From NCBI GenBank assembly GCA_002288455.1, contig NEUS01000001.1, positions 1-64,000 on the forward strand: 64,000 nucleotides of DNA, read 5' to 3'. The notes under the pieces are model-generated. The model was not told the DNA's origin. It did not search any database and worked only from the letters and a program-made list of their open reading frames with translations. Shown one piece after another: positions 1 through 64,000 of this stretch. Made by a program: the position numbers and the translations under genes. Source of the stretch: Opitutia bacterium Tous-C1TDCM. Lineage in GTDB: Bacteria; Verrucomicrobiota; Verrucomicrobiia; Opitutales; Opitutaceae. Position 1 is the first letter of the stretch; each line of letters opens with the position of its first letter.

Positions 1-1
1 C

Positions 2-454
2 GACCACGAGGTGGTGCACTACGGGTTCGAGCCGTTCACGATGACGTGGGAGTCGCGCCTCTTCGGCGGCAACGGCTCGGAACGCGGCGACATCGCGGCG
101 ACGAATTTCTACGGGACGAAGGGGACATTTCATCTCGGTTACCGCGGCGGCTGGACCTTCTACCCGACCAACGGCACGCCGATCACGGAGAAGGCGATTC
201 TCAACCAGCCCGACGGCCAGAACATCAAGGAGCACTGGGCCGATTTCCTCGCCGCGATCGACACGGGCCGCCGGCCCGTGAGCGACATCGAGGACGCGCA
301 CCATGCGACCAACTGTTCGCTGCTCGGCGTGATCAGCCTGCGCCTCGGTCGCAGCCTGACGTGGGACGGCGCCAAGGAACGCTTCGTCGGCGATCCCGCC
401 GCGGATGCGCTGCTCCGCCGCGAATACCGCAAGGGCTGGGTGTATCCAGGCTGA
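2..454 (+). CDS. Gfo/Idh/MocA-family oxidoreductase, C-terminal part (5' end outside window)
   Basis: The frame is open from the first base and ends at TGA 452-454, giving 150 residues. What remains is the C-terminal substrate-binding half of a Gfo/Idh/MocA-type NAD(P)-dependent oxidoreductase. The NAD-binding Rossmann half lies off the window. The stretch around 'GRSLTWDGAKERFVGDP' near the end closely matches 'GRSLTWDGTAEKFVGA' in the protein at 48999-50345, so the two are paralogues of the Verrucomicrobia/Planctomycetes type that is often Tat-exported. The substrate cannot be told. A tandem-repeat element starts directly after the stop codon. Confidence 0.85.
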   Translation, partial: DHEVVHYGFEPFTMTWESRLFGGNGSERGDIAATNFYGTKGTFHLGYRGGWTFYPTNGTPITEKAILNQPDGQNIKEHWADFLAAIDTGRRPVSDIEDAHHATNCSLLGVISLRLGRSLTWDGAKERFVGDPAADALLRREYRKGWVYPG

Positions 455-601
455 GTAAGCTTTAAGCTAAAAGCTGTAAGCGGAAAGCTGGCCCAGCCTT
501 TCGATCTTTGGCTTTCGGCTATCGCGCACATCTCACCGGGCACCGCTCCTCGCATATAGCATAAGGCTTATAGCTTACCGCTTACAGCTTTCCGCTTACT
601 G
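455..601. repeat. Inverted pair of degenerate heptad arrays (TAAGC family)
   Basis: Two arrays of short units built on AAGCTTA/AAGCTGT (about 455-490 and 553-601) are arranged as inverted repeats around a core of about 60 nt. The left array contains GTAAGCGGAAAGC and the right one GCTTTCCGCTTAC, which would pair. The element starts at the base after the oxidoreductase stop codon. A relative of the same family lies at 29047-29124. No gene is seen here. Confidence 0.7.
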
Positions 602-619
602 CCCCCAAAAAAAATTCCC

Positions 620-1160
620 ATGTCCCATTCCTACGTGATGAGTTCCCGCCGGGTCGCCGGCCGCGGTGCGGCGGCGGTCTTCGAGGCCGAGCCCGGCAAA
701 ATGCGTTTTCTCAAGGTGCCGGCCGGCGAAGTGTACCGGCCCGCGCACGAGATTTCCCCGGCGGTCTGGTTCTAGGAAGTGCGCGACGCGGCCGACGGCA
801 TCGCGGACAGCCGCGTGAGCGAGGGCGGGGATGTCGTGATTTTCATCCACGGCTACAACAATTCGCCGCAGGTGATTTCGGAGCGGCAGAAGTTCCTGTC
901 CGAGGATCTCGCGGCGGAGGGATTCAGCGGCGTGGTGATTTCCTTCGATTGGCCGGCGGCGAACTCAACGCTGAATTACCTCGAGGATCGTTCCGATGCC
1001 GCGGCGGTGGCGAAGCTGCTCGTGACCTACGGCATCGCGCGACTCTTGCGCGGACAGGAGGAAGGCTGCAAAACCAACGTGCACCTGCTCGGGCATTCGA
1101 CGGGCGCGTACATCATCTGCGAGGCGTTGGCGCAGGCGGAAAAGGACGGCGTGGGAGAAA
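620..1160 (+). pseudogene. Truncated alpha/beta-hydrolase with in-frame TAG
   Basis: Reading from ATG 620, the frame meets TAG at 773-775 and then continues in the same frame as a recognisable alpha/beta-hydrolase. It has the oxyanion-side motif 'VVIFIHGYNN' and the nucleophile elbow 'LLGHSTGAYI', as in DUF900/lipase-like esterases. The hydrolase sequence stops abruptly at about 1158, where a 51-bp repeat begins, so the C-terminal part carrying the acid and His of the triad is missing. A premature stop plus truncation indicates a decayed gene. An internal GTG at 779 could still express a fragment, but no complete fold would result. Confidence 0.75.
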
Positions 1161-1209
1161 TGGGGTCAAAGCGCGAACCGCGAATCGGAGCTCAGCCGAA
1201 CTCATGCGG
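1159..1209. repeat. 51-bp direct repeat, copy A
   Basis: This 51-nt block reappears at 1515-1565 in the same orientation with one mismatch (1190 G versus A). It contains TGGGGTCAAAGCGCGAACCG. It forms the junction between the broken hydrolase and the broken glycerophosphodiesterase fragment. A shorter inverted relative lies at 1670-1697. No transposase is present, so this looks like a small non-autonomous or REP-like element; the type is inferred. Confidence 0.85.
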
Positions 1210-1514
1210 GTGGCGTCGTGCATCAGGACGATGGTGCCGTCCTTGGTCCGGCGGAGATCGATTTCGAGCATCGCCCAGGTGGCGCCGACGGTGGCCGCGA
1301 AGGTGGCGAGGCAGTTTTCCGGCAGGCCGACGCCGGCGCCGCCGCGGTGGGCGCTGACCAAGTGAAGGCGGGTGCCGTCGGGGCGGAAGAGGGCGCGCAG
1401 GCCGGCGGGGGTTTGCGGATCGAGGGCGAAGGCGGTGGCCGCGGCGGGTTGCGCGCGGAGGCCGGCGGCGAGGCCGAGGAGGAGAGCGGCGGCGAGGAGG
1501 GGGGCACGTAGAGG
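1210..1514 (-). pseudogene. Glycerophosphodiester phosphodiesterase, N-terminal fragment
   Basis: Read on the minus strand, the segment encodes a hydrophobic signal-peptide-like stretch (LLAAALLLGLAAGLRAQ). The start of a GDPD barrel follows: 'SAHRGG' (catalytic HR), 'LPEN', then 'MLEIDLRRTKDGTIVLMHD' with the metal-binding E-D pair and the HD motif. It stops just after 'HDATR', where repeat copy A begins. Its start codon is lost because repeat copy B replaces the upstream sequence. About 100 of the usual 250-300 residues remain. It is a remnant held between two direct repeats. Confidence 0.75.
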
Positions 1515-1565
1515 AATGGGGTCAAAGCGCGAACCGCGAATCGGAACTCAGCCGAACTCATGCGG
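1515..1565. repeat. 51-bp direct repeat, copy B
   Basis: Second copy of the block at 1159-1209, same orientation, one mismatch. It abuts the 5' end of the glycerophosphodiesterase fragment and appears to have removed its start codon. Confidence 0.85.
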
Positions 1566-1572
1566 TTGAGCG

Positions 1573-1606
1573 AGCTCGGTCGGGAGTTGAGCGCAAAACC
1601 GCCCGG
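1573..1606 (+). repeat. 34-bp dispersed repeat, copy 1
   Basis: This 34-nt block matches the reverse complement of 18077-18110 at 30 of 34 positions; it includes GGGAGTTGAG and ends in AACCGCCCGG. It shares the GTTGAG heptad motif with the 3'-end tandem repeats elsewhere in the window. Confidence 0.7.
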
Positions 1607-1669
1607 CTTAGGAGCGGAGTTGCCAAACAGTGGGGCGGTGCGGTGGCTCCGCGCGGCGAGGGAGCGGCC

Positions 1670-1738
1670 GGATTCGCGATTCGCGTATTGACCCCTTGGG
1701 CGGGGTCTTGGGCGGGGTCCCTTGGGCGGGGTCGGGCG
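1670..1738. repeat. Partial inverted copy of the 51-bp element plus short tandem repeat
   Basis: Positions 1670-1697 resemble the reverse complement of the 51-bp element (GATTCGCG...TTGACCCC). They are followed by three imperfect copies of a 12-14-nt unit built on TTGGGCGGGGTC (about 1694-1738). GACCCC and GGGGTC can pair. The block lies 9 nt beyond the stop codon of the minus-strand protease gene, where a transcript end would be expected. Confidence 0.55.
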
Positions 1739-1747
1739 CCGGAGGGG

Positions 1748-4700
1748 TTACCAGCTGTCGGCGGTCTTCTTTTGGTGGGCGAGGATGGCGAGGCGGAGGC
1801 GTTCTTTGGCGGCTTGGTCTTTCCAACCGAGTTGGTCGTAGAGGGCGGCGCGCTGGATGCGGAGTTTCTTGTCGGAGGGGTCGTCTTTGATGCGGGCGTT
1901 GAGGGCGTCGAGGGCGAGGCCGAGGTGGCCGGCTTGCTCCAACATCGCGGCTTCGATCGCCTTCGTCTGCTTGTCGCCGGTCTCCGGTTCCCAGCGTTTG
2001 ATTTCGGCGAAGGCTTTCCAGGCGGCGTCCCACTGCGCGGTGGCGCGGAGGACGTCGGTGCGGAGGCGCTCGATCTTCGCGAGGGTATCGCGCTGGGCGG
2101 TGAACTTCTTCTTCTCGCGTTCGAGCGCGGGCTTGGCTGCGGCGTCGGCTGCGGCGATCGCGGGTGGGGCGCCGAAGTAGCGGGCGACGGCGTCGGGGTC
2201 GGCAAGTTTGCGCGCCTCGTCGAGCAGGGCGACGACGGGGGCGGCGGTCTCGGCGGAGACGGCGGCCGTTTTCTCGGCGGGTTTTTCGTCGTCGTCGGTT
2301 TTGGGTTTGGTGTCGTCGGTTTTGGCGGGGGCGGCGGGCTTGGCCTTGGGCCAGGTGTCGCCAGCGAGCTTGGCGGCAAGCGCGGCATCGAGGGCGGCTT
2401 CGAAGGCGGTGGCGGCGTCGGCGGGGCGTTCGGCGCGGAGGGCGGCGAGGACCTCGGTGCGGCGGGCGAGGACGGCGGCATCGGTCGTGCCGCGGTGTTC
2501 GCGGACGAAGGCGAGGCGGCTGTCGTAGAGGGAGTCGGCGAGTTTCTCGACGTCGCTGCGATCGTCCTTCACGGGCTTGGCCTTGGGCGCGACATTCGTG
2601 ACCTTGGAGGGCGCGGTGCCGCCGAGATAAACGAGGGGCTGGCGGGCGAGCTCGCGGTTTTCGGTATCCTTGATTTGGATATCGCCGAGGAAGTGCGCGG
2701 GCTTGGGCTCGTGTTTGGCGAGGTCCTCGACGGCTTTGTCCTGGAGGAAAATGACTTCCTGGCGGCCGGCGGCGAGTTTGAGCTCGGTGGTGTCTTTGCC
2801 GAAGAAGCGGTCGCGGAGGTTGGCGCGGACGGGCACGGGGCGGACGGTCTTGAGCGGTTCGGCGAGGCGGAGCGGGAGGGTCGCGAGCGAGGCGAGCAGC
2901 TCGGGTTCGGCGGCGACGAATTCGCGGACGGCGATGGTCTTGCCTTTGGGCAATTTCACGGCGGCGCGGCCGGGGGCGGAGCTGTTGCTGCCGAGGCTGT
3001 CGAAGAGTTTCTCGCCGGATTCGTGGACGAGAGTGACGCGGCCACCGCCGACGGCGTCGGACAAATCGTAGTCTTCATTGGCGAGGACGTGGACGCTGAC
3101 GGATTCCTTGAATTCCAAGGTGAACCGCTGGCGCAGGACCGTCGGGCGGGCGGGGCCGGGGGTGAGGGCGGAGGCGGGGAACTCGGCGTGTTCGTCCATT
3201 TTCAGGTTGGACGTGGTCTCGGGGAGGAAGACATGGACGGCGCGGTCGAGCTTGGCCTCGACCTTGACGTCGCGGTCGGCGAACGGATCGAGATCGACGG
3301 AAGTCCACGGCGTGTTGGCCGGCATGACGACGGGGGCGGAGCCGAGGCCGGGGCCGATCCATTCGAGCTTGGTGGCGAGGGTGGCGTCGCCGACGGCGCT
3401 GAAGAGCATGGCGAGGGCGATTTCGGCGACGGCGCCGGGCCGAATGCGCAGGTCGAAGGTGCGTTCCTCGCCGGGCTCCAGGGTGAGATTCTGGTCGGTC
3501 TCGAAGGCGGCGATATGGGTCTGGGCGGCGAAGGCGAGGGCCTGGACGACGAAGCGGCGGACGAGGGCGTCGGGCGCGCGGTGCTGCACCGTGATGCGGA
3601 GGCGGGTGGCGCCGTCGGGGGCGGCGACGAAGAGGCGCTTGGTTTGCGCGGGCTTCAGGTCGACGGCGGTTTCGAGTTTGTGATCTTTGAAGGCGGAGGC
3701 GGGCGCGGGTTGGATGACGGTGACGGGAATCGAGAACACGGGGCCGAGTTCGGGTTTGCCGGCGAGGCGGGCGTCGACGCGCGCGACGTACAGGGAGCCG
3801 AGTTGGCCGGCAGGCACGGGCGGAACATCGACGATGAGGCTGAGGGTGCGGGGGCCGTTGGCGACGTGGACGAAATCCGGAGCGGTGATCCACGGCACGG
3901 AGGGTTTGAGGACGACATCGCTTTCGAACGCGAAGCGGGCGGCGGGCGGCACGGATTCGGGCCAGTAGGGAATCACGCGGGCGGTGAAGCGGCGGCGGGG
4001 ATTTTCGATGGATTCACGGAGGAGCAGGCCGCGGCCTTTCGCAGTGAAGGTGCCGCCGTCGACTTCGAGATCGTAGTAGGCGCCGAAGGCGGGTTGGCCC
4101 TGGAGCGCCTGGAGTTTGGCCCAGCCGCCGGGGGCGTTGATGAGGCCGGAGCCGCGGGTGAGTTCGTCTTCCTGCGGGAGGGGCGAGGCGCCGAGGATGA
4201 GGGCGGCGCGGAGGCGGGCGGGGGAGGCGTCGAGTTTTTGCTGTTTCGCGGCGCTGAGCACGAGGGCGGCGACGCCGACGGCGGAGGGCGAGGCCATGGA
4301 GGTGCCGTTCATCATTTCCGCGCCGCGCAGGCCTTCGGCGGAGGTGGAGGCGAAGGCGGCGCCGGGGGCCATGAGATCGACGCCGACATCGCCGTCCTTG
4401 GTCGGACCGCGGCTGGTGAAGCCTTGGGCGGAGTCGGGGCTGGCGGCGAGGGTCTGGTAGAGGACGCGGCCCATTTCGGTGGACATGTAGGCGCCGACGC
4501 CGAGGACGCGGCTGGCTTCCGCGCCGGCGTTCCCGGCGGTGCCGAGGGCGGGGCCGTTGTTGCCGGCGGACATGACGGCGAGGATGTCGAAGCGCTCGAT
4601 CAGGCTGTCGTAGAGGCGGCTGCTGCGATTGCGACCATCCTGGAGAAACGAGCGGCCGCCCCAGCTGGCGTTCATGAGGTCGACCTTGTAACGGGCGGAG

Positions 4701-5731
4701 AGGGCGATGGCGCGGGTCTCGCTCAGGCCGTAGGAACTGCCGCCGGTGCGGATGTCGCCGATCTTGATGGAGAGGATGCGGGCGCCGGGGGCGATGCCGT
4801 CGCGGGAACGTTCCGACGGGAAATGGGCGGCGGCGATGGCGGCGACGTGGGTGCCGTGGTTGCCGCTGACGGTGACGACGGAGAGGAGATCGCCGTTTTC
4901 GTAAACCTGGACGCCGAAGGTGGTGAACGTGATTTCGCCGAAGGAGGCGTATTCGCCGGCGACGCCGAAGGGGCGGAGGATTTTTTCGTCGGCGAGGTCG
5001 CCGTCTTCGTCGGTGTCGACGAGGACGCGCCAGTCTTTGCCGTCTTGCCAGACGACGCAGTCGAAGACGGCGCCGGGTTCCTCGCCGGCCTTGCCTTCTT
5101 CGAGGGCGGCGAGGGCGGCGGTGCGGGCGAGGAGATCGCGTTCGGGGCGGGAGCGGTCGTCGGCGGCCTTGGCTTTGGCGGATTTGAGTTTGGCGGCATC
5201 GGCGCCGCGGTCGCGTTCGGCCTGGCGGAGGGAGGCGGCGGCGGCGCGGGCGGCGGCGCGGCGGTCGTTGAGGCGTTTGAGAACGTCGCCGTAAAACAGT
5301 TCCGACGCGGGCTTGAGGCCGAGGCGGTATTCACCGGACGGATTCGTCACGCCGGCGGGGAGGACGAGGGAGCGGCCGCTGAGACCGGCGAGTTTGCCGT
5401 CGGCGCCGGGTTTGCGTTTCACCGTGGTGGGGACGTCGCCGGAGCCGGAGGCGTCGAGGATGTCGACGAGTTTGCGTTGGCCGGTCGACGTGACGGAAAG
5501 ACCGGCGGCGGCGGGATCGACGCCGGTGTCGAAGACGGCGATGACGACCTCGCGGCCGTCGAAGGTGGGGTTGGCTTTGAGGAATTGGTCGGCGGCGACC
5601 TCGCGTTTCGGGATCAGGGCGGAGCGCAGCGCGGCGACATCGGGGTCGGCGGAGGGCGCGGGGGCGGCGGGGAGCGAAGCGGTGAACGCGAGGGCGGCGC
5701 AGAGGAAGGCGCGGGCGGTCGGAGGGAGCAT
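1748..5731 (-). CDS. Secreted tripeptidyl-peptidase II-like subtilisin (S8) protease
   Basis: 1327 residues beginning with a signal peptide (about residues 1-23). The catalytic triad of family S8 is visible: D68 in 'AVFDTGVDP', H292 in 'NHGTHVA' and S478 in 'NGTSMASP', with the oxyanion Asn at about N391 ('SAGNNGP'). The segment after the Asp ('GQRKLVDILDASGSGDV'), the insert of about 220 residues between Asp and His, and the total length match tripeptidyl-peptidase II rather than ordinary subtilisins. Long beta-rich regions follow, then an Ala/Lys-rich helical C-terminus. TPP II releases tripeptides from peptide N-termini in the eukaryotic cytosol; here the signal peptide points to export. 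The minus-strand aminotransferase gene ends 48 nt upstream, so the two may be co-transcribed. Confidence 0.85.
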   Translation of the reverse strand: MLPPTARAFLCAALAFTASLPAAPAPSADPDVAALRSALIPKREVAADQFLKANPTFDGREVVIAVFDTGVDPAAAGLSVTSTGQRKLVDILDASGSGDVPTTVKRKPGADGKLAGLSGRSLVLPAGVTNPSGEYRLGLKPASELFYGDVLKRLNDRRAAARAAAASLRQAERDRGADAAKLKSAKAKAADDRSRPERDLLARTAALAALEEGKAGEEPGAVFDCVVWQDGKDWRVLVDTDEDGDLADEKILRPFGVAGEYASFGEITFTTFGVQVYENGDLLSVVTVSGNHGTHVAAIAAAHFPSERSRDGIAPGARILSIKIGDIRTGGSSYGLSETRAIALSARYKVDLMNASWGGRSFLQDGRNRSSRLYDSLIERFDILAVMSAGNNGPALGTAGNAGAEASRVLGVGAYMSTEMGRVLYQTLAASPDSAQGFTSRGPTKDGDVGVDLMAPGAAFASTSAEGLRGAEMMNGTSMASPSAVGVAALVLSAAKQQKLDASPARLRAALILGASPLPQEDELTRGSGLINAPGGWAKLQALQGQPAFGAYYDLEVDGGTFTAKGRGLLLRESIENPRRRFTARVIPYWPESVPPAARFAFESDVVLKPSVPWITAPDFVHVANGPRTLSLIVDVPPVPAGQLGSLYVARVDARLAGKPELGPVFSIPVTVIQPAPASAFKDHKLETAVDLKPAQTKRLFVAAPDGATRLRITVQHRAPDALVRRFVVQALAFAAQTHIAAFETDQNLTLEPGEERTFDLRIRPGAVAEIALAMLFSAVGDATLATKLEWIGPGLGSAPVVMPANTPWTSVDLDPFADRDVKVEAKLDRAVHVFLPETTSNLKMDEHAEFPASALTPGPARPTVLRQRFTLEFKESVSVHVLANEDYDLSDAVGGGRVTLVHESGEKLFDSLGSNSSAPGRAAVKLPKGKTIAVREFVAAEPELLASLATLPLRLAEPLKTVRPVPVRANLRDRFFGKDTTELKLAAGRQEVIFLQDKAVEDLAKHEPKPAHFLGDIQIKDTENRELARQPLVYLGGTAPSKVTNVAPKAKPVKDDRSDVEKLADSLYDSRLAFVREHRGTTDAAVLARRTEVLAALRAERPADAATAFEAALDAALAAKLAGDTWPKAKPAAPAKTDDTKPKTDDDEKPAEKTAAVSAETAAPVVALLDEARKLADPDAVARYFGAPPAIAAADAAAKPALEREKKKFTAQRDTLAKIERLRTDVLRATAQWDAAWKAFAEIKRWEPETGDKQTKAIEAAMLEQAGHLGLALDALNARIKDDPSDKKLRIQRAALYDQLGWKDQAAKERLRLAILAHQKKTADSW

Positions 5732-5771
5732 GGGAAAGGCGAAAGGTGGAAGGCGAAAGGCGGAAGGACGG
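5732..5771. repeat. Degenerate GGAAAGGC/GAAAGGT tandem tract
   Basis: About five 7-8-nt units of the type GAAAGGC/GAAAGGT lie between the aminotransferase stop codon (5780) and the protease start codon (5731), both on the minus strand. It belongs to the GTTGAAAG-like class of 3'-end repeats. Confidence 0.5.
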
Positions 5772-5779
5772 AAATTGGG

Positions 5780-6976
5780 TCAGGGGGCGGGGACGAGGGC
5801 GCGGAGGCCGCGGACGAGGCGGCCGACGCCTTCGGCGGCGGTTTCGGCGGTGAGGGCGCCGTAAGCAACGCGGAGGTGGCAACCGCGGTCGAGGCCGAAG
5901 GCGTTGCCGGGGATGACGGCGACGCCGTGTTCACGGATGAGGCGTTCGGCGAGTTCCTGGGGGCTGCGCGGGGAGCGGACGCGGAGGAGAAAGTAGAACG
6001 CGCCGTCGGCCCGCGGCACGTCGGCGAGGCCTTCGCGGACGAGGGGATCCAATTCGGCCCGCACGCGGGTGCGGACTTGGGCGAGGGCGGCGAGGTGGGG
6101 GCGGAGGTAGGCGGGGCCGGCGGCGAGGGCGCCGACGGCGGCGAATTGGGAAATCACCGGCGGGCAGATGAGGAGGGTGTCCTGGATCTTGCGGAAGGCG
6201 GCCTCGAAGCGGGCGGGGTAGACGAGGCAGCCGATGCGCCAGCTGGCGAAGCCGTGGGATTTGGAAAGCGAGAAAAGCGAGATCGTGTGCGCGGCGGCGG
6301 ACGGGCTGGAGGCGGGGGAGAAATGGCGGGCGCCGTCGTAGGTGAACGCTTCATACGCCTCGTCGCTGAGGTGGCAGATGCGGTGTTCGGCGCAGAGGGC
6401 GCCGACGGCGCGGAGATCGCGTTCGGGGTAGACGGCGCCGGTGGGGTTGTTGGGCGAGACGGTGACGATGGCGCGGGTGCGCGGGGTGATGGCGGCGCGC
6501 AGGGCCGGGAGGTCGAGCTGGTGGTCGGCGTCGGTCGGCACGAGGACGGCGCGGCAATTGGCCAACGTGATCGCCATCTCGTGGTTGAAGTAATACGGGG
6601 TCGGCAGAATGAATTCGGCGCCGGGATCGGCGAGGGCGAGGACGGCGGCGAAGAAGGCGTTGTTGCCGCCGGCGGTGACCATAATCCGCAGGCCGGAGTC
6701 GCCGCGCGGGCCGGTGGTGCCGGTGGCGAGGCCGTGGTCCGCGGCGAGTTTGCGGGCGAGCGCTTCGAGCAGCGACGGGATGCCGGCGACGGGTTGGTAT
6801 TTGTGCTGCGCGGGATCGGCGTGGAACGCGGCGAGCGCGGCGATCGCCGCGGGCGGGGGACCGTAGCCGACGACGCCTTGCCCGAGGGAGATCGTGCCGG
6901 GATGGCGGCAGATCAGATCGGCGATGACCGGAATAATCGGGGCCTGGACGGCACGGAGCCGGAGGGATTCTTGCAT
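5780..6976 (-). CDS. PLP-dependent aminotransferase, class I/II
   Basis: 398 residues, fold-type I. 'SPNNPTG' lies at about 174-180, the cofactor-ring Asp at D205 in 'DEAYEAF', the Schiff-base lysine at K239 in 'SLSKSHGF', and the substrate-carboxylate arginine in 'SWRIG' soon after. The overall pattern ('GQGVVGYGPPP', 'NEMAI'-like segment) fits the aspartate/aromatic/methionine aminotransferase clade; the exact amino donor cannot be told. The ATG at 6976 was chosen because the frame upstream overlaps the divergent sulfatase gene. The protein is cytoplasmic with no signal peptide. The protease gene follows 48 nt downstream. Confidence 0.85.
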   Translation of the reverse strand: MQESLRLRAVQAPIIPVIADLICRHPGTISLGQGVVGYGPPPAAIAALAAFHADPAQHKYQPVAGIPSLLEALARKLAADHGLATGTTGPRGDSGLRIMVTAGGNNAFFAAVLALADPGAEFILPTPYYFNHEMAITLANCRAVLVPTDADHQLDLPALRAAITPRTRAIVTVSPNNPTGAVYPERDLRAVGALCAEHRICHLSDEAYEAFTYDGARHFSPASSPSAAAHTISLFSLSKSHGFASWRIGCLVYPARFEAAFRKIQDTLLICPPVISQFAAVGALAAGPAYLRPHLAALAQVRTRVRAELDPLVREGLADVPRADGAFYFLLRVRSPRSPQELAERLIREHGVAVIPGNAFGLDRGCHLRVAYGALTAETAAEGVGRLVRGLRALVPAP

Positions 6977-7064
6977 CGGGAAGGACGGCGGAAGCCGGGC
7001 AGGGATCCAGCAAGGCGGTTGCCGGGCGCAGTGCAAGACGCCGCGGCGCGGGGCACCGCGGCGG

Positions 7065-7100
7065 GTTGACAGGTGAAAGTTGAAAGGTGAAAGACCGGAC
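7065..7100 (+). repeat. GTTGAAAG heptad tract with ACCGGAC edge
   Basis: Units GTTGACA-GGTGAAA-GTTGAAA-GGTGAAA-G are followed by ACCGGAC. This same edge pattern (heptads, then A[CT]CGG/CGATC) recurs at 18000, 31370, 33550, 47775 and 61120. It lies in the divergent region between the aminotransferase and sulfatase genes, the only tract of this class not next to a stop codon. Confidence 0.6.
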
Positions 7101-7134
7101 CCCGAGGCAACGCGGATGCCGGCGGGCGGGTTGG

Positions 7135-7153
7135 CCCTTTTCCGGAAAAAGGG
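7135..7153. other. Small inverted repeat in divergent intergenic region
   Basis: CCCTTTTCC pairs with GGAAAAAGGG with almost no loop. It lies about 100 nt upstream of the sulfatase start. It may be an operator or a hairpin; nothing more can be said. The rest of 6977-7255 shows no gene. Confidence 0.35.
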
Positions 7154-7255
7154 ATGTCCGCGCGTTCCGGCTGCGGCCGGAGACGGCAATGGCGAATCTT
7201 GCCTGGGCCCGCCCTGCGGCGTTGAAAACGGCGCCGCGGCGGCCTTATTGGCGGC

Positions 7256-8689
7256 ATGACCCCCGCTTCGATTTTGCCCCGTGTCTTGGCTTGGTTTTTC
7301 GCGCTCGCGACCGTGGCGGCCGCGCAGCCCGCGACGAAACCCAACATCATCTTCATTCTCGCGGACGACCTCGGCTACGGGGAACTCGGCTGCTACGGGC
7401 AGGAGCTGATCGCCACGCCGCACCTGGATCGCATGGCGGCCGAGGGCATGAAGTTCACGCAAGTGTATGCGGGAAGCACGGTGTGCGCGCCTTCGCGGAG
7501 CGTCCTGATGACGGGGCAGCATCTCGGCCGGACCACGGTGCGCGGCAACGCGGGCAACCGGGGGATCGACGCCCAGTCGCTGGCGGCCACTGACGTCACC
7601 GTCGCGAAAGTGCTTCAGCGCGCCGGCTATGCGACCGGTCTCGTCGGCAAGTGGGGTCTGGGCGAGCTGCATCAGGCGGGCGAACCGCGGAAGCAGGGTT
7701 TCGATTTCTATTTCGGCTACCTCAACCAGGGACACGCCCACAACCACTACCCCGATTTTCTTTGGCGCGACGGCGAGAAAGTGCCGTTGCCGAACGATCG
7801 GGTACCGGTCGGGGATCGCGACGGCGTCGGTTACGCGACGAAGCCCATGGTTTACGCCGGAGACCGGTTGGCCGAGGAAGCCGTGGCCTTCGTGGAAAGA
7901 CACCGCGCGCGGCCGTTCTTTCTCTTCTATTCGATGATCTCGCCGCATGCGAACAACGAGCGCAGCCGCGCCTTGGGCGACGGCAACGAGGTGCCCGATC
8001 TCGGGATCTACGCCGGCAAGCCGTGGAACCGCGCGACCAAGGCGCACGCGGCGATGGTCTCGCGCCTCGACCGCGATGTCGGGACGCTGCTGGCAAAACT
8101 CGAACAACTCGGGCTCGACGAAAAGACCCTGGTGATGTTTTCGAGCGACAACGGACCGCACCGCGAAGGCGGGCCGGACTACGACCCCGCGTTCTTCAAG
8201 CCGAGCGGCCCCTTCAGCGGCTTGAAGCGCAGCCTGACGGATGGCGGCATCCGCGTGCCGTTCCTCGCGCGCTGGCCCGGGCAGATCAAGGCCGGGACGG
8301 TGGCGGGGCACGTCGCGTATTTCGGCGATATGATGGCGACCTGGGCGGAACTGGCGCAGGCCGCGACCCCGCCCGATCTGAACAGCGTGAGCCTGGTGCC
8401 GACCTTGCTCGGCCGCGGGCCGCAGCCGAAACACGACTACCTGTACTGGGAATTCTACGAGCAGGGCGTCAGCCAGGCCCTGCTGCTGGACGGCCGTTGG
8501 AAAGCGCTCCGGCTGAAGACCACGACGGCGCCGATCCAGCTTTTCGACCTGCAGACCGATCCGGCGGAAAAGAAAAACATCGCCGTGGAGCGGACCGATC
8601 TCGTGGCCCGGGCCGAGGGTCTGATGAAGACGGTCCGGACCGACAACAAATACTGGAAGCTCGGCGTGCCGCCGCCCGCGGCTCCCTGA
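7256..8689 (+). CDS. Secreted sulfatase (arylsulfatase, type I)
   Basis: 477 residues with a signal peptide (cleavage about A23-Q24). It shows the type-I sulfatase hallmarks: metal ligands in 'ILADDLGYGELGCYG' (D37, D38) and the maturation motif C-A-P-S-R (C77-R81), where Cys becomes formylglycine. Further on are 'TGLVGKWGLGE' with the active-site lysine and 'MFSSDNGPHREGG' with the later metal ligands. Full length for the family. It hydrolyses sulfate esters, probably of sulfated polysaccharides or glycans, outside the cytoplasm. Maturation needs an anaerobic or FGE-type sulfatase-maturing enzyme, which is not in this window. It is convergent with the kinase gene at 8714. Confidence 0.92.
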   Translation: MTPASILPRVLAWFFALATVAAAQPATKPNIIFILADDLGYGELGCYGQELIATPHLDRMAAEGMKFTQVYAGSTVCAPSRSVLMTGQHLGRTTVRGNAGNRGIDAQSLAATDVTVAKVLQRAGYATGLVGKWGLGELHQAGEPRKQGFDFYFGYLNQGHAHNHYPDFLWRDGEKVPLPNDRVPVGDRDGVGYATKPMVYAGDRLAEEAVAFVERHRARPFFLFYSMISPHANNERSRALGDGNEVPDLGIYAGKPWNRATKAHAAMVSRLDRDVGTLLAKLEQLGLDEKTLVMFSSDNGPHREGGPDYDPAFFKPSGPFSGLKRSLTDGGIRVPFLARWPGQIKAGTVAGHVAYFGDMMATWAELAQAATPPDLNSVSLVPTLLGRGPQPKHDYLYWEFYEQGVSQALLLDGRWKALRLKTTTAPIQLFDLQTDPAEKKNIAVERTDLVARAEGLMKTVRTDNKYWKLGVPPPAAP

Positions 8690-8713
8690 GCGCCGAGCCC
8701 GCGGCCGCCGGCG

Positions 8714-9811
8714 TCAGTCGCCGAGCGGCAGCGTGAAATAGAACAGCGCCCCCTTGCCCGGTGCGCTCGGGGCGACGCCGATTTTGCCGCCGTGGTCCTC
8801 GACGATCTTGCGGCAGATCGTGAGGCCGAGGCCGGTGCCGTGCTTTTTGCCGTGGGTGGCGAACGGCTGGAAGAGCGAGGCGGCGATCTCGGGCGCGATC
8901 CCGCGGCCCGTATCCTCGATTTCGAGACGCAGCTCGGTCGCCGCGGGCAGATACCGCAGCGTCACGCCGCCGCCGTCGGGCAGTTCGTCGACGGCGTTGT
9001 TGACCAGATTGTAGAAGAGCCGCGAAAGCCGGCGCGGGTCGATCCGGACGAGCACTTGCGGCGGCGGATCGAAACGGAGTTCGACGTGGCGGACGGCGAT
9101 CTCGTCGCGGATTTCCTCGGCCAGCGGCTGCATGAAGTCGGCGAACGGCGTGGGCTGCAGATCGGGGCGCTGGCCGCTCGGTTTGGTAAACTCGATCAGC
9201 TCCTGCAGCATGTTGGTCATCCGGTCGATTTGGCGCGTGATGCTGCGCTTGGCCTTCGCCTTGATGGCGTCGGGGGCGTCGGCATCGCAGAGCATCTCGG
9301 CGGTGAGCCCGATGATGGTCAGCGGATTTTTGAAATCATGGACGATCGTGCCGGCGAAACGGCCGACGACCGCGAGGCGTTCGGCCTGCAGGATTTCGTC
9401 GACGTACTTCCGGTTGAGCGCGCGCATGCGCGCGCTGAACTCGCGCAGGAGGTTGAGCGCGAGGTGCGGGCGTTTTTCGAGCAGACGGAGCAAGATATCG
9501 CGGCCGACAAACAGCGTCGTCGTCGCCGTCTCGGCCGTGGCGGTGGCGGAGCGCGGCGCCTCGTCGACCACGGCCATCTCGCCGAAGAAATCGCCGGGGC
9601 CGATGACGGCTAGGGTGCGGGGTTCGTTCTGCCCCACGACGGCGGAGATGCGGACCTGCCCGGTCTCGACGATATGGAAACCGTCGCCGGCGTCGCCGGC
9701 GGAAAAAATCACTTCCCCGGACCGGTAATTTTTCCGGCGGCTCTCGGGGGCGAGCGCACGGAGTTCGTCGCTCAGGACGCCGGCAGGTCGCGGGCCGCTG
9801 GGGGAAGACAT
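8714..9811 (-). CDS. Soluble histidine kinase with N-terminal cyclic-nucleotide-binding domain
   Basis: 365 residues without transmembrane segments. Residues about 15-130 form a CNB/Crp-type sensor with the phosphate-binding cassette 'FGEMAVVDEAPRSATATA' (76-93). The HisKA phospho-acceptor is H158 in 'GTIVHDFKNPLTII'. HATPase_c motifs are N box 'FYNLVNNAVDEL' (about 267-277), G1 'DTGRGIAP' (300-307) and G2 'GTGLGL' (325-330). The family autophosphorylates and passes phosphate to a response regulator; binding of cAMP/cGMP or another ligand by the CNB domain is inferred. No regulator gene adjoins it, so the partner is elsewhere. A perfect 34-nt palindrome lies upstream of its start. Confidence 0.9.
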   Translation of the reverse strand: MSSPSGPRPAGVLSDELRALAPESRRKNYRSGEVIFSAGDAGDGFHIVETGQVRISAVVGQNEPRTLAVIGPGDFFGEMAVVDEAPRSATATAETATTTLFVGRDILLRLLEKRPHLALNLLREFSARMRALNRKYVDEILQAERLAVVGRFAGTIVHDFKNPLTIIGLTAEMLCDADAPDAIKAKAKRSITRQIDRMTNMLQELIEFTKPSGQRPDLQPTPFADFMQPLAEEIRDEIAVRHVELRFDPPPQVLVRIDPRRLSRLFYNLVNNAVDELPDGGGVTLRYLPAATELRLEIEDTGRGIAPEIAASLFQPFATHGKKHGTGLGLTICRKIVEDHGGKIGVAPSAPGKGALFYFTLPLGD

Positions 9812-9875
9812 GGCGGAGCAGCCTAACTCGGCGCCGCAATCCCACAAGCGGGGAGATGGGAATGGCGCCACGGAA

Positions 9876-9909
9876 GGGGAGGAGCCCGGAGCGCTCCGGG
9901 CTCCTCCCC
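9876..9909. other. Perfect 34-nt palindrome (17-bp arms, no spacer)
   Basis: The left arm 9876-9892 and right arm 9893-9909 are exact reverse complements, centred on GGAGCGCTCC. It lies 9 nt beyond the stop codon of the small secreted protein gene (9919) on the minus strand and 65 nt before the kinase start. It could act as a transcript-end hairpin, but no T-run follows. It could also be a REP-like element. Confidence 0.7.
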
Positions 9910-9918
9910 GGAACCGTG

Positions 9919-10314
9919 CTACTTGATCGCGACCAAAGGGGAGTCTGCCGGAGCCGGCGGCAGCGCGGCGGCCAGCGCCGGCGCGGCGAGCCGGAGCTCG
10001 CTCACCCGGCCGGTGTTGAACCGGACGACGAGCGTGCCGGTGGCGGCGCTGTCCGCGACGCGGCGGCGGTGGTAGAGCCAGCTGCCATCGGGCAGCACGG
10101 CGTCGGGCCGGCCGAGCCGGGCGGAAACGTGGACGCGGAACGAGCCGGCCTCGATATGTTCGCCGACGTTGGCGACGGCGATCGAGCCGTGGCGCTGCAG
10201 CAGCTGCGCGGCGGGATCGGCGGGAGCGGCGGGGGACGCGGGGGACGCGGACACGGCGGCGGCGATGGCGGCGACCGTGGAGAGGAGGAGGAGCGGATGG
10301 AGGATGGATTTCAT
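9919..10314 (-). CDS. Small secreted protein of unknown function
   Basis: 131 residues starting with a clear signal peptide (MKSILHPLLLLSTVAAIAAA) and continuing into an Ala/Pro-rich segment. A short possibly beta-rich domain follows ('AGSFRVHVSARLGRPDAVLPDGSWLYHRR', 'GTLVVRFNTGRVSELRL'). No catalytic motif is recognised. It may be a periplasmic protein. It is transcribed away from the LytS-type kinase gene at 10505, with a 190-nt divergent region between. Confidence 0.6.
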   Translation of the reverse strand: MKSILHPLLLLSTVAAIAAAVSASPASPAAPADPAAQLLQRHGSIAVANVGEHIEAGSFRVHVSARLGRPDAVLPDGSWLYHRRRVADSAATGTLVVRFNTGRVSELRLAAPALAAALPPAPADSPLVAIK

Positions 10315-10384
10315 GGCGGGAAGGCCGCGCGATGGCGGACGGCGGGCAATGTGGCGAACCCGGCCGGCCGGGCCGATGGATTCC

Positions 10385-10459
10385 GAGCCAACGGCTCGCC
10401 GCGGTGGCGAACCGCGGCCGGCCCCGAGTGAACGGCTCGACCGGCGAGCCAACGGCTCG
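10385..10459. repeat. Three spaced GAGCC-AAC-GGCTC palindromes
   Basis: GAGCCAACGGCTCG occurs at 10385-10398 and 10446-10459, and a degenerate form (GAGTGAACGGCTCG) at 10426-10439. GCCGCGGT/ACCGCGGC forms another inverted repeat between the first two. They lie in the divergent region between 10314 and 10505 and are placed as operator or hairpin candidates for either gene. Confidence 0.45.
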
Positions 10460-10504
10460 GGAACCGTCTCGACGGCTGCGGCCGGCGCGGCGAACCTCGG
10501 GGCG

Positions 10505-12286
10505 ATGCTGCGGCGCGTTCTCCCGCTTCTGGTTTGGCTGCTCGCCGTCCCTCTCCCGGCGGCGCAGCCCGGCCCGCCGTCCGCGCCGGAAATCCGGCCG
10601 CCGGCGGAGCCCGTGCTGCGCTTCCGCGTCGGCGACGATCCGCGCTGGGCGGATCCGGCCCACGACGATTCCGCTTGGCAGATCATCGCTCCGCGCGAGC
10701 TGCCGGCGCGCCGCGGCATCTACTGGGTGCGCTTTCGCGTGCGGTCGCAGCCGCGGCCGCCGGACGGACTGCTCTTCAAGGTCGTGGCGAGCTACGATCT
10801 CCATTGGGACGGCCGGCTGATCGGCCGGAACGGGCGGGTCGGCGCCTCCCCGGACGACGAGAGTCCGGGTTTTGTGGATACGCTATTCCAGCTGCCGCCC
10901 GACCTGCTGGGCCCGGGCGAGCACACCGTCGCCCTGCGGATGTCGAGTTGGCACACCGGGTTTCCCGGGCCGACCTACGGCCTGCTGCTGGCGCGGGGAA
11001 ACTTCCGCGCCATGCTCGTGGAGCGTTCCCGCACCGCACTCCTTTCGGTCATGGCGGTCGGGGCCGCGCTCGTCGCCGCGGTGGTCTTCGGGCTCATGTG
11101 GCTCCTCGCCGGACGGCGCCGATCGCTGCTTGTCTGCAGCGCGCTCTTCGCCGTCGTGGCCCTGCTGCAGGCCTTGCAGGCTTGGCGCTGGCTCTACGAA
11201 TACCCGTACGACTGGCATTACCCGCGGCTCCTCGTGATCACGGTGCTCGCGACGGCGCTCGCCGTGCTGCTGCCGGTCTTTTTGCTCGTGCATTTCGAGC
11301 TGCGCCGCCGGCGCGCCTGGGTGTTTGCGCCTCTGGCCGGGATGCTGGTGCACGCGTGGTTCAGCACGCCGTTCTACAACGGCATCAGCCTCTACGCGTG
11401 CGCGGTCGGGTTCGCCGTCGCGCTCGGCGTGGCGACCGCCGCCGTGGCGCGGCGCCGGCGCGGCGCGGCGGTCGCGGCGGCGGGGCTCGCCGTCAGTCTC
11501 GTGGCGCTGATCGCTGCCCCGCGGGATTTCCTCGACCAGGCTTTTTTTCTCAGCGCCGGCCCGGCCCTGCTCGGCCTGCTGGTCACCGTCGTGCTGGAAT
11601 TGCGCGAAGAGCGCCGCGCTGCCCGCCGGATGGAGCTCACCGCGGCCCGGCTCGAGACGGAGCTGTTGAAGAAAAACATCCAGCCGCACTTCCTGCTCAA
11701 CACGCTGGCGACGATCCAGGAAGTCATCGAGCAGGAGCCGCGGACGGCGGTGACGCTGATCGACGCCCTCGCGGCCGAGTTCCGGATCCTGAGCCGGGTG
11801 GCGGGCAAGACCCTCGTCCCGCTCGGCGAGGAACTCGACCTCTGCCGCGCGCACCTCCGCGTGATGAGCCTGCGCAAGGGCGCCGTCTGCGAGCTTGCGG
11901 CCCGCGGGATCGATGCCGCGGCGCCGATTCCGCCGGCGTTGTTCCACACCTTGGTCGAGAACGGCCTCACTCACCTTGCGCCCCGGGGCGGCCGGATCGA
12001 ATTCGACCTGCGCGCCGACCGGCTGGCAGTCGGTGTGCGCTACACGCTCACGGCCCGCGGGGAGCGGCAGGCGGCGGCGGCCGAGCCGCGCGAGGGCACC
12101 GGGTTGCGCTACGTGCGCGCGCGGCTGGAGGAGAGTTTCACCGGGGCTTGGTCGCTGGCCGGGGTGCCCGTGCCCGAAGGCTGGGAAACGATGATCGAAA
12201 TCCATTCGCCGGCGGCCGTCGCGCCGCTGCGCGAGGCCGCGCCGCCGGCGTGGCCGCAGCCGCAGCCGCAGCCCGCTTCGCCGTGA
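10505..12286 (+). CDS. LytS/YesM-type sensor histidine kinase (His_kinase family)
   Basis: 593 residues. A signal-anchor is followed by an extracytoplasmic beta-sandwich-like region (about 35-165, 'YWVRFRVR', 'FKVVASYDLHWDGRLIG') as in 7TMR-DISM or galactose-binding-like sensors. About seven membrane helices follow (170-370), then a short coiled coil and the His_kinase domain with H395 in 'NIQPHFLLNTLATIQ'. The ATPase part is divergent but shows the N-box-like 'FHTLVENGLTHL' and the G2-like 'GTGLRYVRARL'. The stop TGA overlaps the GTG start of the response regulator, so the two form a translationally coupled two-component system. The signal is unknown. Confidence 0.88.
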   Translation: MLRRVLPLLVWLLAVPLPAAQPGPPSAPEIRPPAEPVLRFRVGDDPRWADPAHDDSAWQIIAPRELPARRGIYWVRFRVRSQPRPPDGLLFKVVASYDLHWDGRLIGRNGRVGASPDDESPGFVDTLFQLPPDLLGPGEHTVALRMSSWHTGFPGPTYGLLLARGNFRAMLVERSRTALLSVMAVGAALVAAVVFGLMWLLAGRRRSLLVCSALFAVVALLQALQAWRWLYEYPYDWHYPRLLVITVLATALAVLLPVFLLVHFELRRRRAWVFAPLAGMLVHAWFSTPFYNGISLYACAVGFAVALGVATAAVARRRRGAAVAAAGLAVSLVALIAAPRDFLDQAFFLSAGPALLGLLVTVVLELREERRAARRMELTAARLETELLKKNIQPHFLLNTLATIQEVIEQEPRTAVTLIDALAAEFRILSRVAGKTLVPLGEELDLCRAHLRVMSLRKGAVCELAARGIDAAAPIPPALFHTLVENGLTHLAPRGGRIEFDLRADRLAVGVRYTLTARGERQAAAAEPREGTGLRYVRARLEESFTGAWSLAGVPVPEGWETMIEIHSPAAVAPLREAAPPAWPQPQPQPASP

Positions 12287-12981
12287 GAATACTGATCGTC
12301 GAGGACGAGCCGCTGCTGGCGCAGCGCCTGGAACGATTCTGCCGGGAAATCCTCGGCGAGAAACTGGAGTCCGTCCGTTGGGCCTCGCTGTGGGCGGAGG
12401 CCGCGGCCCGGCTCGACGAATCGCCGATCGACCTGCTGCTGCTCGACCTCAATCTCCACGGCCGCGACGGCATGCAGTTGCTGGCCGCGAGCGTGGCGGG
12501 TTCGTTCCACACCGTTGTCGTTTCGGCCAACACCGACCAGGCCCTCCGCGCCTTCGAGTACGGAGTGATCGATTTTGTACCGAAGCCGTTCTCGCAGGAA
12601 CGGCTCGCGCTCGCGTTGCGCCGGGCCTCGGAAAAGGACGCCCGGAGCGCCGGTGCGGCCAAGTACCTTGCGGTGCGCAAGGCCGGGCGTGTCGAGCTGA
12701 TCGCGATCGACGACATTGTGTACGCCGAAGGCGCCGGCGCCTACGCCGAGCTCGTACTGGCGGACGGCCGCCGCGAGCTGCACGACAAGACCCTCGAGAA
12801 ACTGCAGGCGTTGCTGCCGCCCGGTTTCGAGCGGATCCACAAGAGCTACCTGGTGCGCTGGAGCGCGATCAAGGCGCTGTATGCGCAGGAGGGCAGCCGC
12901 TACGAAGCCGAGCTGCGTTCCGGCCTGCGCCTGCCCGTGGGCCGCAGCCGCTACAAGGAACTGCGCGCGTTGCTCGGTTAG
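12283..12981 (+). CDS. LytTR-family response regulator
   Basis: 232 residues from GTG 12283, which overlaps the kinase stop codon (GTGA). The receiver domain has the acidic pocket 'IVEDEP' and the phospho-acceptor D55 in 'LLLLDLNLHG', then the switch Ser/Thr ('VVVSAN') and the conserved Lys ('VPKPF'). The C-terminal LytTR DNA-binding domain covers about 135-232 ('YLAVRKAGRVELIAIDDIVYAEG', 'RIHKSYLV'). It is the cognate partner of the kinase encoded just upstream. Its stop codon overlaps that of the convergent gene at 12978. Confidence 0.92.
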   Translation: MRILIVEDEPLLAQRLERFCREILGEKLESVRWASLWAEAAARLDESPIDLLLLDLNLHGRDGMQLLAASVAGSFHTVVVSANTDQALRAFEYGVIDFVPKPFSQERLALALRRASEKDARSAGAAKYLAVRKAGRVELIAIDDIVYAEGAGAYAELVLADGRRELHDKTLEKLQALLPPGFERIHKSYLVRWSAIKALYAQEGSRYEAELRSGLRLPVGRSRYKELRALLG

Positions 12982-13454
12982 CGGCCGCCGGGCTGCTTCT
13001 TTGCGTCCGGCGCGGGTGCCGGCACGCGGCAGGATTGCCACGCGAGGAAACGCCAGCGGCCGTTTTCCTGCCGCCAGACGGCAAGGTAGCCGAGGTCGAG
13101 TTTGTTGACGCCGGACGCGTTGCGCACCGTGGCGAGCACGCGGCCGTGCTGGAGCACGATGCCGGGGCCGGCCGGGACGAAGGTGCGATCCTTGTGCTCG
13201 AAGGATTCGTAGACGGATTTTTTGGATACGAGCGCGGCGACGAACGTGGCCTTGGTGTCGACCTTGGTGTTCGAGTGCGCGTAGTGGAGGTCGTCGGAGA
13301 AGATGGCCTCAAGCCGGGCACGGTCGCCGGCGGTCGTGGCGGCGAGGCGTTCGTCGTCCGCCGCGCGCACGGCGGCAATCAGGGCGGAGTCCGCCGCGCG
13401 GAGCGGCAGGAGGGCGAGGCAGAGCAGGGGCAGGCAGCGGAGCAGGAATTTCAT
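12978..13454 (-). CDS. Secreted SnoaL/NTF2-like (DUF4440) protein
   Basis: 158 residues with signal peptide (MKFLLRCLPLLCLALLPLRA). The pattern 'AVRAADDERLAATTAGDRARLEAIFSDDLHYAHSNTKVDTKA' and the C-terminal 'YLAVWRQENGRWRFLAWQS' is that of the NTF2-like/DUF4440 cone fold used by small isomerases and binding proteins. No enzyme assignment is possible. The last codons overlap the end of the convergent response-regulator gene by 4 nt (TTAG shared by both stops). Confidence 0.8.
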   Translation of the reverse strand: MKFLLRCLPLLCLALLPLRAADSALIAAVRAADDERLAATTAGDRARLEAIFSDDLHYAHSNTKVDTKATFVAALVSKKSVYESFEHKDRTFVPAGPGIVLQHGRVLATVRNASGVNKLDLGYLAVWRQENGRWRFLAWQSCRVPAPAPDAKKQPGGR

Positions 13455-13536
13455 GGGGTGGTAAAGTCGCGCCAGCGAAACCGCCCCCCGGCCGGCGCGC
13501 AAGCCGCCCCTGCGCCGGTTCCGCGACGCGGCCGCG

Positions 13537-14475
13537 TTACTTCCGGTCGTAGCGCAGCAGCCGCTTCGTTTCCTCGGAGGCCACGAAGATCGATTTGCCG
13601 TCGGCGGAGAAGCAGACCGCTTCCGCCTGCGGCAGCGCGTGCGGCGCCAGTTTCTCCGGCGTGCGGCCCAGCGCCTTGGCCCAGGATTCGCCGGCGGCGC
13701 GGGGAAACACGAGCACGTTGCCGTAGGTCAGCACGACCGCCGCCGAACCGTCGGGCGCGAAATCCATCGCGCAGGGCCAGGCCCGCATGCGACCGAGCCG
13801 GGCGTTGAGCAGAAGTTGGCCGGCGGACGCCTTCGGCAGGTGCGGGACGGTGCCGACGAGCCGTGCGTTCACCGTGGCGGAAACGAGCGGACCCGCGGGC
13901 AGGGCGATGCGGTAGAGCCGCGGGACTTCGTCGCGTTTGGAGAGCAGGTAGATCGCGCGTTCGCGCGGATCGACGGCGAGCGCCTCGACGTCGCGGGCGC
14001 CGTCCTCATAGGAGACCGTGAGCGTGGCCGCGGGTTGCTCCGCAAGCCGGCCGGCCGCGGCCAAGGCGGCGCGGTCGGGCTCGGCGACGAAGTGGATCAG
14101 CACCGAGCGGCGCACGGCGTCGTTGTCCCCGACGTCGCCGACCACGAGCCAGGGTTTCCCATCGAGCACGACGGACGCGAGGTCCTCCCAATCCGTATTC
14201 TTGACGCCGCCGACCTGCAGGGTGCCGACGGGGTTGCCGTCGGGATCGATGGCGTGGAGGAAGGGCGGGTTGCCGCTGTCGTCGTGCAGCCAGAGCAGGC
14301 CGGGATTCCGGAGCGAAGGAGCGAGGCCGCTGGTCTCGCGTTTGGCCGGACCTTCGATTTTGCCCGCTTCGACCGGACCGCCGAATGCCGGCTCCGCCGC
14401 GCGAAGGGCCGCCGCCAGGACAAGGCCGGTCGCGGCCCAAGCCACCCAACGGGAAAAACGGCGCAGCGATTGCAT
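13537..14475 (-). CDS. Secreted beta-propeller-like protein
   Basis: 312 residues with signal peptide (about 1-26). Repeating beta-rich modules with Asp-Gly turns ('LLWLHDDSGNPPFLHAIDPDGNPVGTLQVGG', 'WEDLASVVLDGKPWLVVGDVGDN', 'CFSADGKSIFVASEETKRLLRYDR') suggest a beta-propeller resembling esterase-like or SdiA-regulated phytase-like families. No catalytic residues are evident. It is divergent from deoC with 114 nt between them and probably transcribed alone. Confidence 0.65.
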   Translation of the reverse strand: MQSLRRFSRWVAWAATGLVLAAALRAAEPAFGGPVEAGKIEGPAKRETSGLAPSLRNPGLLWLHDDSGNPPFLHAIDPDGNPVGTLQVGGVKNTDWEDLASVVLDGKPWLVVGDVGDNDAVRRSVLIHFVAEPDRAALAAAGRLAEQPAATLTVSYEDGARDVEALAVDPRERAIYLLSKRDEVPRLYRIALPAGPLVSATVNARLVGTVPHLPKASAGQLLLNARLGRMRAWPCAMDFAPDGSAAVVLTYGNVLVFPRAAGESWAKALGRTPEKLAPHALPQAEAVCFSADGKSIFVASEETKRLLRYDRK

Positions 14476-14589
14476 GGCTGTGTCGACGCGGTTCCGGGCG
14501 AATTGTTCAATCCAAAATTCCCACGCCCCCGATTCCGCCGCCGCGGACTTTTCGTTTGTTTCGGACCCTGCGCCGCCGATAGTGCCCGC

Positions 14590-15534
14590 ATGCTTGCCAA
14601 GTCTTCGTCCGCCGCGCTCCGGCGGTTGTTCGATGCCGTCGGCCCCGTGGACGCCGTCGGCATCGAGGAGCGCGTTGCCAAGTACGGTACGCGCTCGATC
14701 AAGAAAAACGCCAAACTCTGGGGCCTGAAAACCGCCGTCTCGATGGTCGATCTCACGACCCTCGAGGGCAAGGACACGCCCGGCAAGGTCGCCTCCCTGT
14801 GCCGCAAGGCGGTGCAGCCGCACGACGCCGACCTCGACGTCCCGCGCGTCGCCGCCGTCTGCGTTTACCCGGCCATGGTGCGGCACGCGCGCCGCGCCCT
14901 CGGGACCGGCACGGGCGTAAAGATCGCCTCCGTCGCGACCGCGTTTCCCAGCGGCCAGGCGCCGCTCGAGACCCGGCTCGCCGAAGTGCGCGCGGCCGTG
15001 GCCGACGGCGCCGACGAGATCGACATGGTGATCAACCGCGGGGCGTTTCTCGCGGGCGAATTCGCCGCGGTGCAGGACGAGATCGCCGCGGTGGTCGAGG
15101 CCTGCGGACCGGCCGCGCTGAAGGTGATTCTCGAGGTCAGCGAACTGGAAACGTACGACAACATCCGGGCCGCGTCCTTCCTCGCGCTGCAGGTGATCCG
15201 CCCCGGCGATTTCATCAAGACCAGCACCGGCAAGACCTCGCTCAACGCCACGCTGGGCAACAACCAGGTCATGATCGACGCGATCCGCGACCACTACCTC
15301 GATACCGGCATCGCCATCGGCATGAAACCCGCCGGCGGCATCCGCACCGCGAAGCAGGCGCTGACGTTCCTCGTCGCCGTGAAGGAAACGCTCGGCGACG
15401 CCTGGCTCACCAACACGCGCTACCGCTTCGGCGCGAGCTCGCTGCTCAACGACCTGCTCCGCCAGCTCGCGAAAGAAAAGTCCGGTGCGTATCAGGCGCC
15501 GTATTACTTCAGCGAAGCCGCCGAGTCCTACTGA
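14590..15534 (+). CDS. deoC: Deoxyribose-phosphate aldolase
   Basis: 314 residues. It cleaves 2-deoxy-D-ribose 5-phosphate to glyceraldehyde 3-phosphate and acetaldehyde. The Schiff-base lysine is K210 in 'DFIKTSTGKTS', the second active-site lysine is K246 in 'GMKPAGGIRTAKQA', and the proton-relay Asp is in 'DEIDMVINRGAF'. The N-terminal extension of about 70 residues makes it the longer type of DERA, nearer the animal enzyme than the E. coli one. No Shine-Dalgarno is seen. A GATAGT hexamer ends 6 nt before the ATG and could be a -10 box giving an almost leaderless transcript (speculative). Two aldehyde dehydrogenase-like genes follow, suited to removing the acetaldehyde. Confidence 0.93.
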   Translation: MLAKSSSAALRRLFDAVGPVDAVGIEERVAKYGTRSIKKNAKLWGLKTAVSMVDLTTLEGKDTPGKVASLCRKAVQPHDADLDVPRVAAVCVYPAMVRHARRALGTGTGVKIASVATAFPSGQAPLETRLAEVRAAVADGADEIDMVINRGAFLAGEFAAVQDEIAAVVEACGPAALKVILEVSELETYDNIRAASFLALQVIRPGDFIKTSTGKTSLNATLGNNQVMIDAIRDHYLDTGIAIGMKPAGGIRTAKQALTFLVAVKETLGDAWLTNTRYRFGASSLLNDLLRQLAKEKSGAYQAPYYFSEAAESY

Positions 15535-15562
15535 GTTCCCGTCCGCCCATTCCGAATTTTCC

Positions 15563-17071
15563 ATGCCCACTCTGGCCAAAAAAACGCCCTCGCGCCCCGC
15601 TTCCCGTCCGGGCCGGCCCGCGCCGGAACTGATCTTCGGCGACCTCTGGCCTTTCGATCCCGCCCCCGAAACCGCGGATCCGAAACTCAAGCCGCGCTAC
15701 GACCTCTTCATCGGCGGACGCTTCGTCGTGCCGCAGACGGGCAAGTACTTCGATTCGATCAACCCGGCCAACGAGAAGAAACTCGCCGAGATCGCCCTCG
15801 CCGGCCCCGCCGATGTCGACGCCGCCTACGCCGCCGCCGCCAAGGCCGCGGGCCCCTGGGCCCGGCTGCCCGGCCGCGAACGCGCGAAGTACCTTTTCCG
15901 CCTCGCCCGCCTGCTGCAGGACCGCGCCCGCGAATTTGCCGTCGCCGAGACGCTCGACGGCGGCAAGCCGATCAAGGAATCGCGCGACTTCGACGTGCCG
16001 ATGGCCGCCGCGCATTTCTTCTACCACGCCGGTTGGGCCGACAAACTGGAGTACCTCGCCCCGGGCCGGCAGGTCGCGCCGCTCGGCGTCGTCGGCCAGG
16101 TCATCCCGTGGAATTTCCCGCTGCTGATGTTGGCTTGGAAAATCGCGCCCGCCCTCGCCCTCGGCAACACCGTCGTCCTCAAGCCCGCCGAAACCACGAG
16201 CATCACCTGTCTCAAATTCGCCGAGATCATCCAGGAAGCGGGCCTGCCGTCCGGCGTGGTCAATTTCGTCACCGGCGCCGGCGACGTCGGCGCGGCCGTC
16301 GTCAACCATCCCGTCCCGGCCAAGATCGCGTTCACCGGTTCCACCGACGTCGGCAAAATCATCATGCGGGCCCTCGCCGGCACGGACAAAAAGCTCACCC
16401 TCGAGCTCGGCGGCAAGGCGGCCAACATCGTCTTCGACGACGCCCCGCTCGACCAAGCCGTCGAGGGCATCGTCAACGGCATCTTCTTCAACCAGGGCCA
16501 TGTCTGCTGCGCGGGCTCGCGCCTGCTGGTGCACGAGCCGGTGGCCGACGCCGTCCTCGCCAAACTCAAGCGCCGCCTCGCGGTGCTCAAGGTCGGCGAC
16601 CCGCTGGACAAGAACACCGACATCGGCGCGATCAACTCGGCCGCCCAATTGCAGCGCATCCGCGAACTCGTCGCCGCCGGCGAGGCCGAAGGCGCGGAGC
16701 TGTTCCAGCCGGCGTGCCGTCTGCCGGAAAAGGGATTCTATTTCCGGCCGACGCTGTTCAGCGGCGTGTCCATGAGCCACCGGATTGCCCGCGAGGAAAT
16801 CTTCGGGCCTGTGCTCAGCATCCTCACGTTCCGCACCGTCGAGGAAGCCGTCGAGAAGGCCAACAACACCGCCTACGGCCTCAGCGCCGGCGTCTGGACC
16901 GACAAGGGGTCCCGGACCCTCAAGCTGAGCACCGAGCTCAAGGCCGGCGTGGTCTGGGCCAACACCTACAACAAGTTCGATCCGACGTCGCCGTTCGGCG
17001 GATACAAGGAAAGCGGCTTCGGCCGCGAGGGCGGCCGCCAGGGCCTGCTCGACTACGCGAAACTCACCTGA
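15563..17071 (+). CDS. NAD(P)-dependent aldehyde dehydrogenase
   Basis: 502 residues. The catalytic cysteine is C315 in 'NQGHVCCAGSR' and the general base is E281 in 'LELGGKAANIVFDDA'. The cofactor-site lysine lies in 'NTVVLKPAETT', and the 'EEIFGPVLSILTF' signature is present. It oxidises an aldehyde to the acid; acetaldehyde from DeoC (28 nt upstream) is the likely substrate. With the following Cys-less ALDH-like gene, the total of 790 residues and the order match the two halves of ALDH16-type proteins (about 800 residues, catalytic half then degenerate half), here split in two. That equivalence is inferred. Confidence 0.92.
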   Translation: MPTLAKKTPSRPASRPGRPAPELIFGDLWPFDPAPETADPKLKPRYDLFIGGRFVVPQTGKYFDSINPANEKKLAEIALAGPADVDAAYAAAAKAAGPWARLPGRERAKYLFRLARLLQDRAREFAVAETLDGGKPIKESRDFDVPMAAAHFFYHAGWADKLEYLAPGRQVAPLGVVGQVIPWNFPLLMLAWKIAPALALGNTVVLKPAETTSITCLKFAEIIQEAGLPSGVVNFVTGAGDVGAAVVNHPVPAKIAFTGSTDVGKIIMRALAGTDKKLTLELGGKAANIVFDDAPLDQAVEGIVNGIFFNQGHVCCAGSRLLVHEPVADAVLAKLKRRLAVLKVGDPLDKNTDIGAINSAAQLQRIRELVAAGEAEGAELFQPACRLPEKGFYFRPTLFSGVSMSHRIAREEIFGPVLSILTFRTVEEAVEKANNTAYGLSAGVWTDKGSRTLKLSTELKAGVVWANTYNKFDPTSPFGGYKESGFGREGGRQGLLDYAKLT

Positions 17072-17098
17072 ACCGCCGGCGCACACCCGGTCGCAACC

Positions 17099-17965
17099 AT
17101 GTCCCGTCTTCCCGTCACCAAAACCCCGAAGCCCTACGTCGGCGGCGCCTTTATCCGCTCCGAGAGCGGCCGCACGTACCCGCTGGCCGATGCCGCCGGC
17201 GCCTTCTTCGCCCACCTGCCGCAGTGCACGCGGAAGGATCTGCGCAACGCCGTCGAGGCCGCGGCCAAGGCCGGCCCCGGCTGGGCGAAACGCACGGCGT
17301 ACAACCGCGGCCAGATCCTTTACCGTCTCGCCGAGATGCTCGAAGCGCGCGCCGAAGAAATGACCGCCGTGCTGGTCCGCTTCGGCGTTGCCCGGGCCGC
17401 GGCCGCTCGCGAAGTCGCCGCCGCTGTCGACCGCCTCGTGTACTACGCCGGCTGGGCCGACAAGTACGAGCAGGTGCTCGGCAACGTGAACCCCGTCGCG
17501 TCGCCGCATTTCAATTTCACCGTCACCGAACCGATGGGCATCGTCGGCGTCGTCGCGCCCGATGCGCCGTCGCTGCTCGGCCTCGTTTCCCTCGTCGCCC
17601 CTGTGATCGTCAGCGGCAACACCGTCGTCGCGCTCGCCTCGGAGGCGACGCCCTATCCCGCCGTGCTGCTCGGCGAAATGCTCGCGACCAGCGATCTGCC
17701 CGGCGGCGTCGTCAATTTGCTCACCGGATTCCGCCGCGAATTGGTCCCGACGTTTGCCACGCATGCGCACCTGCGCGCGCTCAACGCTGCCGTCGGGCCC
17801 GAGGACGCGAAGGCGCTGCGGCTCGGCGCCGCCGACAGCATCAAGCGCGTGCGGATCGCGGGCGCCGCCAAGCCGGCCGATTGGCTGTCCGCCCGCGAGG
17901 AGAGTGTTTACGCGATCCGCGATTTCCTCGAGTTCAAGACGACCTGGCACCCGATCGGCGCCTGA
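17099..17965 (+). CDS. Truncated, cysteine-less aldehyde dehydrogenase-like protein
   Basis: 288 residues, matching only part of an aldehyde dehydrogenase: N-terminal 'KPYVGGAFIRSESGRTYPL' and 'MGIVGVVAPDAPSLLGLVSLVAPVIVSGNTVVALAS', then 'LPGGVVNLLTG'. The stretch that should carry the catalytic Glu and Cys is absent, and the lysine of the cofactor site is replaced ('ALAS' instead of 'LKPA'). It starts 27 nt after the real ALDH gene and is probably co-translated with it. A structural or regulatory partner, like the non-catalytic second domain of ALDH16 proteins, is the best inference. Confidence 0.85.
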   Translation: MSRLPVTKTPKPYVGGAFIRSESGRTYPLADAAGAFFAHLPQCTRKDLRNAVEAAAKAGPGWAKRTAYNRGQILYRLAEMLEARAEEMTAVLVRFGVARAAAAREVAAAVDRLVYYAGWADKYEQVLGNVNPVASPHFNFTVTEPMGIVGVVAPDAPSLLGLVSLVAPVIVSGNTVVALASEATPYPAVLLGEMLATSDLPGGVVNLLTGFRRELVPTFATHAHLRALNAAVGPEDAKALRLGAADSIKRVRIAGAAKPADWLSAREESVYAIRDFLEFKTTWHPIGA

Positions 17966-17979
17966 GCCGGACTGATGCA

Positions 17980-18110
17980 GTTGAGAGTGGAAAGTTGAAG
18001 GTTGAGAGATCGATCCGAGATAGGTCGGGTCGGAACCTGGGTAAGGAAATGTGACCGCAGCACGATACGTGCGAAACCGGGCGGTTCTGCTCTCAACTCC
18101 CAACCAAGCT
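17980..18110. repeat. Inverted pair of GTTGAGAG heptad arrays with core
   Basis: The left array (GTTGAGA/GTTGAAG units, 17980-18008) is followed by the edge ATCGATCCG. A core of about 80 nt leads to the right array (CTCTCAACTCCCAAC, 18090-18104) in inverted orientation. The right end (18077-18110) matches 1573-1606 at 30 of 34 positions. It begins 14 nt after the aldehyde dehydrogenase-like stop codon. Confidence 0.65.
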
Positions 18111-18205
18111 TGCGCGACTACACGAGTGCGCCTGAGCCAGCGGAAAACGGCATTCCGCCCGCCGCGGCGTTGACGTCGTCCCGGCGTTGCGTCGACGTTT
18201 CGTCC

Positions 18206-19525
18206 ATGCTGCTTCCCCGCCTGTCCCGCGCGTCCGCGTGGGTCTTCGCTGCCGCCCTGCTGTTCTCGGTTTCCGCGCCGATTTTTCGCGCGGCCGATCT
18301 TTCCCCGGAAGAGGTCCGGGCGCAAAGGATCGTCGCGTCCCCCTCGTACCAGGCCGCCGTCAAGGCCTTCGACCGCGACTTTGCCCGCTACGTGAAGGAT
18401 CTGATTTTCCTGACCGAAATTCCCGCGCCGCCTTTCAAGGAACAGCTCCGCGGCGAGGCTTATGCGAAACTGCTCCGCGAGGTCGGCCTGGAAAACGTCA
18501 CCACCGACGCCGAAGGCAATGTCATGGGCCTTTGGCGCGGGCGCACCGGCAACACGATGCCGCTCCTGGCGGTCGCGGCGCACCTCGACACCGTGTTCCC
18601 CGAGGGCACCGACGTCACCGTGAAGCGCAACGGCTCCCGCCTCATGGCGCCCGGCATCGGCGACGACACCCGCGGCCTCGCGTTCCTGCTTGCGGCGATC
18701 CGCGCCATGAAGGCCGCGAAGGTCGAGACCCCGGGCGACATCCTCTTCATCGGCAACGTCGGCGAGGAAGGGCCCGGCGACCTGCGCGGCATGCGTTACC
18801 TCTTCGGCAAGGGGCCGTGGAAGGACAAGATCAAGCGCTTCATCACGGTCGATGGCGGCAACAACGATCTCATCACCAACGGCGCCCTCGGCAGCAAACG
18901 CTACCGCGTCACCTTCAAGGGCCCCGGCGGCCACAGCTGGGGCGCGTTCGGCCAGGTCAGCCCGGCCTTCGCGTTGGGCAACGTGATCGCCCGCCTCGGC
19001 AAAATCGTCGTCCCGAAGCAGCCCAAGGTTTCCTACAACGTCGGCATCGTCAGCGGCGGCACCTCGGTGAACTCGATCCCCTTCGAAGTTTCGCTGGAGG
19101 TCGACATGCGCTCGGTATCGCGGGAGGAATTGCTCAAGATCGACGCGCAGTTCCTCAAGTTGGTCGACGAAGCCGTGGCCGAGGAAAACGCGGCGCGGTC
19201 CACGACCTTCGGCAAAATCACCGCCGACGTGAAATTGATCGGCGAGCGTCCGTCGGGCGTCACGGCCCCGGAGACGCCGCTGCTGCGGCAGGTCATCGCC
19301 ACGATGAAATCGTTCGAAAAGGTGCCCGTCTGGAATGTCGGCAGCACCGACGCCAACATCCCCATCAGCCTCGGTATTCCGGCCTTCGCGATGTCGCCCC
19401 AGGCCGGCAACCGCGGCGGCCGCGCCCATTCGCTCGACGAATGGATCGACGTCGACCAGCCGGCTTCCGTGAAGGACTTCGGCCTCGCGCTCGCGCTCCT
19501 GCTCAGCGTCGCCGAGGCGCCCTGA
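18206..19525 (+). CDS. Secreted M20-family metallopeptidase
   Basis: 439 residues with signal peptide (about 1-30). Zinc-site motifs of the M20/peptidase T-carboxypeptidase G2 clan are in order: 'AAHLDTVFPEG' (first His/Asp), 'GIGDDTRGLA' (bridging Asp), 'GNVGEEGPGDLRG' (catalytic Glu and ligand), 'TVDGGN', and near the end 'GRAHSLDEW' (last His). A dimerisation domain lies between ('KRYRVTFKGPGGHSWGAFG'). It should hydrolyse peptides or acyl-amino acids in the periplasm. ATG 18206 was chosen because it begins the signal peptide; upstream sequence in this frame is repeat-derived. Confidence 0.9.
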   Translation: MLLPRLSRASAWVFAAALLFSVSAPIFRAADLSPEEVRAQRIVASPSYQAAVKAFDRDFARYVKDLIFLTEIPAPPFKEQLRGEAYAKLLREVGLENVTTDAEGNVMGLWRGRTGNTMPLLAVAAHLDTVFPEGTDVTVKRNGSRLMAPGIGDDTRGLAFLLAAIRAMKAAKVETPGDILFIGNVGEEGPGDLRGMRYLFGKGPWKDKIKRFITVDGGNNDLITNGALGSKRYRVTFKGPGGHSWGAFGQVSPAFALGNVIARLGKIVVPKQPKVSYNVGIVSGGTSVNSIPFEVSLEVDMRSVSREELLKIDAQFLKLVDEAVAEENAARSTTFGKITADVKLIGERPSGVTAPETPLLRQVIATMKSFEKVPVWNVGSTDANIPISLGIPAFAMSPQAGNRGGRAHSLDEWIDVDQPASVKDFGLALALLLSVAEAP

Positions 19526-19708
19526 GGCGCCGCGGCGCGGTTTCGCGATTTCCCTCCGGCGACTTCCGCCGGCGCGGCGGCGCCGTTCATCCCGGTTCCG
19601 CTTCCGCTCATCCCGCCCCGCGGGTCAGCGGCCGGAATTGCCGCTAGGGTGCGCCCATGCCGTCCGAAGTCATGTTGCCACGCCCGTAGTCCCGGTCTCT
19701 GTAGCCGT

Positions 19709-20836
19709 ATGTCCGCCGTCGCAACGCCCACTTCCGTTTTGCTCGAGAGCGAGGCCCGCCGCCGGCGCGCGCAGGAGCGGATGTACGTGATTTTCCAGGT
19801 CGTGGGCTGGAGCTTCTTCCTGCTGCTGCAGACGTTCTTCGTGCTCGTGCTGCCGCAGAAGCCGCAGACCGCGGACCAGATTGCCGAGACGCTCTCGACC
19901 GTGGTCTTCGTGGTCGCGCTGGGTCTGCTGATCACGCATTTCACGCGGCCCTGGCTGGTGCGCTGGAACTGGAAGGACCTCGGCTGGCTGGCCCTGGCGC
20001 CGCGTATTCTGGGTCTGAGTACACTGCAGTCCCTTGTCTGGACGCTTGTCGGCTTCGCGTATCCCTACCTCGTGCTCCAGATCCCGTGGCCCGGCAAAAC
20101 GCCGATCTGGGTCGCGATGGTCCTGAGTGTGGTCAACGGGATCATCCTCCTCGCGGGTTGGCTCTGCGTTTATTTTTTCTACCACCTCTTCGACCGTTTC
20201 AACCGGCTCCAGATCGAGCAGCTCAAGCTCGCCACCAACGTCAAGGAGGCCGAACTCCGCGCCCTGAAGTCGCAGGTCAACCCGCACTTTATCTTCAATT
20301 CGCTCAATTCCCTCCGCGCGCTCATCGACGAGGATCCCGCCCGCGCCCGCGAGGCCGTCACCCACCTCGCGAATCTCCTGCGCTATTCCCTCCAGAGCGG
20401 CCAACTCGAGACCGTGCCGTTCGAGGACGAGCTCCGCACCGTCAACGACTACCTCGCGCTCGAGCAGATCCGCCACGAGGAACGCCTGCGCGTGCGCCTC
20501 GACATCGACCCCGCGACCCTCGGTCTGCCGATCCCGCCGCTGCTGCTGCAGACTCTCGTGGAGAACGCGGTCAAGTACGGCATCTCCACCCGGCCCGAGG
20601 GCGGCGAAATCGCGATCGTCGCGCGCCGCGAGCACAACGCGCTGCGGCTGCAGGTCAGCAATCCGGGCGATCTCGCCCCCGCGGCGGCGCCGACTTCGAC
20701 CGGGCTCGGGCTCCGCAATGCCGCGGAACGCCTGCGCCTGCTCTTCGGCGACCGCGCCTCGCTGCAGCTTCGGGCGGCCGCGCCCGAGCTGGTGGTCGCC
20801 GAGGCCGTGCTCCCCCTGCAACCCGCGCGCGCATGA
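19709..20836 (+). CDS. LytS-type sensor histidine kinase
   Basis: 375 residues with four predicted membrane helices (about 25-45, 58-76, 92-118, 127-160). The His_kinase domain follows, with H193 in 'LKSQVNPHFIFNSLNSLRALI', N box 'LLQTLVENAVKYGIS' and G2 box 'STGLGLRNAAERLRLLFG'. It has no periplasmic sensor domain, as in many YehU/LytS-like kinases. Its stop overlaps the ATG of the response regulator (ATGA). ATG 19709 is preferred to the in-frame GTG at 19649. A ten-codon frame (ATG 19656, stop 19686) lies just upstream and may be chance. Confidence 0.9.
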   Translation: MSAVATPTSVLLESEARRRRAQERMYVIFQVVGWSFFLLLQTFFVLVLPQKPQTADQIAETLSTVVFVVALGLLITHFTRPWLVRWNWKDLGWLALAPRILGLSTLQSLVWTLVGFAYPYLVLQIPWPGKTPIWVAMVLSVVNGIILLAGWLCVYFFYHLFDRFNRLQIEQLKLATNVKEAELRALKSQVNPHFIFNSLNSLRALIDEDPARAREAVTHLANLLRYSLQSGQLETVPFEDELRTVNDYLALEQIRHEERLRVRLDIDPATLGLPIPPLLLQTLVENAVKYGISTRPEGGEIAIVARREHNALRLQVSNPGDLAPAAAPTSTGLGLRNAAERLRLLFGDRASLQLRAAAPELVVAEAVLPLQPARA

Positions 20837-21564
20837 AAGCCCTCATCATCGACGACGAGCGCCTCGCGCGCAACGAACTGCGCCGGCTGCTGGCCGCGTA
20901 TCCGGATCTTGAAGTCGCCGGCGAGGCCGCCAACGCGAAGCAGGCGCGCGAGCAGCTCGCCGCCCTCCGGCCCGGGCTCATTTTCCTCGACGTGCAGATG
21001 CCCGGGGAGACCGGCCTCCAGCTGCTCGAGACCCTCGAGCCGCCCGTGCCGCACGTGATCTTCACCACCGCCTACGACGAGTTCGCGGTGAAGGCCTTCG
21101 AGCTCAACGCGCTCGACTACCTGCTCAAGCCCGTCGACCCCGCGCGCTTCGCCGCCGCGATCGACCGCCTCCGCGCCAAGGTCGCCGCCGGCCCCGCCGC
21201 CGGCCCGAAGGCGCCGCCGCGCGAATGGCTCGCCGCGGAGGACAAGGTCTTCGTCCGCGAGGGCGACCGTTGCTGGTTCGTCGAGGTGAAGGCGATCCGC
21301 CTGCTCGAAAGCGAAGGGAACTACACCCGCGTGCATTTCGACACCGCCCAACCCCAGCTTTTCCGTTCCCTCAACGCCATGGAGGAGCGGCTCGATCCGA
21401 AGTATTTCTTCCGCGCCAACCGGCGCCAGATCATCAACCTCGCCTGGATCGAGAAAATCGAGCCGTGGTTCAGCGGCGGCCTGCTTGTCCACCTCAAGGG
21501 CGGCGCCAAGGTCGAGCTGAGCCGCCGCCAAGCCCAGGATTTCCGCGAGCAGATGAGTCTCTGA
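20833..21564 (+). CDS. LytTR-family response regulator
   Basis: 243 residues. Receiver domain: 'IIDDERLARNELRRLL', phospho-acceptor D53 in 'LIFLDVQMPGETGLQLL', 'FTTAYDEFAVKAFELNALDYLLKP'. The LytTR DNA-binding domain covers about 140-243 ('IRLLESEGNYTRVHF', 'FFRANRRQIINLAWI'). It overlaps the kinase gene by 4 nt, so the pair is coupled. An ABC exporter starts 133 nt downstream in the same direction and may be its target; that link is inferred from position. Confidence 0.93.
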   Translation: MKALIIDDERLARNELRRLLAAYPDLEVAGEAANAKQAREQLAALRPGLIFLDVQMPGETGLQLLETLEPPVPHVIFTTAYDEFAVKAFELNALDYLLKPVDPARFAAAIDRLRAKVAAGPAAGPKAPPREWLAAEDKVFVREGDRCWFVEVKAIRLLESEGNYTRVHFDTAQPQLFRSLNAMEERLDPKYFFRANRRQIINLAWIEKIEPWFSGGLLVHLKGGAKVELSRRQAQDFREQMSL

Positions 21565-21697
21565 AAATCGGAAAACCGGGAAATTGGAAAATCGGGAAAC
21601 CTCGCGCGCCGGACGTGCTTGTTTCCTCGGACTTCCCCGGCCCGAGCACCGTTTTCCTCTTTCCCGCTTTCCGCCTTTTCCACTTTTCGGAATTCCC
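21564..21697. repeat. Inverted pair of GGAAAATC octad arrays
   Basis: Left array GAAAATCG-GAAAACCG-GGAAATTG-GAAAATCG (21564-21600), then a core of about 50 nt, then TTTCCCGCTTTCCGCC-type units (21651-21690) in inverted orientation. The element starts at the last base of the response-regulator stop codon and fills the whole gap to the ABC ATPase start. Confidence 0.6.
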
Positions 21698-22438
21698 ATG
21701 ATCGAAGCCCGCCAACTCACCAAGACGTTCCGCGACAAAAAGCGGGGCGAGATCGTTGCCGCCGAGGATATCACGTTCCGCGTTTCCCCGGGCCAGATCT
21801 ACGGTCTGCTCGGAGCCAACGGCGCCGGCAAAACCACGACTCTCCGCATGCTCGCGACGCTGCTGCAGCCGTCCCGCGGCGGCGCGACGGTCGCGGGCTT
21901 CGACATCGTGCGCGACGCCGCCAAGGTCCGCGCGCATGTCGGGTTTCTCGCCGCCAGCACCGCCCTTTACGGCCGGCTCACCGCCCGCGAGATGATCGCC
22001 TACTTCGGCCGCCTCAACGGGCTCACCGGCGCGCAGATCAAGGCGCGCACGCAGCAGCTCGCGGCCGACCTCGAGATGGACGAATTCCTCGACCGCCGCT
22101 GCGACAAGTTTTCCACCGGCATGAAGCAGAAGACGTCGATCGCGCGGACGCTGGTCCACGATCCCGCGGTGATGATTTTCGACGAGCCGACGCTCGGCCT
22201 CGACGTCATCGCCGCCCGCACGATCGTCCGCTTCGTCCGCGACTGCCGCAACCGCGGCAAGACCGTCATCTACTCCACGCACGTGATGAGCGAGGTCGAG
22301 AAACTGTGCGACGTCGTCGGCATCATCCACGGCGGCAAACTGCTCGCCGAGGGCACGCTCCCGGAACTGCGCGCCCGCACCGGCGAGACCGATGTCGAGG
22401 AGATCTTCGTCAAGACGGTCGGCGGCGACCAACCCTGA
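21698..22438 (+). CDS. ABC transporter ATP-binding protein (NatA-like exporter)
   Basis: 246 residues. Walker A 'GANGAGKTT' (39-47), ABC signature in the divergent form 'FSTGMKQK' (138-145), Walker B 'VMIFDEPT' (158-165) and the H-loop 'STHVMSE' are all present. The 'FSTGMKQK' signature and the single ATPase domain fit the sodium-exporter-like (NatA) and gliding/export groups. It energises the permease encoded 13 nt downstream. Substrate unknown. Confidence 0.92.
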
Positions 22439-22451
22439 ACCCGCGCCATCC

Positions 22452-23690
22452 ATGAACTGGACCAACATCGCCACGATCTACACCAAGGAGCTGCGCGACA
22501 TGCTGCGCGACCGCCGCACGCTGCTCTCGATGATCATCATCCCGACGCTCGTGATGCCCGCCATCATGGCGTTGGTCGCGTTCATCTCGTTCAAGGTGGT
22601 GCGCGAAGCGCGGGCCACGGCGCCCACGGTGATGGTGATCGGCGGCGACGATTCGCCGGCCGTCCGGGCCGCGCTCGGCGCCAACGACAAGGTCAAGATC
22701 GTGCCCGCGGCCCCCGATTGGAAGCGGCAGATTTCCGACAAAAAAGTCCGCGCCGCGGTGGAACTGCCGCCCGGCTTCGACGCCGTCCTCGCCCGGGGCG
22801 CGCCGGCCGCCGTGAAGATCTACAATTACGAAGGCGAGATGCGTTCGGCCTTCGCCGTTTCCGAGCTCCGCCGCTTCTTCAACGACTACCGCGACCGCGA
22901 GATCGCGGCCCGCCTGGATCGCCGCGGCCTGCCGCCGGAACTCGTGAAGCCCTTCGAGCTGAAGACCGAAAATGTCGCCCCGCCCGAGAAGGTCGGCGGC
23001 AACGTGATCGGCGGGCTGATCCCGTACCTGTTCATCCTGCTCGCGTTCACCGGGGCCATGTACCCGGCGATGGACCTGACCGCCGGCGAGAAGGAACGCG
23101 GCACGATGGAGACGATCCTTTGCAGCCCGGTGGCGCGCATCGATCTCGTGCTCGGCAAGTTCCTCATGGTGCTCACGGCGTCCCTGGGCACGGTGCTGTT
23201 CTCCCTGCTGTCGATGACGCTCACGTTCCTCGCCGGCGGTTCGCTGTTCGCCAAGTTCGGCGGCGCCGCCGCGGCCGGGGCGGCGAAGACCGCGGCGGCC
23301 GCGGGTCCGGCGCTGCCGGCGCTCGACCCGCTGGGCCTGATCGCTGTACTCGGAATGGTGATACCGGTGGCGGTGCTGTTCTCCGCCGTCCTGCTGGCGG
23401 TTTCCCTCTTCGCCAAAAGCTTCAAGGAAGCGCAGAGCTACGTCTCGCCGCTGATCATCGTCATCATTTTGCCCGCGGTCGTCGGCATGCTGCCCGGCGT
23501 CGAGCTCAACGCCAAACTCGCGCTCGTCCCGATCCTCAACGTGTCGCTGGTCAGCAAGGAACTCGTCTCGGGCGTGTGGCAGTGGTCCTACCTCGCGCTC
23601 ATCTTCGGCTCGACCTGCCTGTACGCCGCCGCGGCGCTCGGGCTCGCGGTGAAGATGTTCCAGCGCGAGGACGTGATCTTCCGGTCGTAA
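22452..23690 (+). CDS. ABC transporter permease (NatB/ABC-2 type)
   Basis: 412 residues. An N-terminal helix (about 27-48) is followed by a soluble loop of about 150 residues ('VMVIGGDDSPAVRAALG', 'YEGEMRSAFAVSELRRFF'). Then come five or more helices with the ABC-2 permease signature 'AMDLTAGEKERGTMETILCSPV'. It is the partner of the ATPase encoded 13 nt upstream. The combination resembles NatAB, which exports sodium in Bacillus; here it is adjacent to a LytTR system. A proton/sodium or peptide substrate cannot be distinguished from sequence. Confidence 0.9.
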   Translation: MNWTNIATIYTKELRDMLRDRRTLLSMIIIPTLVMPAIMALVAFISFKVVREARATAPTVMVIGGDDSPAVRAALGANDKVKIVPAAPDWKRQISDKKVRAAVELPPGFDAVLARGAPAAVKIYNYEGEMRSAFAVSELRRFFNDYRDREIAARLDRRGLPPELVKPFELKTENVAPPEKVGGNVIGGLIPYLFILLAFTGAMYPAMDLTAGEKERGTMETILCSPVARIDLVLGKFLMVLTASLGTVLFSLLSMTLTFLAGGSLFAKFGGAAAAGAAKTAAAAGPALPALDPLGLIAVLGMVIPVAVLFSAVLLAVSLFAKSFKEAQSYVSPLIIVIILPAVVGMLPGVELNAKLALVPILNVSLVSKELVSGVWQWSYLALIFGSTCLYAAAALGLAVKMFQREDVIFRS

Positions 23691-23813
23691 AGATTCCGGC
23701 AATCGGCGGGTGCGCGGCCGGGTTGAGGTAAACTCCGGGTAAAAACCGGTTCGCGCCGTAGCCGGCCGGCGCGGAAAGGGCTAGGGTGGTCCCGCAGCAA
23801 GCAGGAACACCAC

Positions 23814-24398
23814 ATGAACCCGACCATCACCTTTCCGCCGTCCGGCCCCGCCCTGAAGTTGGAGCGCACGGCGCCCTCCGCCGAGAAGTGGGCCGCCACG
23901 CTCGCCGAGGAGCGGCGTCGGTTGCAGGAAGACCAGGATGCGCTCCGCGAGCGCGAGCAGAACCTCCGCGATTACGAGCTCCGGCTGCGTTCCCTGCAGG
24001 CCGAGATCGAGGCCGGCCGTGCCGGCGAGAACCGCGGCTTCACCGCCGCGCCGATGCCGCAGGCCGAGGTGCGGTCGCCGCGGCGCGATACTTTCGAGGA
24101 AGACACCGCTTTGCAGGCCGGCTGGGAAAAACTCCACCGCGCCCGCGAGCTGTTCGCGGCCGAGCAGAACAATCTCCGCGACGACCGCATCGCGGTCCGC
24201 GAACAGGAAGCCGCGTTGCGCCGCCGCGAGGCCGCGGTGTCGGAGCGCGAATCCCGGCTTGCCGCGCGCGAAGCGCTGGTCGCGGCGGCGGCCCCCGCGG
24301 AACCGATGGCCGGCGAACATACGATGTCGGCGGTGACGCGGCTCACGCGGGCGCCGTTCAACATGGCCCGCTCCGTTTTCGGCGCGAAGAAGGCCTGA
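23814..24398 (+). CDS. Coiled-coil protein of unknown function
   Basis: 194 residues, mostly Glu/Arg/Ala heptads predicted to form a coiled coil (about 25-65 and 105-155: 'EERRRLQEDQDALREREQNLRDYELRLR', in two blocks). The N-terminus is Pro-rich and the C-terminus positively charged ('LTRAPFNMARSVFGAKKA'). No signal peptide or enzyme motif. A strong intrinsic terminator follows 30 nt after the stop codon, so it is probably a single-gene transcript. GCTAGGGTGGTCCC at 23780-23793 resembles GCTAGGGTGCGCCC at 19643-19656 and may be a shared promoter piece. Confidence 0.7.
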   Translation: MNPTITFPPSGPALKLERTAPSAEKWAATLAEERRRLQEDQDALREREQNLRDYELRLRSLQAEIEAGRAGENRGFTAAPMPQAEVRSPRRDTFEEDTALQAGWEKLHRARELFAAEQNNLRDDRIAVREQEAALRRREAAVSERESRLAAREALVAAAAPAEPMAGEHTMSAVTRLTRAPFNMARSVFGAKKA

Positions 24399-24428
24399 AG
24401 CATTTTGGAGTAATCACGACTCGGCGCC

Positions 24429-24465
24429 AGGGCGGTGGCCGCAAGGCCGCCGCCCTGTTTTTTTT
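24429..24465 (+). terminator. Intrinsic terminator after the coiled-coil gene
   Basis: 12-bp GC-rich stem (arms 24429-24440 and 24445-24456) with a GCAA loop and a run of eight T (24458-24465). It begins 30 nt after the coiled-coil gene stop codon. Confidence 0.9.
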
Positions 24466-24607
24466 GGCGCCGGCCGCGGCGCACACCGGTACGTGCCGGC
24501 GCAGAATATCGGGCCGCGCGGAAAAATCCGCTTGCGCGAAGTTGGGCAAACCAACATCGCTTGCGCCGTTGAACTTTTCCGCCCGAGCCGCCGTTGCCGT
24601 ACGCGTC

Positions 24608-24694
24608 ATGAAAATGACGACGGTCAAACGCGCCCGTTGGCACGGGTCGGCTTGGCGACGATGGCACCGCGCGGAATCCGCGCCGATCGGCTGA
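24608..24694 (+). CDS. Candidate leader peptide rich in Trp/His/Arg
   Basis: A 28-codon frame lies in the gap 24399-24798, which holds no other gene. Codons 11, 16 and 19 are Trp, codons 12 and 20 are His, and six Arg codons occur ('RARWHGSAWRRWHR'). It overlaps a segment (24646-24657) that can pair with the 5' arm of the downstream terminator, the arrangement of a transcriptional attenuator. No clear ribosome-binding site is seen. Coding status is inferred from architecture only. Confidence 0.45.
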   Translation: MKMTTVKRARWHGSAWRRWHRAESAPIG

Positions 24695-24751
24695 AAAAGC
24701 CGTCACTGACCACCGCCAAGCCCGACTCACCCGAGTCGGGCTTTTTGTTTT
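24646..24751 (+). promoter_or_regulatory. Candidate attenuator: antiterminator plus intrinsic terminator
   Basis: The terminator consists of arms AGCCCGACTC (24719-24728) and GAGTCGGGCT (24733-24742), loop ACCC, then TTTTTGTTTT. The segment 24646-24657 (GTCGGCTTGGCG) can pair with 24714-24726 (CGCCAAGCCCGAC) with one bulged base. This would occupy the 5' terminator arm and prevent termination. The hairpin ends about 50 nt before the methyltransferase start. The layout matches the ilvA attenuator at 61219-61357. Confidence 0.55.
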
Positions 24752-24798
24752 CCCGAATTCCCGATCCCGCACCACGTGACCCAACTCCTCCCGCTCCC

Positions 24799-25557
24799 AT
24801 GTCCGCCCTCGCTCTCGCTCCCGCCCCCCGGTCCCGGACCGGATTGATCCCCGCGCCCGCGCCCGAACTCCAACTGCCCGGCGTCGCCTTCTTCGGGCGT
24901 TCGCTCGCCGAATACGCGCAGTTCTTTGCGCTCGATCCGGCCGCCTTGCGCGGCCGCGATGTGCTCGATGTCGCCGCCGGCCCGTCCTCTTTCACTGCCG
25001 AGGCGTGTGCGCGGCGGATCGTCGCCGTCGCCGTCGATCCGTGGTACGACCGCACGGTCGCCGAGTTGACCGCGCAGGTGCAGGCCGACTACGCGCGCAT
25101 GGCGGCGCAGATGCTCGCGCAGCCGCGGCTCTTCCGGCTGAAGGCGTTTCCCTCGCTCGCGGCGGCCGAGGCGGATCGCCGCGGTGCGGCGGAGCGGTTT
25201 CTCTCCGACTACGCGACGCACTTCATTCGCAACCGCTATGTCGGCGCGGCGCTGCCGCGGCTGCCGTTTTTCGACGGGACCTTCGACCTCGTGCTGTGCG
25301 CGCACCTGCTGTTCGTCTACGCGGCGCGCTTCGACTACGACTGGCATCTGGCGGCGTGCCGCGAACTTGTCCGCGTGACGGCCGACGAAGTGCGCATCCA
25401 TCCGCTGTGCGGTTTGGACGGGCGGCCGTATCCGGCACTGGCGCGGTTGCGCCGCGAGCTGCGGGAAGCCGGCATCGCGAGCGAGGTGCGGGCGGTGGAC
25501 TACGAATTCTTTGCCGGCGCCCACTCCATGCTCGTGCTGCGGAGGGCCGCCGCATGA
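24799..25557 (+). CDS. Class I SAM-dependent methyltransferase-like protein
   Basis: 252 residues. The SAM-binding motif I is 'DVLDVAAGPSSFTAEA' followed by an acidic turn ('VAVDPWYD'), and motif IV-like 'FDGTFDLVLCAHLLFVYA' is present. The C-terminal half continues as a Rossmann methyltransferase ('LAACRELVRVTADEVRIHPL'). The methyl acceptor is unknown. The stop codon overlaps the ATG of the following gene (ATGA), so the two are coupled. A possible attenuator lies immediately upstream. Confidence 0.75.
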   Translation: MSALALAPAPRSRTGLIPAPAPELQLPGVAFFGRSLAEYAQFFALDPAALRGRDVLDVAAGPSSFTAEACARRIVAVAVDPWYDRTVAELTAQVQADYARMAAQMLAQPRLFRLKAFPSLAAAEADRRGAAERFLSDYATHFIRNRYVGAALPRLPFFDGTFDLVLCAHLLFVYAARFDYDWHLAACRELVRVTADEVRIHPLCGLDGRPYPALARLRRELREAGIASEVRAVDYEFFAGAHSMLVLRRAAA

Positions 25558-25910
25558 GCGCCACCGGACTCGCCCGCACCCCGGAACCGCCGTACTACGC
25601 GGTCATCTTCACTTCGAAACGCGCCGCGACCGACGACGCGGGCTACGGCGCCGTCGCGCAGCGCATGGTCGATCTTGGTTCGCGTTACGACGGATTCCTC
25701 GGGATCGAGAGCGCGAGGGGCGCCGACGGCGTCGGCATCACCGTGAGCTATTGGCGCGACGAGGCGGCGTTGCTGGCGTGGAAGCGCGACACCGAGCACC
25801 AGAAGGCGCAGCAAGGGGGCCGGGCGGCATGGTACGAGGCTTACGAAGTGCGGATCGCGAAGGTCGAACGCGCCTACCGTTTCGCCGCGGACCCGGCGGC
25901 GCAGGCGTGA
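25554..25910 (+). CDS. Antibiotic biosynthesis monooxygenase (ABM)-domain protein
   Basis: 118 residues, a single dimeric alpha-beta barrel (ABM) domain: 'YYAVIFTSKRA', 'GFLGIESARGADGVGITVSYWRDEAALLAWKRDTEHQKAQ', 'WYEAYEVRIAKVERAYRF'. The W-x-H-type segment 'WKRDTEHQ' is typical of YqjZ-like members. Such proteins are small oxygenases or stress proteins. It overlaps the methyltransferase gene by 4 nt and is 45 nt before the phosphorylase gene. Confidence 0.85.
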   Translation: MSATGLARTPEPPYYAVIFTSKRAATDDAGYGAVAQRMVDLGSRYDGFLGIESARGADGVGITVSYWRDEAALLAWKRDTEHQKAQQGGRAAWYEAYEVRIAKVERAYRFAADPAAQA

Positions 25911-25955
25911 CAAGGGCGGGTTGCGTCGGCGCGGGCCCGGTGGTGGGGTGAAGCC

Positions 25956-27260
25956 ATGTTCCCCCAGCACATCATCGCCCGCAAACGCGACGGCCACGCG
26001 CTGACGCGGGCGGAAATCCAGGCCTTTGTGCGCGGCGCGACGGACGGCTCATGGGCCGACTACCAGCTCAGCGCGCTGCTGATGGCGATTTTCCTCCGCG
26101 GCATGACGCCGGAGGAAACGGCGGCGTACACGGATGCGATGATGCATTCGGGGACGGTGGCGGATCTCTCGGCGGTGCCGGGGATCAAGGTCGACAAGCA
26201 CTCGACGGGCGGCGTGGGCGACAAGATTTCCATTCCGCTGGCGCCGCTCGTCGTCGCCTGCGGCGTCCCGGTCCCGATGATCAGCGGCCGCGGCCTCGGC
26301 CACTCGGGCGGCACGCTCGACAAACTGGAATCGATCCCCGGTTTCCGCACCGACCTGTCGCTGGCGGAGTACGGCGCGCAGATCGCGCGCATCGGCTGCG
26401 CGCTCATCGGCCAGACCAAGGACCTCGCGCCGTCGGACAAGAAACTCTACGCGCTGCGCGATGTGACGGCGACGGTGGAGTGCATCCCGCTGATCTGCGG
26501 TTCGATCCTTTCGAAGAAACTCGCCGAGGGCATCGATGCGCTCGTGCTCGACGTGAAGTTCGGCCGCGGAGCGTTCATGAAGCGGAAGGCCGACGCGCGG
26601 GCATTGGCGGAGGCGCTGGTCGCCGTCGGCCGTGCCGGCGGCAAACAGGTGCGTGCGGTGCTCACCGGCATGGACCAGCCGCTCGGCCGGACGGTGGGCA
26701 ACGCGTTGGAAGTGGCGGAATCGATCGCGTGCCTGCGCGGGGCGGGGCCAGCCGATGTGATGGAAGTCACGTACACGCTCGGGGCGCACATGCTGGTGCT
26801 CGGCGGCGTCGCCCCGGACGAAACGGCCGCGCGGCGGAAACTCGAGGCGGCGATCGCGGATGGATCGGCGTTGGCAAAATTCCGGGAGATCGTGGTGGCG
26901 CAGGGCGGCGACGGCCTAGTGGTCGACGAGCCGGCGCGGCTGCCGCAGGCGCGGCTGCAGGTGGCGGTGCCGGCGCGGCGGGCGGGCACGGTGGCGGAGG
27001 TCGACGCGATGGAAATTGCGTTGGCGGCGCTGCGCCTCGGCGCGGGCCGGGCGCGGGCGGAGGACAAAGTCGATCCGGCCGTCGGCGTAAGCGGGCTCTG
27101 CAAGATCGGCGAAACGGTCGCGGCCGGTGCGCCGCTCGCCGTGATCCATGCGAACGACGAGGCGGCGTTGGCCGCGGCGCAGGCCCAGGTGGCGGCGGCG
27201 ATCCGGATCGGCGCCGGCCCGGTCGCGGTGCCGGAACTGATCGGCGAGACGCTGCGCTGA
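25956..27260 (+). CDS. Thymidine/pyrimidine-nucleoside phosphorylase
   Basis: 434 residues. The family signature 'SGRGLGHSGGTLDKLESIPG' is intact, with the phosphate-binding 'DKHSTGGVGDKISIPLAPLV', 'SKKLAEGIDALVLDVKFGRGAFMK' and the C-terminal barrel-sandwich domain ('VGLCKIGETVAAGAPLAVIHAND'-like). It phosphorolyses thymidine, deoxyuridine or uridine to the base and (deoxy)ribose 1-phosphate. The deoxyribose branch would feed DeoC at 14590 after a phosphopentomutase step not encoded here. DeoA and Pdp cannot be separated by eye. Confidence 0.9.
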   Translation: MFPQHIIARKRDGHALTRAEIQAFVRGATDGSWADYQLSALLMAIFLRGMTPEETAAYTDAMMHSGTVADLSAVPGIKVDKHSTGGVGDKISIPLAPLVVACGVPVPMISGRGLGHSGGTLDKLESIPGFRTDLSLAEYGAQIARIGCALIGQTKDLAPSDKKLYALRDVTATVECIPLICGSILSKKLAEGIDALVLDVKFGRGAFMKRKADARALAEALVAVGRAGGKQVRAVLTGMDQPLGRTVGNALEVAESIACLRGAGPADVMEVTYTLGAHMLVLGGVAPDETAARRKLEAAIADGSALAKFREIVVAQGGDGLVVDEPARLPQARLQVAVPARRAGTVAEVDAMEIALAALRLGAGRARAEDKVDPAVGVSGLCKIGETVAAGAPLAVIHANDEAALAAAQAQVAAAIRIGAGPVAVPELIGETLR

Positions 27261-27277
27261 GCCGGCGGGCGGGGAGA

Positions 27278-27362
27278 AGTTGAGAGTTGGGAGCTCGTGC
27301 CGGACCCCTGCGGACCGGTCCGCTTTCCGGGCCTTCAACTTTCACCCTTCAACTTTCAACTG
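27278..27362. repeat. Inverted pair of heptad arrays with core
   Basis: Left AGTTGAGAGTTGGGAGCTCG (27278-27297), right CTTCAACTTTCACCCTTCAA and onward (27333-27362), inverted around a GC-rich core of about 35 nt. It sits between the convergent phosphorylase and HDOD genes, 17 and 24 nt from their stop codons. The core resembles that of 31283-31402. Confidence 0.65.
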
Positions 27363-27386
27363 CGGGCGCGGCGCAGCCGCGCCCGC

Positions 27387-29006
27387 TCACGCGGCGGCCG
27401 CGGTGTCGGTGGTGACGCCGGCGAGGATCTGGCGGACGAGGGCGAGTTGCGGCGCGGCGAGGTTCACGCGGCGGGGCGAGCCCCAGCCGAGGAGCGCGAT
27501 GGCGGTCGTCTTGGCGTCGAGGCGGAGCGGCACCAGTGCGACGGCCCGCGGGGTGACGGCGGCGCTGCGCCACCAGGCCGGCAGGTAGGGTTGGATCGAC
27601 GGCTCGCGCGTGTCGTGCAGCACGACGACCTCCTGGCGGGTGAGGCAGACGCCGAAGACACTGCGTTCGTCGGAGCGGACGGCGGCGTTGCCCTTCAGGG
27701 TCTTCCATTCGGGGCCGGTGCCGGCGGTGAGGGTGAGCGAGGCGCCGCCGGGGAGGCGTTCGATGAGCCAGCAGGTGTCGGCCTGGGCGGAGTCGCGGGC
27801 GAGGGCGAGCGTGGTGGAAAGGGAATTGGCGGCGGGCGGCGTAGGTTGCGCGGCGAAGGCGCCGGCGCGCTCGAGGGCGGCATCCCAGGGCTCGGTCGGC
27901 GGGGCTTCAGCCAGCATCGGCTCCAGCTCCGGTGCGGCGGCGGCGACATTGTCCGGCCAAGCGGGCGCGGCGGCAACGGTTTCGCCGGCGGCTGTTTCCG
28001 GGGCGGAGGCGGACCTCGCGGGGCGTGCCGGCGGCGGCGGTTCGGTGACGGGCGCGTGGTTGGGATTTAGATGGTAGGCGTGGACGCGGATCCGGCGCAG
28101 GCCGGCCGTCGGCAGGGAGGCGAGACCGCTGACGGAGACGAAGTTTTGCAGGCGGTCGCCGGTTTTCAGCATGACCGGAGCGACGAGGGCTTCGGCGCTG
28201 GGCAAGATGAGGTCGAAGGTCTTGGCGATCTCGCGCGCGCGGTGGGCGAAGGCGTCGCAGCCCATGCCGGTGTCGAGGGCGTTGCGGGCGAGGCGGCTGC
28301 CGAGTTCGGTGACGCAGAGCAGGCGGGTGTCGTAGGTGGTGGCGGTGCCGGCGAAGGATTCGGGCGAGCAATCGCGGAGGGCGCGGGAAACGTCTTCGGG
28401 GAGTTTGGCGGCGACGAGGAGCTTGCGCGTCAGCTCCATCGGCGTGAGGCCGAACAGACCGCGCCAAGCGATATCGGCGGGCTTGGTTTTCAACCGCTCG
28501 TGGGCGGCGCGCGTGTGCTCGATCGAGACGATGGGCAGAACGAGTTCGCCGAAGTGCCGGAGCGTGGCGCAGGCGAAGGCGACGTCGGGGTCGATGGTGC
28601 CGAGTTGTTCGGCGCAGCCCTGGGCGACGAGACCTGAGGTGAGGGCGAGGGCGGCGGCCTCGCGCTGCTCGGGGTGATTGCGGCCGCGGCCGTTTTTCTC
28701 GAGCAGAAGGAGCGAGACCGCGAGGCTGCGGATGCGGGTGAAGCCGACGTGATGGATGGCCTGCTGGACCGTCGCAATCGGGGCGATGCCCGGGTTGTGC
28801 GTGAGGGTGTTGGCGGCGGTGATGACCTTGGCGAGGACGGTGGCGTCCTTTTCGATCACAACCGCGAGTTCGGAGAGAGAGACTTTATAGATGTCGGTCG
28901 AGAGCGTTTCGATCAGCTCCAGCAATTCCGGCAGACCGGCGGCGGCGCCGGATTTCAGCGCCGTCTGGGCACGGTCGAAGGTCTGTTGGGCCGAGAGGGG
29001 CGTCAC
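27387..29006 (-). CDS. HDOD-domain protein with C-terminal GAF-like domain
   Basis: 539 residues. Residues about 15-225 form an HDOD domain ('LPELLELIETLSTDIYKVSLSELAVVIEKDATVLAKVITAANT', split across the usual helices, then 'QQAIHHVGFTRIRSLAVSLLL'). This is an HD-GYP relative without the HD metal residues. A Pro/Ala-rich linker (about 325-395) leads to a GAF-like domain ('LALARDSAQADTCWLIERL', 'VCLTRQEVVVLHDTREP'). Such proteins are cytoplasmic signalling factors without known enzyme activity. The preceding minus-strand gene ends 120 nt upstream. Confidence 0.85.
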   Translation of the reverse strand: MTPLSAQQTFDRAQTALKSGAAAGLPELLELIETLSTDIYKVSLSELAVVIEKDATVLAKVITAANTLTHNPGIAPIATVQQAIHHVGFTRIRSLAVSLLLLEKNGRGRNHPEQREAAALALTSGLVAQGCAEQLGTIDPDVAFACATLRHFGELVLPIVSIEHTRAAHERLKTKPADIAWRGLFGLTPMELTRKLLVAAKLPEDVSRALRDCSPESFAGTATTYDTRLLCVTELGSRLARNALDTGMGCDAFAHRAREIAKTFDLILPSAEALVAPVMLKTGDRLQNFVSVSGLASLPTAGLRRIRVHAYHLNPNHAPVTEPPPPARPARSASAPETAAGETVAAAPAWPDNVAAAAPELEPMLAEAPPTEPWDAALERAGAFAAQPTPPAANSLSTTLALARDSAQADTCWLIERLPGGASLTLTAGTGPEWKTLKGNAAVRSDERSVFGVCLTRQEVVVLHDTREPSIQPYLPAWWRSAAVTPRAVALVPLRLDAKTTAIALLGWGSPRRVNLAAPQLALVRQILAGVTTDTAAAA

Positions 29007-29046
29007 GCAGCCCCAATCATCGGCGCGGCGGGGGAAAGCTGTATGG

Positions 29047-29124
29047 GAAAGCTCTAAGCTCTAAGCTCTAAGCTCTAAGCTCTCTGTCTTCCGCTTACTG
29101 CTTTAGGCTTACAGCTTACAGCTT
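29047..29124. repeat. Inverted heptad arrays (TAAGCTC family)
   Basis: AAGCTCT is repeated four to five times (29049-29083). It faces an inverted array of GCTTACA-type units (29092-29124) across a very short spacer. Relative of the element at 455-601; both contain TTCCGCTTACTGC. It starts 2 nt beyond the stop codon of the phosphoesterase gene on the minus strand. Confidence 0.7.
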
Positions 29125-29126
29125 GA

Positions 29127-30176
29127 TCACATCTTCTTCGCCGGCGGAGCCGGGGCCGGGATGGTCGGCAGCGGGTTGCCGGGGACGAGCAGGGGGCCGG
29201 CGAGGAAGACGCGGGGGGAGGCGGGGTCGACCGTGACGAGGACGGCGTGGAAGTCGCCGGCGCCGAAGGTTTCGAGGCGGGTCACGTTGGGTACGGGGTC
29301 GGCGTCGCGGCGCAGGCGGATGCCGGGTTCGAGGCGGTAGCGGTGTTCGTCGGCGTGGACGAGCAGGACGGGTTTGCCGAAGGCGCGGGCCTCGGTTTCG
29401 AGGGCGGCGAGGACGGCGGTGAAGCCGGGGTCATGGGTGGGACCGCCGTTTGCGGAAACGGCATTGGCCTGGAAGAAAAACGCGACGCCCGGGGCGGCGG
29501 TGCGCGTCGCTTCGGCGAACACGGCGCGGAGCCAGGCGACATTGGCGGCTTCGCGGGCGCGCCATTCCTCGACGGCGCCGGGGAACTTGGGCTGGTGGTT
29601 GTTGGCGCTGCCGACGAGGTGGAGGGTGGCGAAAATCACGCCGCCGCGGGACCAGCGCGCGTTTTCGACGTAGGCGGCGAAAGCGGGATCGCGGCGCTGG
29701 GTGACGAGGTCGAGCGGTTGCGCGCCGCGGCTGCGTTCGTCGGCGAAGAAGGTGCGGCGGAGGAAGGCGAGGCGTTCCTGCGGCTCGTGGCCGGAGCGGT
29801 GGGCGTCGGTCCATTCGTTGTCGCCGGGCGTATAGACGAGTGCGGTGGAGAACGTGTCGAACTCCGCGCGGCGCTTCAGGTAGAGGGCGTCGGTGGCATC
29901 CTCTTCGCCGCCGAAGATGTCGCCGAGATGGACGGAAAACGCGGGGCGGTGGCGGTTGATTTCGGCGATGACGCGGGCGAAGCCTTCCTGGCTGCCGGGG
30001 AGCCGGCCGTAGGGCATGCAACCGACGGCGGCGAACGTGAACCGCGCGGACGCGGCGGGGGCGGGGGCCGAGGGTGTCGCGGGCGGCGTGGCGGCGAAAC
30101 CGGACCACGGCAACAAGGCGCACAGGGCCGCGAGCACGGCACCGCGGAACGACACAACGACGGGGCGGGGAAGCAT
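29127..30176 (-). CDS. Secreted metallophosphoesterase-like protein
   Basis: 349 residues with signal peptide (about 1-28). Calcineurin-type elements are visible: 'FSVHLGDIFGGEEDA' (GD motif), 'YTPGDNEWTDA' (GDNE motif, metal and catalytic Asn) and 'VLLVHADEH' (late His motif, H-x-D/E-H). The first D-x-H is replaced by 'AAVGCMPYG', so the metal site may be altered. It probably acts in the periplasm; substrate unknown. ATG 30176 begins the signal peptide; the frame is open further upstream without a better start. Confidence 0.78.
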   Translation of the reverse strand: MLPRPVVVSFRGAVLAALCALLPWSGFAATPPATPSAPAPAASARFTFAAVGCMPYGRLPGSQEGFARVIAEINRHRPAFSVHLGDIFGGEEDATDALYLKRRAEFDTFSTALVYTPGDNEWTDAHRSGHEPQERLAFLRRTFFADERSRGAQPLDLVTQRRDPAFAAYVENARWSRGGVIFATLHLVGSANNHQPKFPGAVEEWRAREAANVAWLRAVFAEATRTAAPGVAFFFQANAVSANGGPTHDPGFTAVLAALETEARAFGKPVLLVHADEHRYRLEPGIRLRRDADPVPNVTRLETFGAGDFHAVLVTVDPASPRVFLAGPLLVPGNPLPTIPAPAPPAKKM

Positions 30177-30330
30177 GGCGGGGAAGGCGGGAGCGTCGCG
30201 GCGCGACGGCGACGGCGCAAGGTTGCGCTCGTCACAAACCCGCGGCGACGCGGTGACGCCGTGCCGCACTCGCGGTCGCCGGCTTGGTTTTTGGTGGGCT
30301 TGAGGCGGGGTTTGCGGCCTGCTGGGCACG

Positions 30331-31278
30331 ATGCTGCCTACGTCATCCGGCTCGTTCCCGCTTTTCCGCATCTTCGGGATCCAAGTTTACCTGCACTGGT
30401 GGTGGTTCCTGTTCGCCGTGGTGGAGCTGTCGGTGCGGCGCAATCCGTACTCGTCGATCGGCTGGAAGGTCGCGGAGTATGTGGCCGTCTTCGTCATCGT
30501 GCTGCTGCACGAGTTCGGCCACGCGCTGGCGTGCCGGCAGACCGGCGGCAAGGCGGACAAGATCATTTTGTGGCCCCTCGGCGGCGTGGCCTTTGTGCAA
30601 CCGCCGCCGCGGCCGGGGGCCGAACTGTGGAGCATCGCGGCCGGCCCGCTGGTCAACGTGCTGCTGATCCCGGTGATTCTCGGCGCGATGTGGGCGCGGA
30701 CGCAGTTCCAGATCGGCGACGCCTCCGTCGATGTGCGGATATTTTTGGGTGCGCTCTTTTGGATCAATCTCAGCCTGCTCATCTTCAATATGCTCCCCGT
30801 CTACCCGCTCGATGGCGGCCAGATATTGCGGTCGCTGCTGTGGTACGGGGTGGGGCGGGCGCGCAGTCTTTATTTTGCCACGATCGCCGGCTTCGTCGGT
30901 ATCGCGGTGATCGCCGCCTATTTCATCTGGTCGAATCCCAACCGCGCGCTCTTCGTGCTGCTGATGGGCGGCTTTCTCGCCTCGCAATGCCTCGCGAGTT
31001 TCCGCCACGCGCAGGCGCTCCTGCAACTGGAGAAACTGCCGCGCCATGCCGGCGTGAAATGCCCCGAATGCGGCGAGCGTCCGCCCGGCGGCCCGATCTG
31101 GGCCTGCGGCGCCTGCGGCAACCGCTTCGATCCGTTTTCGACCCAGGGCGTGTGCCCGCACTGCTCGTCCGTGCAGCCGACGATTCCCTGCCTGCACTGC
31201 GGCACCGCCTCGACGCGCGAGCGCTGGGGCATCGTGCGCAGTGGCGGCGCGGGTTCGCCGCCGGTGATTGATGTGTAG
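30331..31278 (+). CDS. Site-2 protease-like M50 metallopeptidase with C-terminal zinc ribbons
   Basis: 315 residues. The zinc site of M50 intramembrane proteases is present: 'HEFGHAL' (about 67-73) within the second helix, and 'YPLDGGQ' (about 155-161) for the third ligand. About six membrane helices are predicted. The C-terminal 70 residues hold two to three CxxC zinc-ribbon pairs ('KCPECGERPP', 'WACGACGNRF', 'VCPHCSS', 'PCLHCGT'), an extra soluble domain facing the cytoplasm. It resembles rhomboid/S2P-like stand-alone proteases with a zinc-ribbon tail; the substrate is unknown. Confidence 0.88.
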   Translation: MLPTSSGSFPLFRIFGIQVYLHWWWFLFAVVELSVRRNPYSSIGWKVAEYVAVFVIVLLHEFGHALACRQTGGKADKIILWPLGGVAFVQPPPRPGAELWSIAAGPLVNVLLIPVILGAMWARTQFQIGDASVDVRIFLGALFWINLSLLIFNMLPVYPLDGGQILRSLLWYGVGRARSLYFATIAGFVGIAVIAAYFIWSNPNRALFVLLMGGFLASQCLASFRHAQALLQLEKLPRHAGVKCPECGERPPGGPIWACGACGNRFDPFSTQGVCPHCSSVQPTIPCLHCGTASTRERWGIVRSGGAGSPPVIDV

Positions 31279-31282
31279 GGGG

Positions 31283-31402
31283 AGTTGAGCGTTGAGAGTT
31301 GAGAGCGGAAACGGGCCCATGTCCGGGACTCCTGTGGTCTACGAAGACTTTCCGTCGGTTGCGGATCGGTCTCTCAACTCTCATCTCTCACCTCTCAACT
31401 GC
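31283..31402. repeat. Inverted pair of GTTGAGAG heptad arrays with core
   Basis: Left AGTTGAGCGTTGAGAGTTGA and onward (31283-31308). Right CTCTCAACTCTCATCTCTCA and onward (31371-31402), inverted. The edge GATCGGT (31364-31370) matches, in reverse, the ACCGATC edge at 33552. It starts 4 nt after the protease stop codon. Confidence 0.7.
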
Positions 31403-31483
31403 CGGCGCCCGCGCCGCGGGAGCCGGCCGACAGCTTTCCGGAACAAAGGGACTGGCCTCGCCGTCGCTCCGGGTTCAACACTC

Positions 31484-33508
31484 GTGATCTTTCCCGCCGT
31501 GAGTTCCCTCCGCCGTTTCGCCTCCGCCTTGCTCCTCGTTGCCGTCCTGCTGCCGGCCTTGCGCGCCCAGACTGTTCCGACCGTCACCGCGCCGCTCCCC
31601 GCGCGCTCGCTGCTCGTCGGCGGGGCCGCCGCCACCGTCGACCTGCGCAACCATTTCGGCCTGCCCGGCGTGACCGGCCAAGTCGTCCAGCTCGACACCG
31701 TGCTCGGGCGCTTCAACTTCGAGCTCTTCGACGACACGCCCCTCTCGAAAGCCAACTTTTTGGCCTACGTCGCCTCCGAGCGCTACAACGGCACGATCAT
31801 CCACCGCTCGGTCGCTAATTTCGTGATCCAGGGCGGCGGGTACTTCGCCCGCACGACCTTCGAGCACATCCCGGTCTTCGCCGCCGTGCGCAACGAATAC
31901 CGCCGTTCCAATCTCCGCGGCACCGTCGCCATGGCCAAGGTCGGCGGCAACCCCGACAGCGCGACCAGCGAGTGGTTCGTCAACCTCGGCGACAACTCCG
32001 CCAACCTCGACAACCAGAACGGCGGTTTCACCGTCTTCGCCCGCGTGCTCGGCGCCGGCATGAACGTCGTCGACGCCATCGCCGCCCTGCCGCGTTTCAA
32101 TATCAACGGCACCGCTTTCAGCGAATTGCCGCTGCGCGATGTCGCCGCGAACCAGTCCAGCGTCGAGGTCCGCAACATGGTCGTCGTCAACAGCGTCGCC
32201 GCCATCCCCGTCTACCCGCCCGCGGCGCGTTCGGTGATCACGTTCCTCGCCCAGAGCTCCAATCCCGCCGTCGCCACCGTCATCCTCAACGGCAGCACGC
32301 TCACCGTTTCCCCCCTCGGCCTCGGCTCCGCCACGATCACGGTGCGCGCGACCGACACCAACAACGCCATCGCCGACGCCACCTTCGCCGTCGAGGTCAC
32401 CGCCGGCATCGCCATCGTCACCCCGCCGCAGTCCCGCCACGTCGCCCCCGGCACGGCCGTGACTTTTAGCGTGCTCGCGCAGAGCCCCGCCGCCCTGACG
32501 TATCAGTGGCGCAAGGACGGCGTCGCCCTCCCCGGCGCCACCGCCGCGAGCTTCGCGATTCCCGCCGCGGCCGCCGGCGACATGGGCTTCTACTCCGTCG
32601 CGCTCACCTCCGGCGGCGCCACGACGGTCACCGATGCCGCCGCTCTCACCGTCAGCGTGCCCGGCACGAGCCGGCTCGTGAACGTGTCCACGCGCGGCAG
32701 CGTGCGCGCGGGCGAGCCGCTCACCCCGGGCTTCGTGATGCGCGGCACCGGCACCAAGAATCTCGTCGTCCGCGCCGTCGGCCCGACGCTCGGCGTCTTC
32801 GGCGTGGGCGGCGCCCTCGCCGACCCGAAGATGGACGTCATTCCCCTCGGCCAAAGCACCGTGATCCTCGCCAACGACGACTGGGGCACGGCCCCGGCGG
32901 CCGAGGTCGTCGCCCTCGAGGCCCGCAGCGCCTCCGTCGGCGCCTTCGCGCTCACCCGCGGCTCCAAAGATGCCGCCGCCCTCGCATCCCTGCCCGTCAC
33001 CGGCAGCGGCGGCTACACCGTGAGCATCACGCCCGCCGGCGGCGCGACCGCCGGCACCGCCCTCGCCGAGATCTACGATGCCGACGGCCTCGCCGCCCCG
33101 GTCCGATTGATCAACGTCTCCACGCTCGGCGCCGTGACGGCCGACGGCCTCACCCCCGGTTTTGTGATCGGCGGCACGGCGCCGAAGCTCCTCCTCATCC
33201 GCGCCGTCGGCCCGGCCCTGAGCGGTGCTCCTTTCAACGTCGACGGCGCGCTCGCCGACCCGCAGCTGACGATTTTCCCGTTGGGCAAAGATTTCGCCGT
33301 CGCGACGAACAACGACTGGGGCGACGGCGGCCAGACCGCGACCTTGCAGGCGGCGTTTGCCTCGGCCGGCGCCTTCGCGCTGCCCGCCGGCGGCAAAGAT
33401 GCGGCCGTGCTCGTCCGCCTCCCGCCCGGCGCCTACACGGCCGTGGCCTCGGGCGTCGGCGGCACGATCGGCCGCGCCCTCGTCGAGGTGTACGATCTCG
33501 ATCCGTGA
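31484..33508 (+). CDS. Secreted cyclophilin-type peptidyl-prolyl isomerase with Ig-like and repeat domains
   Basis: About 674 residues from GTG 31484 (a second GTG at 31499 is equally possible; no ATG fits). A signal peptide (RFASALLLVAVLLPALRA) is followed by a cyclophilin domain (about 65-235): 'GRFNFELFDDTPLSKANFLAYV', 'GTIIHRSVANFVIQGGGY', 'GTVAMAK...DSATSEWFVNLGDNSANLD', 'GFTVFARVLGAGMNVVDAI'. These are the core of a PPIase, though the catalytic Arg segment is partly changed. Then come a cadherin/BIG-like region, an Ig-like domain ('QSPAALTYQWRKDGVALPGATA'), and two copies of a module of about 130 residues starting 'LVNVSTRG'/'LINVSTLG' and containing 'PGFV(M/I)(R/G)GT'. It folds or anchors extracellular proteins. 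Confidence 0.82.
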   Translation: MIFPAVSSLRRFASALLLVAVLLPALRAQTVPTVTAPLPARSLLVGGAAATVDLRNHFGLPGVTGQVVQLDTVLGRFNFELFDDTPLSKANFLAYVASERYNGTIIHRSVANFVIQGGGYFARTTFEHIPVFAAVRNEYRRSNLRGTVAMAKVGGNPDSATSEWFVNLGDNSANLDNQNGGFTVFARVLGAGMNVVDAIAALPRFNINGTAFSELPLRDVAANQSSVEVRNMVVVNSVAAIPVYPPAARSVITFLAQSSNPAVATVILNGSTLTVSPLGLGSATITVRATDTNNAIADATFAVEVTAGIAIVTPPQSRHVAPGTAVTFSVLAQSPAALTYQWRKDGVALPGATAASFAIPAAAAGDMGFYSVALTSGGATTVTDAAALTVSVPGTSRLVNVSTRGSVRAGEPLTPGFVMRGTGTKNLVVRAVGPTLGVFGVGGALADPKMDVIPLGQSTVILANDDWGTAPAAEVVALEARSASVGAFALTRGSKDAAALASLPVTGSGGYTVSITPAGGATAGTALAEIYDADGLAAPVRLINVSTLGAVTADGLTPGFVIGGTAPKLLLIRAVGPALSGAPFNVDGALADPQLTIFPLGKDFAVATNNDWGDGGQTATLQAAFASAGAFALPAGGKDAAVLVRLPPGAYTAVASGVGGTIGRALVEVYDLDP

Positions 33509-34115
33509 TCCGGGATGGCGGAGTTGAGAGTTGAGCGCTGAGAGTTGAGAGACCGATCTCGTTCCGCCTGGGCCACGGCGATTCCGGCACCCGGGAAGCA
33601 GCGGACGCTTTGGTTTTGGGGACAGGATCGACCGGAGGCGCCGGGCCGAGGAAAAAACAGGAAAGGGAATGCCCGAATCGGCGGGCCTGAAGCGGCCTAC
33701 TGCCAATGTCGTTTCGCTTTTGGCCTTTGTGAAACGGAATTCAGGGCCACCGACATTCACGGATGAGCCGGCTCGCATCCGTGCCATCTGTGGAATCCGT
33801 GGTTGAGATGGGTAAGCTTGGGGCGATGGGCCTAACGGGACCCGCCTCTTCCTCCGGTTCATTTTCCACCCCGTTCCTGTCCATCCTGCCCTCCCGAAAA
33901 CCGTCCGTCCGCCGTCCGCCCGCGCACTTCGCGTGTAACGCATCTCGCGCCGGCTCGTCTCGCTGGCGCGGGGGGCTTGGTTCCGGTCGCCGGGGTCCTG
34001 CGCGTGCTCTTTTTTGGTCCTTTTCGCCGAAACCTTTGACGTATCCCGTCGGTTACTTGAGAACCCGTTCTCCGTGCCGCTGCCGGAGCGGTTTCCCCGT
34101 CCAACTCCTTTCGCT
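33509..34115. other. Long intergenic region with degenerate short repeats, no gene
   Basis: A 607-nt gap. It starts with GTTGAGAG heptads (33523-33551) and the ACCGATCTC edge. Near 33755-33805 there is an inverted repeat (CACGGATG...CATCCGTG) and ATCCGTGCCATCTGTGGAAT-type units. Near 33860-33900 there are CTGTCCATCCTG-type units. TTGACG at 34036 could be a -35 box for the efflux operon, with no clear -10. No coding frame in the gap resembles a protein. Confidence 0.6.
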
Positions 34116-35420
34116 GTGCTGCCCTTTTCTTTCCGTCCGTCCGTCGCCGCCGTCCTCCTGATCGCGGTGGTCTCCGGCTGCAACCGTTCCGCTCCCGCCG
34201 ACGCTCCGGCCAAGTCCGCGGCGACCCCGCCGGCGACTGGTGCGCCCGCCGCCAAAACGCCCCCTCCGGCTCAGGCCGGCGGCACGGCTGCGGCCGCCCC
34301 GGCGGCCGGGACCGCGGCGGCTGCTGCGCCCGGTACGCCGCCGGTGCGCAAATCCGGGGACGCCGAGCGCGAGCGCAACCGGCTCAGCTCCATCGAAAAG
34401 GCCCCCGTCGAGACCGCCGTCGTCGCCCGCGGCCCGATTTCCGCCTTCCTTTCCTTCAACACCACCCTCGAGACCGAGGCCATGGTCGACATCTACCCGC
34501 AGACCACCGGCCAGGTCGAAGCCCTGCTCGTCGAGGAGGGCCGCATCGTCAAAGCCGGCGAGGCGCTGCTGAAAATCGAAGATTCGGAAATGCGCATCGA
34601 TGCCGACGAAAGCCGCGCCAACTACGAGCAATTGAAGCGCAATTTCTCCCGCACCGAGGACCTGTACCAGCGCAAGCTGATCAACAAGCAGGATTACGAG
34701 AACCAATCCTACCAGCTCGAGCAGGCCCGCCTCCGCTTCGAACGCGCCACGCTCCGCCATTCCTACACGACGGTGCGCGCGCCCTTCGACGGCGTCGTCG
34801 CCACCCGCGAAGCCCAGATCGGCGCCCGCGTGGCCACCGGCTCGAAACTCTTCTCGATGGTGAAACTCGACGAAGTCGTCGCCAAGGTCTTCGTCCCCGG
34901 CCGCTACCTCTCCATCGTGGCGATCAACCAAAACGCCATCGTCACCTCCGAATTCCTGCCCGACCGCGTCTTCAAGGGTTGGGTCAAACGCATCAGCCCC
35001 GTCATCGACCCGAAAAGCGGCACCTTCAAGGTCACCGTGGGCGTCCGCGGCGACCGCCCCGCCGAATTGCCCCCCGGCCTCTTCGTCAGCGTGCGCGTCA
35101 TCACCGATACCCGCGAACAGGCCGTGCTGATTCCGAAACGCGCCGTCGTTTACGAAGGCGGCGAACGCTACATCTTCACGGTCAAGAACGACGTCGCCAC
35201 CAAGCGCAAACTCCAGATCGGCTTCGAGGACCCGCAGCACGTCGAGGCCGTCGCCGGCATCGAACCCGGCACCGAGATCATCGTCGTCGGCCAGAACGGC
35301 CTAAAGGACGGCGCCCAAGTCCGCGCCGTCAATGCCCTCGCGCCCATTCCGCTCCAGCCCGAGTCGGGGGCGACGCCCGAGCCGGCCGTGACGCCCGCGC
35401 CCGCGGCCAAGAAGTCCTGA
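34116..35420 (+). CDS. RND efflux membrane-fusion lipoprotein
   Basis: 434 residues from GTG 34116, chosen because it begins a short lipoprotein signal ending in 'AVVSGC' with the acylated Cys at C22. A Pro/Ala-rich linker (about 25-90) leads to the barrel-sandwich/lipoyl halves ('VDIYPQTTGQVEALLVEEGRIVKAGEALLKI' across the hairpin, then 'TTVRAPFDGVVATREAQIGARVATG'). A short coiled coil ('RNFSRTEDLYQRKLINKQDYENQSYQLEQA') lies between them. The beta-barrel and membrane-proximal domains follow. It is the periplasmic adaptor for the two RND permeases 31 nt downstream. No outer-membrane channel gene is in the window. Confidence 0.92.
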   Translation: MLPFSFRPSVAAVLLIAVVSGCNRSAPADAPAKSAATPPATGAPAAKTPPPAQAGGTAAAAPAAGTAAAAAPGTPPVRKSGDAERERNRLSSIEKAPVETAVVARGPISAFLSFNTTLETEAMVDIYPQTTGQVEALLVEEGRIVKAGEALLKIEDSEMRIDADESRANYEQLKRNFSRTEDLYQRKLINKQDYENQSYQLEQARLRFERATLRHSYTTVRAPFDGVVATREAQIGARVATGSKLFSMVKLDEVVAKVFVPGRYLSIVAINQNAIVTSEFLPDRVFKGWVKRISPVIDPKSGTFKVTVGVRGDRPAELPPGLFVSVRVITDTREQAVLIPKRAVVYEGGERYIFTVKNDVATKRKLQIGFEDPQHVEAVAGIEPGTEIIVVGQNGLKDGAQVRAVNALAPIPLQPESGATPEPAVTPAPAAKKS

Positions 35421-35451
35421 CCGCGCACCGGCCGTCCGCTCCCGCCGCCGC

Positions 35452-38400
35452 ATGAGTTCCCGTCCCCCCAAGTTCCGGGCCGCCGATTCCTTCTATTCGT
35501 TCACCGTCACGCGGCCCGTCTCGATCTTGATGGTCGTGATGGCGGTGGTGGTCTTCGGCTGGGTCTCCAACCAGCGGCTCGCCCTCACGCTCATGCCCAA
35601 CATGAGCTACCCGGCGCTGACCGTCCGCACGGTCTATCCGGGCACGGCGCCGGAGGAAATCGAGAGCGTCATTTCCCGGCCGCTCGAACAGCAGCTCGGC
35701 GTCATCCCCAAACTCGTTTCCATCGGCTCCGTCTCCAAGGCCGGGCAGTCCGACGTCACCCTGGAATTCCAGTGGAAGACGGACATGGACCTCGTCGCGC
35801 AGGAGGTGCGCGAAAAGATCGACCGCCTCCGCCTGCCCGAGGGCGCGCAACGCCCCCTGCTGCTCCACTTCGATCCGTCGCTCGACCCGATCCTCCGCGT
35901 CGGCCTCTCCGGCCCGCAGTCGCTCTTCGAACTCCGCCACATCGCCGAGCAGGACGTGAAGCGCCGCCTCGAATCGCTCACCGGCGTCGCCGCCGTCCAG
36001 GTCAAGGGCGGCCTCGAGGAGGAGTTCCTCGTCGCCCTCGACGAAAGCAAACTCTCGAACCTCAAGCTCGACATCACGCAGATCGGCCAGCGCCTCCAAT
36101 CCGGCAACGTCAACATGCCCGGCGGCAATCTGCGCGAAGGCCAGACCGAGTACGTCATCCGCACGCTGAACGAATTCCGCAGCATCGAGGAGATCGGCGC
36201 GCTCATCGTTTCCCGCAGCAACAACAGCGTCGACATCCGCCTGCGCGACATCGCCACCGTCTCGCGTTTCCACAAGGACCGCGAAGTCATCACCCGCGTC
36301 AACGGCCGCGAAAGCGTCGAGATCGAGATCTTCAAGGAAGCCGATGCCAATATCGTCGTGGTCGCCGAAACCGTCCGCAACGCGCTCTTTGGCACCCCGG
36401 AGCAGCAGGCGTGGCTGCAACGCGACCGCGAGGGGACCGGCCAAGCCGACGCCGCCGGCAAGGTCGGGAAACGCGGGGCCGGTTCCTCCGGCCTGAACGT
36501 GCAGGCCATCGCCGCCGGCAAGCCCGACAGCAAGCGCTCCACCGCCGAGAAAAAGACCCCGAAAACCGAGAAACAGCGCACCGAAGCGCAGCTCGAAGCC
36601 CGCAAAGCCGCGCAGGCCGCCGCCCAGGCCGAGATCGAGCGCACGCGCCGCGCCGCGCAGGATCAACTCACGCGCCGCGCGATGACGAACTTCATCGGCC
36701 AGCAGCTGCCGCCCGGGGCCACGGTGGAATTGCTCGCCGACCAATCCGTTTTCATCAGCAAGTCCATCGACGAGGTGAAGAGCAACGCCGTGACCGGCGC
36801 CGTGATCGCGGTGATCGTGCTGTACCTGTTTCTCCGGAATGTCGTCCAGACGATCATCATCGGCCTCAGCATCCCGATCTCGATCGTCGCGACCTTCGCG
36901 CCGATGTACATGGCCGGAGTCTCGCTGAACATCATCTCGCTCGGCGGGCTCGCGCTCGGGGTCGGCATGCTCGTCGACAACGGCATCGTCGTGCTCGAAA
37001 GTATTTTCCGGTGCCGCGAAGAAGGGGACGACCTCATGTCCGCCGTCGTCCGCGGCACCCAGGAGGTCGGCATGGCTGTCGGCGCCTCGACCCTCACGAC
37101 CGTCGCGGTGTTTCTGCCCATCGTTTTCGTCGAGGGCGTCGCCGGCCAGGTGTTCGGCGACATGGCCCTGACGGTGGTGTTCTCCCTGCTCGCGTCGCTG
37201 GGCGCGGCGTTGTTCCTGATCCCGATGCTGGCGGCGCGGAAGTTCGACGCCCCCGTCGCCGCCGGCCAGCGCCTGCTCGGCGGCGGTTTCCTCGCCTTCG
37301 CGCCGCCGGCTGCCGGGAGCACGCCGTGGGTCCAGCCGTTCCGGTACGCCGGCCTCACGGTGGCAAAGCTGGGCTGGGCTCCGGCGGTGCTGGTCGCGGC
37401 CGTCGTCAAGGCTGTGGCCGTGACGCTCGGGCTGGTGCTGGCAATCGTGGTGCTGCCGCTCTTGCGCTGGCTCAAGCCGGCCGGGCTGACCGGCTGGTCG
37501 CGTTTCGTCGCCTGGGCCGAGGCCGACGGACTCGGGCCCGTCGCCGGGGCGCGGCTGTGGCCGGGGTTGTTGGTGTTTTCCGCCCCGGGCACCGTTGCGA
37601 CCGGACTTGCCCGGACTTGGCACTGGCTGGCGGCCAAGCGCGGCCGCTGGCTCGGCCTGCTGGTGCTGCCCGCGCTCGCGCTCGGCGCCGTCCTCTGGGC
37701 CCGGCAGGGCGTCGCGGTTCCGCCGACGGCCGCCGTCCCCTTCGGCTCGGTGGCGCTCGCGCCGCTCAAACCTTTCCCTTTGGCCGTCTGGCATTGGTTC
37801 GTCGTGCAGCCCTGGTGGTGGCTGGCGATTCTCTTTGTTCCGGGGGCGGTCCCGTTGGCCTTCAGCGTGGCGCGGGCGGCGATCGAGATCGTGCTGCGCC
37901 TCGCCGGCACGGCGGCGATGGCCGTGCTGCTCGCAGTGGCGGTCGCCGTCGTCGGTTTGTCCCGCGCCTGCTCCGCCGTCGGCGGCACCGCGGCCGGCCG
38001 CGGTCTCGATTGGTTCGAGGCCGGTTACCAGCGGATCCAGGGCGTTTACCCCGGGCTTATCGGCGCGGCGCTGCGGCACCGTTACGCCGTGCTCGGCGGA
38101 TCCATGCTGGCGTTTCTCCTCTGCTGGTTGGTGCTCGTCCCGCGCCTGGGCCAGGAGCTGATCCCGCAGGTCAGCCAGGGCGAATTCAACCTCGACGTCA
38201 CGTTGCCCATCGGCACGCCCCTCGAACGCACCGCGGAAATCGTCGGCCGCATCGACGACGTCGTCCGCGACCAGCCCGAGGTCGAGCGCACCTCGCTCAC
38301 CGTCGGCGCCGAGGAAGGCGCCAGCACCTCGATCGAGGCCGGCGAACACACCGCCCGCCTCGCCGTCCGGCTCCGCACCGGCCTTCCGGCCCAGGCCGAA

Positions 38401-39618
38401 CCGCAACTCATCGACCGGGTGCGCGCCCGTTTTGTCGATTTGCCCGAAGCCAAGATCGAGGTCTCGTACCCGACGCTCTTCAGCTTCCGCAATCCGATCG
38501 AAATCGAGATCCGCGGCCATGATCTCAACCAGCTCAAGCGCCTGAGCCGCGAGGCGGAAACGCTCCTCGCCGAATCCGTCCCCGGCCTCGTCGACGTGCG
38601 CTCCACCCTCCAGTCCGGCCACCCGGAAATCCAGGTCGTCTACAAACGCGACCGCCTCGCCGAGTACGGCCTCAACCTCCGCACCGTCGCCGACCTCGTC
38701 CGCAACAAGGTCCAGGGCCGCACCGCCACCGAATTCCGCAAAGAGGACCAACTCATCGACATCGTCGTCCGCCTCCGCGAAGAGGACCGCTTCGGCATCG
38801 AGGAATTGCGCAACCTCATCGTCAACCCCAACGGCGCCGTCCCCATGACGCTCGCTTCCGTCGCCGATCTCACGATCAACGAAGGCCCGAGCGAAATCCG
38901 CCGCGTCGACCAGCAGCGCACCGCCCTCATCACCGCCAATTTGCGCGACGCCGACCTCGCCACCGTTTCCCGCGACATCGTCACCGCCCTCGACACGATG
39001 GAATTCCCGGCGGGCTTCGCCTACGTCATCGCCGGCCAGAACAAGGAAATGCAGACCTCGCTCAACAGCCTGCTGCTCGCCTTCGGTCTCGCGCTCTTCC
39101 TCGTCTACATCGTCATGGCGAGCCAGTTCGAGTCCTTGCTGCAGCCGCTGCTCATCATGGTCACCGTCCCGCTCGCCCTTGTCGGCGTGATCGTCGTCCT
39201 CTGGCTCGGCAACATCCCCGTCAGCATCATGGTCTTCCTCGGCCTGATCATTCTCGCGGGCATCGTGGTGAACAACGCCATCGTCCTCATCGACTACATC
39301 AACACGCTGCGCGGCCGCGGGCTCGAGCTTTCCGTCGCCATTGCCGAAGCCGGCCGCGCCCGCCTGCGGCCGATTTTGATGACGACGCTCACCACCGTGC
39401 TCGGCCTGGTGCCGATGGCCCTCGGCTTCGGCGAAGGCGCCGAAATCCGCGCCCCGATGGCCATCACCGTCATCGTCGGCCTCGGCGTCTCCACGCTGCT
39501 CACCCTCGTGGTCATTCCCACGCTGTACTCCCTCTTCCCCGGCAAACGCGGCCCGCAATTGCCCGCGGTCGCGGCCGCCGGCCCCGCGGGCGCCGAGCCC
39601 GCGCCGTTCGCGAAATGA
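35452..39618 (+). CDS. RND efflux permease with extra central membrane region
   Basis: 1388 residues, against about 1030-1050 for usual RND pumps. Standard elements: first helix 'PVSILMVVMAVVVFGWVS', periplasmic porter motif 'YPGTAPEEIESVISRPLE', helix-4 motif 'GLALGVGMLVDNGIVVLES' and its second-half counterpart 'LIILAGIVVNNAIVLIDY'. Two insertions explain the length. One is a charged Ala/Lys/Glu-rich stretch at about 325-420 before the second helix. The other is a region of about 200-250 residues at about 640-840 with four to six extra hydrophobic segments (for example 'WWWLAILFVPGAVPLAF'). Its stop overlaps the next permease start (ATGA). The pair with one adaptor recalls the heteromeric MdtBC arrangement; substrate unknown. 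Confidence 0.9.
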   Translation: MSSRPPKFRAADSFYSFTVTRPVSILMVVMAVVVFGWVSNQRLALTLMPNMSYPALTVRTVYPGTAPEEIESVISRPLEQQLGVIPKLVSIGSVSKAGQSDVTLEFQWKTDMDLVAQEVREKIDRLRLPEGAQRPLLLHFDPSLDPILRVGLSGPQSLFELRHIAEQDVKRRLESLTGVAAVQVKGGLEEEFLVALDESKLSNLKLDITQIGQRLQSGNVNMPGGNLREGQTEYVIRTLNEFRSIEEIGALIVSRSNNSVDIRLRDIATVSRFHKDREVITRVNGRESVEIEIFKEADANIVVVAETVRNALFGTPEQQAWLQRDREGTGQADAAGKVGKRGAGSSGLNVQAIAAGKPDSKRSTAEKKTPKTEKQRTEAQLEARKAAQAAAQAEIERTRRAAQDQLTRRAMTNFIGQQLPPGATVELLADQSVFISKSIDEVKSNAVTGAVIAVIVLYLFLRNVVQTIIIGLSIPISIVATFAPMYMAGVSLNIISLGGLALGVGMLVDNGIVVLESIFRCREEGDDLMSAVVRGTQEVGMAVGASTLTTVAVFLPIVFVEGVAGQVFGDMALTVVFSLLASLGAALFLIPMLAARKFDAPVAAGQRLLGGGFLAFAPPAAGSTPWVQPFRYAGLTVAKLGWAPAVLVAAVVKAVAVTLGLVLAIVVLPLLRWLKPAGLTGWSRFVAWAEADGLGPVAGARLWPGLLVFSAPGTVATGLARTWHWLAAKRGRWLGLLVLPALALGAVLWARQGVAVPPTAAVPFGSVALAPLKPFPLAVWHWFVVQPWWWLAILFVPGAVPLAFSVARAAIEIVLRLAGTAAMAVLLAVAVAVVGLSRACSAVGGTAAGRGLDWFEAGYQRIQGVYPGLIGAALRHRYAVLGGSMLAFLLCWLVLVPRLGQELIPQVSQGEFNLDVTLPIGTPLERTAEIVGRIDDVVRDQPEVERTSLTVGAEEGASTSIEAGEHTARLAVRLRTGLPAQAEPQLIDRVRARFVDLPEAKIEVSYPTLFSFRNPIEIEIRGHDLNQLKRLSREAETLLAESVPGLVDVRSTLQSGHPEIQVVYKRDRLAEYGLNLRTVADLVRNKVQGRTATEFRKEDQLIDIVVRLREEDRFGIEELRNLIVNPNGAVPMTLASVADLTINEGPSEIRRVDQQRTALITANLRDADLATVSRDIVTALDTMEFPAGFAYVIAGQNKEMQTSLNSLLLAFGLALFLVYIVMASQFESLLQPLLIMVTVPLALVGVIVVLWLGNIPVSIMVFLGLIILAGIVVNNAIVLIDYINTLRGRGLELSVAIAEAGRARLRPILMTTLTTVLGLVPMALGFGEGAEIRAPMAITVIVGLGVSTLLTLVVIPTLYSLFPGKRGPQLPAVAAAGPAGAEPAPFAK

Positions 39619-42600
39619 ATCCCGCCGACGCCCCTGCCGACCGGAAACGCGAGCCCGCCGCGTACGCCATCCCGCGCTTCGCCGTTTCCCGGCCCGTCAC
39701 GGTCGTGATGGTCCTCGCGACCATCCTCGTCGTCGGCATCATCGCCTTGCAGCGCATCCCGCTCGCCCTCTTCCCCGAAGGCTACGAGGGCAACCAGCTC
39801 CACATCTCCGCGCGCTACCCCAACGCCTCCCCCCGCGACGTCGAGGAAAAGGTCACCCGCAAGATCGAGGACATGATCGGCACCGTGCCGAACGTGAAAC
39901 GCCTCACCAGCTACTCCAGCAACGGCTACGGGTATGTGCGCGTCGAATTCCAGACCGGCACCAGCCTGCGCGAAGCCTACGCCCAGATCACCGACCGCAT
40001 GGACCGCGTGAAACCCACGCTGCCCGACGACATCGACCGCATCGACGTCCGCCGCTACGACCAGAACGACCAGCCGATGATGAACCTCGTCGCCGCCGTG
40101 CCCGTCGGCATGGACGACGCCGCGTACCGCCTCGACAACTTCGTCAAACCCGCCCTCCAGCGCATCGAGGGCGTCGGCAACGTCGAGATCTACGGCACCC
40201 AGGCGCGCGAGGTGCAGATCGAGTTGCTCGACGACCGCCTGCGCAGCCACCGCATCGACGTCGGCGCCATGCTCGGCCTCCTGCGCAACCAGAACTTCGC
40301 CATCTCCGGCGGCTACGTCTTCGACGGCGGCCGCAAGATCTACGTCCGCTCGATGGGCAAATTCAACACCCTCGAAGATCTCTCCTCGCTGATCGTCGAT
40401 CCCGAGCGCCGCCTGCGCCTCTCCGATGTCGCCCTCGTCCGGTTCCGGCCGCCGCGCCGCGAATGGGTCTACCGCGTCGACCGCCAGCCCGCCGTCGGCA
40501 TCCAGGTCACCCGCGACTCCACCGGCAACATCGAGCGCATCAGCCGCGAGGTCCGCACCACCTTGGTCGAGCTGCAAAAGGTGCCCCAACTCGCGGGCAT
40601 GACGTTCAACGTGTTCTTCGACCAGGGCGTGCAGGTGAAACAGTCGATCGACAACCTCACCCAGTCCGGGCTCTGGGGCGGCATGTTCGCCGCGCTCATC
40701 ATCTACCTCTTCCTGCGCGCGCCGCGCATGACCGCGATCCTCACCCTCTCGATCCCGCTGTCGCTGCTCTGCACGATCATCGTCCTCTTCTTCACCGGCT
40801 GGTCCCTCAACATGGCCACGATGATGGGCCTGCTGCTCGCCGTCGGCATGGTCGTCGACAACGCCATCGTCATTGTCGAAAACATCTACCGCCACCGGCA
40901 GGAGGGCGTCGAAGCCACCCGCGCCTCGATCCTCGGCGCCGGCGAAGTCGGGCTCGCCGTCGTCATGTCCACGTTCACGTCGATCGTGGTGTTTCTGCCG
41001 CTCATTCTGATGAAGGGCGGCGGCGACTTCTCGTTCTGGATGCTGCGCCTCGGCCTGCCCGTCATCGCCTCCCTGCTCGCCTCGCTCTTCATCGCCCTCG
41101 TCTTCGTGCCGCTCGCCGCGCAGCGGCTCTCCCGCGGCCACCAGCACGCCGAGTTCCGCGCCTTCGTCTGGGTCCGCGACCGCTACGAGACCGCGCTGCG
41201 CTGGACGCTCACCCACCGCATCGAGGCGCTGATCGTCGTGGTCGGCGCGATGTGGACGCTCCCCTACGTGCAAAGCCAGATCCGCATGCCGACCGGCGGC
41301 CTCGGCGGCAGCGGCGAAACCACGATGTGGTTCTTCTTCGAACTGCCCTCGGGCGGCTCGCTGGAACGCGCCGACGCCTTCTTCACCGAGGTCGAGACCT
41401 TCCTCGCCGCCAACGCCGCGCGCTACAATTTCGACCGCATCGAGACCCGCTTCACCTACAACAACGGCCGCATCCAGATCCGCCTCCGCGACAACGCCGG
41501 CACCCAATGGTACGTCAGCGGCTGGAATTCCTTCATCCGCACCGATCTCGTCCGCCGCGTCGGCGGCCTCTTCGGCTGGGCGCCGCCGCCGCCGCCCATG
41601 GACCGCAACGACATCGAGGCCGACTTCCGCGAAAAGTTCAAATTGCCCGCCGGCATCGTCCACCGCGGCCGCGCGGCCGGCGGCGGCGGCACCCCCGACG
41701 CCGGCATGTCGGTCAACCTCTACGGCGAAGACACCGGCACACTGCTCGGCCTCGCCGAGGAAGTCGTCCGCCGCCTCCGCGCCATCCCCGGCCTCGTCGC
41801 CGTCGACATCGACTCCGAGCGCGGTGGCCAGGAACTCCAGGTCCAGCTCGACCGCGACCGCGCCCGGCGCCTCGGCGTCGACCCCCGCGCCGTCTCCAGC
41901 GGCATCGGCTACACCATGCGCGGCCAGGAAGTCGGCCGCTTCCCCGGCCCCGACGGCCGCGAACTCCGCATCTTCGCCCAGCTCGGCGAAGCCGACCGCG
42001 CGGGACTCGACGACGTGCGCAGCATGACGTTCCGCACCGACACCGGCATCGAGGTGCCCCTCGAGACCCTCGCCGATCTCAACGTTTCCCGCACCCTCGG
42101 CCAGATCCGCCGCGAGGCCCGGCAGACCATGCTGCAAATCACCGCCCGCGCCCCGCGCGCCGACTCGCGCCGGCTCTTCGAGGCCGTCGACAAGGCCCTC
42201 GCCGATTTCGAAATGCCCCGCGGCTACCGCTGGGACAAGGGCCGCGAATTCCGCGCCGCCTCGGAACAGGAGAAAGCGATGATGTTCGCCGGGGCGCTCG
42301 CCGTCACCTTCGTGTTTCTCCTGATGGGCCTGCTTTTCGAATCCTTCGTCCTGCCCCTCGCCGTCATCATCGCCGTGCCCTTCGCCTACCTCGGCGTCGT
42401 GTGGACGCTCTACCTCACCGAGACGCCCCTCGATATGATGGCCCGCATCGGGATCGTGATTCTCGTCGGCGTCGTCGTGAACAACGCGATCGTCCTCGTC
42501 GACATGGCCAACCGCCTCCGCGCCGAGGGCAAGCCGCGCTTCGAAGCCCTCGTCGAGGCCGGCAAACACCGTTTCCGCCCCATCATGATGACGACCATGA

Positions 42601-42872
42601 CCACCGTCTGCGGCCTCATTCCGATGGCCGTCGGCACCTCCAAGGTCGTCGGCATGGCCTACTCCCCGCTCGGCCGCACCATGATCGGCGGCCTCGTCGC
42701 CTCCACGCTGCTCACGCTCCTCATCGTCCCGCTCTTCTACGTCGTGCTCGACGATCTGCGCGACTACGTCTCCCGCGTCTGGGCCTCGATCTTTGCGAAA
42801 CCCGCCGCGCCCGCCGCCGACGTCGCGGCCGGCGGCCCCGGCGGCGCCGTCCGCGCCGACCGGATGGAGTAA
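39615..42872 (+). CDS. RND efflux permease
   Basis: 1085 residues of normal RND organisation. First helix 'PVTVVMVLATILVVGIIAL', porter motif 'YPNASPRDVEEKVTRKIEDMIG', helix-4 motif 'GLLLAVGMVVDNAIVIVENIYRHR', then a second porter half and 'GIVILVGVVVNNAIVLVDMANRLR'. It overlaps the preceding longer permease by 4 nt and is probably translated with it; both would use the adaptor encoded at 34116. It exports a small molecule across the envelope using the proton gradient; CzcA-like metal-site residues were not identified, so drug or metabolite export is more likely. Confidence 0.92.
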   Translation: MNPADAPADRKREPAAYAIPRFAVSRPVTVVMVLATILVVGIIALQRIPLALFPEGYEGNQLHISARYPNASPRDVEEKVTRKIEDMIGTVPNVKRLTSYSSNGYGYVRVEFQTGTSLREAYAQITDRMDRVKPTLPDDIDRIDVRRYDQNDQPMMNLVAAVPVGMDDAAYRLDNFVKPALQRIEGVGNVEIYGTQAREVQIELLDDRLRSHRIDVGAMLGLLRNQNFAISGGYVFDGGRKIYVRSMGKFNTLEDLSSLIVDPERRLRLSDVALVRFRPPRREWVYRVDRQPAVGIQVTRDSTGNIERISREVRTTLVELQKVPQLAGMTFNVFFDQGVQVKQSIDNLTQSGLWGGMFAALIIYLFLRAPRMTAILTLSIPLSLLCTIIVLFFTGWSLNMATMMGLLLAVGMVVDNAIVIVENIYRHRQEGVEATRASILGAGEVGLAVVMSTFTSIVVFLPLILMKGGGDFSFWMLRLGLPVIASLLASLFIALVFVPLAAQRLSRGHQHAEFRAFVWVRDRYETALRWTLTHRIEALIVVVGAMWTLPYVQSQIRMPTGGLGGSGETTMWFFFELPSGGSLERADAFFTEVETFLAANAARYNFDRIETRFTYNNGRIQIRLRDNAGTQWYVSGWNSFIRTDLVRRVGGLFGWAPPPPPMDRNDIEADFREKFKLPAGIVHRGRAAGGGGTPDAGMSVNLYGEDTGTLLGLAEEVVRRLRAIPGLVAVDIDSERGGQELQVQLDRDRARRLGVDPRAVSSGIGYTMRGQEVGRFPGPDGRELRIFAQLGEADRAGLDDVRSMTFRTDTGIEVPLETLADLNVSRTLGQIRREARQTMLQITARAPRADSRRLFEAVDKALADFEMPRGYRWDKGREFRAASEQEKAMMFAGALAVTFVFLLMGLLFESFVLPLAVIIAVPFAYLGVVWTLYLTETPLDMMARIGIVILVGVVVNNAIVLVDMANRLRAEGKPRFEALVEAGKHRFRPIMMTTMTTVCGLIPMAVGTSKVVGMAYSPLGRTMIGGLVASTLLTLLIVPLFYVVLDDLRDYVSRVWASIFAKPAAPAADVAAGGPGGAVRADRME

Positions 42873-42926
42873 GTCGTCCCGCCGACGTCCGCCTCCGGCT
42901 CCGTGCGGCCCCGTCCCTTTACCCCG

Positions 42927-43652
42927 ATGAAATCCCCGTTCTTCATGCTGCTCCTCGGTGCCGTGCTCGGCACCGCCGCGCTCGCCCAGCAAACCGCGCC
43001 GAAGAAAAAAGCCGCCGCCCCGAAAGCCCCCGATCCCGCATATGCCCAGATTGTGGATACGCCGGGCCTGCCCCGCGTGCTCCTGCTCGGCGACTCCATC
43101 TCGCTCGGCTACACCCTCGGCGTCCGCGCCGCGCTCCAGGGCGCCGCCAACGTCCACCGCCCCGCGGAAAACTGCGGCGAGACCGCCCGCGGCCTGCGTT
43201 CCCTGGACAAATGGCTCGGGACCGGAAAGTGGGACGTCATCCACTTCAACTTCGGCCTCCACGATCTCAAGTACCTCGACGCCGCCGGCAAATACGTCCC
43301 GCCCGACCAGGGCAAACAGGTCGCGCCCGTCGCCGCCTACGAAGCCAATCTCCGCGAACTCGTCGCCCGCCTCCGCCGCACCGGCGCGAAACTCGTCTTC
43401 GCCACCACCACGCCGGTCCCGGAAAAATCCCAGGGCCGCGTCGCCCGCGACGAACTCGCCTACAACACCGCCGCCGTCCGCGTCATGCGCGAACTCGGCG
43501 TCGCCGTGAACGACCTCCACGCCGCCGTGCTGCCGCAGCTCGCCGCCTGGCAACGGCCCAACAACGTCCACTTCACCCCCGCCGGTTCCGCCGGCCTCGC
43601 CGAGGCGGTCGTCGCCGCCGTCCGCGCGCAATTGCCGCAAGCGCAACCCTGA
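42927..43652 (+). CDS. Secreted SGNH/GDSL hydrolase
   Basis: 241 residues with signal peptide (about 1-20). Block I 'VLLLGDSISLGY' holds the nucleophile Ser. Block III is in the divergent form 'HFNFGLHDLKYLD'. Block V 'PNNVHFTPAG' holds the catalytic His, with Asn/Gly oxyanion residues between. It belongs to the SGNH esterase/acylhydrolase group often seen near polysaccharide-degrading genes, where they deacetylate sugars; the actual substrate is unknown. It is 54 nt downstream of the efflux operon and 15 nt before the GH109 gene, with which it is probably co-transcribed. Confidence 0.88.
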   Translation: MKSPFFMLLLGAVLGTAALAQQTAPKKKAAAPKAPDPAYAQIVDTPGLPRVLLLGDSISLGYTLGVRAALQGAANVHRPAENCGETARGLRSLDKWLGTGKWDVIHFNFGLHDLKYLDAAGKYVPPDQGKQVAPVAAYEANLRELVARLRRTGAKLVFATTTPVPEKSQGRVARDELAYNTAAVRVMRELGVAVNDLHAAVLPQLAAWQRPNNVHFTPAGSAGLAEAVVAAVRAQLPQAQP

Positions 43653-43666
43653 ACCCCGCCCCCGCC

Positions 43667-45067
43667 ATGGCCCGTTTCTCCCGCCGCGATTTCCTCAAGA
43701 CCGTTTCCACCGCCGGCGCCGCGTCGCTCGCGCTCGCCGGCACCCCCGCCCGCGGCGCCGCGGCTCCGGCCGCCCCCGCCGTGCCGCCCCGCGCCGGCCG
43801 CAGCGTCATGGGTCTGCGCGCTCCCCAACTCGACCTGGTCCGCTGCGCCGTCATCGGCCTCGGCGCCCGCGGCGGCGGCACGTTGCGCGAATTGCTCGCC
43901 CTCGAGGGCTGCGAGGTCCGCGCCGTCTGCGACCCGCACGCCCCGAGCCTCAAGCGCGCCCTGGACAACGTCGCGAAAGCGAAGAAGCCCGCCCCCGCCG
44001 CGTTCGGCAACGGTCCCGAGGACTACAAGCGCCTGCTCGCGCGCGACGATCTCGACGCCGTCTTCATCTGCACGCCGTGGCGCGACCACACGCCCATGGC
44101 CCTCGCCACGATGCGCGCGGGCAAACACGCCTTCATCGAGGTGCCGGCCGCCATCACGGTCGCGGAATGCTGGCAACTCGTCGACACCGCCGAGGCCACG
44201 CAGCGCCACTGCATGATGCTGGAAAACGTGAACTACGGCCGCGAGGAACTGATGGTCCTGCGCATGTGCCGCGCGGGCGTTTTCGGCGAACTGCTCCACG
44301 GCGAGGCCTCGTACCTCCACGACCTGCGTTTCCAGTCGAAGCAACTCGTCCACGGCACCGGCAGCTGGCGCATCCCGGAACACGAAAAACGCGACGGCAA
44401 CCTCTACACCACCCACGGTCTCGGCCCCGTCGCACAGTACATGAACATCAACCGCGGCGACCGTTTCGCCCGGATCGTTTCCCTCAGCAGCCCGTCGCTC
44501 GGTCTGCCCGATTACGCGGAAAAGAATTTCCCCGCCGGCCATCCCCGCCGCACCGCGAACTATGTCTGCGGCGACATCAACACCTCCATCATCAAGACCG
44601 CCCGCGGCCGCACGATTCTGCTCCAGCACAACACCACCAGCCCGCGGCCCTACTCGCGGCACAATCTGATCCAGGGCACCCGCGGCCTGTATTCGGGTTT
44701 CCCCGACCGCGTGTACATCGAGGGCCGCAGCCCCAAGGACCACACCTGGGAAGACTCCGCGGAAGCGTTGGCCAAGTACCGCGCCGAGTTCGAACATCCG
44801 CTTTGGACCAAGGTCGCGGACGTCGCCAAAAATCTCGGCGAAACCGCCCGCGGCCACGGCGGCATGGATTTCGTGATGCGTTACCGGATCATCCAGTGCC
44901 TGCGCGAGGGTCTGCCGCTCGATCAGAATGTTTACGACGCCGCGGCCTGGAGCGTCGTCGGCCCGCTCAGCGAGCAATCCGTCGCGCAGGGCGGCATGCC
45001 GGCCGAAATCCCGGATTTCACCCGCGGCGCCTGGGAAACGGCGCAGCCGCTCGGCATCGTCAGCTGA
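43667..45067 (+). CDS. Tat-exported Gfo/Idh/MocA protein of the GH109 glycosidase group
   Basis: 466 residues. Twin-arginine signal 'SRRDFLKTVSTAGAASLAL'. The Rossmann NAD site 'RCAVIGLGARGGGTLREL' is followed by 'VRAVCDPHA'. The segments 'FICTPWRDHTPMALATMRAGK', 'HAFIEVPAAITVAECWQLVD', 'CMMLENVNYGREELMVLRM' and 'GELLHGEASYLHDLR' are those of GH109, NAD-dependent retaining alpha-N-acetylgalactosaminidases that oxidise C3 transiently. The E-x-P-A pattern replaces the E-K-P of typical oxidoreductases, as in GH109. It acts in the periplasm on glycans; true substrate not shown. Preceded 15 nt upstream by an SGNH hydrolase. Confidence 0.88.
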   Translation: MARFSRRDFLKTVSTAGAASLALAGTPARGAAAPAAPAVPPRAGRSVMGLRAPQLDLVRCAVIGLGARGGGTLRELLALEGCEVRAVCDPHAPSLKRALDNVAKAKKPAPAAFGNGPEDYKRLLARDDLDAVFICTPWRDHTPMALATMRAGKHAFIEVPAAITVAECWQLVDTAEATQRHCMMLENVNYGREELMVLRMCRAGVFGELLHGEASYLHDLRFQSKQLVHGTGSWRIPEHEKRDGNLYTTHGLGPVAQYMNINRGDRFARIVSLSSPSLGLPDYAEKNFPAGHPRRTANYVCGDINTSIIKTARGRTILLQHNTTSPRPYSRHNLIQGTRGLYSGFPDRVYIEGRSPKDHTWEDSAEALAKYRAEFEHPLWTKVADVAKNLGETARGHGGMDFVMRYRIIQCLREGLPLDQNVYDAAAWSVVGPLSEQSVAQGGMPAEIPDFTRGAWETAQPLGIVS

Positions 45068-45112
45068 GCGGCCGGAGTGTCCGGGGCGGGCCGCGCCGCG
45101 GAAAGGTCCCGC

Positions 45113-45133
45113 CACTTTCACCTTTCAACCGCG
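45113..45133 (+). repeat. CTTTCACCTTTCAAC heptad tract
   Basis: Short inverted-sense member of the GTTGAAAG family (CACTTTCACCTTTCAACCGC), 45 nt after the GH109 stop codon. Confidence 0.5.
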
Positions 45134-45163
45134 GGCCGCCGCTGAGTCACTCGCGCGGCCTTC

Positions 45164-46813
45164 ATGTCCGTCCCCAACGCCAACATCGCCCGCCATCTCG
45201 GCCTCATGGCCGCGGCCCAGCCGCAGCGGGCGGCGCTGAAGGTCCCGCGCGGACGCTCCCGCGGCGGCGACATCGATTACCTCGCGTTGAACTTTGCGGA
45301 ACTCGACGCCGAGGTCGCCGCCTGGTCCGCGCGCCTCGCCGCCGCCGGCATCGGTCGCGGCGACCGCACCCTCGTCATGGTCCGCCAAGGCCTGCCGTTG
45401 ATCGCCTCGGTCTTCGCGCTCTTCCGGATCGGCGCCGTCCCCGTCGTCATCGACCCCGGCATGGGCCGGAAAAGTTTCCTCACCTGCGTCGCGCACTCCC
45501 AGCCGTCCGCCCTCGTCGGCATTCCGCTCGCGCGCCTGATCAGCCGGCTTTTCCGCGGGCCTTTCCGTTCCGTCAAGGTCCGCGTCGCCGCCAGCGGTTC
45601 GCTCACCGCCCGGCTCTCGGCCCCCGGAGCCGCCGCCGCCGCCGTTCCGCTCGCGGCCAGTGCGGCCGACGAACTCGCTGCGATTCTCTTCACCTCGGGA
45701 TCCACCGGCGCCCCGAAGGGCGTGCGTTACGAACACGGCATGTTCGACGCGCAGGTCCGCCTGATCCGCGAAACCTACCGCATCGAGCCCGGCGAGATCG
45801 ACCTGCCGCTCCTGCCGATTTTCGCGCTCTTCAATCCCGCGCTCGGCATGACCACCGTCGTGCCGGAAATCGATCCGAGCCGCCCCGCCGCCTTCAACCC
45901 GGCGCACATCGTCCAGGCCATCCGCCAGGAAAACGTCACCAACTCCTTCGGCTCACCCACGCTGTGGCGCAAAATCGGCGACCACTGCCGGCGGGAAAAC
46001 ATCGTGCTGCCCTCGCTCCGCCGCGTGCTCTGCGCCGGCGCCGCCGTGCCCGCCGCACTCTGGGAAAGCTCCCGCGCGTTTCTGCCCGCCGGCCAATTGC
46101 ACAGCCCGTACGGCGCGACCGAGGCGTTGCCCGTCGCCTCCGTTTCCGCGGCCGAGATCGACGCCGATTCCGTCCGCGGCGCCTGCGTCGGCCGCCCCGT
46201 GCCGGGCGTCGACGTCAAGGTCATCGCCGTCACCGATGCACCGATCGCCACGGAAAACGATTTCACCGAAGTCCCCGCCGGCGAGATCGGCGAATTCATC
46301 GTGCGCGGCCCCGTGGTCACCAAAGCCTACGATGCCCAACCCGAGGCGACGGCCCGCGCGAAGATCGCCGCCGCGCCCGGCGCGACGACGGGCCTGTGGC
46401 ATCGCCTGGGCGATTGCGGCTTCCGCGACGAATCCGGCCGCCTCTGGTTCTGCGGCCGCCAGGCCGAGCGCGTGGTGACGGCGGCGGGCACCTTGTACAC
46501 CGAGCCCTGCGAACAGGTCTTCCGCCGGCATCCGCGTGTGACGCGCTGCGCCCTGATCGGCGTCGGCGAACCGGGCCGCCTGCGCGCCGCGCTCGTCGTC
46601 GAGGCCCCGGAACCGACCTCGGCCGAGGCCCGCGCCTTCGCCCGCGAACTCCGCGCCCTCGGCGCCGCGCATGCGCACACCGCCGGCATCAAGATCTTCT
46701 ATTTCCGCCCCGTCTTCCCCGTCGACGTCCGCCACAACGCCAAGATCCACCGCCTCACCCTCGCCCAATGGGCCCGGACCGAACGCGGCTACGAGTCGGA
46801 CCCGAAGAGGTGA
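45164..46813 (+). CDS. oleC: OleC-like olefin beta-lactone synthetase / acyl-adenylating enzyme
   Basis: 549 residues of the ANL adenylating superfamily. The P-loop is 'ILFTSGSTGAPKGVRYEH', followed by the stretch 'RIEPGEIDLPLLPIFALFNP' and 'MTTVVPEIDPSRPA', typical of OleC. The A5-like motif is 'SPYGATEALP' and the C-terminal A10 lysine is in 'NAKIHRLTLAQW'. OleC converts beta-hydroxy acids into cis beta-lactones in long-chain olefin biosynthesis. OleA, OleB and OleD are not adjacent, so it is either an orphan or serves a different acid. It is cytoplasmic and convergent with the TRIC gene. Confidence 0.82.
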   Translation: MSVPNANIARHLGLMAAAQPQRAALKVPRGRSRGGDIDYLALNFAELDAEVAAWSARLAAAGIGRGDRTLVMVRQGLPLIASVFALFRIGAVPVVIDPGMGRKSFLTCVAHSQPSALVGIPLARLISRLFRGPFRSVKVRVAASGSLTARLSAPGAAAAAVPLAASAADELAAILFTSGSTGAPKGVRYEHGMFDAQVRLIRETYRIEPGEIDLPLLPIFALFNPALGMTTVVPEIDPSRPAAFNPAHIVQAIRQENVTNSFGSPTLWRKIGDHCRRENIVLPSLRRVLCAGAAVPAALWESSRAFLPAGQLHSPYGATEALPVASVSAAEIDADSVRGACVGRPVPGVDVKVIAVTDAPIATENDFTEVPAGEIGEFIVRGPVVTKAYDAQPEATARAKIAAAPGATTGLWHRLGDCGFRDESGRLWFCGRQAERVVTAAGTLYTEPCEQVFRRHPRVTRCALIGVGEPGRLRAALVVEAPEPTSAEARAFARELRALGAAHAHTAGIKIFYFRPVFPVDVRHNAKIHRLTLAQWARTERGYESDPKR

Positions 46814-46826
46814 ATGTAATTGGGGA

Positions 46827-46976
46827 TTGCGGATCGCGGATTGCGGAATGTTCCGAAACCGGAATGCGGAGACCGGAAACCGGAATCCGGAATCCCGAAT
46901 TCCCCTTTCCTCAACTCCGAACTCCGAACTCCGAACTCCGAACTCCGAACTCCGAACTCCGAACTCCGCGCCGTCC
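46827..46976. repeat. GGATTGCG and GAACTCC tandem arrays
   Basis: First GGATTGC/GGATCGC units (46827-46852), then CCGGAAAC/CCGGAATC octads (about 46855-46905). A clean heptad array ACTCCGA follows, present as eight perfect units and one variant (46914-46976). It lies between the convergent oleC and TRIC-type genes, 13 nt after the oleC stop. A GATTGC-type tract in reverse sense occurs inside the gene at 50412-53525. Confidence 0.85.
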
Positions 46977-47015
46977 CCCATAACCCAAAACTCAAAACCC
47001 AAAACCCAGAACTCC

Positions 47016-47058
47016 CCGGAAACGGAAACGAAAGCTAGGCTTTCGTTTCCGTTTCCGG
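47016..47058. other. Perfect 20-bp inverted repeat centred on a stop codon
   Basis: Arms 47016-47035 and 47039-47058 are exact reverse complements built from GGAAAC units, separated by TAG. The stop codon of the minus-strand TRIC gene (47035-47037) lies at the centre, so the last seven residues of that protein are encoded by one arm. A long hairpin would form in its mRNA. Confidence 0.85.
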
Positions 47059-47688
47059 CGCGGCCACCGCCGCCGTGCGCCAGTTGAAGATGATCGTCAG
47101 CACCCGGAAGGCGAAGGTGAACGCGATCGCCGCGAAGGCCGCCGGCGTGGGTTCGAGGTTCAGGTGCACGCTCAGGAAAACGAAAACCACCGCCCCGGCC
47201 ACCGCGGTGAGCACGTAGAATTGCCCCGGTTTGAAGACGAGCGGCTCCTCGCGCACGATGATGTCGCGGAGCAAACCGCCGCCCGCCGCGTTGATCACGC
47301 CGACCAGCACCGCCGCCGGCACCGACAAGCCCGCGAGCAGCGCCTTCTGCGTGCCGAAGGCCGCGTACGCGCCGAGCCCAAGCGCATCGATCAGCGCGAC
47401 GACGCGGTGAAACCGTTTCACATGCTGCCCGAAGAGCGCGCCCGTGATCGTCGCCGCGACAATCACCTGGATGTAACGCGCATCCGTGAGCAACGGCGTC
47501 GCCGCCCCGTTCGGAATGAACACGCCGTCGCGGATCAACCCGCCGCCGATGCTCGACACCAGCGCGAGGAAGAACACGCCCACAATATCGTACCCGCGCC
47601 GGATGCCCGCCAGCGCCCCGGTCAGCGCGAAGGCAAACACCGCCCCGAGATCGAACCAAACGGGCAACGTGAAAACCGTGGCACTCAT
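47035..47688 (-). CDS. TRIC-type cation channel family (UPF0126) membrane protein
   Basis: 217 residues with about seven hydrophobic helices and the two inverted repeats of the family: 'DLGAVFAFALTGALAGIRRGYDIVGVFFLALVSSIGGGLIRD' is mirrored by 'IDALGLGAYAAFGTQKAL' and 'GVINAAGGGLLRDII'. The GGGxxRD motifs are the pore-lipid site of prokaryotic TRIC channels, which conduct K+/Na+ or may transport glycine-like substrates. Its C-terminal tail PETETKA is encoded by a palindromic repeat, so this tail may be recent. Confidence 0.9.
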   Translation of the reverse strand: MSATVFTLPVWFDLGAVFAFALTGALAGIRRGYDIVGVFFLALVSSIGGGLIRDGVFIPNGAATPLLTDARYIQVIVAATITGALFGQHVKRFHRVVALIDALGLGAYAAFGTQKALLAGLSVPAAVLVGVINAAGGGLLRDIIVREEPLVFKPGQFYVLTAVAGAVVFVFLSVHLNLEPTPAAFAAIAFTFAFRVLTIIFNWRTAAVAAPETETKA

Positions 47689-47771
47689 CGGATCGGCAGC
47701 TCAGCAAAATTCATAAATTGGAAAAACGGGATCGGCCGCGCGCCTTGGACTTCGGCAATTCGTCGCCTTGG

Positions 47772-47808
47772 TTCCGATCTTTCAACTTTCAACCTTCACC
47801 TTTCAACC
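47772..47808. repeat. TTTCAACTTTCAACC heptad tract with CCGATC edge
   Basis: TTCCGATC (47772-47779) is followed by TTTCAAC-TTTCAAC-CTTCACC-TTTCAACC. In reverse this reads as GTTGAAAG heptads with the edge ATCGGAACC, as at 18000. It lies 17 nt beyond the asparaginase stop codon (minus strand). Confidence 0.65.
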
Positions 47809-47825
47809 GGCCCGGCCCGCCGGGC

Positions 47826-48827
47826 CTAATACGTGAAAAACAATTCCTGCAACGCCCGCGGCTCGCGCGTCCGCGTCAGCCCGAGCTGCAGCAGCACGCG
47901 CGCCTTCGCCGGGTTGAGTTCGTCCGCCGCGACAAACCCGAGCGCGTCGTCGTCGATCTCGATGTTGCGCTCGACCACGCCGCCGCCCGTGCGCGACGCG
48001 CGCACGACCGCGACCCCCGCCTTCGCCGCCTCGGCGCAGGCCGCGAGCGCCGCGGCGCCGACGTTGCCGTCGCCCACGCCCGCGATCACCAGCCCGCGCG
48101 CTCCCGCCCGCACCGCGGCGTCCACGAGGTCGCGCCCCATGCCCGCGTACGCATACACGATCTCGACCCGCGGCAGCGCCGTCACGCCGGCCAAACCGAA
48201 CTCCGAGTGCCACGTGTGCCGGCGCACGGGCGGCCCGTAAAGATGGAGGCGGCCGGCGTTGACGAGTCCGGCCAGCCCGCGGTGCGTGGCGCGAAACGTG
48301 CCGACCTGCGTCGTGTTGGTCTTGGCGACTTCGCGCGCGAAATGGATCTCGTCGTTGGCCACCACCAGCACGCCGCGCCCGCGCCCCGCCGGCTGGGCCG
48401 CGACCGCGATCGCGTTGTACAGATTCATCGGCCCGTCCGCGCTGATCGCCGTCGCCGGCCGCATCGCGCCGACGAGCACCACGGGCTTCTCCGACCGCAC
48501 CGTAAGATTCAGGAAAAACGCCGTCTCTTCCATCGTGTCCGTGCCGTGCGTGATCACGGCCCCCGCGATGCCGTCGTCGTCCAGCGCCGCCTGCGTGCGC
48601 GCCGCGAGCTTCAGCCACGTCGCCTCGTCCATGTCCTGCGACCCGAGCGCGGCCACCTGCTCAACCTCGAGCTGCGCCAGCGCCGCGACCTGCGGCACCG
48701 CCGCCAGCAACGCCTCCATCGAAAATGCCGCGGCCCGGTAGCCGCGCTGCGCCGGACTGGTCTGCGCCCCCGCAATGGTGCCGCCCGTGGCGAGCAGTCG
48801 GAGACGGGGCAGGGTGGGATCGGCCAT
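47826..48827 (-). CDS. L-asparaginase (type II-like)
   Basis: 333 residues. Both active-site threonine motifs are intact: 'LLATGGTIAG' (T17) and 'VITHGTDTMEETAFFL' (T96-D97). The Ser-x-Asp segment is 'ALGSQDMDE', and the Lys of the second triad lies in 'EVAKTNTTQVGTFRA'. It hydrolyses asparagine to aspartate and ammonia. No signal peptide is seen at the chosen ATG, so unlike E. coli AnsB it may be cytoplasmic. Start chosen as the first ATG before the conserved beta strand; the frame is open well upstream. Confidence 0.92.
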   Translation of the reverse strand: MADPTLPRLRLLATGGTIAGAQTSPAQRGYRAAAFSMEALLAAVPQVAALAQLEVEQVAALGSQDMDEATWLKLAARTQAALDDDGIAGAVITHGTDTMEETAFFLNLTVRSEKPVVLVGAMRPATAISADGPMNLYNAIAVAAQPAGRGRGVLVVANDEIHFAREVAKTNTTQVGTFRATHRGLAGLVNAGRLHLYGPPVRRHTWHSEFGLAGVTALPRVEIVYAYAGMGRDLVDAAVRAGARGLVIAGVGDGNVGAAALAACAEAAKAGVAVVRASRTGGGVVERNIEIDDDALGFVAADELNPAKARVLLQLGLTRTREPRALQELFFTY

Positions 48828-48998
48828 GGCGGTGCGTCGGAACTGAACGCATCGGCCGCGGACCGCAAGAAACGCCCGCGTCGGCCTGCCACCTAGATCA
48901 CCTTTGACGCGCGGAATCGTCCCACCCACGTTGCGTCCGGCTTTGCTCAGCGCATTTTCCCCGCCTTCCGCCCCGGCCGCGTCCCCTTTTTCGCCCGT

Positions 48999-50345
48999 AT
49001 GAAGACACCCCGCTTCTCCCGCCGCGCCTTTCTGCAACAAGGCGCCGCCGCTGCCGTCGTCGCCGGTCTGGCCGGCTGCCAAACCGCCGGTCCGGCCTTG
49101 AAACCGATGCCGCGCGCCGCCCGCCGCCTCGGGCCCAACGACCGCCCCGGCATCGCCCTCGTCGGCTGTGGCGGCCAAGGTACCAACGTCGCCCTCATGG
49201 CCGCCGCCCACGGCAACGTGCTCGCCGTCTGCGATGTCGACTCCGCCCAGGCCGCCAAGGCCGCCGACCGCCTCGCCGTCGACGGCCGCAAGCCGGAGAT
49301 CGTGTCCGACTTCCGCCGCCTGCTCGAACGCGACGATATCCACGTCCTCGTCAACGGCACGCCCGACCACTGGCACACCCTCGTCAACCTCGGCGCCGCC
49401 CGCGCCGGCAAAGATGTCTACGCCGAGAAACCGCTCACGTTGACGATCGACGAAGGCCGCGTGCTCGTGCGCGCCGTGCGCGAAAGCGGCATCGTTCTCC
49501 AAACCGGCACGCAGCAGCGCAGCTCGCAGCGTTTCCGCCAGGCCTGCGAATTCGTGCGCAACGGGCGCATCGGCAAATTGCGGGGCGCCAATGTCTGGCT
49601 GCCCGCGGGGCTGCGCGAGGGCCCCTTCAAGACCGCGGCCATTCCCGAAACGTTGAACTGGGACTACTGGCTCGGGCCCGCGCCCAAGGTCGCGTACATG
49701 AAGGAACGCTGCCTCCGCACCTTCCGCTTTTGGTACGATTACTCCGGCGGCACCATGACCGACTGGGGCGCCCACCACAACGACATCGCCTACTGGGCGA
49801 TCGGCCAGGTCGCCCCCCGCGAAGTCGCGTCCCGCATTCTCGCCGCGCCGATTCCCGGCGGCTACGACGCCATCAGCGAATACGAGGTCAACTACACCTA
49901 CGCCGACGGCACGCGGCTCAACATCTTCACCACCCGCGACGACAGCATCTACGGCGCCAAGGTGAACGCCGACGGCCAGCGCAACGGCATCCGTTTCGAA
50001 GGCTCCGCCGGTTGGATCTGGGTCAATCGCGACGGCATCAAGGCCAGCGATCCGGAAATCCTGAAATTGCCGCTGCCGGAAAACGCGGTCCGGCTCTACG
50101 AGAGCAAAAATCACATGGAAAACTTCTTCGCCTGCGTGCGCTCGCGGAAAGATCCGATCTGCGACGTCGAGACCGGCCACCGCTCCGCCACCATGTGCCA
50201 CCTCGGCGCGATCTCGCTGCGCACGGGCCGCAGTCTCACCTGGGACGGTACCGCCGAAAAATTCGTCGGCGCCCACGCCGGCGAGGCCAACCGCTACGTG
50301 CGCCGCGAAATGCGCGCGCCCTACGACTACACCTTCATCGCGTAG
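48999..50345 (+). CDS. Tat-exported Gfo/Idh/MocA-family oxidoreductase
   Basis: 448 residues. Twin-arginine signal 'FSRRAFLQQGAAAAVVAGLAGC', ending in a lipobox-like AGC. NAD-binding 'PGIALVGCGGQGTNVALM' and 'VLAVCDVDS'. The E-K-P motif 'DVYAEKPLTLTIDEGR' with catalytic Lys is present, with 'MTDWGAHHNDIAYWAI' carrying the D-x-x-x-H pair. Full length for the exported family common in Planctomycetes and Verrucomicrobia, thought to act on sugars or inositols. The C-terminus is closely similar to the partial protein at the left edge. TTGACG at 48904 may be a -35 box. The stop codon lies inside a 9-bp tandem repeat. Confidence 0.92.
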   Translation: MKTPRFSRRAFLQQGAAAAVVAGLAGCQTAGPALKPMPRAARRLGPNDRPGIALVGCGGQGTNVALMAAAHGNVLAVCDVDSAQAAKAADRLAVDGRKPEIVSDFRRLLERDDIHVLVNGTPDHWHTLVNLGAARAGKDVYAEKPLTLTIDEGRVLVRAVRESGIVLQTGTQQRSSQRFRQACEFVRNGRIGKLRGANVWLPAGLREGPFKTAAIPETLNWDYWLGPAPKVAYMKERCLRTFRFWYDYSGGTMTDWGAHHNDIAYWAIGQVAPREVASRILAAPIPGGYDAISEYEVNYTYADGTRLNIFTTRDDSIYGAKVNADGQRNGIRFEGSAGWIWVNRDGIKASDPEILKLPLPENAVRLYESKNHMENFFACVRSRKDPICDVETGHRSATMCHLGAISLRTGRSLTWDGTAEKFVGAHAGEANRYVRREMRAPYDYTFIA

Positions 50346-50382
50346 CCCACGTAGCCCGCGTAGCCCGGAGCTTCAGCCCGGG
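50341..50382. repeat. CGTAGCCCG 9-bp tandem repeat and hairpin
   Basis: Three copies of CGTAGCCC[AG] (50341-50367) run into CCCGG-loop-CCGGG (50365-50382). The TAG stop of the oxidoreductase gene (50343-50345) is part of the first unit. Confidence 0.75.
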
Positions 50383-50411
50383 TCTCCTTCCGCCACCCTT
50401 TCACCCACCGC

Positions 50412-53400
50412 ATGACCACCTCGCTGCGCTGCCTGTTTGCCGCCTCCGCCCTGTTGCCCGTCGCGTTTGCCGGGGCCGCCGAACCGAAGGTTTCCTTCAA
50501 CCGCGATATCCGTCCCATCATGTCGGATACGTGCTTCCATTGCCACGGCTTCGACGCCAAGACCCGCGAGGCCGGCCTGCGGCTCGATCTCCGCGACGAC
50601 GCCCTCAAGCCCACGAAAAACGGCGTCGTGCCCATCGTGCCCGGCAAACCCGACGAGAGCGAAATCATCCTCCGTATCACCGATGCCCTCGACCCGATGC
50701 CGCCGGACGAAGCCCACAAGACGCTCACGCCGAAACAAAAAGAGCTCCTCCGCCGCTGGGTCGCCGAAGGCGCCGTCTACGAACCGCATTGGGCCTACGC
50801 CCCCCTCGTCCGCCCCGCCGTTCCTTCAATCCGCCATCCCCAATCCGCCATCCGCAATCCCCTCGACGCCTTCGTCCAGGCCCGCCTCGCGGAAAAACAA
50901 CTCGCCCCGTCGCCCGCCGCCGAACCCGCCGCCCTGCTGCGCCGCCTCTCCCTCGATCTCACCGGCCTGCCGCCGACGCCGGCCGAGGTCGATGCCTTCG
51001 TCGCCGCCTCCGCCCGCGATCCCGACGCCGCCTACCGCGCCGCCGTCGACCGCCTGCTCGCCTCGCCGCAACACGGCGAACGTCTCGCCGTCTGGTGGCT
51101 CGATATCGCGCGGTTCAGCGACACCGTCGGTTTCCACGGCGACCAGAACCAGCGCATCTTCCCGTACCGCGACTACGTCATCGGCGCCTTCAACCGCAAT
51201 CTGCCCTTCGACCGCTTCACGGTCGAACAGCTCGCCGGCGACCTCCTCCCGGCGCCGACCGTCGAACAGCGCGTCGCCACCGGCTACAACCGCCTCAACA
51301 TGATGACCCGCGAGGGCGGCGCCCAGCCGCAGGAGTACCTCGCGAAGTACGGCGCCGAACGCGTGCGCTCCGTCGCCGCCGCCTGGTTCGGCAGCACCTT
51401 CGGCTGCGCCGAATGCCACGACCACAAATTCGACCCCATCAAGGCGAAGGACTTCTACGAACTGCAGTCCTTCTTCGCCGATGTGAAACAGTGGGGCGTG
51501 TATTCGGATTACGGCTACACCAAGAATCCCGAGCTCGCCGGCTTCAACAACGACTTCCCTTTCCCGCCCGAAATCGAGGTCGACAGCCCCTACCTCGCCG
51601 CCCGCCGCGACCGCGCCGAAGCCGCCCTCCGCGCGCAGGTCGCCGCCCTGCGCGCCCCGCCCGCCGACGCCGCGGCCGGCGCGCGTTTCGCCGCCTGGTC
51701 CGAGGCCGCCCGCGCCCGCCTCGCCGCCGTGCCGGCCGGCTGGGAATTCCCCGTCCCCGCGGCCGCCGTCGTGCGCGCCGGCAAACCCGTCGCCAACCGC
51801 CCCGCGACCGTCGCCGCCGACGGCACCGTTGCCCTCGGCCAGAAATTCGCCCGCCAGGAAAACCTGCGTCTCGGGTTCGCGGAATTGCCGGGCCCGGTCG
51901 CCGCCCTGCGGCTCGAGTTGCCCGGCGATCCCGTCGGCGACCTGCCTTTCGAGAAAGCCATGGCCCGCGGCGCTGTCACCCTCGCCGCCGCCGTGCGCGG
52001 CCCCGACGGCAAGGAGCGCAAACTCGCCTTCGCCTTCGCCGAGGCCACCGCCAAGTCGCCCCGCTACATCAACGGCACGGAATTGCACGGCGTGACCGGC
52101 GGCTGGAAACTCCCGCCGCTGCGCCCGACCGAGCCGCTCGCCGCGGTCTGGCTCCTGCGCGAGCCGCTGACCCTCGCGGCTGGCGAGACCCTGCAGGTCA
52201 CCCTCGGCGGCGATGCCGCCCTGGCCTTCCGCGTCGGCTTCACCGCGCTCGCCGCCGCCCGTCCCCTCGAGACCGCCTCCGCCGCCTTGGTGGCCGCGCT
52301 CAAGGCCGCCGCGCCCGCTCCCGCGCAACGCGAGCTGCTTCTTGAATCCTGGCGCCTGGGCACCGCGGAAGATTCCGCCGCGATCGTGTCCTACCACCGC
52401 GTCGCCGCCGAACTCCGCGACACGCGCAACGGCCGCGCCTGGAGCATGGTCACCGAAGCGACCGAGCCGTTGCCGGTGCGCGTCTTGGCCCGCGGCAACT
52501 GGCAGGACGAATCCGGCCCGCTTGTGCTGCCCGCCACGCCGAGTTTCCTCCCAGGCCGCGTCGAGAGCACGCCGGAGAAACGCCTCACGCGCCTCGACCT
52601 CGCGCGCTGGCTCATGTCCGACGCCAATCCGATCACCGCCCGCGCCGTCACCAACCGGCTCTGGGCGCTCTTCTTCGGCACCGGCCTCAGCGCCGTCGTC
52701 GACGACCTCGGCTCGCAGGGCGAACTGCCGTCGCACCCCGAATTGCTCGACTGGCTCGCCGTCGAGTTCCGGGAAAAAGGCTGGGACCTGCGCCACCTGA
52801 TCCGGCTCATCGTCACGAGCCACACCTACCGCCAGAGCAGCCACCTCCGGCCCGAGCTGCGCGAGACCGATCCGGCCAACCGCCTGCTCGCCTCGCAAAA
52901 CCCGCGCCGCCTCGAGGCGGAATTCGTCCGCGACAACGCCCTCTTCATCGCCGGCCGCCTCGATCTCCGCGATGTGGGCGGCCCCAGCGCCGCGCCGTAT
53001 CAGCCCGACGGTTACTACGCCGCCCTCCAGTTTCCGGATCGCAGCTACGTCGCCAGCGGCGCCGAGGCCCAGTGGCGCCGCGGCGTCTACATGCACTGGC
53101 AGCGGACCTTTCTCCACCCGATGCTGGCCAACTTCGACGCCCCCGCGCGCGACGAGTGCGCCGCCCAGCGCGTCGTCAGCAACACGCCCCAGCAGGCCCT
53201 TACGTTGCTCAACGATCCGACCTTCGTCGAAGCCGCCAAGCTCTTCGCCGCGCGCGTCCACGCCGCCGCCACCACCGATCCCGCGCGCCTCACCGAAGCG
53301 TTCCGGCTCGCGCTCGCGCGCGCGCCGAAACCCGTCGAACGCACCGCCCTGACCGCGATGCTGGCCGCCCAGCGCGACCACTACCGCGCCAATGTCGCCG

Positions 53401-53525
53401 ACGCGCAGAAGGTCCTCGCCGTCGGCCTCGCCCCCGCGCCCGCCGGCGATCCCGCCGAACTCGCCGCGTGGACCAGCGTCGCCCGCGTCCTCCTCAACAC
53501 CCACGAGGTCATCACGCGCTACTGA
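50412..53525 (+). CDS. PSCyt1-DUF1549-DUF1553 protein (planctomycete-type cytochrome)
   Basis: 1037 residues with signal peptide (about 1-23). A PSCyt1 cytochrome c domain has the haem motif 'CFHCH' (C41-H45). It is followed by 'LDPMPPDEAHKTLTPKQKELLRRWVAEGA'-like sequence in two parts. DUF1549 begins with 'LDAFVQARLAEKQLAPSP' and contains 'GCAECHDHKFDPI' (about 332-344), with a second CxxCH. A central beta-rich domain and C-terminal DUF1553 ('LARWLMSDANPITARAVTNR', 'LFFGTG') follow. Such proteins are exported and encoded with a DUF1501 partner, as here. Their role in polymer degradation is suggested, not proven. A heptad repeat tract encodes residues about 139-150. Confidence 0.92.
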   Translation: MTTSLRCLFAASALLPVAFAGAAEPKVSFNRDIRPIMSDTCFHCHGFDAKTREAGLRLDLRDDALKPTKNGVVPIVPGKPDESEIILRITDALDPMPPDEAHKTLTPKQKELLRRWVAEGAVYEPHWAYAPLVRPAVPSIRHPQSAIRNPLDAFVQARLAEKQLAPSPAAEPAALLRRLSLDLTGLPPTPAEVDAFVAASARDPDAAYRAAVDRLLASPQHGERLAVWWLDIARFSDTVGFHGDQNQRIFPYRDYVIGAFNRNLPFDRFTVEQLAGDLLPAPTVEQRVATGYNRLNMMTREGGAQPQEYLAKYGAERVRSVAAAWFGSTFGCAECHDHKFDPIKAKDFYELQSFFADVKQWGVYSDYGYTKNPELAGFNNDFPFPPEIEVDSPYLAARRDRAEAALRAQVAALRAPPADAAAGARFAAWSEAARARLAAVPAGWEFPVPAAAVVRAGKPVANRPATVAADGTVALGQKFARQENLRLGFAELPGPVAALRLELPGDPVGDLPFEKAMARGAVTLAAAVRGPDGKERKLAFAFAEATAKSPRYINGTELHGVTGGWKLPPLRPTEPLAAVWLLREPLTLAAGETLQVTLGGDAALAFRVGFTALAAARPLETASAALVAALKAAAPAPAQRELLLESWRLGTAEDSAAIVSYHRVAAELRDTRNGRAWSMVTEATEPLPVRVLARGNWQDESGPLVLPATPSFLPGRVESTPEKRLTRLDLARWLMSDANPITARAVTNRLWALFFGTGLSAVVDDLGSQGELPSHPELLDWLAVEFREKGWDLRHLIRLIVTSHTYRQSSHLRPELRETDPANRLLASQNPRRLEAEFVRDNALFIAGRLDLRDVGGPSAAPYQPDGYYAALQFPDRSYVASGAEAQWRRGVYMHWQRTFLHPMLANFDAPARDECAAQRVVSNTPQQALTLLNDPTFVEAAKLFAARVHAAATTDPARLTEAFRLALARAPKPVERTALTAMLAAQRDHYRANVADAQKVLAVGLAPAPAGDPAELAAWTSVARVLLNTHEVITRY
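50827..50861. repeat. Heptad tract inside coding sequence
   Basis: Five 7-nt units (AATCCGC, CATCCCC, AATCCGC, CATCCGC, AATCCCC) encode the linker 'IRHPQSAIRNP' between the cytochrome and DUF1549 domains. In reverse they read GGATTGC-like, the same family as 46827-46852. Confidence 0.8.
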
Positions 53526-53544
53526 AGCGGCGAAGCCGCGCCGG

Positions 53545-53579
53545 CTCCGAACTCCAAACTCCGAACCCCGAACTCCGGG
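53545..53579 (+). repeat. GAACTCC heptad tract
   Basis: CTCCGAA-CTCCAAA-CTCCGAA-CCCCGAA-CTCCGGG, same family as 46914-46976, 19 nt after the stop codon of the PSCyt1 gene and directly before the DUF1501 start. Confidence 0.75.
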
Positions 53580-53591
53580 TTGATTATTGCA

Positions 53592-55037
53592 ATGTCTTCC
53601 TTCGATCCCGCCACCCACGCCCGCAGCGTCAACCGCCGCACCTTCCTCACCCAGAGCGCCTACGGCCTCGGCGGCATCGCGTTCGCGTTGCTGCAGCAGA
53701 AACTAGCCGCCGCCGGCGCCGCGCCCGCGAACTTGCCGCCGGGCTGGAACGGCGCCCTGCGCGAGTCCCATTTCCCCGTGCGCGCCAAGCGCGTGATTTT
53801 CCTCTGCATGGCCGGCGGTCCCTCGCAGCTCGAGACCTTCGATTGGAAACCGCAGCTCAAGGCCCTCGACGGCCAGCCGTTTCCCGAATCCTTCACCAAG
53901 GGCCAGCAACTCGCGCAGTTGCAGAACACCGTGCTCAAGGCCCGGGGCAGCTTCACGAACTTCGCCCGCCACGGCCGGGCCGGCATCGAGATCAGCGAAC
54001 TGTTCCCGCACCTCGCCACCGTGGCCGACGACCTCTGCGTCGTCCGCTCGATGCAAACCGAGCAGATCAACCACGACACCGCGCACGCGTTCATGAACAC
54101 CGGCTCCATCATCAAGGGCCGGCCCAGCATGGGCTCGTGGCTGCTCTACGGCCTCGGCGCCGAGACGCAGGATCTGCCCGGGTTCATCGTGCTCAATTCC
54201 CAGGGCAAATTCGGCCTCCAGCCGATTTCCGCGCGGCAATGGTCGAGCGGCGTGCTGCCGAGCCGGTTCCAAGGCATCCAGTTCCAGTCCCGCGGCGACG
54301 CCGTCCACTACGTCGGCAATCCCGACGGCGTGTGCCAAAGTACGCAGCGGCTCGTCGTCGAGGAGATCAAGCGCATGAACGGTCTCCTTGCCGAAGAAAG
54401 GGCCGATCCCGAAATCGCGACCCGCATCGCCCAGTACGAGATGGCGTTCAAGATGCAGAGCAGCGTGCCCGAGCTCACCGATTTCAAAAACGAGTCCCAG
54501 GCCATGCTCGATCTTTACGGCATCAAGGAGCCGGGCGACGGCAGCTACGCGTCGAATTGCTTGCTCGCCCGCCGCCTCGCCGAACGCGGCGTGCGCATGA
54601 TCCAGTTGTATCACCGCGCCTGGGACCACCACGGCGACCTCGAGCCTGGCATGAAGGCCGGCGCCAAGGAAGTCGACCAGGCCACCGCCGCCCTGATCAA
54701 GGACCTGAAGCAACGCGGCATGCTCGACGACACGTTGATTCTCTGGGGCGGCGAATTCGGCCGCACACCGATGGGGCAGGGCACCGGCCGCGACCACCAT
54801 ATCCTCGGGTTCAGTGTCTTCATGGCCGGCGGCGGCGTGAAGGCCGGCCAAGTCTACGGCGCCACCGACGAACTCGGCTACAAGGCCGTCGACCGCGTCG
54901 TCTCCGTGCACGACCTGCACGCCACGATGCTCGCCCTCATGGGCGTCGACCACCGCCGGCTCAACACGAAGTTCCAGGGCCTCGACGTCCGCCTCACCGG
55001 CATCGCCGGCGAAGTCGTCAAAGATCTCATCGCGTAG
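53592..55037 (+). CDS. DUF1501 family protein (Tat-exported, sulfatase-like fold)
   Basis: 481 residues. The N-terminus carries 'NRRTFLTQSAYGLGGIAFALL', a twin-arginine-type signal. DUF1501 hallmarks follow: 'RAKRVIFLCMAGGPSQLETFDWKP', 'VVRSMQTEQINHDTAHAFMNTG', 'GRPSMGSWLLYGLG', 'RGVRMIQLYHRAWDHHG' and 'TLILWGGEFGRTPMGQGTGRDHH'. The fold is related to alkaline phosphatase/sulfatase; activity is unknown. It pairs with the PSCyt1/DUF1549/DUF1553 gene 66 nt upstream, a conserved couple in Planctomycetes and Verrucomicrobia. ATG 53592 is preferred over an in-frame TTG at 53580. Confidence 0.93.
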   Translation: MSSFDPATHARSVNRRTFLTQSAYGLGGIAFALLQQKLAAAGAAPANLPPGWNGALRESHFPVRAKRVIFLCMAGGPSQLETFDWKPQLKALDGQPFPESFTKGQQLAQLQNTVLKARGSFTNFARHGRAGIEISELFPHLATVADDLCVVRSMQTEQINHDTAHAFMNTGSIIKGRPSMGSWLLYGLGAETQDLPGFIVLNSQGKFGLQPISARQWSSGVLPSRFQGIQFQSRGDAVHYVGNPDGVCQSTQRLVVEEIKRMNGLLAEERADPEIATRIAQYEMAFKMQSSVPELTDFKNESQAMLDLYGIKEPGDGSYASNCLLARRLAERGVRMIQLYHRAWDHHGDLEPGMKAGAKEVDQATAALIKDLKQRGMLDDTLILWGGEFGRTPMGQGTGRDHHILGFSVFMAGGGVKAGQVYGATDELGYKAVDRVVSVHDLHATMLALMGVDHRRLNTKFQGLDVRLTGIAGEVVKDLIA

Positions 55038-55079
55038 CGGCCCGCGGCCGCCGCGGTCTGCCGGCGCCGAAGGGCGGGC

Positions 55080-56123
55080 TCAATTCCGCGGCCCCGGCGG
55101 ACGGGCCGGCGCCGCGCGGCGCAACCAGATCTCGTTGCCGCGCCGTTCCGCCGCGAGGTCGAAGTTGGTCTCGAGCAGTTGCACGAGGGTCTCCGCATCG
55201 CCGATCCGGAAAGCGCCGCCTACGCTGAGCTGCGCGATTGCCGGATCGGCAACCACGAGCCGGCGCGGGCTGGTGCGGTTGAATTCGGCCACGAGTTGCG
55301 CCAGCGGCGTGGGCCCGAGCTCGAGCCGTTGCTCCCGCCAGGCGAGGCGGCGTTCCATTTCGGGCGCGGCCACCGTTTCGGGGGGCGTCGGCACGGGACG
55401 AGACGCGGCGGTCGCGGCGATCCCGCTCACGACCATCAGCTGGCCCGCGACCAGCACCGGAGGATCGGCCGTTGCCGCCGCGGCTCCGCCGAGCAGCGAC
55501 CGGCCGTCGCGCGTCTCCTGCACATCGACGCGGCCGTGCGTCACGAGCACCTCCACGGTGTCGGCGTGCCGCCGGAGGTTGAATGCCGTGCCGACCGCTC
55601 GCACCGCCACCCCGCCGATCCGCACGGTGAACGGGCGCCGTGCCTCCGGCGCCACCTTGAAATGGGCTTCGCCGCGCACGAGGTCGACCGCCCGTGCGGC
55701 CGATCCGTAGGCGACCGCCACCTCGCTGTCCGCGTTCAGCACGATCTCCGAGCCGTCGGGCAACGGCACCGTGCGCGCCGTGCCGGCCGCGGTGGCCGCG
55801 ACGTGGGCGAAATCCCGCGGCGCCGGACTGCGCCAGCCGAAGAATGTCCCGACGGCCAGCGCCGCGGCCGCCGCGAGCGCGAGCGCCGGCCACCGCCAAC
55901 CCGGCCGGTGGCGGCGTTCCACGCTCCGTTCCGGCTGCAGGTCCGCCAGCCGGTCCAGCGCTTGCGAGCAGCGCTCGAGCCGCGCAAATGCGTCCGCATG
56001 CCGGCGATCCGCGAGCAGCCAGCGCTCGAAGTCGGCCTGCTGCGTGTCGCTTAGGCCGCCGTCGCGCGCGCCCAGCCACGCGGCCGCCTGGTCGTCGACG
56101 CTGCCGGGTCGGCGGGCGCTCAT
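55080..56123 (-). CDS. FecR-type anti-sigma factor
   Basis: 347 residues. The N-terminal DUF4880-like domain ('QAAAWLGARDGGLSDTQQADFERWL', 'HADAFARLE') faces the cytoplasm. One membrane helix follows (about 76-97, 'WPALALAAAAALAVGTFFGW'), then the periplasmic FecR domain ('VPLPDGSEIVLNADSEVAV', 'LVRGEAHFKVAPEARRPFTV', 'GTAFNLRRHADTVEVLVTHGRVDV'). The C-terminal part is STN-like ('LVAEFNRTSPRRLVVADPAIAQLSVGGAF'). It holds the sigma factor until a TonB-linked receptor signals. Its start overlaps the sigma gene stop (ATGA), and the receptor is encoded divergently, a complete FecIRA-like module. Confidence 0.92.
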   Translation of the reverse strand: MSARRPGSVDDQAAAWLGARDGGLSDTQQADFERWLLADRRHADAFARLERCSQALDRLADLQPERSVERRHRPGWRWPALALAAAAALAVGTFFGWRSPAPRDFAHVAATAAGTARTVPLPDGSEIVLNADSEVAVAYGSAARAVDLVRGEAHFKVAPEARRPFTVRIGGVAVRAVGTAFNLRRHADTVEVLVTHGRVDVQETRDGRSLLGGAAAATADPPVLVAGQLMVVSGIAATAASRPVPTPPETVAAPEMERRLAWREQRLELGPTPLAQLVAEFNRTSPRRLVVADPAIAQLSVGGAFRIGDAETLVQLLETNFDLAAERRGNEIWLRRAAPARPPGPRN

Positions 56124-56671
56124 CGAGCGGCCCCCCGGGCCGGCCGCTCGACCCCGCGCGCCTGCAGATAGTCCGCACAGCGACGGATCCCGTTGCCGAC
56201 TTGGTAATTCACCCGGCGCTCCGGGAGCCCGAGGCGGCGGGAAATCTCCCGGTGCGAAAGCCCGTGGAATTTCCGCAACGTCAGCACCTCGCGGCACTGC
56301 GGCGGCAACGTCGCCATGGCCTCGGCCAACAACGCGAGTTCCTGGTCGAGACACGCGGTCTCGGCGATTCCGGGCGATTCGGACGCCACCTGCGGCATCT
56401 CGCCGCCGGCCGCGGCGACAAACGGCGCGCTCCGGCGACGCCGGAAGATATCCAGCGCGAGATTGCGCGCCACGGTGAACAGCGTCCCGCGCGCAAAACG
56501 GAAATTTCCCGCGGTGCGCCGGCGGAGCAGTTTCAGATACGACTCCTGCAGCACGTCGTCGACCTCGCCCAGCGTGGGAAAGCGCCGCTGGAGGTAGGCG
56601 CGGAGTGTGGGCTCGCAGGGTTGCACTTCCTCGGCGAACCACTGCGCGTGATCGGAGTTGGACGGGGGCAT
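56120..56671 (-). CDS. ECF sigma factor (FecI-like)
   Basis: 183 residues. Region 2 'PTLRAYLQRRFPTLGEVDDVLQESYLKLL' and 'LFTVARNLALDIFRRRR'; region 4 'LPPQCREVLTLRKFHGLSHREISRRLGLPERRVNYQV' with the helix-turn-helix. It directs RNA polymerase to the promoter of the divergent receptor gene, under control of the FecR-type protein encoded next. ATG 56671 is preferred; an in-frame ATG at 56731 would add 20 residues and run into the divergent promoter region. Confidence 0.92.
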   Translation of the reverse strand: MPPSNSDHAQWFAEEVQPCEPTLRAYLQRRFPTLGEVDDVLQESYLKLLRRRTAGNFRFARGTLFTVARNLALDIFRRRRSAPFVAAAGGEMPQVASESPGIAETACLDQELALLAEAMATLPPQCREVLTLRKFHGLSHREISRRLGLPERRVNYQVGNGIRRCADYLQARGVERPARGAAR

Positions 56672-56831
56672 TGGGGGCGACGGACCCGGCGGGGGCTCCG
56701 TTTCGACTAGGTGCGGCGACGCGAAAGGCAAGGGCGCGCGGGACCGCCGGAATTTTTTTGGCGTTTTTCCGGGCCGTAATTGTCAGATCGAACGTCTCGC
56801 GCGTTGTAAGTTTGGCCGTCCGTCCGATCCC

Positions 56832-59800
56832 TTGCGGCCCGGTATCCCCCAACTCCTCGTCTTGCTGTTCCCCCTCCTCATTGCTCCCGGGCTCTCCGGG
56901 CAGACGGCTGCTGCCTCGGCGGTTTCCGCGCCCGCCGCGGCTGCCGCTGTGCAGCCCTTTGAAATTCCGGCCGGCGAGGCCGTGGCGGCGCTGGCGCATT
57001 TCAACCGTCAGGCGGGCGGGTTGCTGATTTACCCCGGCGAGATCCTGGCCGGCGTGCGGACGCGCGCCGTGCGAGGCCGGTTCGCCCCGCTCGACGCGCT
57101 CGCGCGGATGTTTCGCGGCACCGACATCGTCGCCGCCCGCGACGACCGCACCGGGGCGTTGCTGCTCCGGCGGCGCGCCTCGCCCCCGGCCGCCGATCCC
57201 GATTTCACCCCCGTCATTCCGATGAAACCCAAGCACCCCCTCGGCCAACTCGCGAGCCTCCTCGCCTTCGCCCTTGCCCCGCAACTCCACGGCCAAGCCG
57301 CCGCCCCCGGCTCCGCTCCCGCGCCCGAAGACCAGACCGTCAAACTCTCGCCGTTTGTCGTGCAGACCGACACCGACACCGGCTACGCCGCCACCAGCAC
57401 GCTCGCCGGCAGCCGCCTCAACACCGACCTCCGCGACACTCCCGCCGCCATCTCCGTGATGACGCGCGAATTCCTCATCGATATCGGCGCGGTCAACGTC
57501 ACCGAAGCCCTGGGCTACGGCCTCAACACCGAGAAGGATTTCTCCGACTTCACCGGCAACGGTCTCTACAGCAACGATCTCGTCATCCAGATGCGCGGCT
57601 TCGTCGGCGCTTCGCTCGGCCGGAATTACTTCGGCTGGTTCGGCGCGCACGACAGCTACAACGTCGAGCGCCTCGATTTTTCCCGCGGCCCCAACTCCAT
57701 CCTCTTCGGCGTCGGCGGCCCCGGCGGCATCGTCAACACCACCACCAAGCAGGCGCGCCTTGGCCGGGACCGCACCGAGGTGCAGGCCCGCGTCGCGAGC
57801 TGGGACGACACGCGCGCCACGCTCGACGTCAACCGCACGCTCGGCAAAAAGCTCGCGCTCCGCGTCAACGGCGTCTGGCAGGACAAGAAATCCTGGCGCG
57901 ACTTCGAATACCAGGACCGCCTCGGCGGCGCCCTCGCGGTGACCTTCCGCCCGTTCCGCAACACCACCGTGCGCCTCGATTCGGAGTACTCCGACATCAA
58001 GGAAAACAAAGCGCAGCCCTGGCCCGCCGCCGACCGCATCAGCCCCTGGCTCAACGCCGGCTCGCCGCTTTCGCAGACCTACGGCGCGGCGGTCGCCGGC
58101 ACCGCCAACAACTCCTCGCGCGCCATGGTCTACGACCCGGCGTCGGGCCTCGGCCCCCTCTCGTACTTCGGCGGCCGGATCTCGAACAGCGGCCCCGTCG
58201 CGATCGGCTTGGCCAACAACCCCATCGCCATCACCGACGAAACTCTCCTGCCCCGCCGCTCGAACCTCGCCGGCCCTGCCTTCGGGACCGACCAATCGTT
58301 CTACAACTACGCGATCTTCATCGAACAGCGCCTGCTCGAGAACCTCGACCTCGAAGCCGCGTACAACCGGCAGCACGAACGCCGCTACACCGTGCGCCCG
58401 ATCGTGTTCGACGGCATCGCCCTCCGCGGCGATCCCAATGTGTTTCTCTCCGACGGCCGCCGCAATCCCAACGCCGGCCGCTCCTACGTCGAAGGCGTCA
58501 CGCAGATCGAGAACCGCAACCAGATCCGCGACGACTACCGCGTCACCGCCTCCTACCAGCTCGACCTCACCCAGCGCAGCCAATGGTTCGGCCGCCACCG
58601 CTTTGCCGCCCTCCTCGCGCGCCGCGACAACGAGAACCTCACCCCGGGCAACTTCACGGAACGCAATCTCACGCCGCACCTGCTCAACAATCCGGCGGTT
58701 TACTCCAACGATCTCACCTCGGGCAACAACACCATCGTCCGCCGCACCTACCTCGATTTCTCGGGGAGCGATCTCGACCGCCGCGGCCTCCACGACATCC
58801 GCCTCCACCCGATCACCGGCCAAAGAGGCGTCACCAGCGGCTTCGTCCGCAATGCCGACAGCTCGCGCGACGAACTGACGCGGCTCGATTCCATGATGGC
58901 CGCCGTGCAGAGTTCGTTCTGGAAAGAACGCCTCTGGCTCACGGGCGGCGTCCGCACCGACAAACAGCGCGCCTGGGGCTCCGGCGGCGCCCGGCAGGAT
59001 CCGGTCACGCGTGTCTGGAGCCAGCGCGTGCGCAATGCCAACTACACCTACAACGAAGGCAGCACCCGCACGTACGGCGGCGTGTTCCACGCGACGAAGT
59101 GGCTCTCGTTTTACTACAACAACTCGGGCAATTTCCTCCCCAACAGCCAGCGCAGCGACCTGATCGGCGGCGACCTGATCGGCAACCGCAACGGCGAAGG
59201 CCAGGATGCCGGCATCAAGCTCAGCCTCTTCGGCAACCGCATCAACGCCAACCTCGGCTGGTACGAGACCACCGACCAAAACCGCCAGGTCGGCATCGAC
59301 GCCTCCTGGACCAACCACGTGAACGCCATCTGGCGCACCCTTGGCGAGCCGGGCCGGCAGATCAGCGTGTATGCCGACAGTCAGGATCTCTCCGGCGACG
59401 GCTACGAATTCGAACTCACCGCCAATATCACGCCCGAATGGCGCACCTCGTTCAACTGGAGTATGACGAAACAGATCACCGACAACGTCTCCCCGCGCAC
59501 CGTCGCCTACATGGCCGCCCACCGCGCGACCTGGGAGGCCCGCGGCGCCCTCGATCTCGACCGCACCGGCACCGCGCTCACCGCGCCGACCGTCGCCGCC
59601 GCCCTGCAGAACGCCACCGTGATCGTCGACAGTCTCCTCGCCGGCAACGGCAACATCCGCCGCGGCCTGCGCGAACATTCCGGCAATCTTTTCACCAACT
59701 ACAACTTCTCCCGCACCAGCCGGTTCGCCGGCTTCGGCCTCGGCGCCGGCGCCAATTACCGCGGCGATACCGTGCTCGGCTACGATTCGTCGCAGCGCAA

Positions 59801-60020
59801 CAAACCCATCTACGGCAGCAGCCACATCCTCGTGAACGCGATGGTCCGCTACGCCCGCAAGATCACCGCCAAGAAGCTCGATTGGCGCATCCAGCTCAAC
59901 GTCGACAATGCGCTGGGCGAAGACGAATTGCTCGTGACCGACGCGGACCAGAACCGCCCCTACCGCTTCGTTTATCTCACGCCGCGCCGCTGGAGCATTT
60001 CGAATACCATCAGCTTCTGA
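56832..60020 (+). CDS. TonB-dependent receptor with N-terminal STN signalling domain
   Basis: 1062 residues from TTG 56832. A first signal peptide ('LLVLLFPLLIAPGLSGQ') leads to an STN/secretin-like domain ('FEIPAGEAVAALAHFNRQAGGLLIYPGEILAGVRTRAVRG') suited to contact FecR. Unusually, a second complete signal-peptide-like segment ('MKPKHPLGQLASLLAFALA', ATG 57222) precedes the receptor proper. That part has the TonB-box region 'TVKLSPFVVQTDTDTGYAA', the plug ('TPAAISVMTREFLIDIGAVN', 'QMRGF', 'VERLDFSRGPNSILFG') and the 22-strand barrel ending 'RWSISNTISF'. ATG 57222 would give a 932-residue receptor without STN. Ligand unknown, probably siderophore or glycan. Confidence 0.87.
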   Translation: MRPGIPQLLVLLFPLLIAPGLSGQTAAASAVSAPAAAAAVQPFEIPAGEAVAALAHFNRQAGGLLIYPGEILAGVRTRAVRGRFAPLDALARMFRGTDIVAARDDRTGALLLRRRASPPAADPDFTPVIPMKPKHPLGQLASLLAFALAPQLHGQAAAPGSAPAPEDQTVKLSPFVVQTDTDTGYAATSTLAGSRLNTDLRDTPAAISVMTREFLIDIGAVNVTEALGYGLNTEKDFSDFTGNGLYSNDLVIQMRGFVGASLGRNYFGWFGAHDSYNVERLDFSRGPNSILFGVGGPGGIVNTTTKQARLGRDRTEVQARVASWDDTRATLDVNRTLGKKLALRVNGVWQDKKSWRDFEYQDRLGGALAVTFRPFRNTTVRLDSEYSDIKENKAQPWPAADRISPWLNAGSPLSQTYGAAVAGTANNSSRAMVYDPASGLGPLSYFGGRISNSGPVAIGLANNPIAITDETLLPRRSNLAGPAFGTDQSFYNYAIFIEQRLLENLDLEAAYNRQHERRYTVRPIVFDGIALRGDPNVFLSDGRRNPNAGRSYVEGVTQIENRNQIRDDYRVTASYQLDLTQRSQWFGRHRFAALLARRDNENLTPGNFTERNLTPHLLNNPAVYSNDLTSGNNTIVRRTYLDFSGSDLDRRGLHDIRLHPITGQRGVTSGFVRNADSSRDELTRLDSMMAAVQSSFWKERLWLTGGVRTDKQRAWGSGGARQDPVTRVWSQRVRNANYTYNEGSTRTYGGVFHATKWLSFYYNNSGNFLPNSQRSDLIGGDLIGNRNGEGQDAGIKLSLFGNRINANLGWYETTDQNRQVGIDASWTNHVNAIWRTLGEPGRQISVYADSQDLSGDGYEFELTANITPEWRTSFNWSMTKQITDNVSPRTVAYMAAHRATWEARGALDLDRTGTALTAPTVAAALQNATVIVDSLLAGNGNIRRGLREHSGNLFTNYNFSRTSRFAGFGLGAGANYRGDTVLGYDSSQRNKPIYGSSHILVNAMVRYARKITAKKLDWRIQLNVDNALGEDELLVTDADQNRPYRFVYLTPRRWSISNTISF

Positions 60021-60186
60021 GCCGGCGTCATGGTCGGGGACATGGCTTCGGCCGAGGGTCCGTGCGGCGGCGCGCCCTCGGCCTGGTGTTTTCGCCCGCG
60101 TTCGCGGCTCCCTCCCCGATTGCCTATGGCCGCCGCCGCCGCTTGGTTCGACGGTCGCATCAACCTGATGCCCCACCCCTGTCGCC

Positions 60187-61095
60187 ATGATTTTTCCTCT
60201 CGGCCGTTTCTGTCTCGCCGCCGCCGTCTGGGCGCTGGCCGCCGCGGCACCCGCCGCCGAACCGCCGGCGAAAACCGCGGCACCGGCGTGGCCCGATCTC
60301 GCGTCCGTACCCGCGGATCTCGTCGTGCCGCCGGCCGCGTCCGCCGCTCCCGCCCCGGGCCGCCGCGTCTTCGCGACGACGTCCGGCTGGGAAGGCACCG
60401 CTGTCCGCCACACCGTTTACCTCCCCGCCGATTGGACCCCGGGGAAAACCTGGCCCGTGCTCGTCGAGTATCCGGGCAACGGCAACTACCGTAACAAATT
60501 CGGCGATACGTCCGACGGCACGCCCGAGGGCTGCCGCCTCGGCTATGGCGCGAGCGGCGGCCGGGGCTTCATTTGGATTTCACTGCCCTTCGTGGCCGGG
60601 ACCGGCTCGGCCCGGACCAACGCCGTCACGTGGTGGGGCGACGTCGCGGAAACGAAACGCTACCTGCTCGCCACGGTGCGCGAGGTCGCGGCGCGTTTCG
60701 GCGGCGACCCGGCCCGGTTGGTTTTCTGCGGCTTCTCGCGCGGGGCCATCGCGGCCAACTTCCTCGGCCTGCACGACGACGAGGTCGCCGCCCTCTGGCG
60801 CGGCTTCATCTGCCACAGCCACTACGACGGCGTGAGCGAGCGCTGGCCCTATCCCGGCGCCGACCGTGTCGCGGCGTTGGTGCGCCTGCGCCGTCTCGGC
60901 GACCGGCCGCAGTGGATCAGCCACGAGGGCTCCGTGGCCGCGACGGAAACCTGGTTGCGCGGCACCGGCGTGCCGGGCCGGTGGACCTTCCGGTCGATCC
61001 CGTTCCGCAACCACTCGCCCGATTGGGTGCTGCGCGACCTTCCCGAGCGCCGCGACCTCCGCGCGTGGCTGGCGGAGGTTGTGGCCACGCGATAG
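60187..61095 (+). CDS. Secreted alpha/beta-hydrolase (esterase-like)
   Basis: 302 residues with signal peptide (about 1-24). Nucleophile elbow 'LVFCGFSRGAIAANFLG' with S184; earlier 'WPVLVEYPGNGNY' provides the oxyanion strand; a C-terminal His in 'IPFRNHSPDW' completes a probable triad. Comparable proteins include feruloyl/PHB-depolymerase-like esterases (CE1 neighbourhood). It lies 166 nt after the TonB receptor gene in the same direction, so it may process the substrate imported by that receptor; this is inferred from position. Substrate unknown. Confidence 0.8.
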   Translation: MIFPLGRFCLAAAVWALAAAAPAAEPPAKTAAPAWPDLASVPADLVVPPAASAAPAPGRRVFATTSGWEGTAVRHTVYLPADWTPGKTWPVLVEYPGNGNYRNKFGDTSDGTPEGCRLGYGASGGRGFIWISLPFVAGTGSARTNAVTWWGDVAETKRYLLATVREVAARFGGDPARLVFCGFSRGAIAANFLGLHDDEVAALWRGFICHSHYDGVSERWPYPGADRVAALVRLRRLGDRPQWISHEGSVAATETWLRGTGVPGRWTFRSIPFRNHSPDWVLRDLPERRDLRAWLAEVVATR

Positions 61096-61118
61096 GACAC
61101 GACGGTTTGAGGTCCGGC

Positions 61119-61150
61119 TCTTTCAGCCTTCACCTTTCACCCTTCAACTG
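61119..61150 (+). repeat. CTTCACCTTTCACCCTTCAAC heptad tract
   Basis: GTCCGGCTC edge (61112-61120), then TTTCAGC-CTTCACC-TTTCACC-CTTCAAC. In reverse this is the GTTGAAAG family with edge GAGCCGGACC, as at 7065. It starts 23 nt after the esterase stop codon. Confidence 0.6.
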
Positions 61151-61218
61151 CCCCGGGCCCCGTGACCGACTGCGCGCTCGACAACGCGCGGTGCGGTTGT
61201 TCTCTTCCCGCCATTCCG

Positions 61219-61296
61219 ATGTCCGTCCGCGCCGTCATTATTGCCGTCATGATTATGATTCGCCTCGAATCAGGGCGGCGGCGCGTGACTGCATAA
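61219..61296 (+). CDS. Isoleucine-rich leader peptide of ilvA
   Basis: 25-codon frame from ATG 61219 to TAA 61294-61296. Ile is encoded at codons 7, 8, 12 and 14 and Val at 3, 6, 10 and 23 ('AVIIAVMIMIRLE'). The Ile run lies just upstream of the antiterminator strand at 61270-61281, so ribosome stalling there for lack of charged tRNA-Ile would leave that strand free. It precedes threonine ammonia-lyase, the first step of isoleucine synthesis. This is a classic attenuator leader by layout. Confidence 0.8.
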   Translation: MSVRAVIIAVMIMIRLESGRRRVTA

Positions 61297-61357
61297 CGAG
61301 AACCTACAGTCACTTTCAACCGCAGCCCTGAGCCGAAAGCTCAGGGCTTTTTGTTTT
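61270..61357 (+). promoter_or_regulatory. ilvA transcription attenuator
   Basis: The antiterminator strand 61270-61281 (TCAGGGCGGCGG) pairs with 61320-61331 (CCGCAGCCCTGA) with one mismatch. The alternative terminator uses 61324-61333 (AGCCCTGAGC) and 61339-61348 (GCTCAGGGCT), loop CGAAA, followed by TTTTTGTTTT. The two structures share 61324-61331 and exclude each other. The terminator ends 18 nt before the ilvA ATG. Confidence 0.85.
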
Positions 61358-61375
61358 CCCAAATCGCCTTCCGCC

Positions 61376-62389
61376 ATGAATCCGCTCCCTGTCCCGACCT
61401 TCGGTCTTGCCGCTGTCGCCGCCGCCCGCCGCCGTTTGGCGCACGGGCTCCGGCTCACGCCGTGCGCCCTCGCGCCCGCGCTGTCGGAGATTGCCGGGAT
61501 GGAAATCCGGCTGAAGCGCGACGACCTCCAGCGCACCGGCTCCTTCAAAGAACGCGGCGCCCGCCACGCCCTGCTTTGCCTCTCGCCCGAGGAACGCGCC
61601 CGCGGAGTCGTCGCCGCTTCCGCCGGCAACCACGCCCTCGGCCTTGCCTACCACGGCGCCCAGCTCGGCGTGAAGGTCACCGTCGTCGTCCCCGCCAACG
61701 CGCCCGCCGTGAAGCTCGCCCGTTGCCGCAGTCTCGGCGCGGAGGTCGTCGTGTCCGGCGCCACGTTCGCCGCCGCCGAAGCCGAGGCCGGCGCCCTCGT
61801 GGCCGCGCGCGGCGCCACGCTCGTCCATCCCTTCGACGACCTGCGGGTCATCGCCGGCCAGGGCACGCTCGGACTCGAGGTGTTGGAGCAAGCGCCTGAC
61901 CTCGACACGATCGTCGTGCCGGTCGGCGGCGGCGGCCTGATCGCCGGCGTGGCCACGGCGGTGAAGGCGTTGCGTCCGGACGTACGGGTCGTCGCCGTCG
62001 AGCCGGCCCATGCCGCGGGCTTTGTCTCCGCGTACTTGGCGGGCGGGCCCGCGCCTGCGGCCTTGGCGCCGACCTTGGCCGACGGCCTCGCCGTCGCGCG
62101 CATGGGCGCGAACACCTTTGCGCTGGCCGCGCCGCTGATCGACGACCTCGTGACCGTGACGGAGGAGGAACTCGCCCGCGCGGTCGCGCTGCTCGCCCGC
62201 CGTTGCGGTGCCGTGGTCGAAGGCGCCGGCGCCGCGGCCTTGGCGGCCGCCATCTCCGGCAAGGTGCGCGCCCGCTCCGCCGTGCTCGTGGTCAGCGGCC
62301 GCAACATCGACCCCGCCGCGCACCGCGCTGTGCTCGATGCCTGGTCCGATGCCGCCGCCGCGGCGCCATGTCTGGCCCGCGCCGCCTAA
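61376..62389 (+). CDS. ilvA: Threonine ammonia-lyase (threonine dehydratase), short form
   Basis: 337 residues, fold-type II PLP enzyme. The cofactor lysine is K58 in 'RTGSFKERGARHAL', the cofactor ring site is 'ASAGNHALGLAYHG', the phosphate-binding Gly loop is 'VPVGGGGLIAGVATAVK', and 'VVSGRNID' closes the site. It deaminates threonine to 2-oxobutanoate. It lacks the C-terminal ACT regulatory domain of biosynthetic IlvA (over 500 residues in E. coli), so allosteric inhibition by isoleucine is not expected. The isoleucine attenuator upstream would provide the control instead (inferred). A serine racemase or serine dehydratase side activity is possible. Confidence 0.88.
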   Translation: MNPLPVPTFGLAAVAAARRRLAHGLRLTPCALAPALSEIAGMEIRLKRDDLQRTGSFKERGARHALLCLSPEERARGVVAASAGNHALGLAYHGAQLGVKVTVVVPANAPAVKLARCRSLGAEVVVSGATFAAAEAEAGALVAARGATLVHPFDDLRVIAGQGTLGLEVLEQAPDLDTIVVPVGGGGLIAGVATAVKALRPDVRVVAVEPAHAAGFVSAYLAGGPAPAALAPTLADGLAVARMGANTFALAAPLIDDLVTVTEEELARAVALLARRCGAVVEGAGAAALAAAISGKVRARSAVLVVSGRNIDPAAHRAVLDAWSDAAAAAPCLARAA

Positions 62390-62424
62390 AGCCACGGGAC
62401 CGCGCCCTCCGCCCGCTCTATCCG

Positions 62425-62487
62425 TCCCATAAGTCCCATAGGACCCATAGGACCCATAGGACCCATAGGACCCATAGGACCCATAAC
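62425..62487 (+). repeat. CCCATAGGA 9-bp tandem repeat, seven units
   Basis: Seven consecutive 9-nt units (TCCCATAAG, TCCCATAGG, four copies of ACCCATAGG, ACCCATAAC). It lies 35 nt after the ilvA stop codon. Confidence 0.9.
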
Positions 62488-62509
62488 CACAGCCCGCTTA
62501 CCCCCTGCT

Positions 62510-62536
62510 GCAAAGTAACCCAATAGGTTACTTTGC
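62510..62536. other. Perfect stem-loop GCAAAGTAACC / GGTTACTTTGC
   Basis: 11-bp arms (62510-62520 and 62526-62536) with loop CAATA, AT-richer than the surroundings. A second inverted repeat GGCGCCGG/CCGGCGCC (about 62550-62581) with a T-rich loop follows. Both lie between ilvA and the next gene and may end the ilvA transcript or mark a small mobile repeat. Confidence 0.6.
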
Positions 62537-62604
62537 GGCAGGCGAGGTCGGCGCCGGTTTTTGGCTTTGTGTCCGGCGCCGGGAGAGCGCATGACGCCCC
62601 TCCC

Positions 62605-64000
62605 ATGGAACCACCCGCCCAGCCGCGCGACCCCCGCGACCCGCGTGAGCCGCGACGCGATTCGCGCGGGCAACCCGGTCCCCAAGGCGGACGCGAGGGC
62701 CGCGACGGCCGAGGTGGGCGCGATTTTCGACGGGGCGGGGGAGGCGGCGACTTTCGCGGCGGCCGCGGCCCGCAGGCCTCCCGCCAACCCATGCCGCTCG
62801 CCCAACCTGGGCCGCGCGCCCCGCAAAGTCCGGCCGCTGTGCGGCCCGCGCCGGTCTCCGCCGCGGTGGCGCAGGCGGGCGTACCGCACGGGGCGACGGA
62901 GCTCGGCTGGCTGCCCGACGTCGTCTGGGCCGGCGAGAAGTGGGAAAACGGGCTCGCGTTCTTCGCCGATGCGCAGGGTCGCATCACGCGGTTCTCTCGC
63001 GAACCGGCCGATCTCGCGCAGGCGCGACGGTTGGCCGGCCAGGCCGCGTTGCCCGGCCTGGTGAACGTCCACGCGCACGCGCTCCAGCGCGTCCTGCGCG
63101 GCCGGCTCGATGCGGCGGCGTCCGCCCGCGCGAGCGAGGCCTTGGCCGGCGGGGATATCTTCGACACGGCGCGGATGGTGTTTCTCGAACTGCTGCTGGG
63201 CGGCGTGACGGTCACGGGCGAGTTCCACACGTTGCTTCGGCAGCCCGACGGCACGCCGTGGCCGGAACCGAACTTCGCGGCGCGGGAAATCCTGCGCGCG
63301 GCCCACGACGTCGGCCTCCGCCTCGCGCTGTTTCCCGTGGCCCGCACGCGCGGCGACGCCGGCCGGCTCCGCGAGACCGCGGCCACGGCCGAGCAATTCG
63401 TGCGCGAGACGGAATTGCTGCGCGCGGCGGTCGAGCGCGACTATCCCGCCGACGAGGCGTGGCTCGGGCTCGGCGTGGCGGCGGTCGATGCGGTGACGCC
63501 CGACGAACTGAAGGCGCTCGTCACCTATGCGCGCACGCAACGCTTCCGCCTGCAGGTCCCGCTGCCGGCGGACACCGCTGCGACTTTCGGCGCCGGCCGT
63601 ACCGCGCTCGCTTGGCTCGCGGAGCAAGGCGCCGTCGACAAACGCTTCACCGCTGTCGTGAGCGGCGGGCTGGGCGAGGAGGATCTCAAGGTGTTGGCCG
63701 CGGCGCGCGCCGCGACCGCAGTGTGCCCCGGATCGTTGCCGGCGGGCACGGACCTGGCGGCGATCGCAAGATTGGCCGCCCACGGCGCAGGCCTCGCGCT
63801 CGGCACCGGCGGCAACCGCCGCTGCGACCTGCTCGGCGAGGCGCGGCACCTCCACGAAGCGCGGCCCGAGACGGCGCCGGCGGCGTGGTGGCAGGCGGCG
63901 ACGGTGACCGGCGCGCGCAGCCTCGGCGCCACGGGCGGGGCCCTCGAAGTGGGCCGGCCGGCGGATTTCTTCACCGTCAACCTTTTCGATCCCGCGCTCG
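62605..64000 (+). CDS. RGG-rich N-terminus fused to a degenerate HutF-like amidohydrolase (3' end outside window)
   Basis: Open from ATG 62605 to the window end (at least 465 residues). Residues about 1-95 are low-complexity and Arg/Gly/Pro-rich, including 'DGRGGRDFRRGGGGGDFRG', like eukaryotic RGG RNA-binding tails. From about 98 it follows the layout of formimidoylglutamate deiminase-type amidohydrolases: beta-sandwich, 'ALPGLVNVHAHALQRVLRG' with HxH (H156, H158), and 'GGVTVTGEFHTLLRQPDG'. The later metal and catalytic sites are replaced: 'LQVPLPAD' for HIHIAEQ, 'VVSGGLG' for VHATH, 'GTGGN' for GSDSH. It is probably not a metal hydrolase. The first ATG is uncertain; ATG 62791 would omit most of the RGG part. 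Confidence 0.75.
   Translation, partial: MEPPAQPRDPRDPREPRRDSRGQPGPQGGREGRDGRGGRDFRRGGGGGDFRGGRGPQASRQPMPLAQPGPRAPQSPAAVRPAPVSAAVAQAGVPHGATELGWLPDVVWAGEKWENGLAFFADAQGRITRFSREPADLAQARRLAGQAALPGLVNVHAHALQRVLRGRLDAAASARASEALAGGDIFDTARMVFLELLLGGVTVTGEFHTLLRQPDGTPWPEPNFAAREILRAAHDVGLRLALFPVARTRGDAGRLRETAATAEQFVRETELLRAAVERDYPADEAWLGLGVAAVDAVTPDELKALVTYARTQRFRLQVPLPADTAATFGAGRTALAWLAEQGAVDKRFTAVVSGGLGEEDLKVLAAARAATAVCPGSLPAGTDLAAIARLAAHGAGLALGTGGNRRCDLLGEARHLHEARPETAPAAWWQAATVTGARSLGATGGALEVGRPADFFTVNLFDPAL

Follow-up and report, generated by a model that had tools for sequence, protein, structure and literature searches.

Heptameric tandem repeats downstream of stop codons in an Opitutaceae bacterium and their possible origin as arms of small palindromic elements

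A strongly non-random positional rule is common to the short tandem arrays of the freshwater Opitutia bacterium Tous-C1TDCM. In gaps between tandem genes, of 48 arrays whose coding strand is G-rich, 39 are located no more than 45 nt from the stop codon (15.5 expected), whereas C-rich arrays show no stop bias (23/73 within 45 nt; 29.5 expected). A distance test carried out before this split by strand composition was weak (35/59 arrays closer to the stop; 29.2 expected), a weakness that the split resolved. The rule applies in gaps with and without a match to one dispersed family, here called family A. We give an even chance to the explanation that many heptad arrays derive from small palindromic elements dispersed in the genome, either as their arms or as decayed remains of these, and that family A is a MITE-like element located at stop codons. 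An earlier note on the window (i.e., the whole 64,000-nt stretch of DNA that the note covered) had proposed a stop bias and a genome-wide scan of distances to stop codons; in the sequence covered here, these distances were far from random for G-rich tandem arrays, and the bias extends beyond the window for these arrays but not for C-rich ones. The common process that the note had suggested agrees with the shared rule, but not in the form of independent slippage alone.

Our gap statistics cover 1.12 Mb of this genome (G000) and, for the relative G007, 480 kb. They are based on our own ORF caller and include only gaps with a length of 30 bp or more (50 bp for the stop-hairpin count and 40 bp for the T-tract terminator counts given below) and tracts that pass a set threshold. 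A total of 87 period-7 tracts were found in 379 gaps of this minimum length (30 bp), as compared to 1.1 in dinucleotide shuffles; tract density was 0.03 per kb in coding sequences (periods 7 and 8) vs. 0.5 to 4.4 per kb in gaps (periods 7 to 9). Tracts with periods of 7 to 9 were present in 46/91 convergent, 57/368 tandem, and 10/117 divergent gaps in G000 and in 29/45, 31/134, and 5/55 such gaps, respectively, in G007. This gradient is invisible in the counts for the 64-kb window alone (2/4 convergent, 12/23 tandem, and 2/6 divergent gaps), and a larger sample was therefore needed to see it. Tracts were rare in the parts covered of G017 (3/147 gaps) and G014 (3/48 gaps), and one GTTGARR array pattern gave 0 to 690 overlapping matches per genome within the genus, counts for which the reverse-read control is no valid null, because the reversed pattern hits the same arrays at two mismatches. 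Both this genus-wide variation and the rarity in G017 and G014 are as expected for dispensable repeats. Unit families have a constant core and a variable dinucleotide in a phase test, the strength of which is overstated because copies of one array were counted as separate tracts.

All 16 gene ends listed in the earlier note are stops of ORFs in our own ORF calls, and each is followed by a 7- to 9-mer array or something similar; the tract after stop 45067 (CTTTCAC/CTTTCAA; 45114–45130, + strand) has about two units and falls below the detection threshold, and the repeat near 1748, close to where the minus-strand gene 1748–5731 ends, consists of a partial copy of a dispersed element, matched by the nhmmer model of family A (1548–1610, +), and a 12/14-mer repeat (1693–1733). 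The first unit of the CGTAGCCCG repeats (50339–50382, +) overlaps the TAG stop of the gene ending at 50345. Six of the listed sites (5780, 45067, 50345, 53525, 61095, and 62389) belong to the C-rich class without bias; these include GAAAGGC/CTTTCGCC heptads downstream of the minus-strand gene 5780–6976 (5734–5767, −), CTCCGAA heptads (53545–53577, +), TTCACCC heptads (61122–61146, +), and CCCATAGGA nonamers that start 34 nt after stop 62389 (62424–62485, +). The GTTGAAAGGTGAAAG array in a divergent gap (7065–7093, +) does break the stop rule but is not the sole exception, as a weaker octad (30241–30267) also lies in a divergent gap. Many arrays are paired, with a G-rich arm followed by a complementary C-rich arm, e.g., TAAGCNN heptads (456–490, +) located 1 nt after stop 454 and GCTTACA heptads (551–599, +), GGAAAATC octads at stop 21564 (21563–21599, +) and TTTTCCAC octads (21652–21688, +), and the paired arms of TAAGCTC heptads (29049–29124, −) downstream of the minus-strand gene that ends at 29127. 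One convergent gap (46819–47012, +) contains four heptad families in a mosaic (ATTGCGG, GAATCCG, eight AACTCCG units, and CCCAAAA), all of which are also found in the orthologous gap of G007. No known RNA family was identified in the window at gathering threshold.

The repeat families of the window had been regarded as unrelated, which is true in part: among eight GTTGARAG/CTTTCAAC places, three (7067, 45114, and 61122) do not match family A, but five share this one model (17965, 27260, 31278, 33508, and 47826). These five comprise (i) a full-length copy (17963–18135, +), which has at its left end the TGA stop of a gene that ends at 17965 and TGA again at its right end; (ii) a family-A core in a convergent gap (27277–27365); (iii) a core without family-A termini, consisting of a GAGTTGA arm, an inner part, and a CTCTCAA arm (31281–31411, +); (iv) a partial match at and after stop 33508 (33506–33617, +), where the array at 33521–33551 is absent from the orthologous gap of G007; and (v) a partial match (47739–47810, −), with GTTGAAAG heptads at 47779–47808 downstream of the minus-strand gene that ends at 47826.

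Copy number, position of ends at stops, TNA direct repeats, one empty site, and a bias among gap classes were all observed. Family A is an imperfect palindrome of approximately 154 bp, too small to accommodate a gene, with inverted GCCG-N3-TCATGCAGTTGAGAG termini, a pair of heptad arms, and a short middle. The model (154 positions; nhmmer, both strands) yielded 196 hits representing 113 distinct loci in 1.6 Mb, 35 of them near full length; matches to the ends numbered 100 in the whole genome (≤3 mismatches) and 71 in G007 (≤2 mismatches), and AGCCGNNNTCATGCAGTTGAGAG ends occur as opposed pairs, typically 129 bp apart. In 31 of the 35 near-full-length copies, one end is no more than 4 nt from the stop codon of the preceding gene (9.2 expected from random within-gap placement; maximum 16 in 2000). 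In the two genomes, only 0.49 and 0.38 of the CTNAG sites that lie outside gene interiors are stops. Among the 21 of these 35 copies with well-resolved ends, the two ends share TNA as direct repeats, with an equal middle base in 15 (shuffled mean 8.0; p = 0.0002) and a different one in six, in some cases through imprecise ends; the 3-nt flanks of TNA at these ends showed no match beyond chance. A flexible search, run without a control, found identical TNA triplets near both ends in 16/35 copies, all 16 on a called stop; in two copies (C106 8122 and G007 411561), inspection by eye showed triplets that differ. One clean empty site was found, i.e., a copy on the window's contig just past the window (64173–64326) that is cleanly absent in G007. 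MITEs are non-autonomous inverted-repeat elements that are short, dispersed, without room for a gene, and associated with target duplication. Family A resembles them in being short, non-coding, dispersed, and multicopy, with terminal inverted repeats, a target-site duplication, and filled and empty alleles in relatives (one case), but differs in that its arms are heptad arrays, its ends coincide with stop codons, and no parent element was found; no autonomous element with family-A ends was recognised by eye among the end matches in G000 and G007.

Together, these features suggest that family A may insert at a TNA triplet, in most cases the stop codon (TGA or TAA, on either strand) of some gene, through a transposase that would act in trans. 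Insertion would duplicate the triplet, and the upstream gene would keep its stop; because the duplicated TNA would restore the stop, such an insertion would be harmless, while insertions in coding DNA or promoters would be lost. The preference for stop codons may arise either at insertion or by selection. As the first family-A arm is G-rich and the second C-rich, an element adjoining the stop would bring a G-rich array directly downstream of the gene, as read on its coding strand, and arrays probably cluster after genes in part because many are arms of palindromic elements at stop codons; they would then drift through heptad turnover and loss of one arm. Family-A ends on duplicated stops offer a testable reason for the position of this one family, as a stop-restoring insertion would cost the gene nothing.

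Several observations count against elements as a general origin. G-rich tandem arrays follow the stop rule even where their gap has no family-A match (23/30 within 45 nt; 10.6 expected), and family A therefore cannot be the sole cause; its model touches 74/178 tract-bearing gaps, and an extension of the same origin to the unmatched heptad families is inferred. The TAAGCNN, GGAAAATC, AACTCCG, and CCCATAGGA families are without demonstrated target duplication, and some arrays are preceded by GC hairpins of differing sequence, or by GGATAA, without family-A termini. Synteny with G007, assessed on the window's contig only (63 reciprocal best hits and 55 orthologous gaps, 39 of which measure at least 30 nt in one genome), showed tracts in both genomes in five convergent gaps, in neither in three, and in a single genome in none, a conservation more stable than freely moving elements should show; the orthologous tandem gaps, of which 3/22 carried a tract only in G000 and 5/22 in both, are instead counted in favour of elements. 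Also counted against this origin are the pattern in G004, where divergent gaps carry tracts about as frequently (3/24) as tandem gaps (5/66), the loci examined in the nearest named relatives (L070–L073), in which no period-7 tract was found, the two of 35 near-full-length family-A copies located in divergent gaps, the family-A copies with unequal TNA, the number of clean empty sites (one), and the failure to recognise an autonomous partner.

A hairpin and array adjacent to the stop, or the paired arms themselves, could also serve as a terminator (bidirectional if convergent) or as a stabiliser of mRNA 3′ ends kept by selection, which we regard as unlikely, even though convergent enrichment and stop proximity would both fit. 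Short GC hairpins (≤1 mismatch) were found just after the stop in 18/110 (G000) and 13/61 (G007) cases with an array within 60 nt, as compared to 24/340 and 9/118 without tracts, 1/38 and 1/27 with a farther tract, and 6/542 and 9/226 on start sides. One such hairpin, a perfect 11-bp GC hairpin at 27386, adjoins the stop of the minus-strand gene 27387–29006 and is directly followed by GTTGAAAG heptads on the coding strand of this gene (27332–27361); its G007 version differs by two compensated pairs and keeps the pairing, but hairpin template switching can also yield paired changes, and an orthologous hairpin at 93738 lost one pair in G007 with no compensation. Convergent gaps fold better than shuffles, with a mean z of −3.1 with arrays (n = 42) and −1.65 without (n = 33), and transcript ends or starts are, in the part of PMC4692102 that bears on this, commoner at G4-forming heptads than at controls. 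However, self-complementary pairings on the coding strand of tandem gaps with tracts show no G-U excess (80 G-U vs. 85 A-C), and coding-strand folds are not more stable in G000 (23/51) and less stable in G007 (9/28; p = 0.003); RNA-level selection on long pairings was thus rejected. Most array gaps lack a GC hairpin followed by a T-tract (present in 10/46 convergent and 7/57 tandem gaps). In convergent gaps, T-tract terminators are a little less frequent where arrays are present than where they are absent (10/46 vs. 16/43; G007, 5/29 vs. 5/14; neither significant), and array-poor relatives do not have clearly more of them (G017, 1/14; G014, 2/6 convergent gaps); this avoidance is weak, with no clear compensation, and replacement of T-tract terminators by arrays was rejected. 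Neither T-tract terminators nor G-U pairing thus lends clear support to the role in termination envisaged previously, and annotators should be aware that such tracts need not be terminators.

We also consider it rather doubtful that the arrays arose mainly through slippage or R-loops after the stop, where bare mRNA would rehybridise to the template and expand a resident G-rich heptad, the palindromes being secondary. The rule for G-rich arrays in gaps without family A, the position near the stop of G-rich but T-rich arrays (9/13) vs. C-rich but A-rich arrays (9/19), and the same rule in Xanthomonas and Nostoc with different sequences (PMC4692102, as far as its account of position goes) are all in its favour, as are orthologous arrays in G000 and G007, in which the family is retained despite turnover among unit variants. 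On the other hand, loci differing in place often share whole arrays, their unit order, and their inner sequence, and are therefore copies, which rules out independent slippage at each site as the sole cause; complementary C-rich arms also occur in tandem gaps, where no opposing gene ends, and TNA duplication and exact stop-codon ends are left unexplained. Neutral repeats tolerated only where harmless, with avoidance of promoters and coding sequence alone creating the 3′ bias, would fit the convergent > tandem > divergent gradient and the nearly tract-free coding sequence, but are improbable as an explanation; as a sole cause, neutral tolerance is already contradicted by the non-random placement of G-rich but not C-rich arrays in tandem gaps and by family-A ends exactly at stop codons. 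Telomerase-like, reverse-transcribed heptad addition, akin to the RNA-templated mechanism proposed previously, is extremely improbable; it would fit unit families with a constant core and the single reverse transcriptase domain (PF00078) in G000, but is not supported, as no PF00078 domain was found in four array-rich relatives (G007, G013, G010, and G004).

Earlier descriptions of intergenic heptamers leave their mechanism unsettled. Cyanobacterial STRRs are intergenic heptamers, like the repeats described here, with a fixed heptamer consensus. In Porphyromonas gingivalis, a minisatellite reportedly lies within a MITE (PMC4596501), a case similar to tandem repeats inside a MITE-like element. 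The 3′-end bias, which the earlier note did not know to be described for this group, is already known in very similar form from Xanthomonas and from Nostoc, a cyanobacterium, where PMC4692102, in its sections on these repeats, places GGGAATC and GGGGA(C/T)T heptads in intergenic regions, few of them between divergent ORFs, with the G-rich strand as the sense strand and no more than 50 bp from the stop; inverted pairs are frequent in Xanthomonas and few in Nostoc, and places are kept among related strains while units vary. That report centres on quadruplexes and leaves function open. The arrays described here are likewise G-rich on the sense strand near stops, with few in divergent gaps and with inverted pairs, but differ in that many heptad families occur in one genome and in that one family is a palindromic element with TNA duplication at the stop codon. 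They also differ in G content: at least four runs of at least three G occur in 10/159 tracts in G000 and 9/97 in G007 (19/256), and at least one GGG run in 75/159 and 48/97, respectively; the same rule thus does not need quadruplexes. Conceivably, though we would not expect it, mobile palindromes that insert at stops and regenerate them by TNA duplication, combined with a G-rich-strand expansion bias just beyond the site of ribosome release from the mRNA, produce one and the same rule for heptads after stops across unrelated phyla, with no need for quadruplexes.

The TAACTGA repeats of Beggiatoaceae are also intergenic heptamers but, in the main genome studied according to the part of PMC4679880 drawn on here, lie near start codons of downstream genes. 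A literature search found no report of such repeats in Opitutae besides the GTAG REPs of O. terrae, a highly enriched genome; per the relevant part of PMC3733652, GTAG REPs are palindromes of 20–40 bp with a GTAG (or CGTC) tag, located mostly in convergent and unidirectional gaps, the termini of which often supply a TAG stop. The heptad elements exceed this length, carry no tag, and use TNA. The CGTAGCCCG tract at stop 50345 does fit a GTAG REP as described in that part of PMC3733652, with a tag adjoining the short REP-like palindrome GTAGCCCGGAGCTTCAGCCCGGG at 50360. The single Y1_Tnp match in G000, a candidate for the RAYT transposases that REPs flank, has no such GTAG palindrome recognised from 600 bp before to 1400 bp after its start; the GTAGCCCGGAGCTTCAGCCCGGG palindrome has nine exact-pattern copies in 1.12 Mb.

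Degenerate tandem repeats with a period of 7–9 were scanned for in every gap of ≥30 bp, across 1.12 Mb of the source genome (about a quarter of it) and 480 kb of a same-genus relative, G007, both represented by MAG contigs; every positional statistic rests on ORF calls from our own script (872 and 336 ORFs, respectively). The window comprises the initial 64 kb of a contig of 112 kb in a 4.15-Mb assembly (160 contigs, 85.8% completeness); for the protein encoded at 53592–55037, the closest named contig is from an Opitutae MAG (90% identity). The tracts are real; the first 750 kb of the source genome contained 87 period-7 tracts in 379 gaps, as compared to 1.1 in dinucleotide shuffles, with 14 tracts of period 8 and 10 of period 9 (0.75 each in shuffles). 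The doubled periods were likewise raised (65 tracts of period 14 and 12 of period 16), and the remaining periods within 4–15 yielded ≤4 tracts each. All 16 gene ends at which an earlier note had described repeats are stops in our calls and are followed by a repeat, although the one after 45067 is only two units long. Tracts were present in 46/91 convergent, 57/368 tandem, and 10/117 divergent gaps of the source genome and in 29/45, 31/134, and 5/55 of those in G007; the convergent and tandem frequencies differ clearly (p = 2e-11 and 1e-6) and the tandem and divergent ones weakly (p = 0.065 and 0.026). This gradient is not visible in the window alone (2/4, 12/23, and 2/6 gaps with a tract, respectively).

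The proposed placement of repeats just downstream of stop codons holds for one orientation only. Among tandem-gap arrays of the two genomes that are G-rich on the coding strand, 39/48 lie ≤45 nt after a stop codon (15.5 expected; when the same arrays were placed randomly within the same gaps, 0/2000 placements reached 39), but the 73 C-rich arrays show no such bias (23 at ≤45 nt; 29.5 expected). Convergent gaps are consistent with this rule, with 93/116 tracts ≤45 nt from either stop as compared to 79.9 expected (p = 0.0015). When two further relatives, G004 and G022, were added, 9/13 G-rich but T-rich arrays and 9/19 C-rich but A-rich arrays were near a stop, indicating that G over C sorts arrays somewhat better than A over T. 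No G-type tract follows a C-type one in multi-tract convergent and tandem gaps of either the source genome or G007, and many multi-tract pairs represent complementary arms of one family.

We favor the explanation that a MITE-like element, family A, inserts at the stop codon. With the copy at 64174 as its starting point, a profile searched on both strands gave 196 matches, corresponding to 113 loci (72 in the source genome and 41 in G007), 35 of them near full length; one copy lies inside the window (17963–18135). The consensus is an imperfect palindrome of ~154 bp with inverted ends AGCCGNNNTCATGCAGTTGAGAG, heptad arms, and a middle part. One end lies ≤4 nt from the stop codon of the preceding gene in 31/35 near-full-length loci (9.2 expected, with a maximum of 16, under random within-gap placement). 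Since only 0.49 (source genome) and 0.38 (G007) of CTNAG sites are located at stops (0.30 and 0.29 for CTNA), site availability is insufficient to explain this position. Sixteen of the 35 loci carry an identical TNA near both ends, in each case on a called stop (TCA in 8, TGA in 7, and TTA in 1); IS1031-type elements duplicate TNA. In a controlled test of 21 loci, the middle base of TNA was equal at both ends in 15, as compared to 8.0 with shuffled partners (p = 0.0002), and the bases beside TNA showed no agreement beyond chance. The element at 64173–64326 is cleanly absent from G007, which represents the sole clean empty site; no transposase was linked to family A.

Family A explains part of the pattern, as the stop rule holds for G-rich tandem arrays both in gaps with a match to its model (16/18 at ≤45 nt; 4.8 expected) and in gaps without one (23/30; 10.6 expected). 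The model touches 74/178 tract-bearing gaps of the two genomes (45/75 convergent, 27/88 tandem, and 2/15 divergent). The remainder may have one of two origins: the other families could also be such elements, or G-rich arrays could be put downstream of stops by an additional process. A target duplication was found for family A alone. Besides GTTGARAG, the units observed include TAAGCNN, GCTGANN, CCGGANN, GCGGANN, GTTYGGN, AACTCCG, and GGAAAATC, and a single gap may contain several adjacent families (e.g., four at 46819–47012, all of which are also found in G007). Variation within arrays is concentrated in particular heptad phases (sum of squares 1413, as compared to ≤1205 in 1000 simulations; 154 tracts, with copies of one array entered as separate tracts). 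A REP-type palindrome with a GTAG tag lies within the repeat at 50345; according to PMC3733652, REP termini often supply the stop codon and GTAG repeats are abundant in O. terrae.

Along the window's contig, 39 gaps (≥30 nt) have an orthologous gap in G007. Of the convergent gaps, 5 carry a tract in both genomes and 3 in neither; of the tandem gaps, 5 do so in both, 3 in the source genome alone, and 14 in neither; and of the divergent gaps, 1 does so in the source genome alone and 8 in neither. Tracts occur in 11/184 gaps of G022, and G004 has another heptad, AAAATCG (7/18 convergent, 5/66 tandem, and 3/24 divergent gaps with a tract). The arrays look dispensable, given that genomes of the genus contain between 0 and 690 overlapping matches to a single array pattern and that tracts are rare in the portions covered of relatives G017 (3/147 gaps) and G014 (3/48). 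A period-7 tract was found in 11/80 loci from other bacteria, mostly Verrucomicrobiota (of these 11, one consists solely of N and another is a plain G-rich tract), and in none of the four loci from the nearest named relatives.

The best evidence for a role at the RNA level comes from hairpins next to stops. GC hairpins (≤1 mismatch, starting ≤10 nt from the stop) were found at 18/110 (source genome) and 13/61 (G007) stops followed by an array within 60 nt, as compared to 24/340 and 9/118 3′ ends without tracts, 1/38 and 1/27 with a farther tract, and 6/542 and 9/226 start sides. Their sequences vary from site to site; the hairpin at 27386 shows two paired changes relative to its G007 partner, although paired changes could also come from hairpin template switching, and at 93738 the G007 hairpin carries a change that is not compensated. 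A terminator or other RNA 3′-end role, as suggested previously, finds no clear support. T-tract terminators exist (50 sense and 9 antisense in 368 tandem gaps); convergent gaps with arrays show only a weak deficit of them relative to those without (10/46 vs. 16/43, p = 0.16; G007, 5/29 vs. 5/14, p = 0.25), and they are not clearly commoner in convergent gaps of the array-poor G017 and G014 (1/14 and 2/6). Across 40 tract-bearing tandem gaps, the best self-complementary pairings contain 80 G-U and 85 A-C pairs on the coding strand, and coding-strand folds are not more stable in the source genome (23/51) and are less stable in G007 (9/28, p = 0.003). Templating of the repeats by RNA is not supported, as no reverse-transcriptase domain was found in the array-rich G007, G013, G010, and G004, and the source genome has one match, at C1:70208–70852, just past the window. 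This domain lies within a 453-aa open frame, which we guess to be a group II intron; the flanking genes have G007 orthologues in the same order, and the frame has no orthologue in the G007 stretch compared.

The 3′-end bias, which the earlier note did not know to be described for this group, is already known from other bacteria. PMC4692102 describes Xanthomonas and Nostoc heptamers that share their positional features with the arrays here: they are intergenic, few lie between divergent ORFs, and the G-rich strand is the sense strand, ≤50 bp from the stop. The study also reports inverted pairs in Xanthomonas, repeats whose units vary between two related species although most of the gaps they occupy are the same, and quadruplex formation in vitro; it settles on no function. 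Unlike those repeats, few tracts here carry the four GGG runs needed for a quadruplex (10/159 in the source genome and 9/97 in G007), although 75/159 and 48/97 have at least one. Our results thus add the generality of the rule beyond quadruplex-forming arrays, as well as an element located at stop codons.

Several other repeats were observed. GGAGCCTCTGAAAA directly adjoins CTCAA/TTGAG-type heptads at six of the eight places found (C3 16820, C95 101, C117 101, C139 59556, and C68 93 in the source genome; C19 150856 in G007), and seven of these eight places are close to the end of a contig; the sequence resembles the terminus of an insertion sequence for which heptad arrays serve as targets and which breaks the assembly. 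A different palindrome, GCAAAGTAACCCAATAGGTTACTTTGC or near-identical, occurs in three intergenic gaps (C1 62390–62838, C8 13588, and C106 1786), and the gap orthologous to that on C1 lacks it in G007. Repeats of nonamer type (GGACACAGAGGACACGGAGG and related units; C73 13358–13789, C10 10733, and G007 C19 148926) look like another dispersed family. Octad arrays GAGGGATT are found in tandem gaps on C20 of G022, where 3/4 G-rich arrays lie ≤45 nt from a stop (0.4 expected), suggesting that arrays of a further unit may also follow the stop rule.

Follow-up and report, generated by a model that had tools for sequence, protein, structure and literature searches.

Gene content at the end of the window

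The window analysed here, 64,000 nucleotides from Opitutia bacterium Tous-C1TDCM (contig NEUS01000001.1, positions 1 to 64,000 of the forward strand), ends inside a gene whose predicted product joins a disordered Arg/Gly-rich N-terminal tail to an amidohydrolase barrel with a degenerate HutF active site (Table 1). The reading frame begins at an ATG at 62605, is open to the window end and reaches its stop codon at contig positions 64171-64173, giving a protein of 522 amino acids. This start codon is supported by a comparison with the sister species G007, in which the tail stays in frame, with in-frame indels only, whereas the DNA upstream does not.

Directly upstream, at 61376-62389, the window encodes a PLP-dependent threonine/serine dehydratase-like enzyme, a relative of which also lies upstream of L151, a family member in a single-contig genome of 5,957,605 bases. 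Between the dehydratase-like and pseudo-HutF genes is a tandem array, CCCATAGGA, of 6.7 copies (62426-62485), the minus strand of which contains a spurious MGPMGP ORF. A perfect inverted repeat, GTAACC-CAATA-GGTTAC, is located just downstream of the array (about 62515-62531), some 75 bases before the start codon.

Table 1. Features of the pseudo-HutF gene in the window; residues in parentheses after HutF use HutF numbering.
Feature	Position	Strand	Description and basis
Pseudo-HutF gene	62605..64000	+	Residues 1-465 of 522, the remainder lying beyond the window; supported by orthologues
Disordered N-terminal tail	62605..62904	+	Residues 1-100, R/G/P-rich, net charge +7; pLDDT, composition, dN/dS
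RGG core of the tail	62686..62769	+	Residues 28-55, GGREGRDGRGGRDFRRGGGGGDFRGGRG; RGG/GGR excess over shuffles
Amidohydrolase barrel domain with degenerate HutF active site	62905..64000	+	Profiles, alignment, model
HxH motif, H156, A157, H158 (HutF H56/H58)	63070..63078	+	Only metal/catalytic motif left in the window copy
Site of HutF HSLRAVTP (H206, R209)	63478..63498	+	Here ...AAVDAVTP, with A292 and D295; alignment
Site of HutF HIHIAEQ (H232, E235)	63550..63576	+	Here LQVPLPADT; alignment
Site of HutF VHATH (H269)	63649..63669	+	Here TAVVSGG; alignment
Site of HutF GSDS (D320)	63802..63813	+	Here GTGG; alignment

A HutF-like barrel with a degenerate active site

From about residue 101 onward the protein matches Pfam Amidohydro_1 at 65.6 bits, above the gathering score of 25. 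The HutF profiles recognise it with a best E value of 1.4e-52, yet their scores of 159 and 179 bits fall far below the curated cut-offs of 413 and 362. HutF 3MDU is the nearest solved structure by sequence (E 8e-22), the barrel is mostly confident in an AlphaFold2 model built from an alignment of 25 orthologues, and a Foldseek search with this model returned HutF again (E 1.3e-27), with 4rdv as the best match and 3mdu as the third. On the evidence of the profiles and the model, the fold is that of an amidohydrolase barrel, closest to HutF. A sequence-only reading of the window had recognised the HutF layout, a retained N-terminal HxH and the replacement of three other motifs, all of which the profiles and the alignment to 3MDU bear out; it had also called for structure prediction, which gave a mostly confident HutF-like barrel behind a disordered tail.

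In the window protein HxH stays (NVHAHALQ), while HIHIAEQ is replaced by LQVPLPADT, VHATH by VVSGGLG and GSDSH by GTGGN; HSLRAVTP reads AAVDAVTP, an alteration that had likewise been spotted from the letters and that holds. In HutF structures these residues serve as metal ligands, in acid/base catalysis and in substrate binding; the letters at these positions were checked. Of the presumed metal ligands (H56, H58, H232 and D320) and catalytic residues (E235 and H269), the window protein has H56 and H58 only (2/6), and of the presumed substrate residues (Q61, Y121, H206 and R209) it has only Q61. By comparison, the 20 nearest complete relatives, which come from Acidobacteriota, Citreicoccus and two Opitutaceae (G185 and G174) and were aligned to 3MDU, carry all ten of these residues, and no comparable tail is evident in them.

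The loss extends to a clade of 44 Opitutaceae sequences. None of the 44 has all six metal/catalytic residues together and none has Arg209; the number remaining is five in the L055-L064 type, two in the window protein and one or two in the L027-L033 branch. Even the second His of HxH is not a family trait, since the sister protein reads HSQ and other members have R, Y, C, I or L at this position. The canonical motifs are not restored by any frameshift, which the sequence-only reading had named as a finding that would count against it; frameshift or assembly error as the source of the lost motifs is ruled out, the loss being common to the whole clade and thus to 44 sequences from many assemblies. 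One further homologue (L091) also falls short in the residue count, but this is a canonical copy truncated where its contig ends, and four others (L138-L141) were left out as a different aminohydrolase with its own motifs.

Essential catalytic residues have therefore been lost from a gene that is itself conserved, and judged by sequence the family is very probably one of pseudoenzymes. Within it, the subclade L055-L064, L079 and L090 keeps five of the six residues, and this subclade could conceivably have residual or altered activity.

A single origin and a probable shift of the functional surface

In a tree built by a quick method, with support measured as SH-aLRT and no bootstrap, the 44 sequences form one clade (SH-aLRT 100) and there is a single change of state. 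The active site was thus lost by descent, in one event, from a HutF-like (formimidoylglutamate deiminase-like) ancestor. Since the loss of R209 is common to all members and the other losses are piecemeal, the residues suggest that deiminase function was the first to go and that the metal site drifted later. Within the genus, 26 of 27 genomes have the gene, and matches at E<=1e-30 occur in 15 of the family's 49 genera, a count that takes in a few canonical relatives and other aminohydrolases. Across seven clade pairs, including branches in which most of the residues have been lost, dN/dS is 0.06-0.13. There was no match to anti-phage defence families, and a search of plasmid records yielded no more than two hits, both weak and partial (identity <30%, query coverage 33%), of which one is annotated hutF.

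Within the clade, positions 206, 232, 235 and 236 lie in the 90th-97th percentile of variability (H206, H232 and E235 in the 92nd-97th), although they are invariant outside it. Other positions have become fixed: R315, K346 and W490 are present in 44/44 members, D283 and R313 in 43/44 and Q495 in 42/44, and in canonical relatives these letters are rare or absent. D283, R313, R315 and K346 sit just before strands beta-4, beta-5 and beta-6 in the AlphaFold2 model, which would place the new residues at the end of the barrel opposite the catalytic one, and we read this as a probable shift of the functional surface.

These patterns bear on two other explanations for the family. The members of the clade might still be enzymes, acting on another substrate through an altered active site in which the metal is arranged differently or is absent, as could be expected from the first His of HxH, present in nearly all members, from Asp320, present in most, and from the L055-L064 type, in which five of six residues persist with Gln at 232. 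However, the losses differ by branch, the pocket columns are among the most variable, the gained positions include no new conserved set of pocket residues and the window protein itself is left with only two of the six, all of which makes this explanation distinctly unlikely. Alternatively, the old pocket could bind a small molecule without catalysis and signal to a partner; the fold persists, as does the scaffold of the pocket, and both are modelled with confidence, but pocket residues that vary freely in the clade are a poor fit to one conserved ligand, and we consider a sensor of this kind more doubtful still.

Genomic neighbourhood

Canonical relatives, the Opitutaceae copies L133 and L136 included, are mostly encoded beside hutU and hutI and often hutH. 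No hut neighbours were present at the pseudoenzyme loci examined, and no HutI above cut-off was found in the eight pseudoenzyme-bearing genomes searched. Active-site loss together with the loss of hut context and pathway might be taken to indicate a decaying hutF remnant without function. Against this are the low dN/dS (0.06-0.13), the open frames in 44 sequences of many genera and the newly fixed residues; because selection is purifying and new residues have been fixed, we do not regard the gene as decaying, and a remnant is scarcely credible.

Instead of hut genes, a nucleotidyltransferase (sugar-1-phosphate) gene lies directly downstream on the same strand in 36/44 pseudoenzyme loci, as against none of the canonical loci. 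The gap is mostly about 30-220 bases, the other neighbours vary and the adjacency is missing at eight of the loci. The nearest solved relative of the nucleotidyltransferase is 3pnn, followed by glucose-1-phosphate uridylyltransferases, and in a number of genomes it is followed by a gene for a PIG-L deacetylase, for an N-acetylhexosamine 1-kinase-like (NahK-like) kinase, or for each of them. The nucleotidyltransferase also occurs across the order without the pseudoenzyme, and its pairing with PIG-L or the kinase is likewise seen in genomes that lack the pseudoenzyme; for this reason the amino-sugar nucleotide cluster is probably the older, with the pseudoenzyme a later addition to it. For the same reason, and given the eight unlinked loci, the adjacency may be inherited gene order; the neighbourhood link to the nucleotidyltransferase is a good lead, not proof.

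Elsewhere in the Opitutaceae, a HutF relative with canonical motifs (L137, G035:C2) is split over two frames, as a relic or through sequencing error. It has no hut neighbours in the stretch fetched, and the same genome has a nucleotidyltransferase-PIG-L pair elsewhere, without the pseudoenzyme.

The N-terminal tail

Residues 1-100 of the window protein include 17 R, 19 G and 18 P, and in the AlphaFold2 model (alignment of 25 orthologues) pLDDT is <50 over residues 1-96, one residue excepted. RGG or GGR occurs six times in the tail compared with 1.2 times in shuffles of the same tail, the fraction of shuffles as high being 0.0005. Between the window and sister proteins, the one species pair in which selection on the tail was measured, residues 1-78 differ by 6, 6 and 33 changes at codon positions 1, 2 and 3, with dN 0.088, dS 0.741 and a ratio of 0.12; the barrel domain of the same pair has dN 0.047, dS 0.391 and the same ratio of 0.12. 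Because changes concentrate at codon position 3 and indels are in frame, the window tail is translated, and it is under purifying selection. The suspicion that the tail is spurious, out-of-frame GC-rich DNA is excluded for the window and its sister by the same codon-position pattern and in-frame indels, and the Arg/Gly-rich N-terminus proposed from the sequence is, by composition, pLDDT and the dN/dS of this pair, a genuine part of the protein.

Its RGG character is not general. RGG/GGR lies above shuffle level in the window and sister proteins, the four further long tails examined show no such excess, and a disordered R/G-rich region with RGG repeats, of the kind that defines RGG proteins, is likewise found in these two and absent from several orthologues. 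Among members with a clear ATG, the N-terminal extension is between about 17 and 143 residues long. In early branches it comprises about 17-40 Pro/Ala-rich residues (about 25 in L030, L072, L046, L047 and L051), and orthologues that have no RGG tail (L030, L018, L019, L024, L025 and L072) each have a short extension of this length, about 17-40 amino acids. Expansions rich in Arg, Gly, Pro and Asp are found in the window branch and in the L009/L012/L014 group, and the L055-L064 group has an expansion of another style (RGPGPNRGPG). R/G-rich tail expansion therefore arose at least two times on the tree, and the RGG character is lineage-specific and late. The sequence-only reading had left it to orthologues to show whether the lost residues and the tail are conserved: the active-site loss is clade-wide, whereas the RGG tail is a late expansion in some branches. 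Tail-less orthologues, which it would have counted against itself, do exist in the sense of lacking RGG, but each has the extension described above, and the sister has kept its RGG tail.

An Arg-Asp or Arg-Glu pair near the start occurs in 16/29 members compared with 3.8 in shuffles, a comparison in which near relatives are not independent, and this pair is suggestive as a shared feature of the extension. In L009 (G024) the tail has undergone an extreme low-complexity expansion at the same position, with long Gly and SGSSGG runs. When the tail was sought elsewhere in six family genomes, this gene alone was recovered, in the window genome and in that of the sister, although low-complexity filtering may mask others.

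A C-terminal RGG/RDRD tail is also present on an RRM protein of the window genome (L165 / L159, G000:C17:4718-5841), encoded just upstream of a DEAD-box helicase, and the same layout is present in G007. Like the window protein it has an Arg/Gly-rich low-complexity tail with RDRD/RGG stretches; unlike it, the tail is C-terminal, attached to an RNA-recognition domain and glycine dominated with Phe. Multi-RGG tails were not found on the DEAD-box helicases with readable C-termini in the two genomes; one of these helicases carries a single RGG/GGR.

Might the pseudoenzyme then work as an RNA-binding or condensate factor through its RGG tail, unconnected to the sugar genes? Such a factor would suit the tail itself, which is basic, disordered, rich in RGG and maintained by purifying selection in both the window and sister species, and would suit the presence of the RGG/RDRD-tailed RRM protein in the window genome. 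Early-branch orthologues have no RG repeats, however, and the core function cannot rest on them; furthermore, the window tail has only two aromatic residues. An RNA-binding or condensate role for the tail is only an analogy, and as an account of the family we think it improbable.

Discussion

We propose that the window protein belongs to an Opitutaceae-specific family of pseudoenzymes that acts as a non-catalytic partner, the best explanation as a whole, to which we assign a probability of about 0.42. That the partners are most likely the adjoining sugar-nucleotide enzymes is a tentative proposal, held slightly less firmly. The family descends from a HutF-like ancestor; Arg209 has been lost clade-wide and the other metal and catalytic residues differently from branch to branch. 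The fold has been retained, and the unstructured extension has turned Arg/Gly/Pro-rich in several branches, the window's among them. The protein would work by binding or assembly with a partner and not by catalysis. Its constrained face would lie away from the old active site, at the opposite barrel end (Asp283, Arg313, Arg315, Lys346 and Arg347) and at the C-terminal Trp490 and Gln495. The likeliest partner would be the nucleotidyltransferase encoded directly downstream, in an amino-sugar nucleotide salvage cluster (PIG-L, NahK-like). Finally, the basic tail may tether the complex to a polyanion, whether nucleic acid or an acidic protein. The most specific version, in which a dead HutF was rebuilt at its far barrel end into a regulatory or assembly subunit of UDP-amino-sugar salvage, with the R/G tail recruiting nucleic acid or forming condensates, is unlikely to hold in full.

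HutF (3MDU/4RDV, TIGR02022) is the closest protein in sequence and fold and has the same domain layout, and in the tree the pseudoenzyme clade is nested in a set of HutF-like proteins, most of them encoded in hut operons. In contrast to HutF, the window family scores far below every HutF cut-off, has lost the active-site residues, has no hut neighbours and has gained an N-terminal extension. The CRMP/dihydropyrimidinase-like proteins of animals are amidohydrolase-fold pseudoenzymes that have been kept for binding and have disordered tails. These proteins are eukaryotic and dihydropyrimidinase-derived, with a C-terminal tail. Among bacteria, the dihydroorotase homologue pDHO is assigned to the amidohydrolase superfamily, and we know of no disordered R/G-rich tail on it. 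In P. aeruginosa, pDHO is an inactive dihydroorotase homologue that is required for aspartate transcarbamoylase activity (PMC7053772). Much as we propose for the window family, it is a bacterial, inactive amidohydrolase homologue and the assembly partner of a metabolic enzyme, but it derives from dihydroorotase and not HutF, and its partner is ATCase. The suggestion from the sequence that this is not a described bacterial protein type must accordingly be narrowed: bacterial amidohydrolase-fold pseudoenzymes are known (PMC7053772), and what is new here is the lineage and architecture only, not such pseudoenzymes as such. In the literature searched, outside of which most subscription papers lie, no description was found of a pseudoenzyme family that derives from HutF and has a disordered tail at its N-terminus.

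The clade represents a natural experiment in the conversion of an enzyme to a non-enzyme, with one origin and with intact relatives in the same bacterial family. It combines a graded loss of catalytic residues with new fixed residues elsewhere and with a tail that grew in some branches only. For the Opitutaceae there is also a practical consequence: a protein that carries the annotation amidohydrolase or HutF probably does not break down formiminoglutamate, and its active site should be checked before it is taken to do so.
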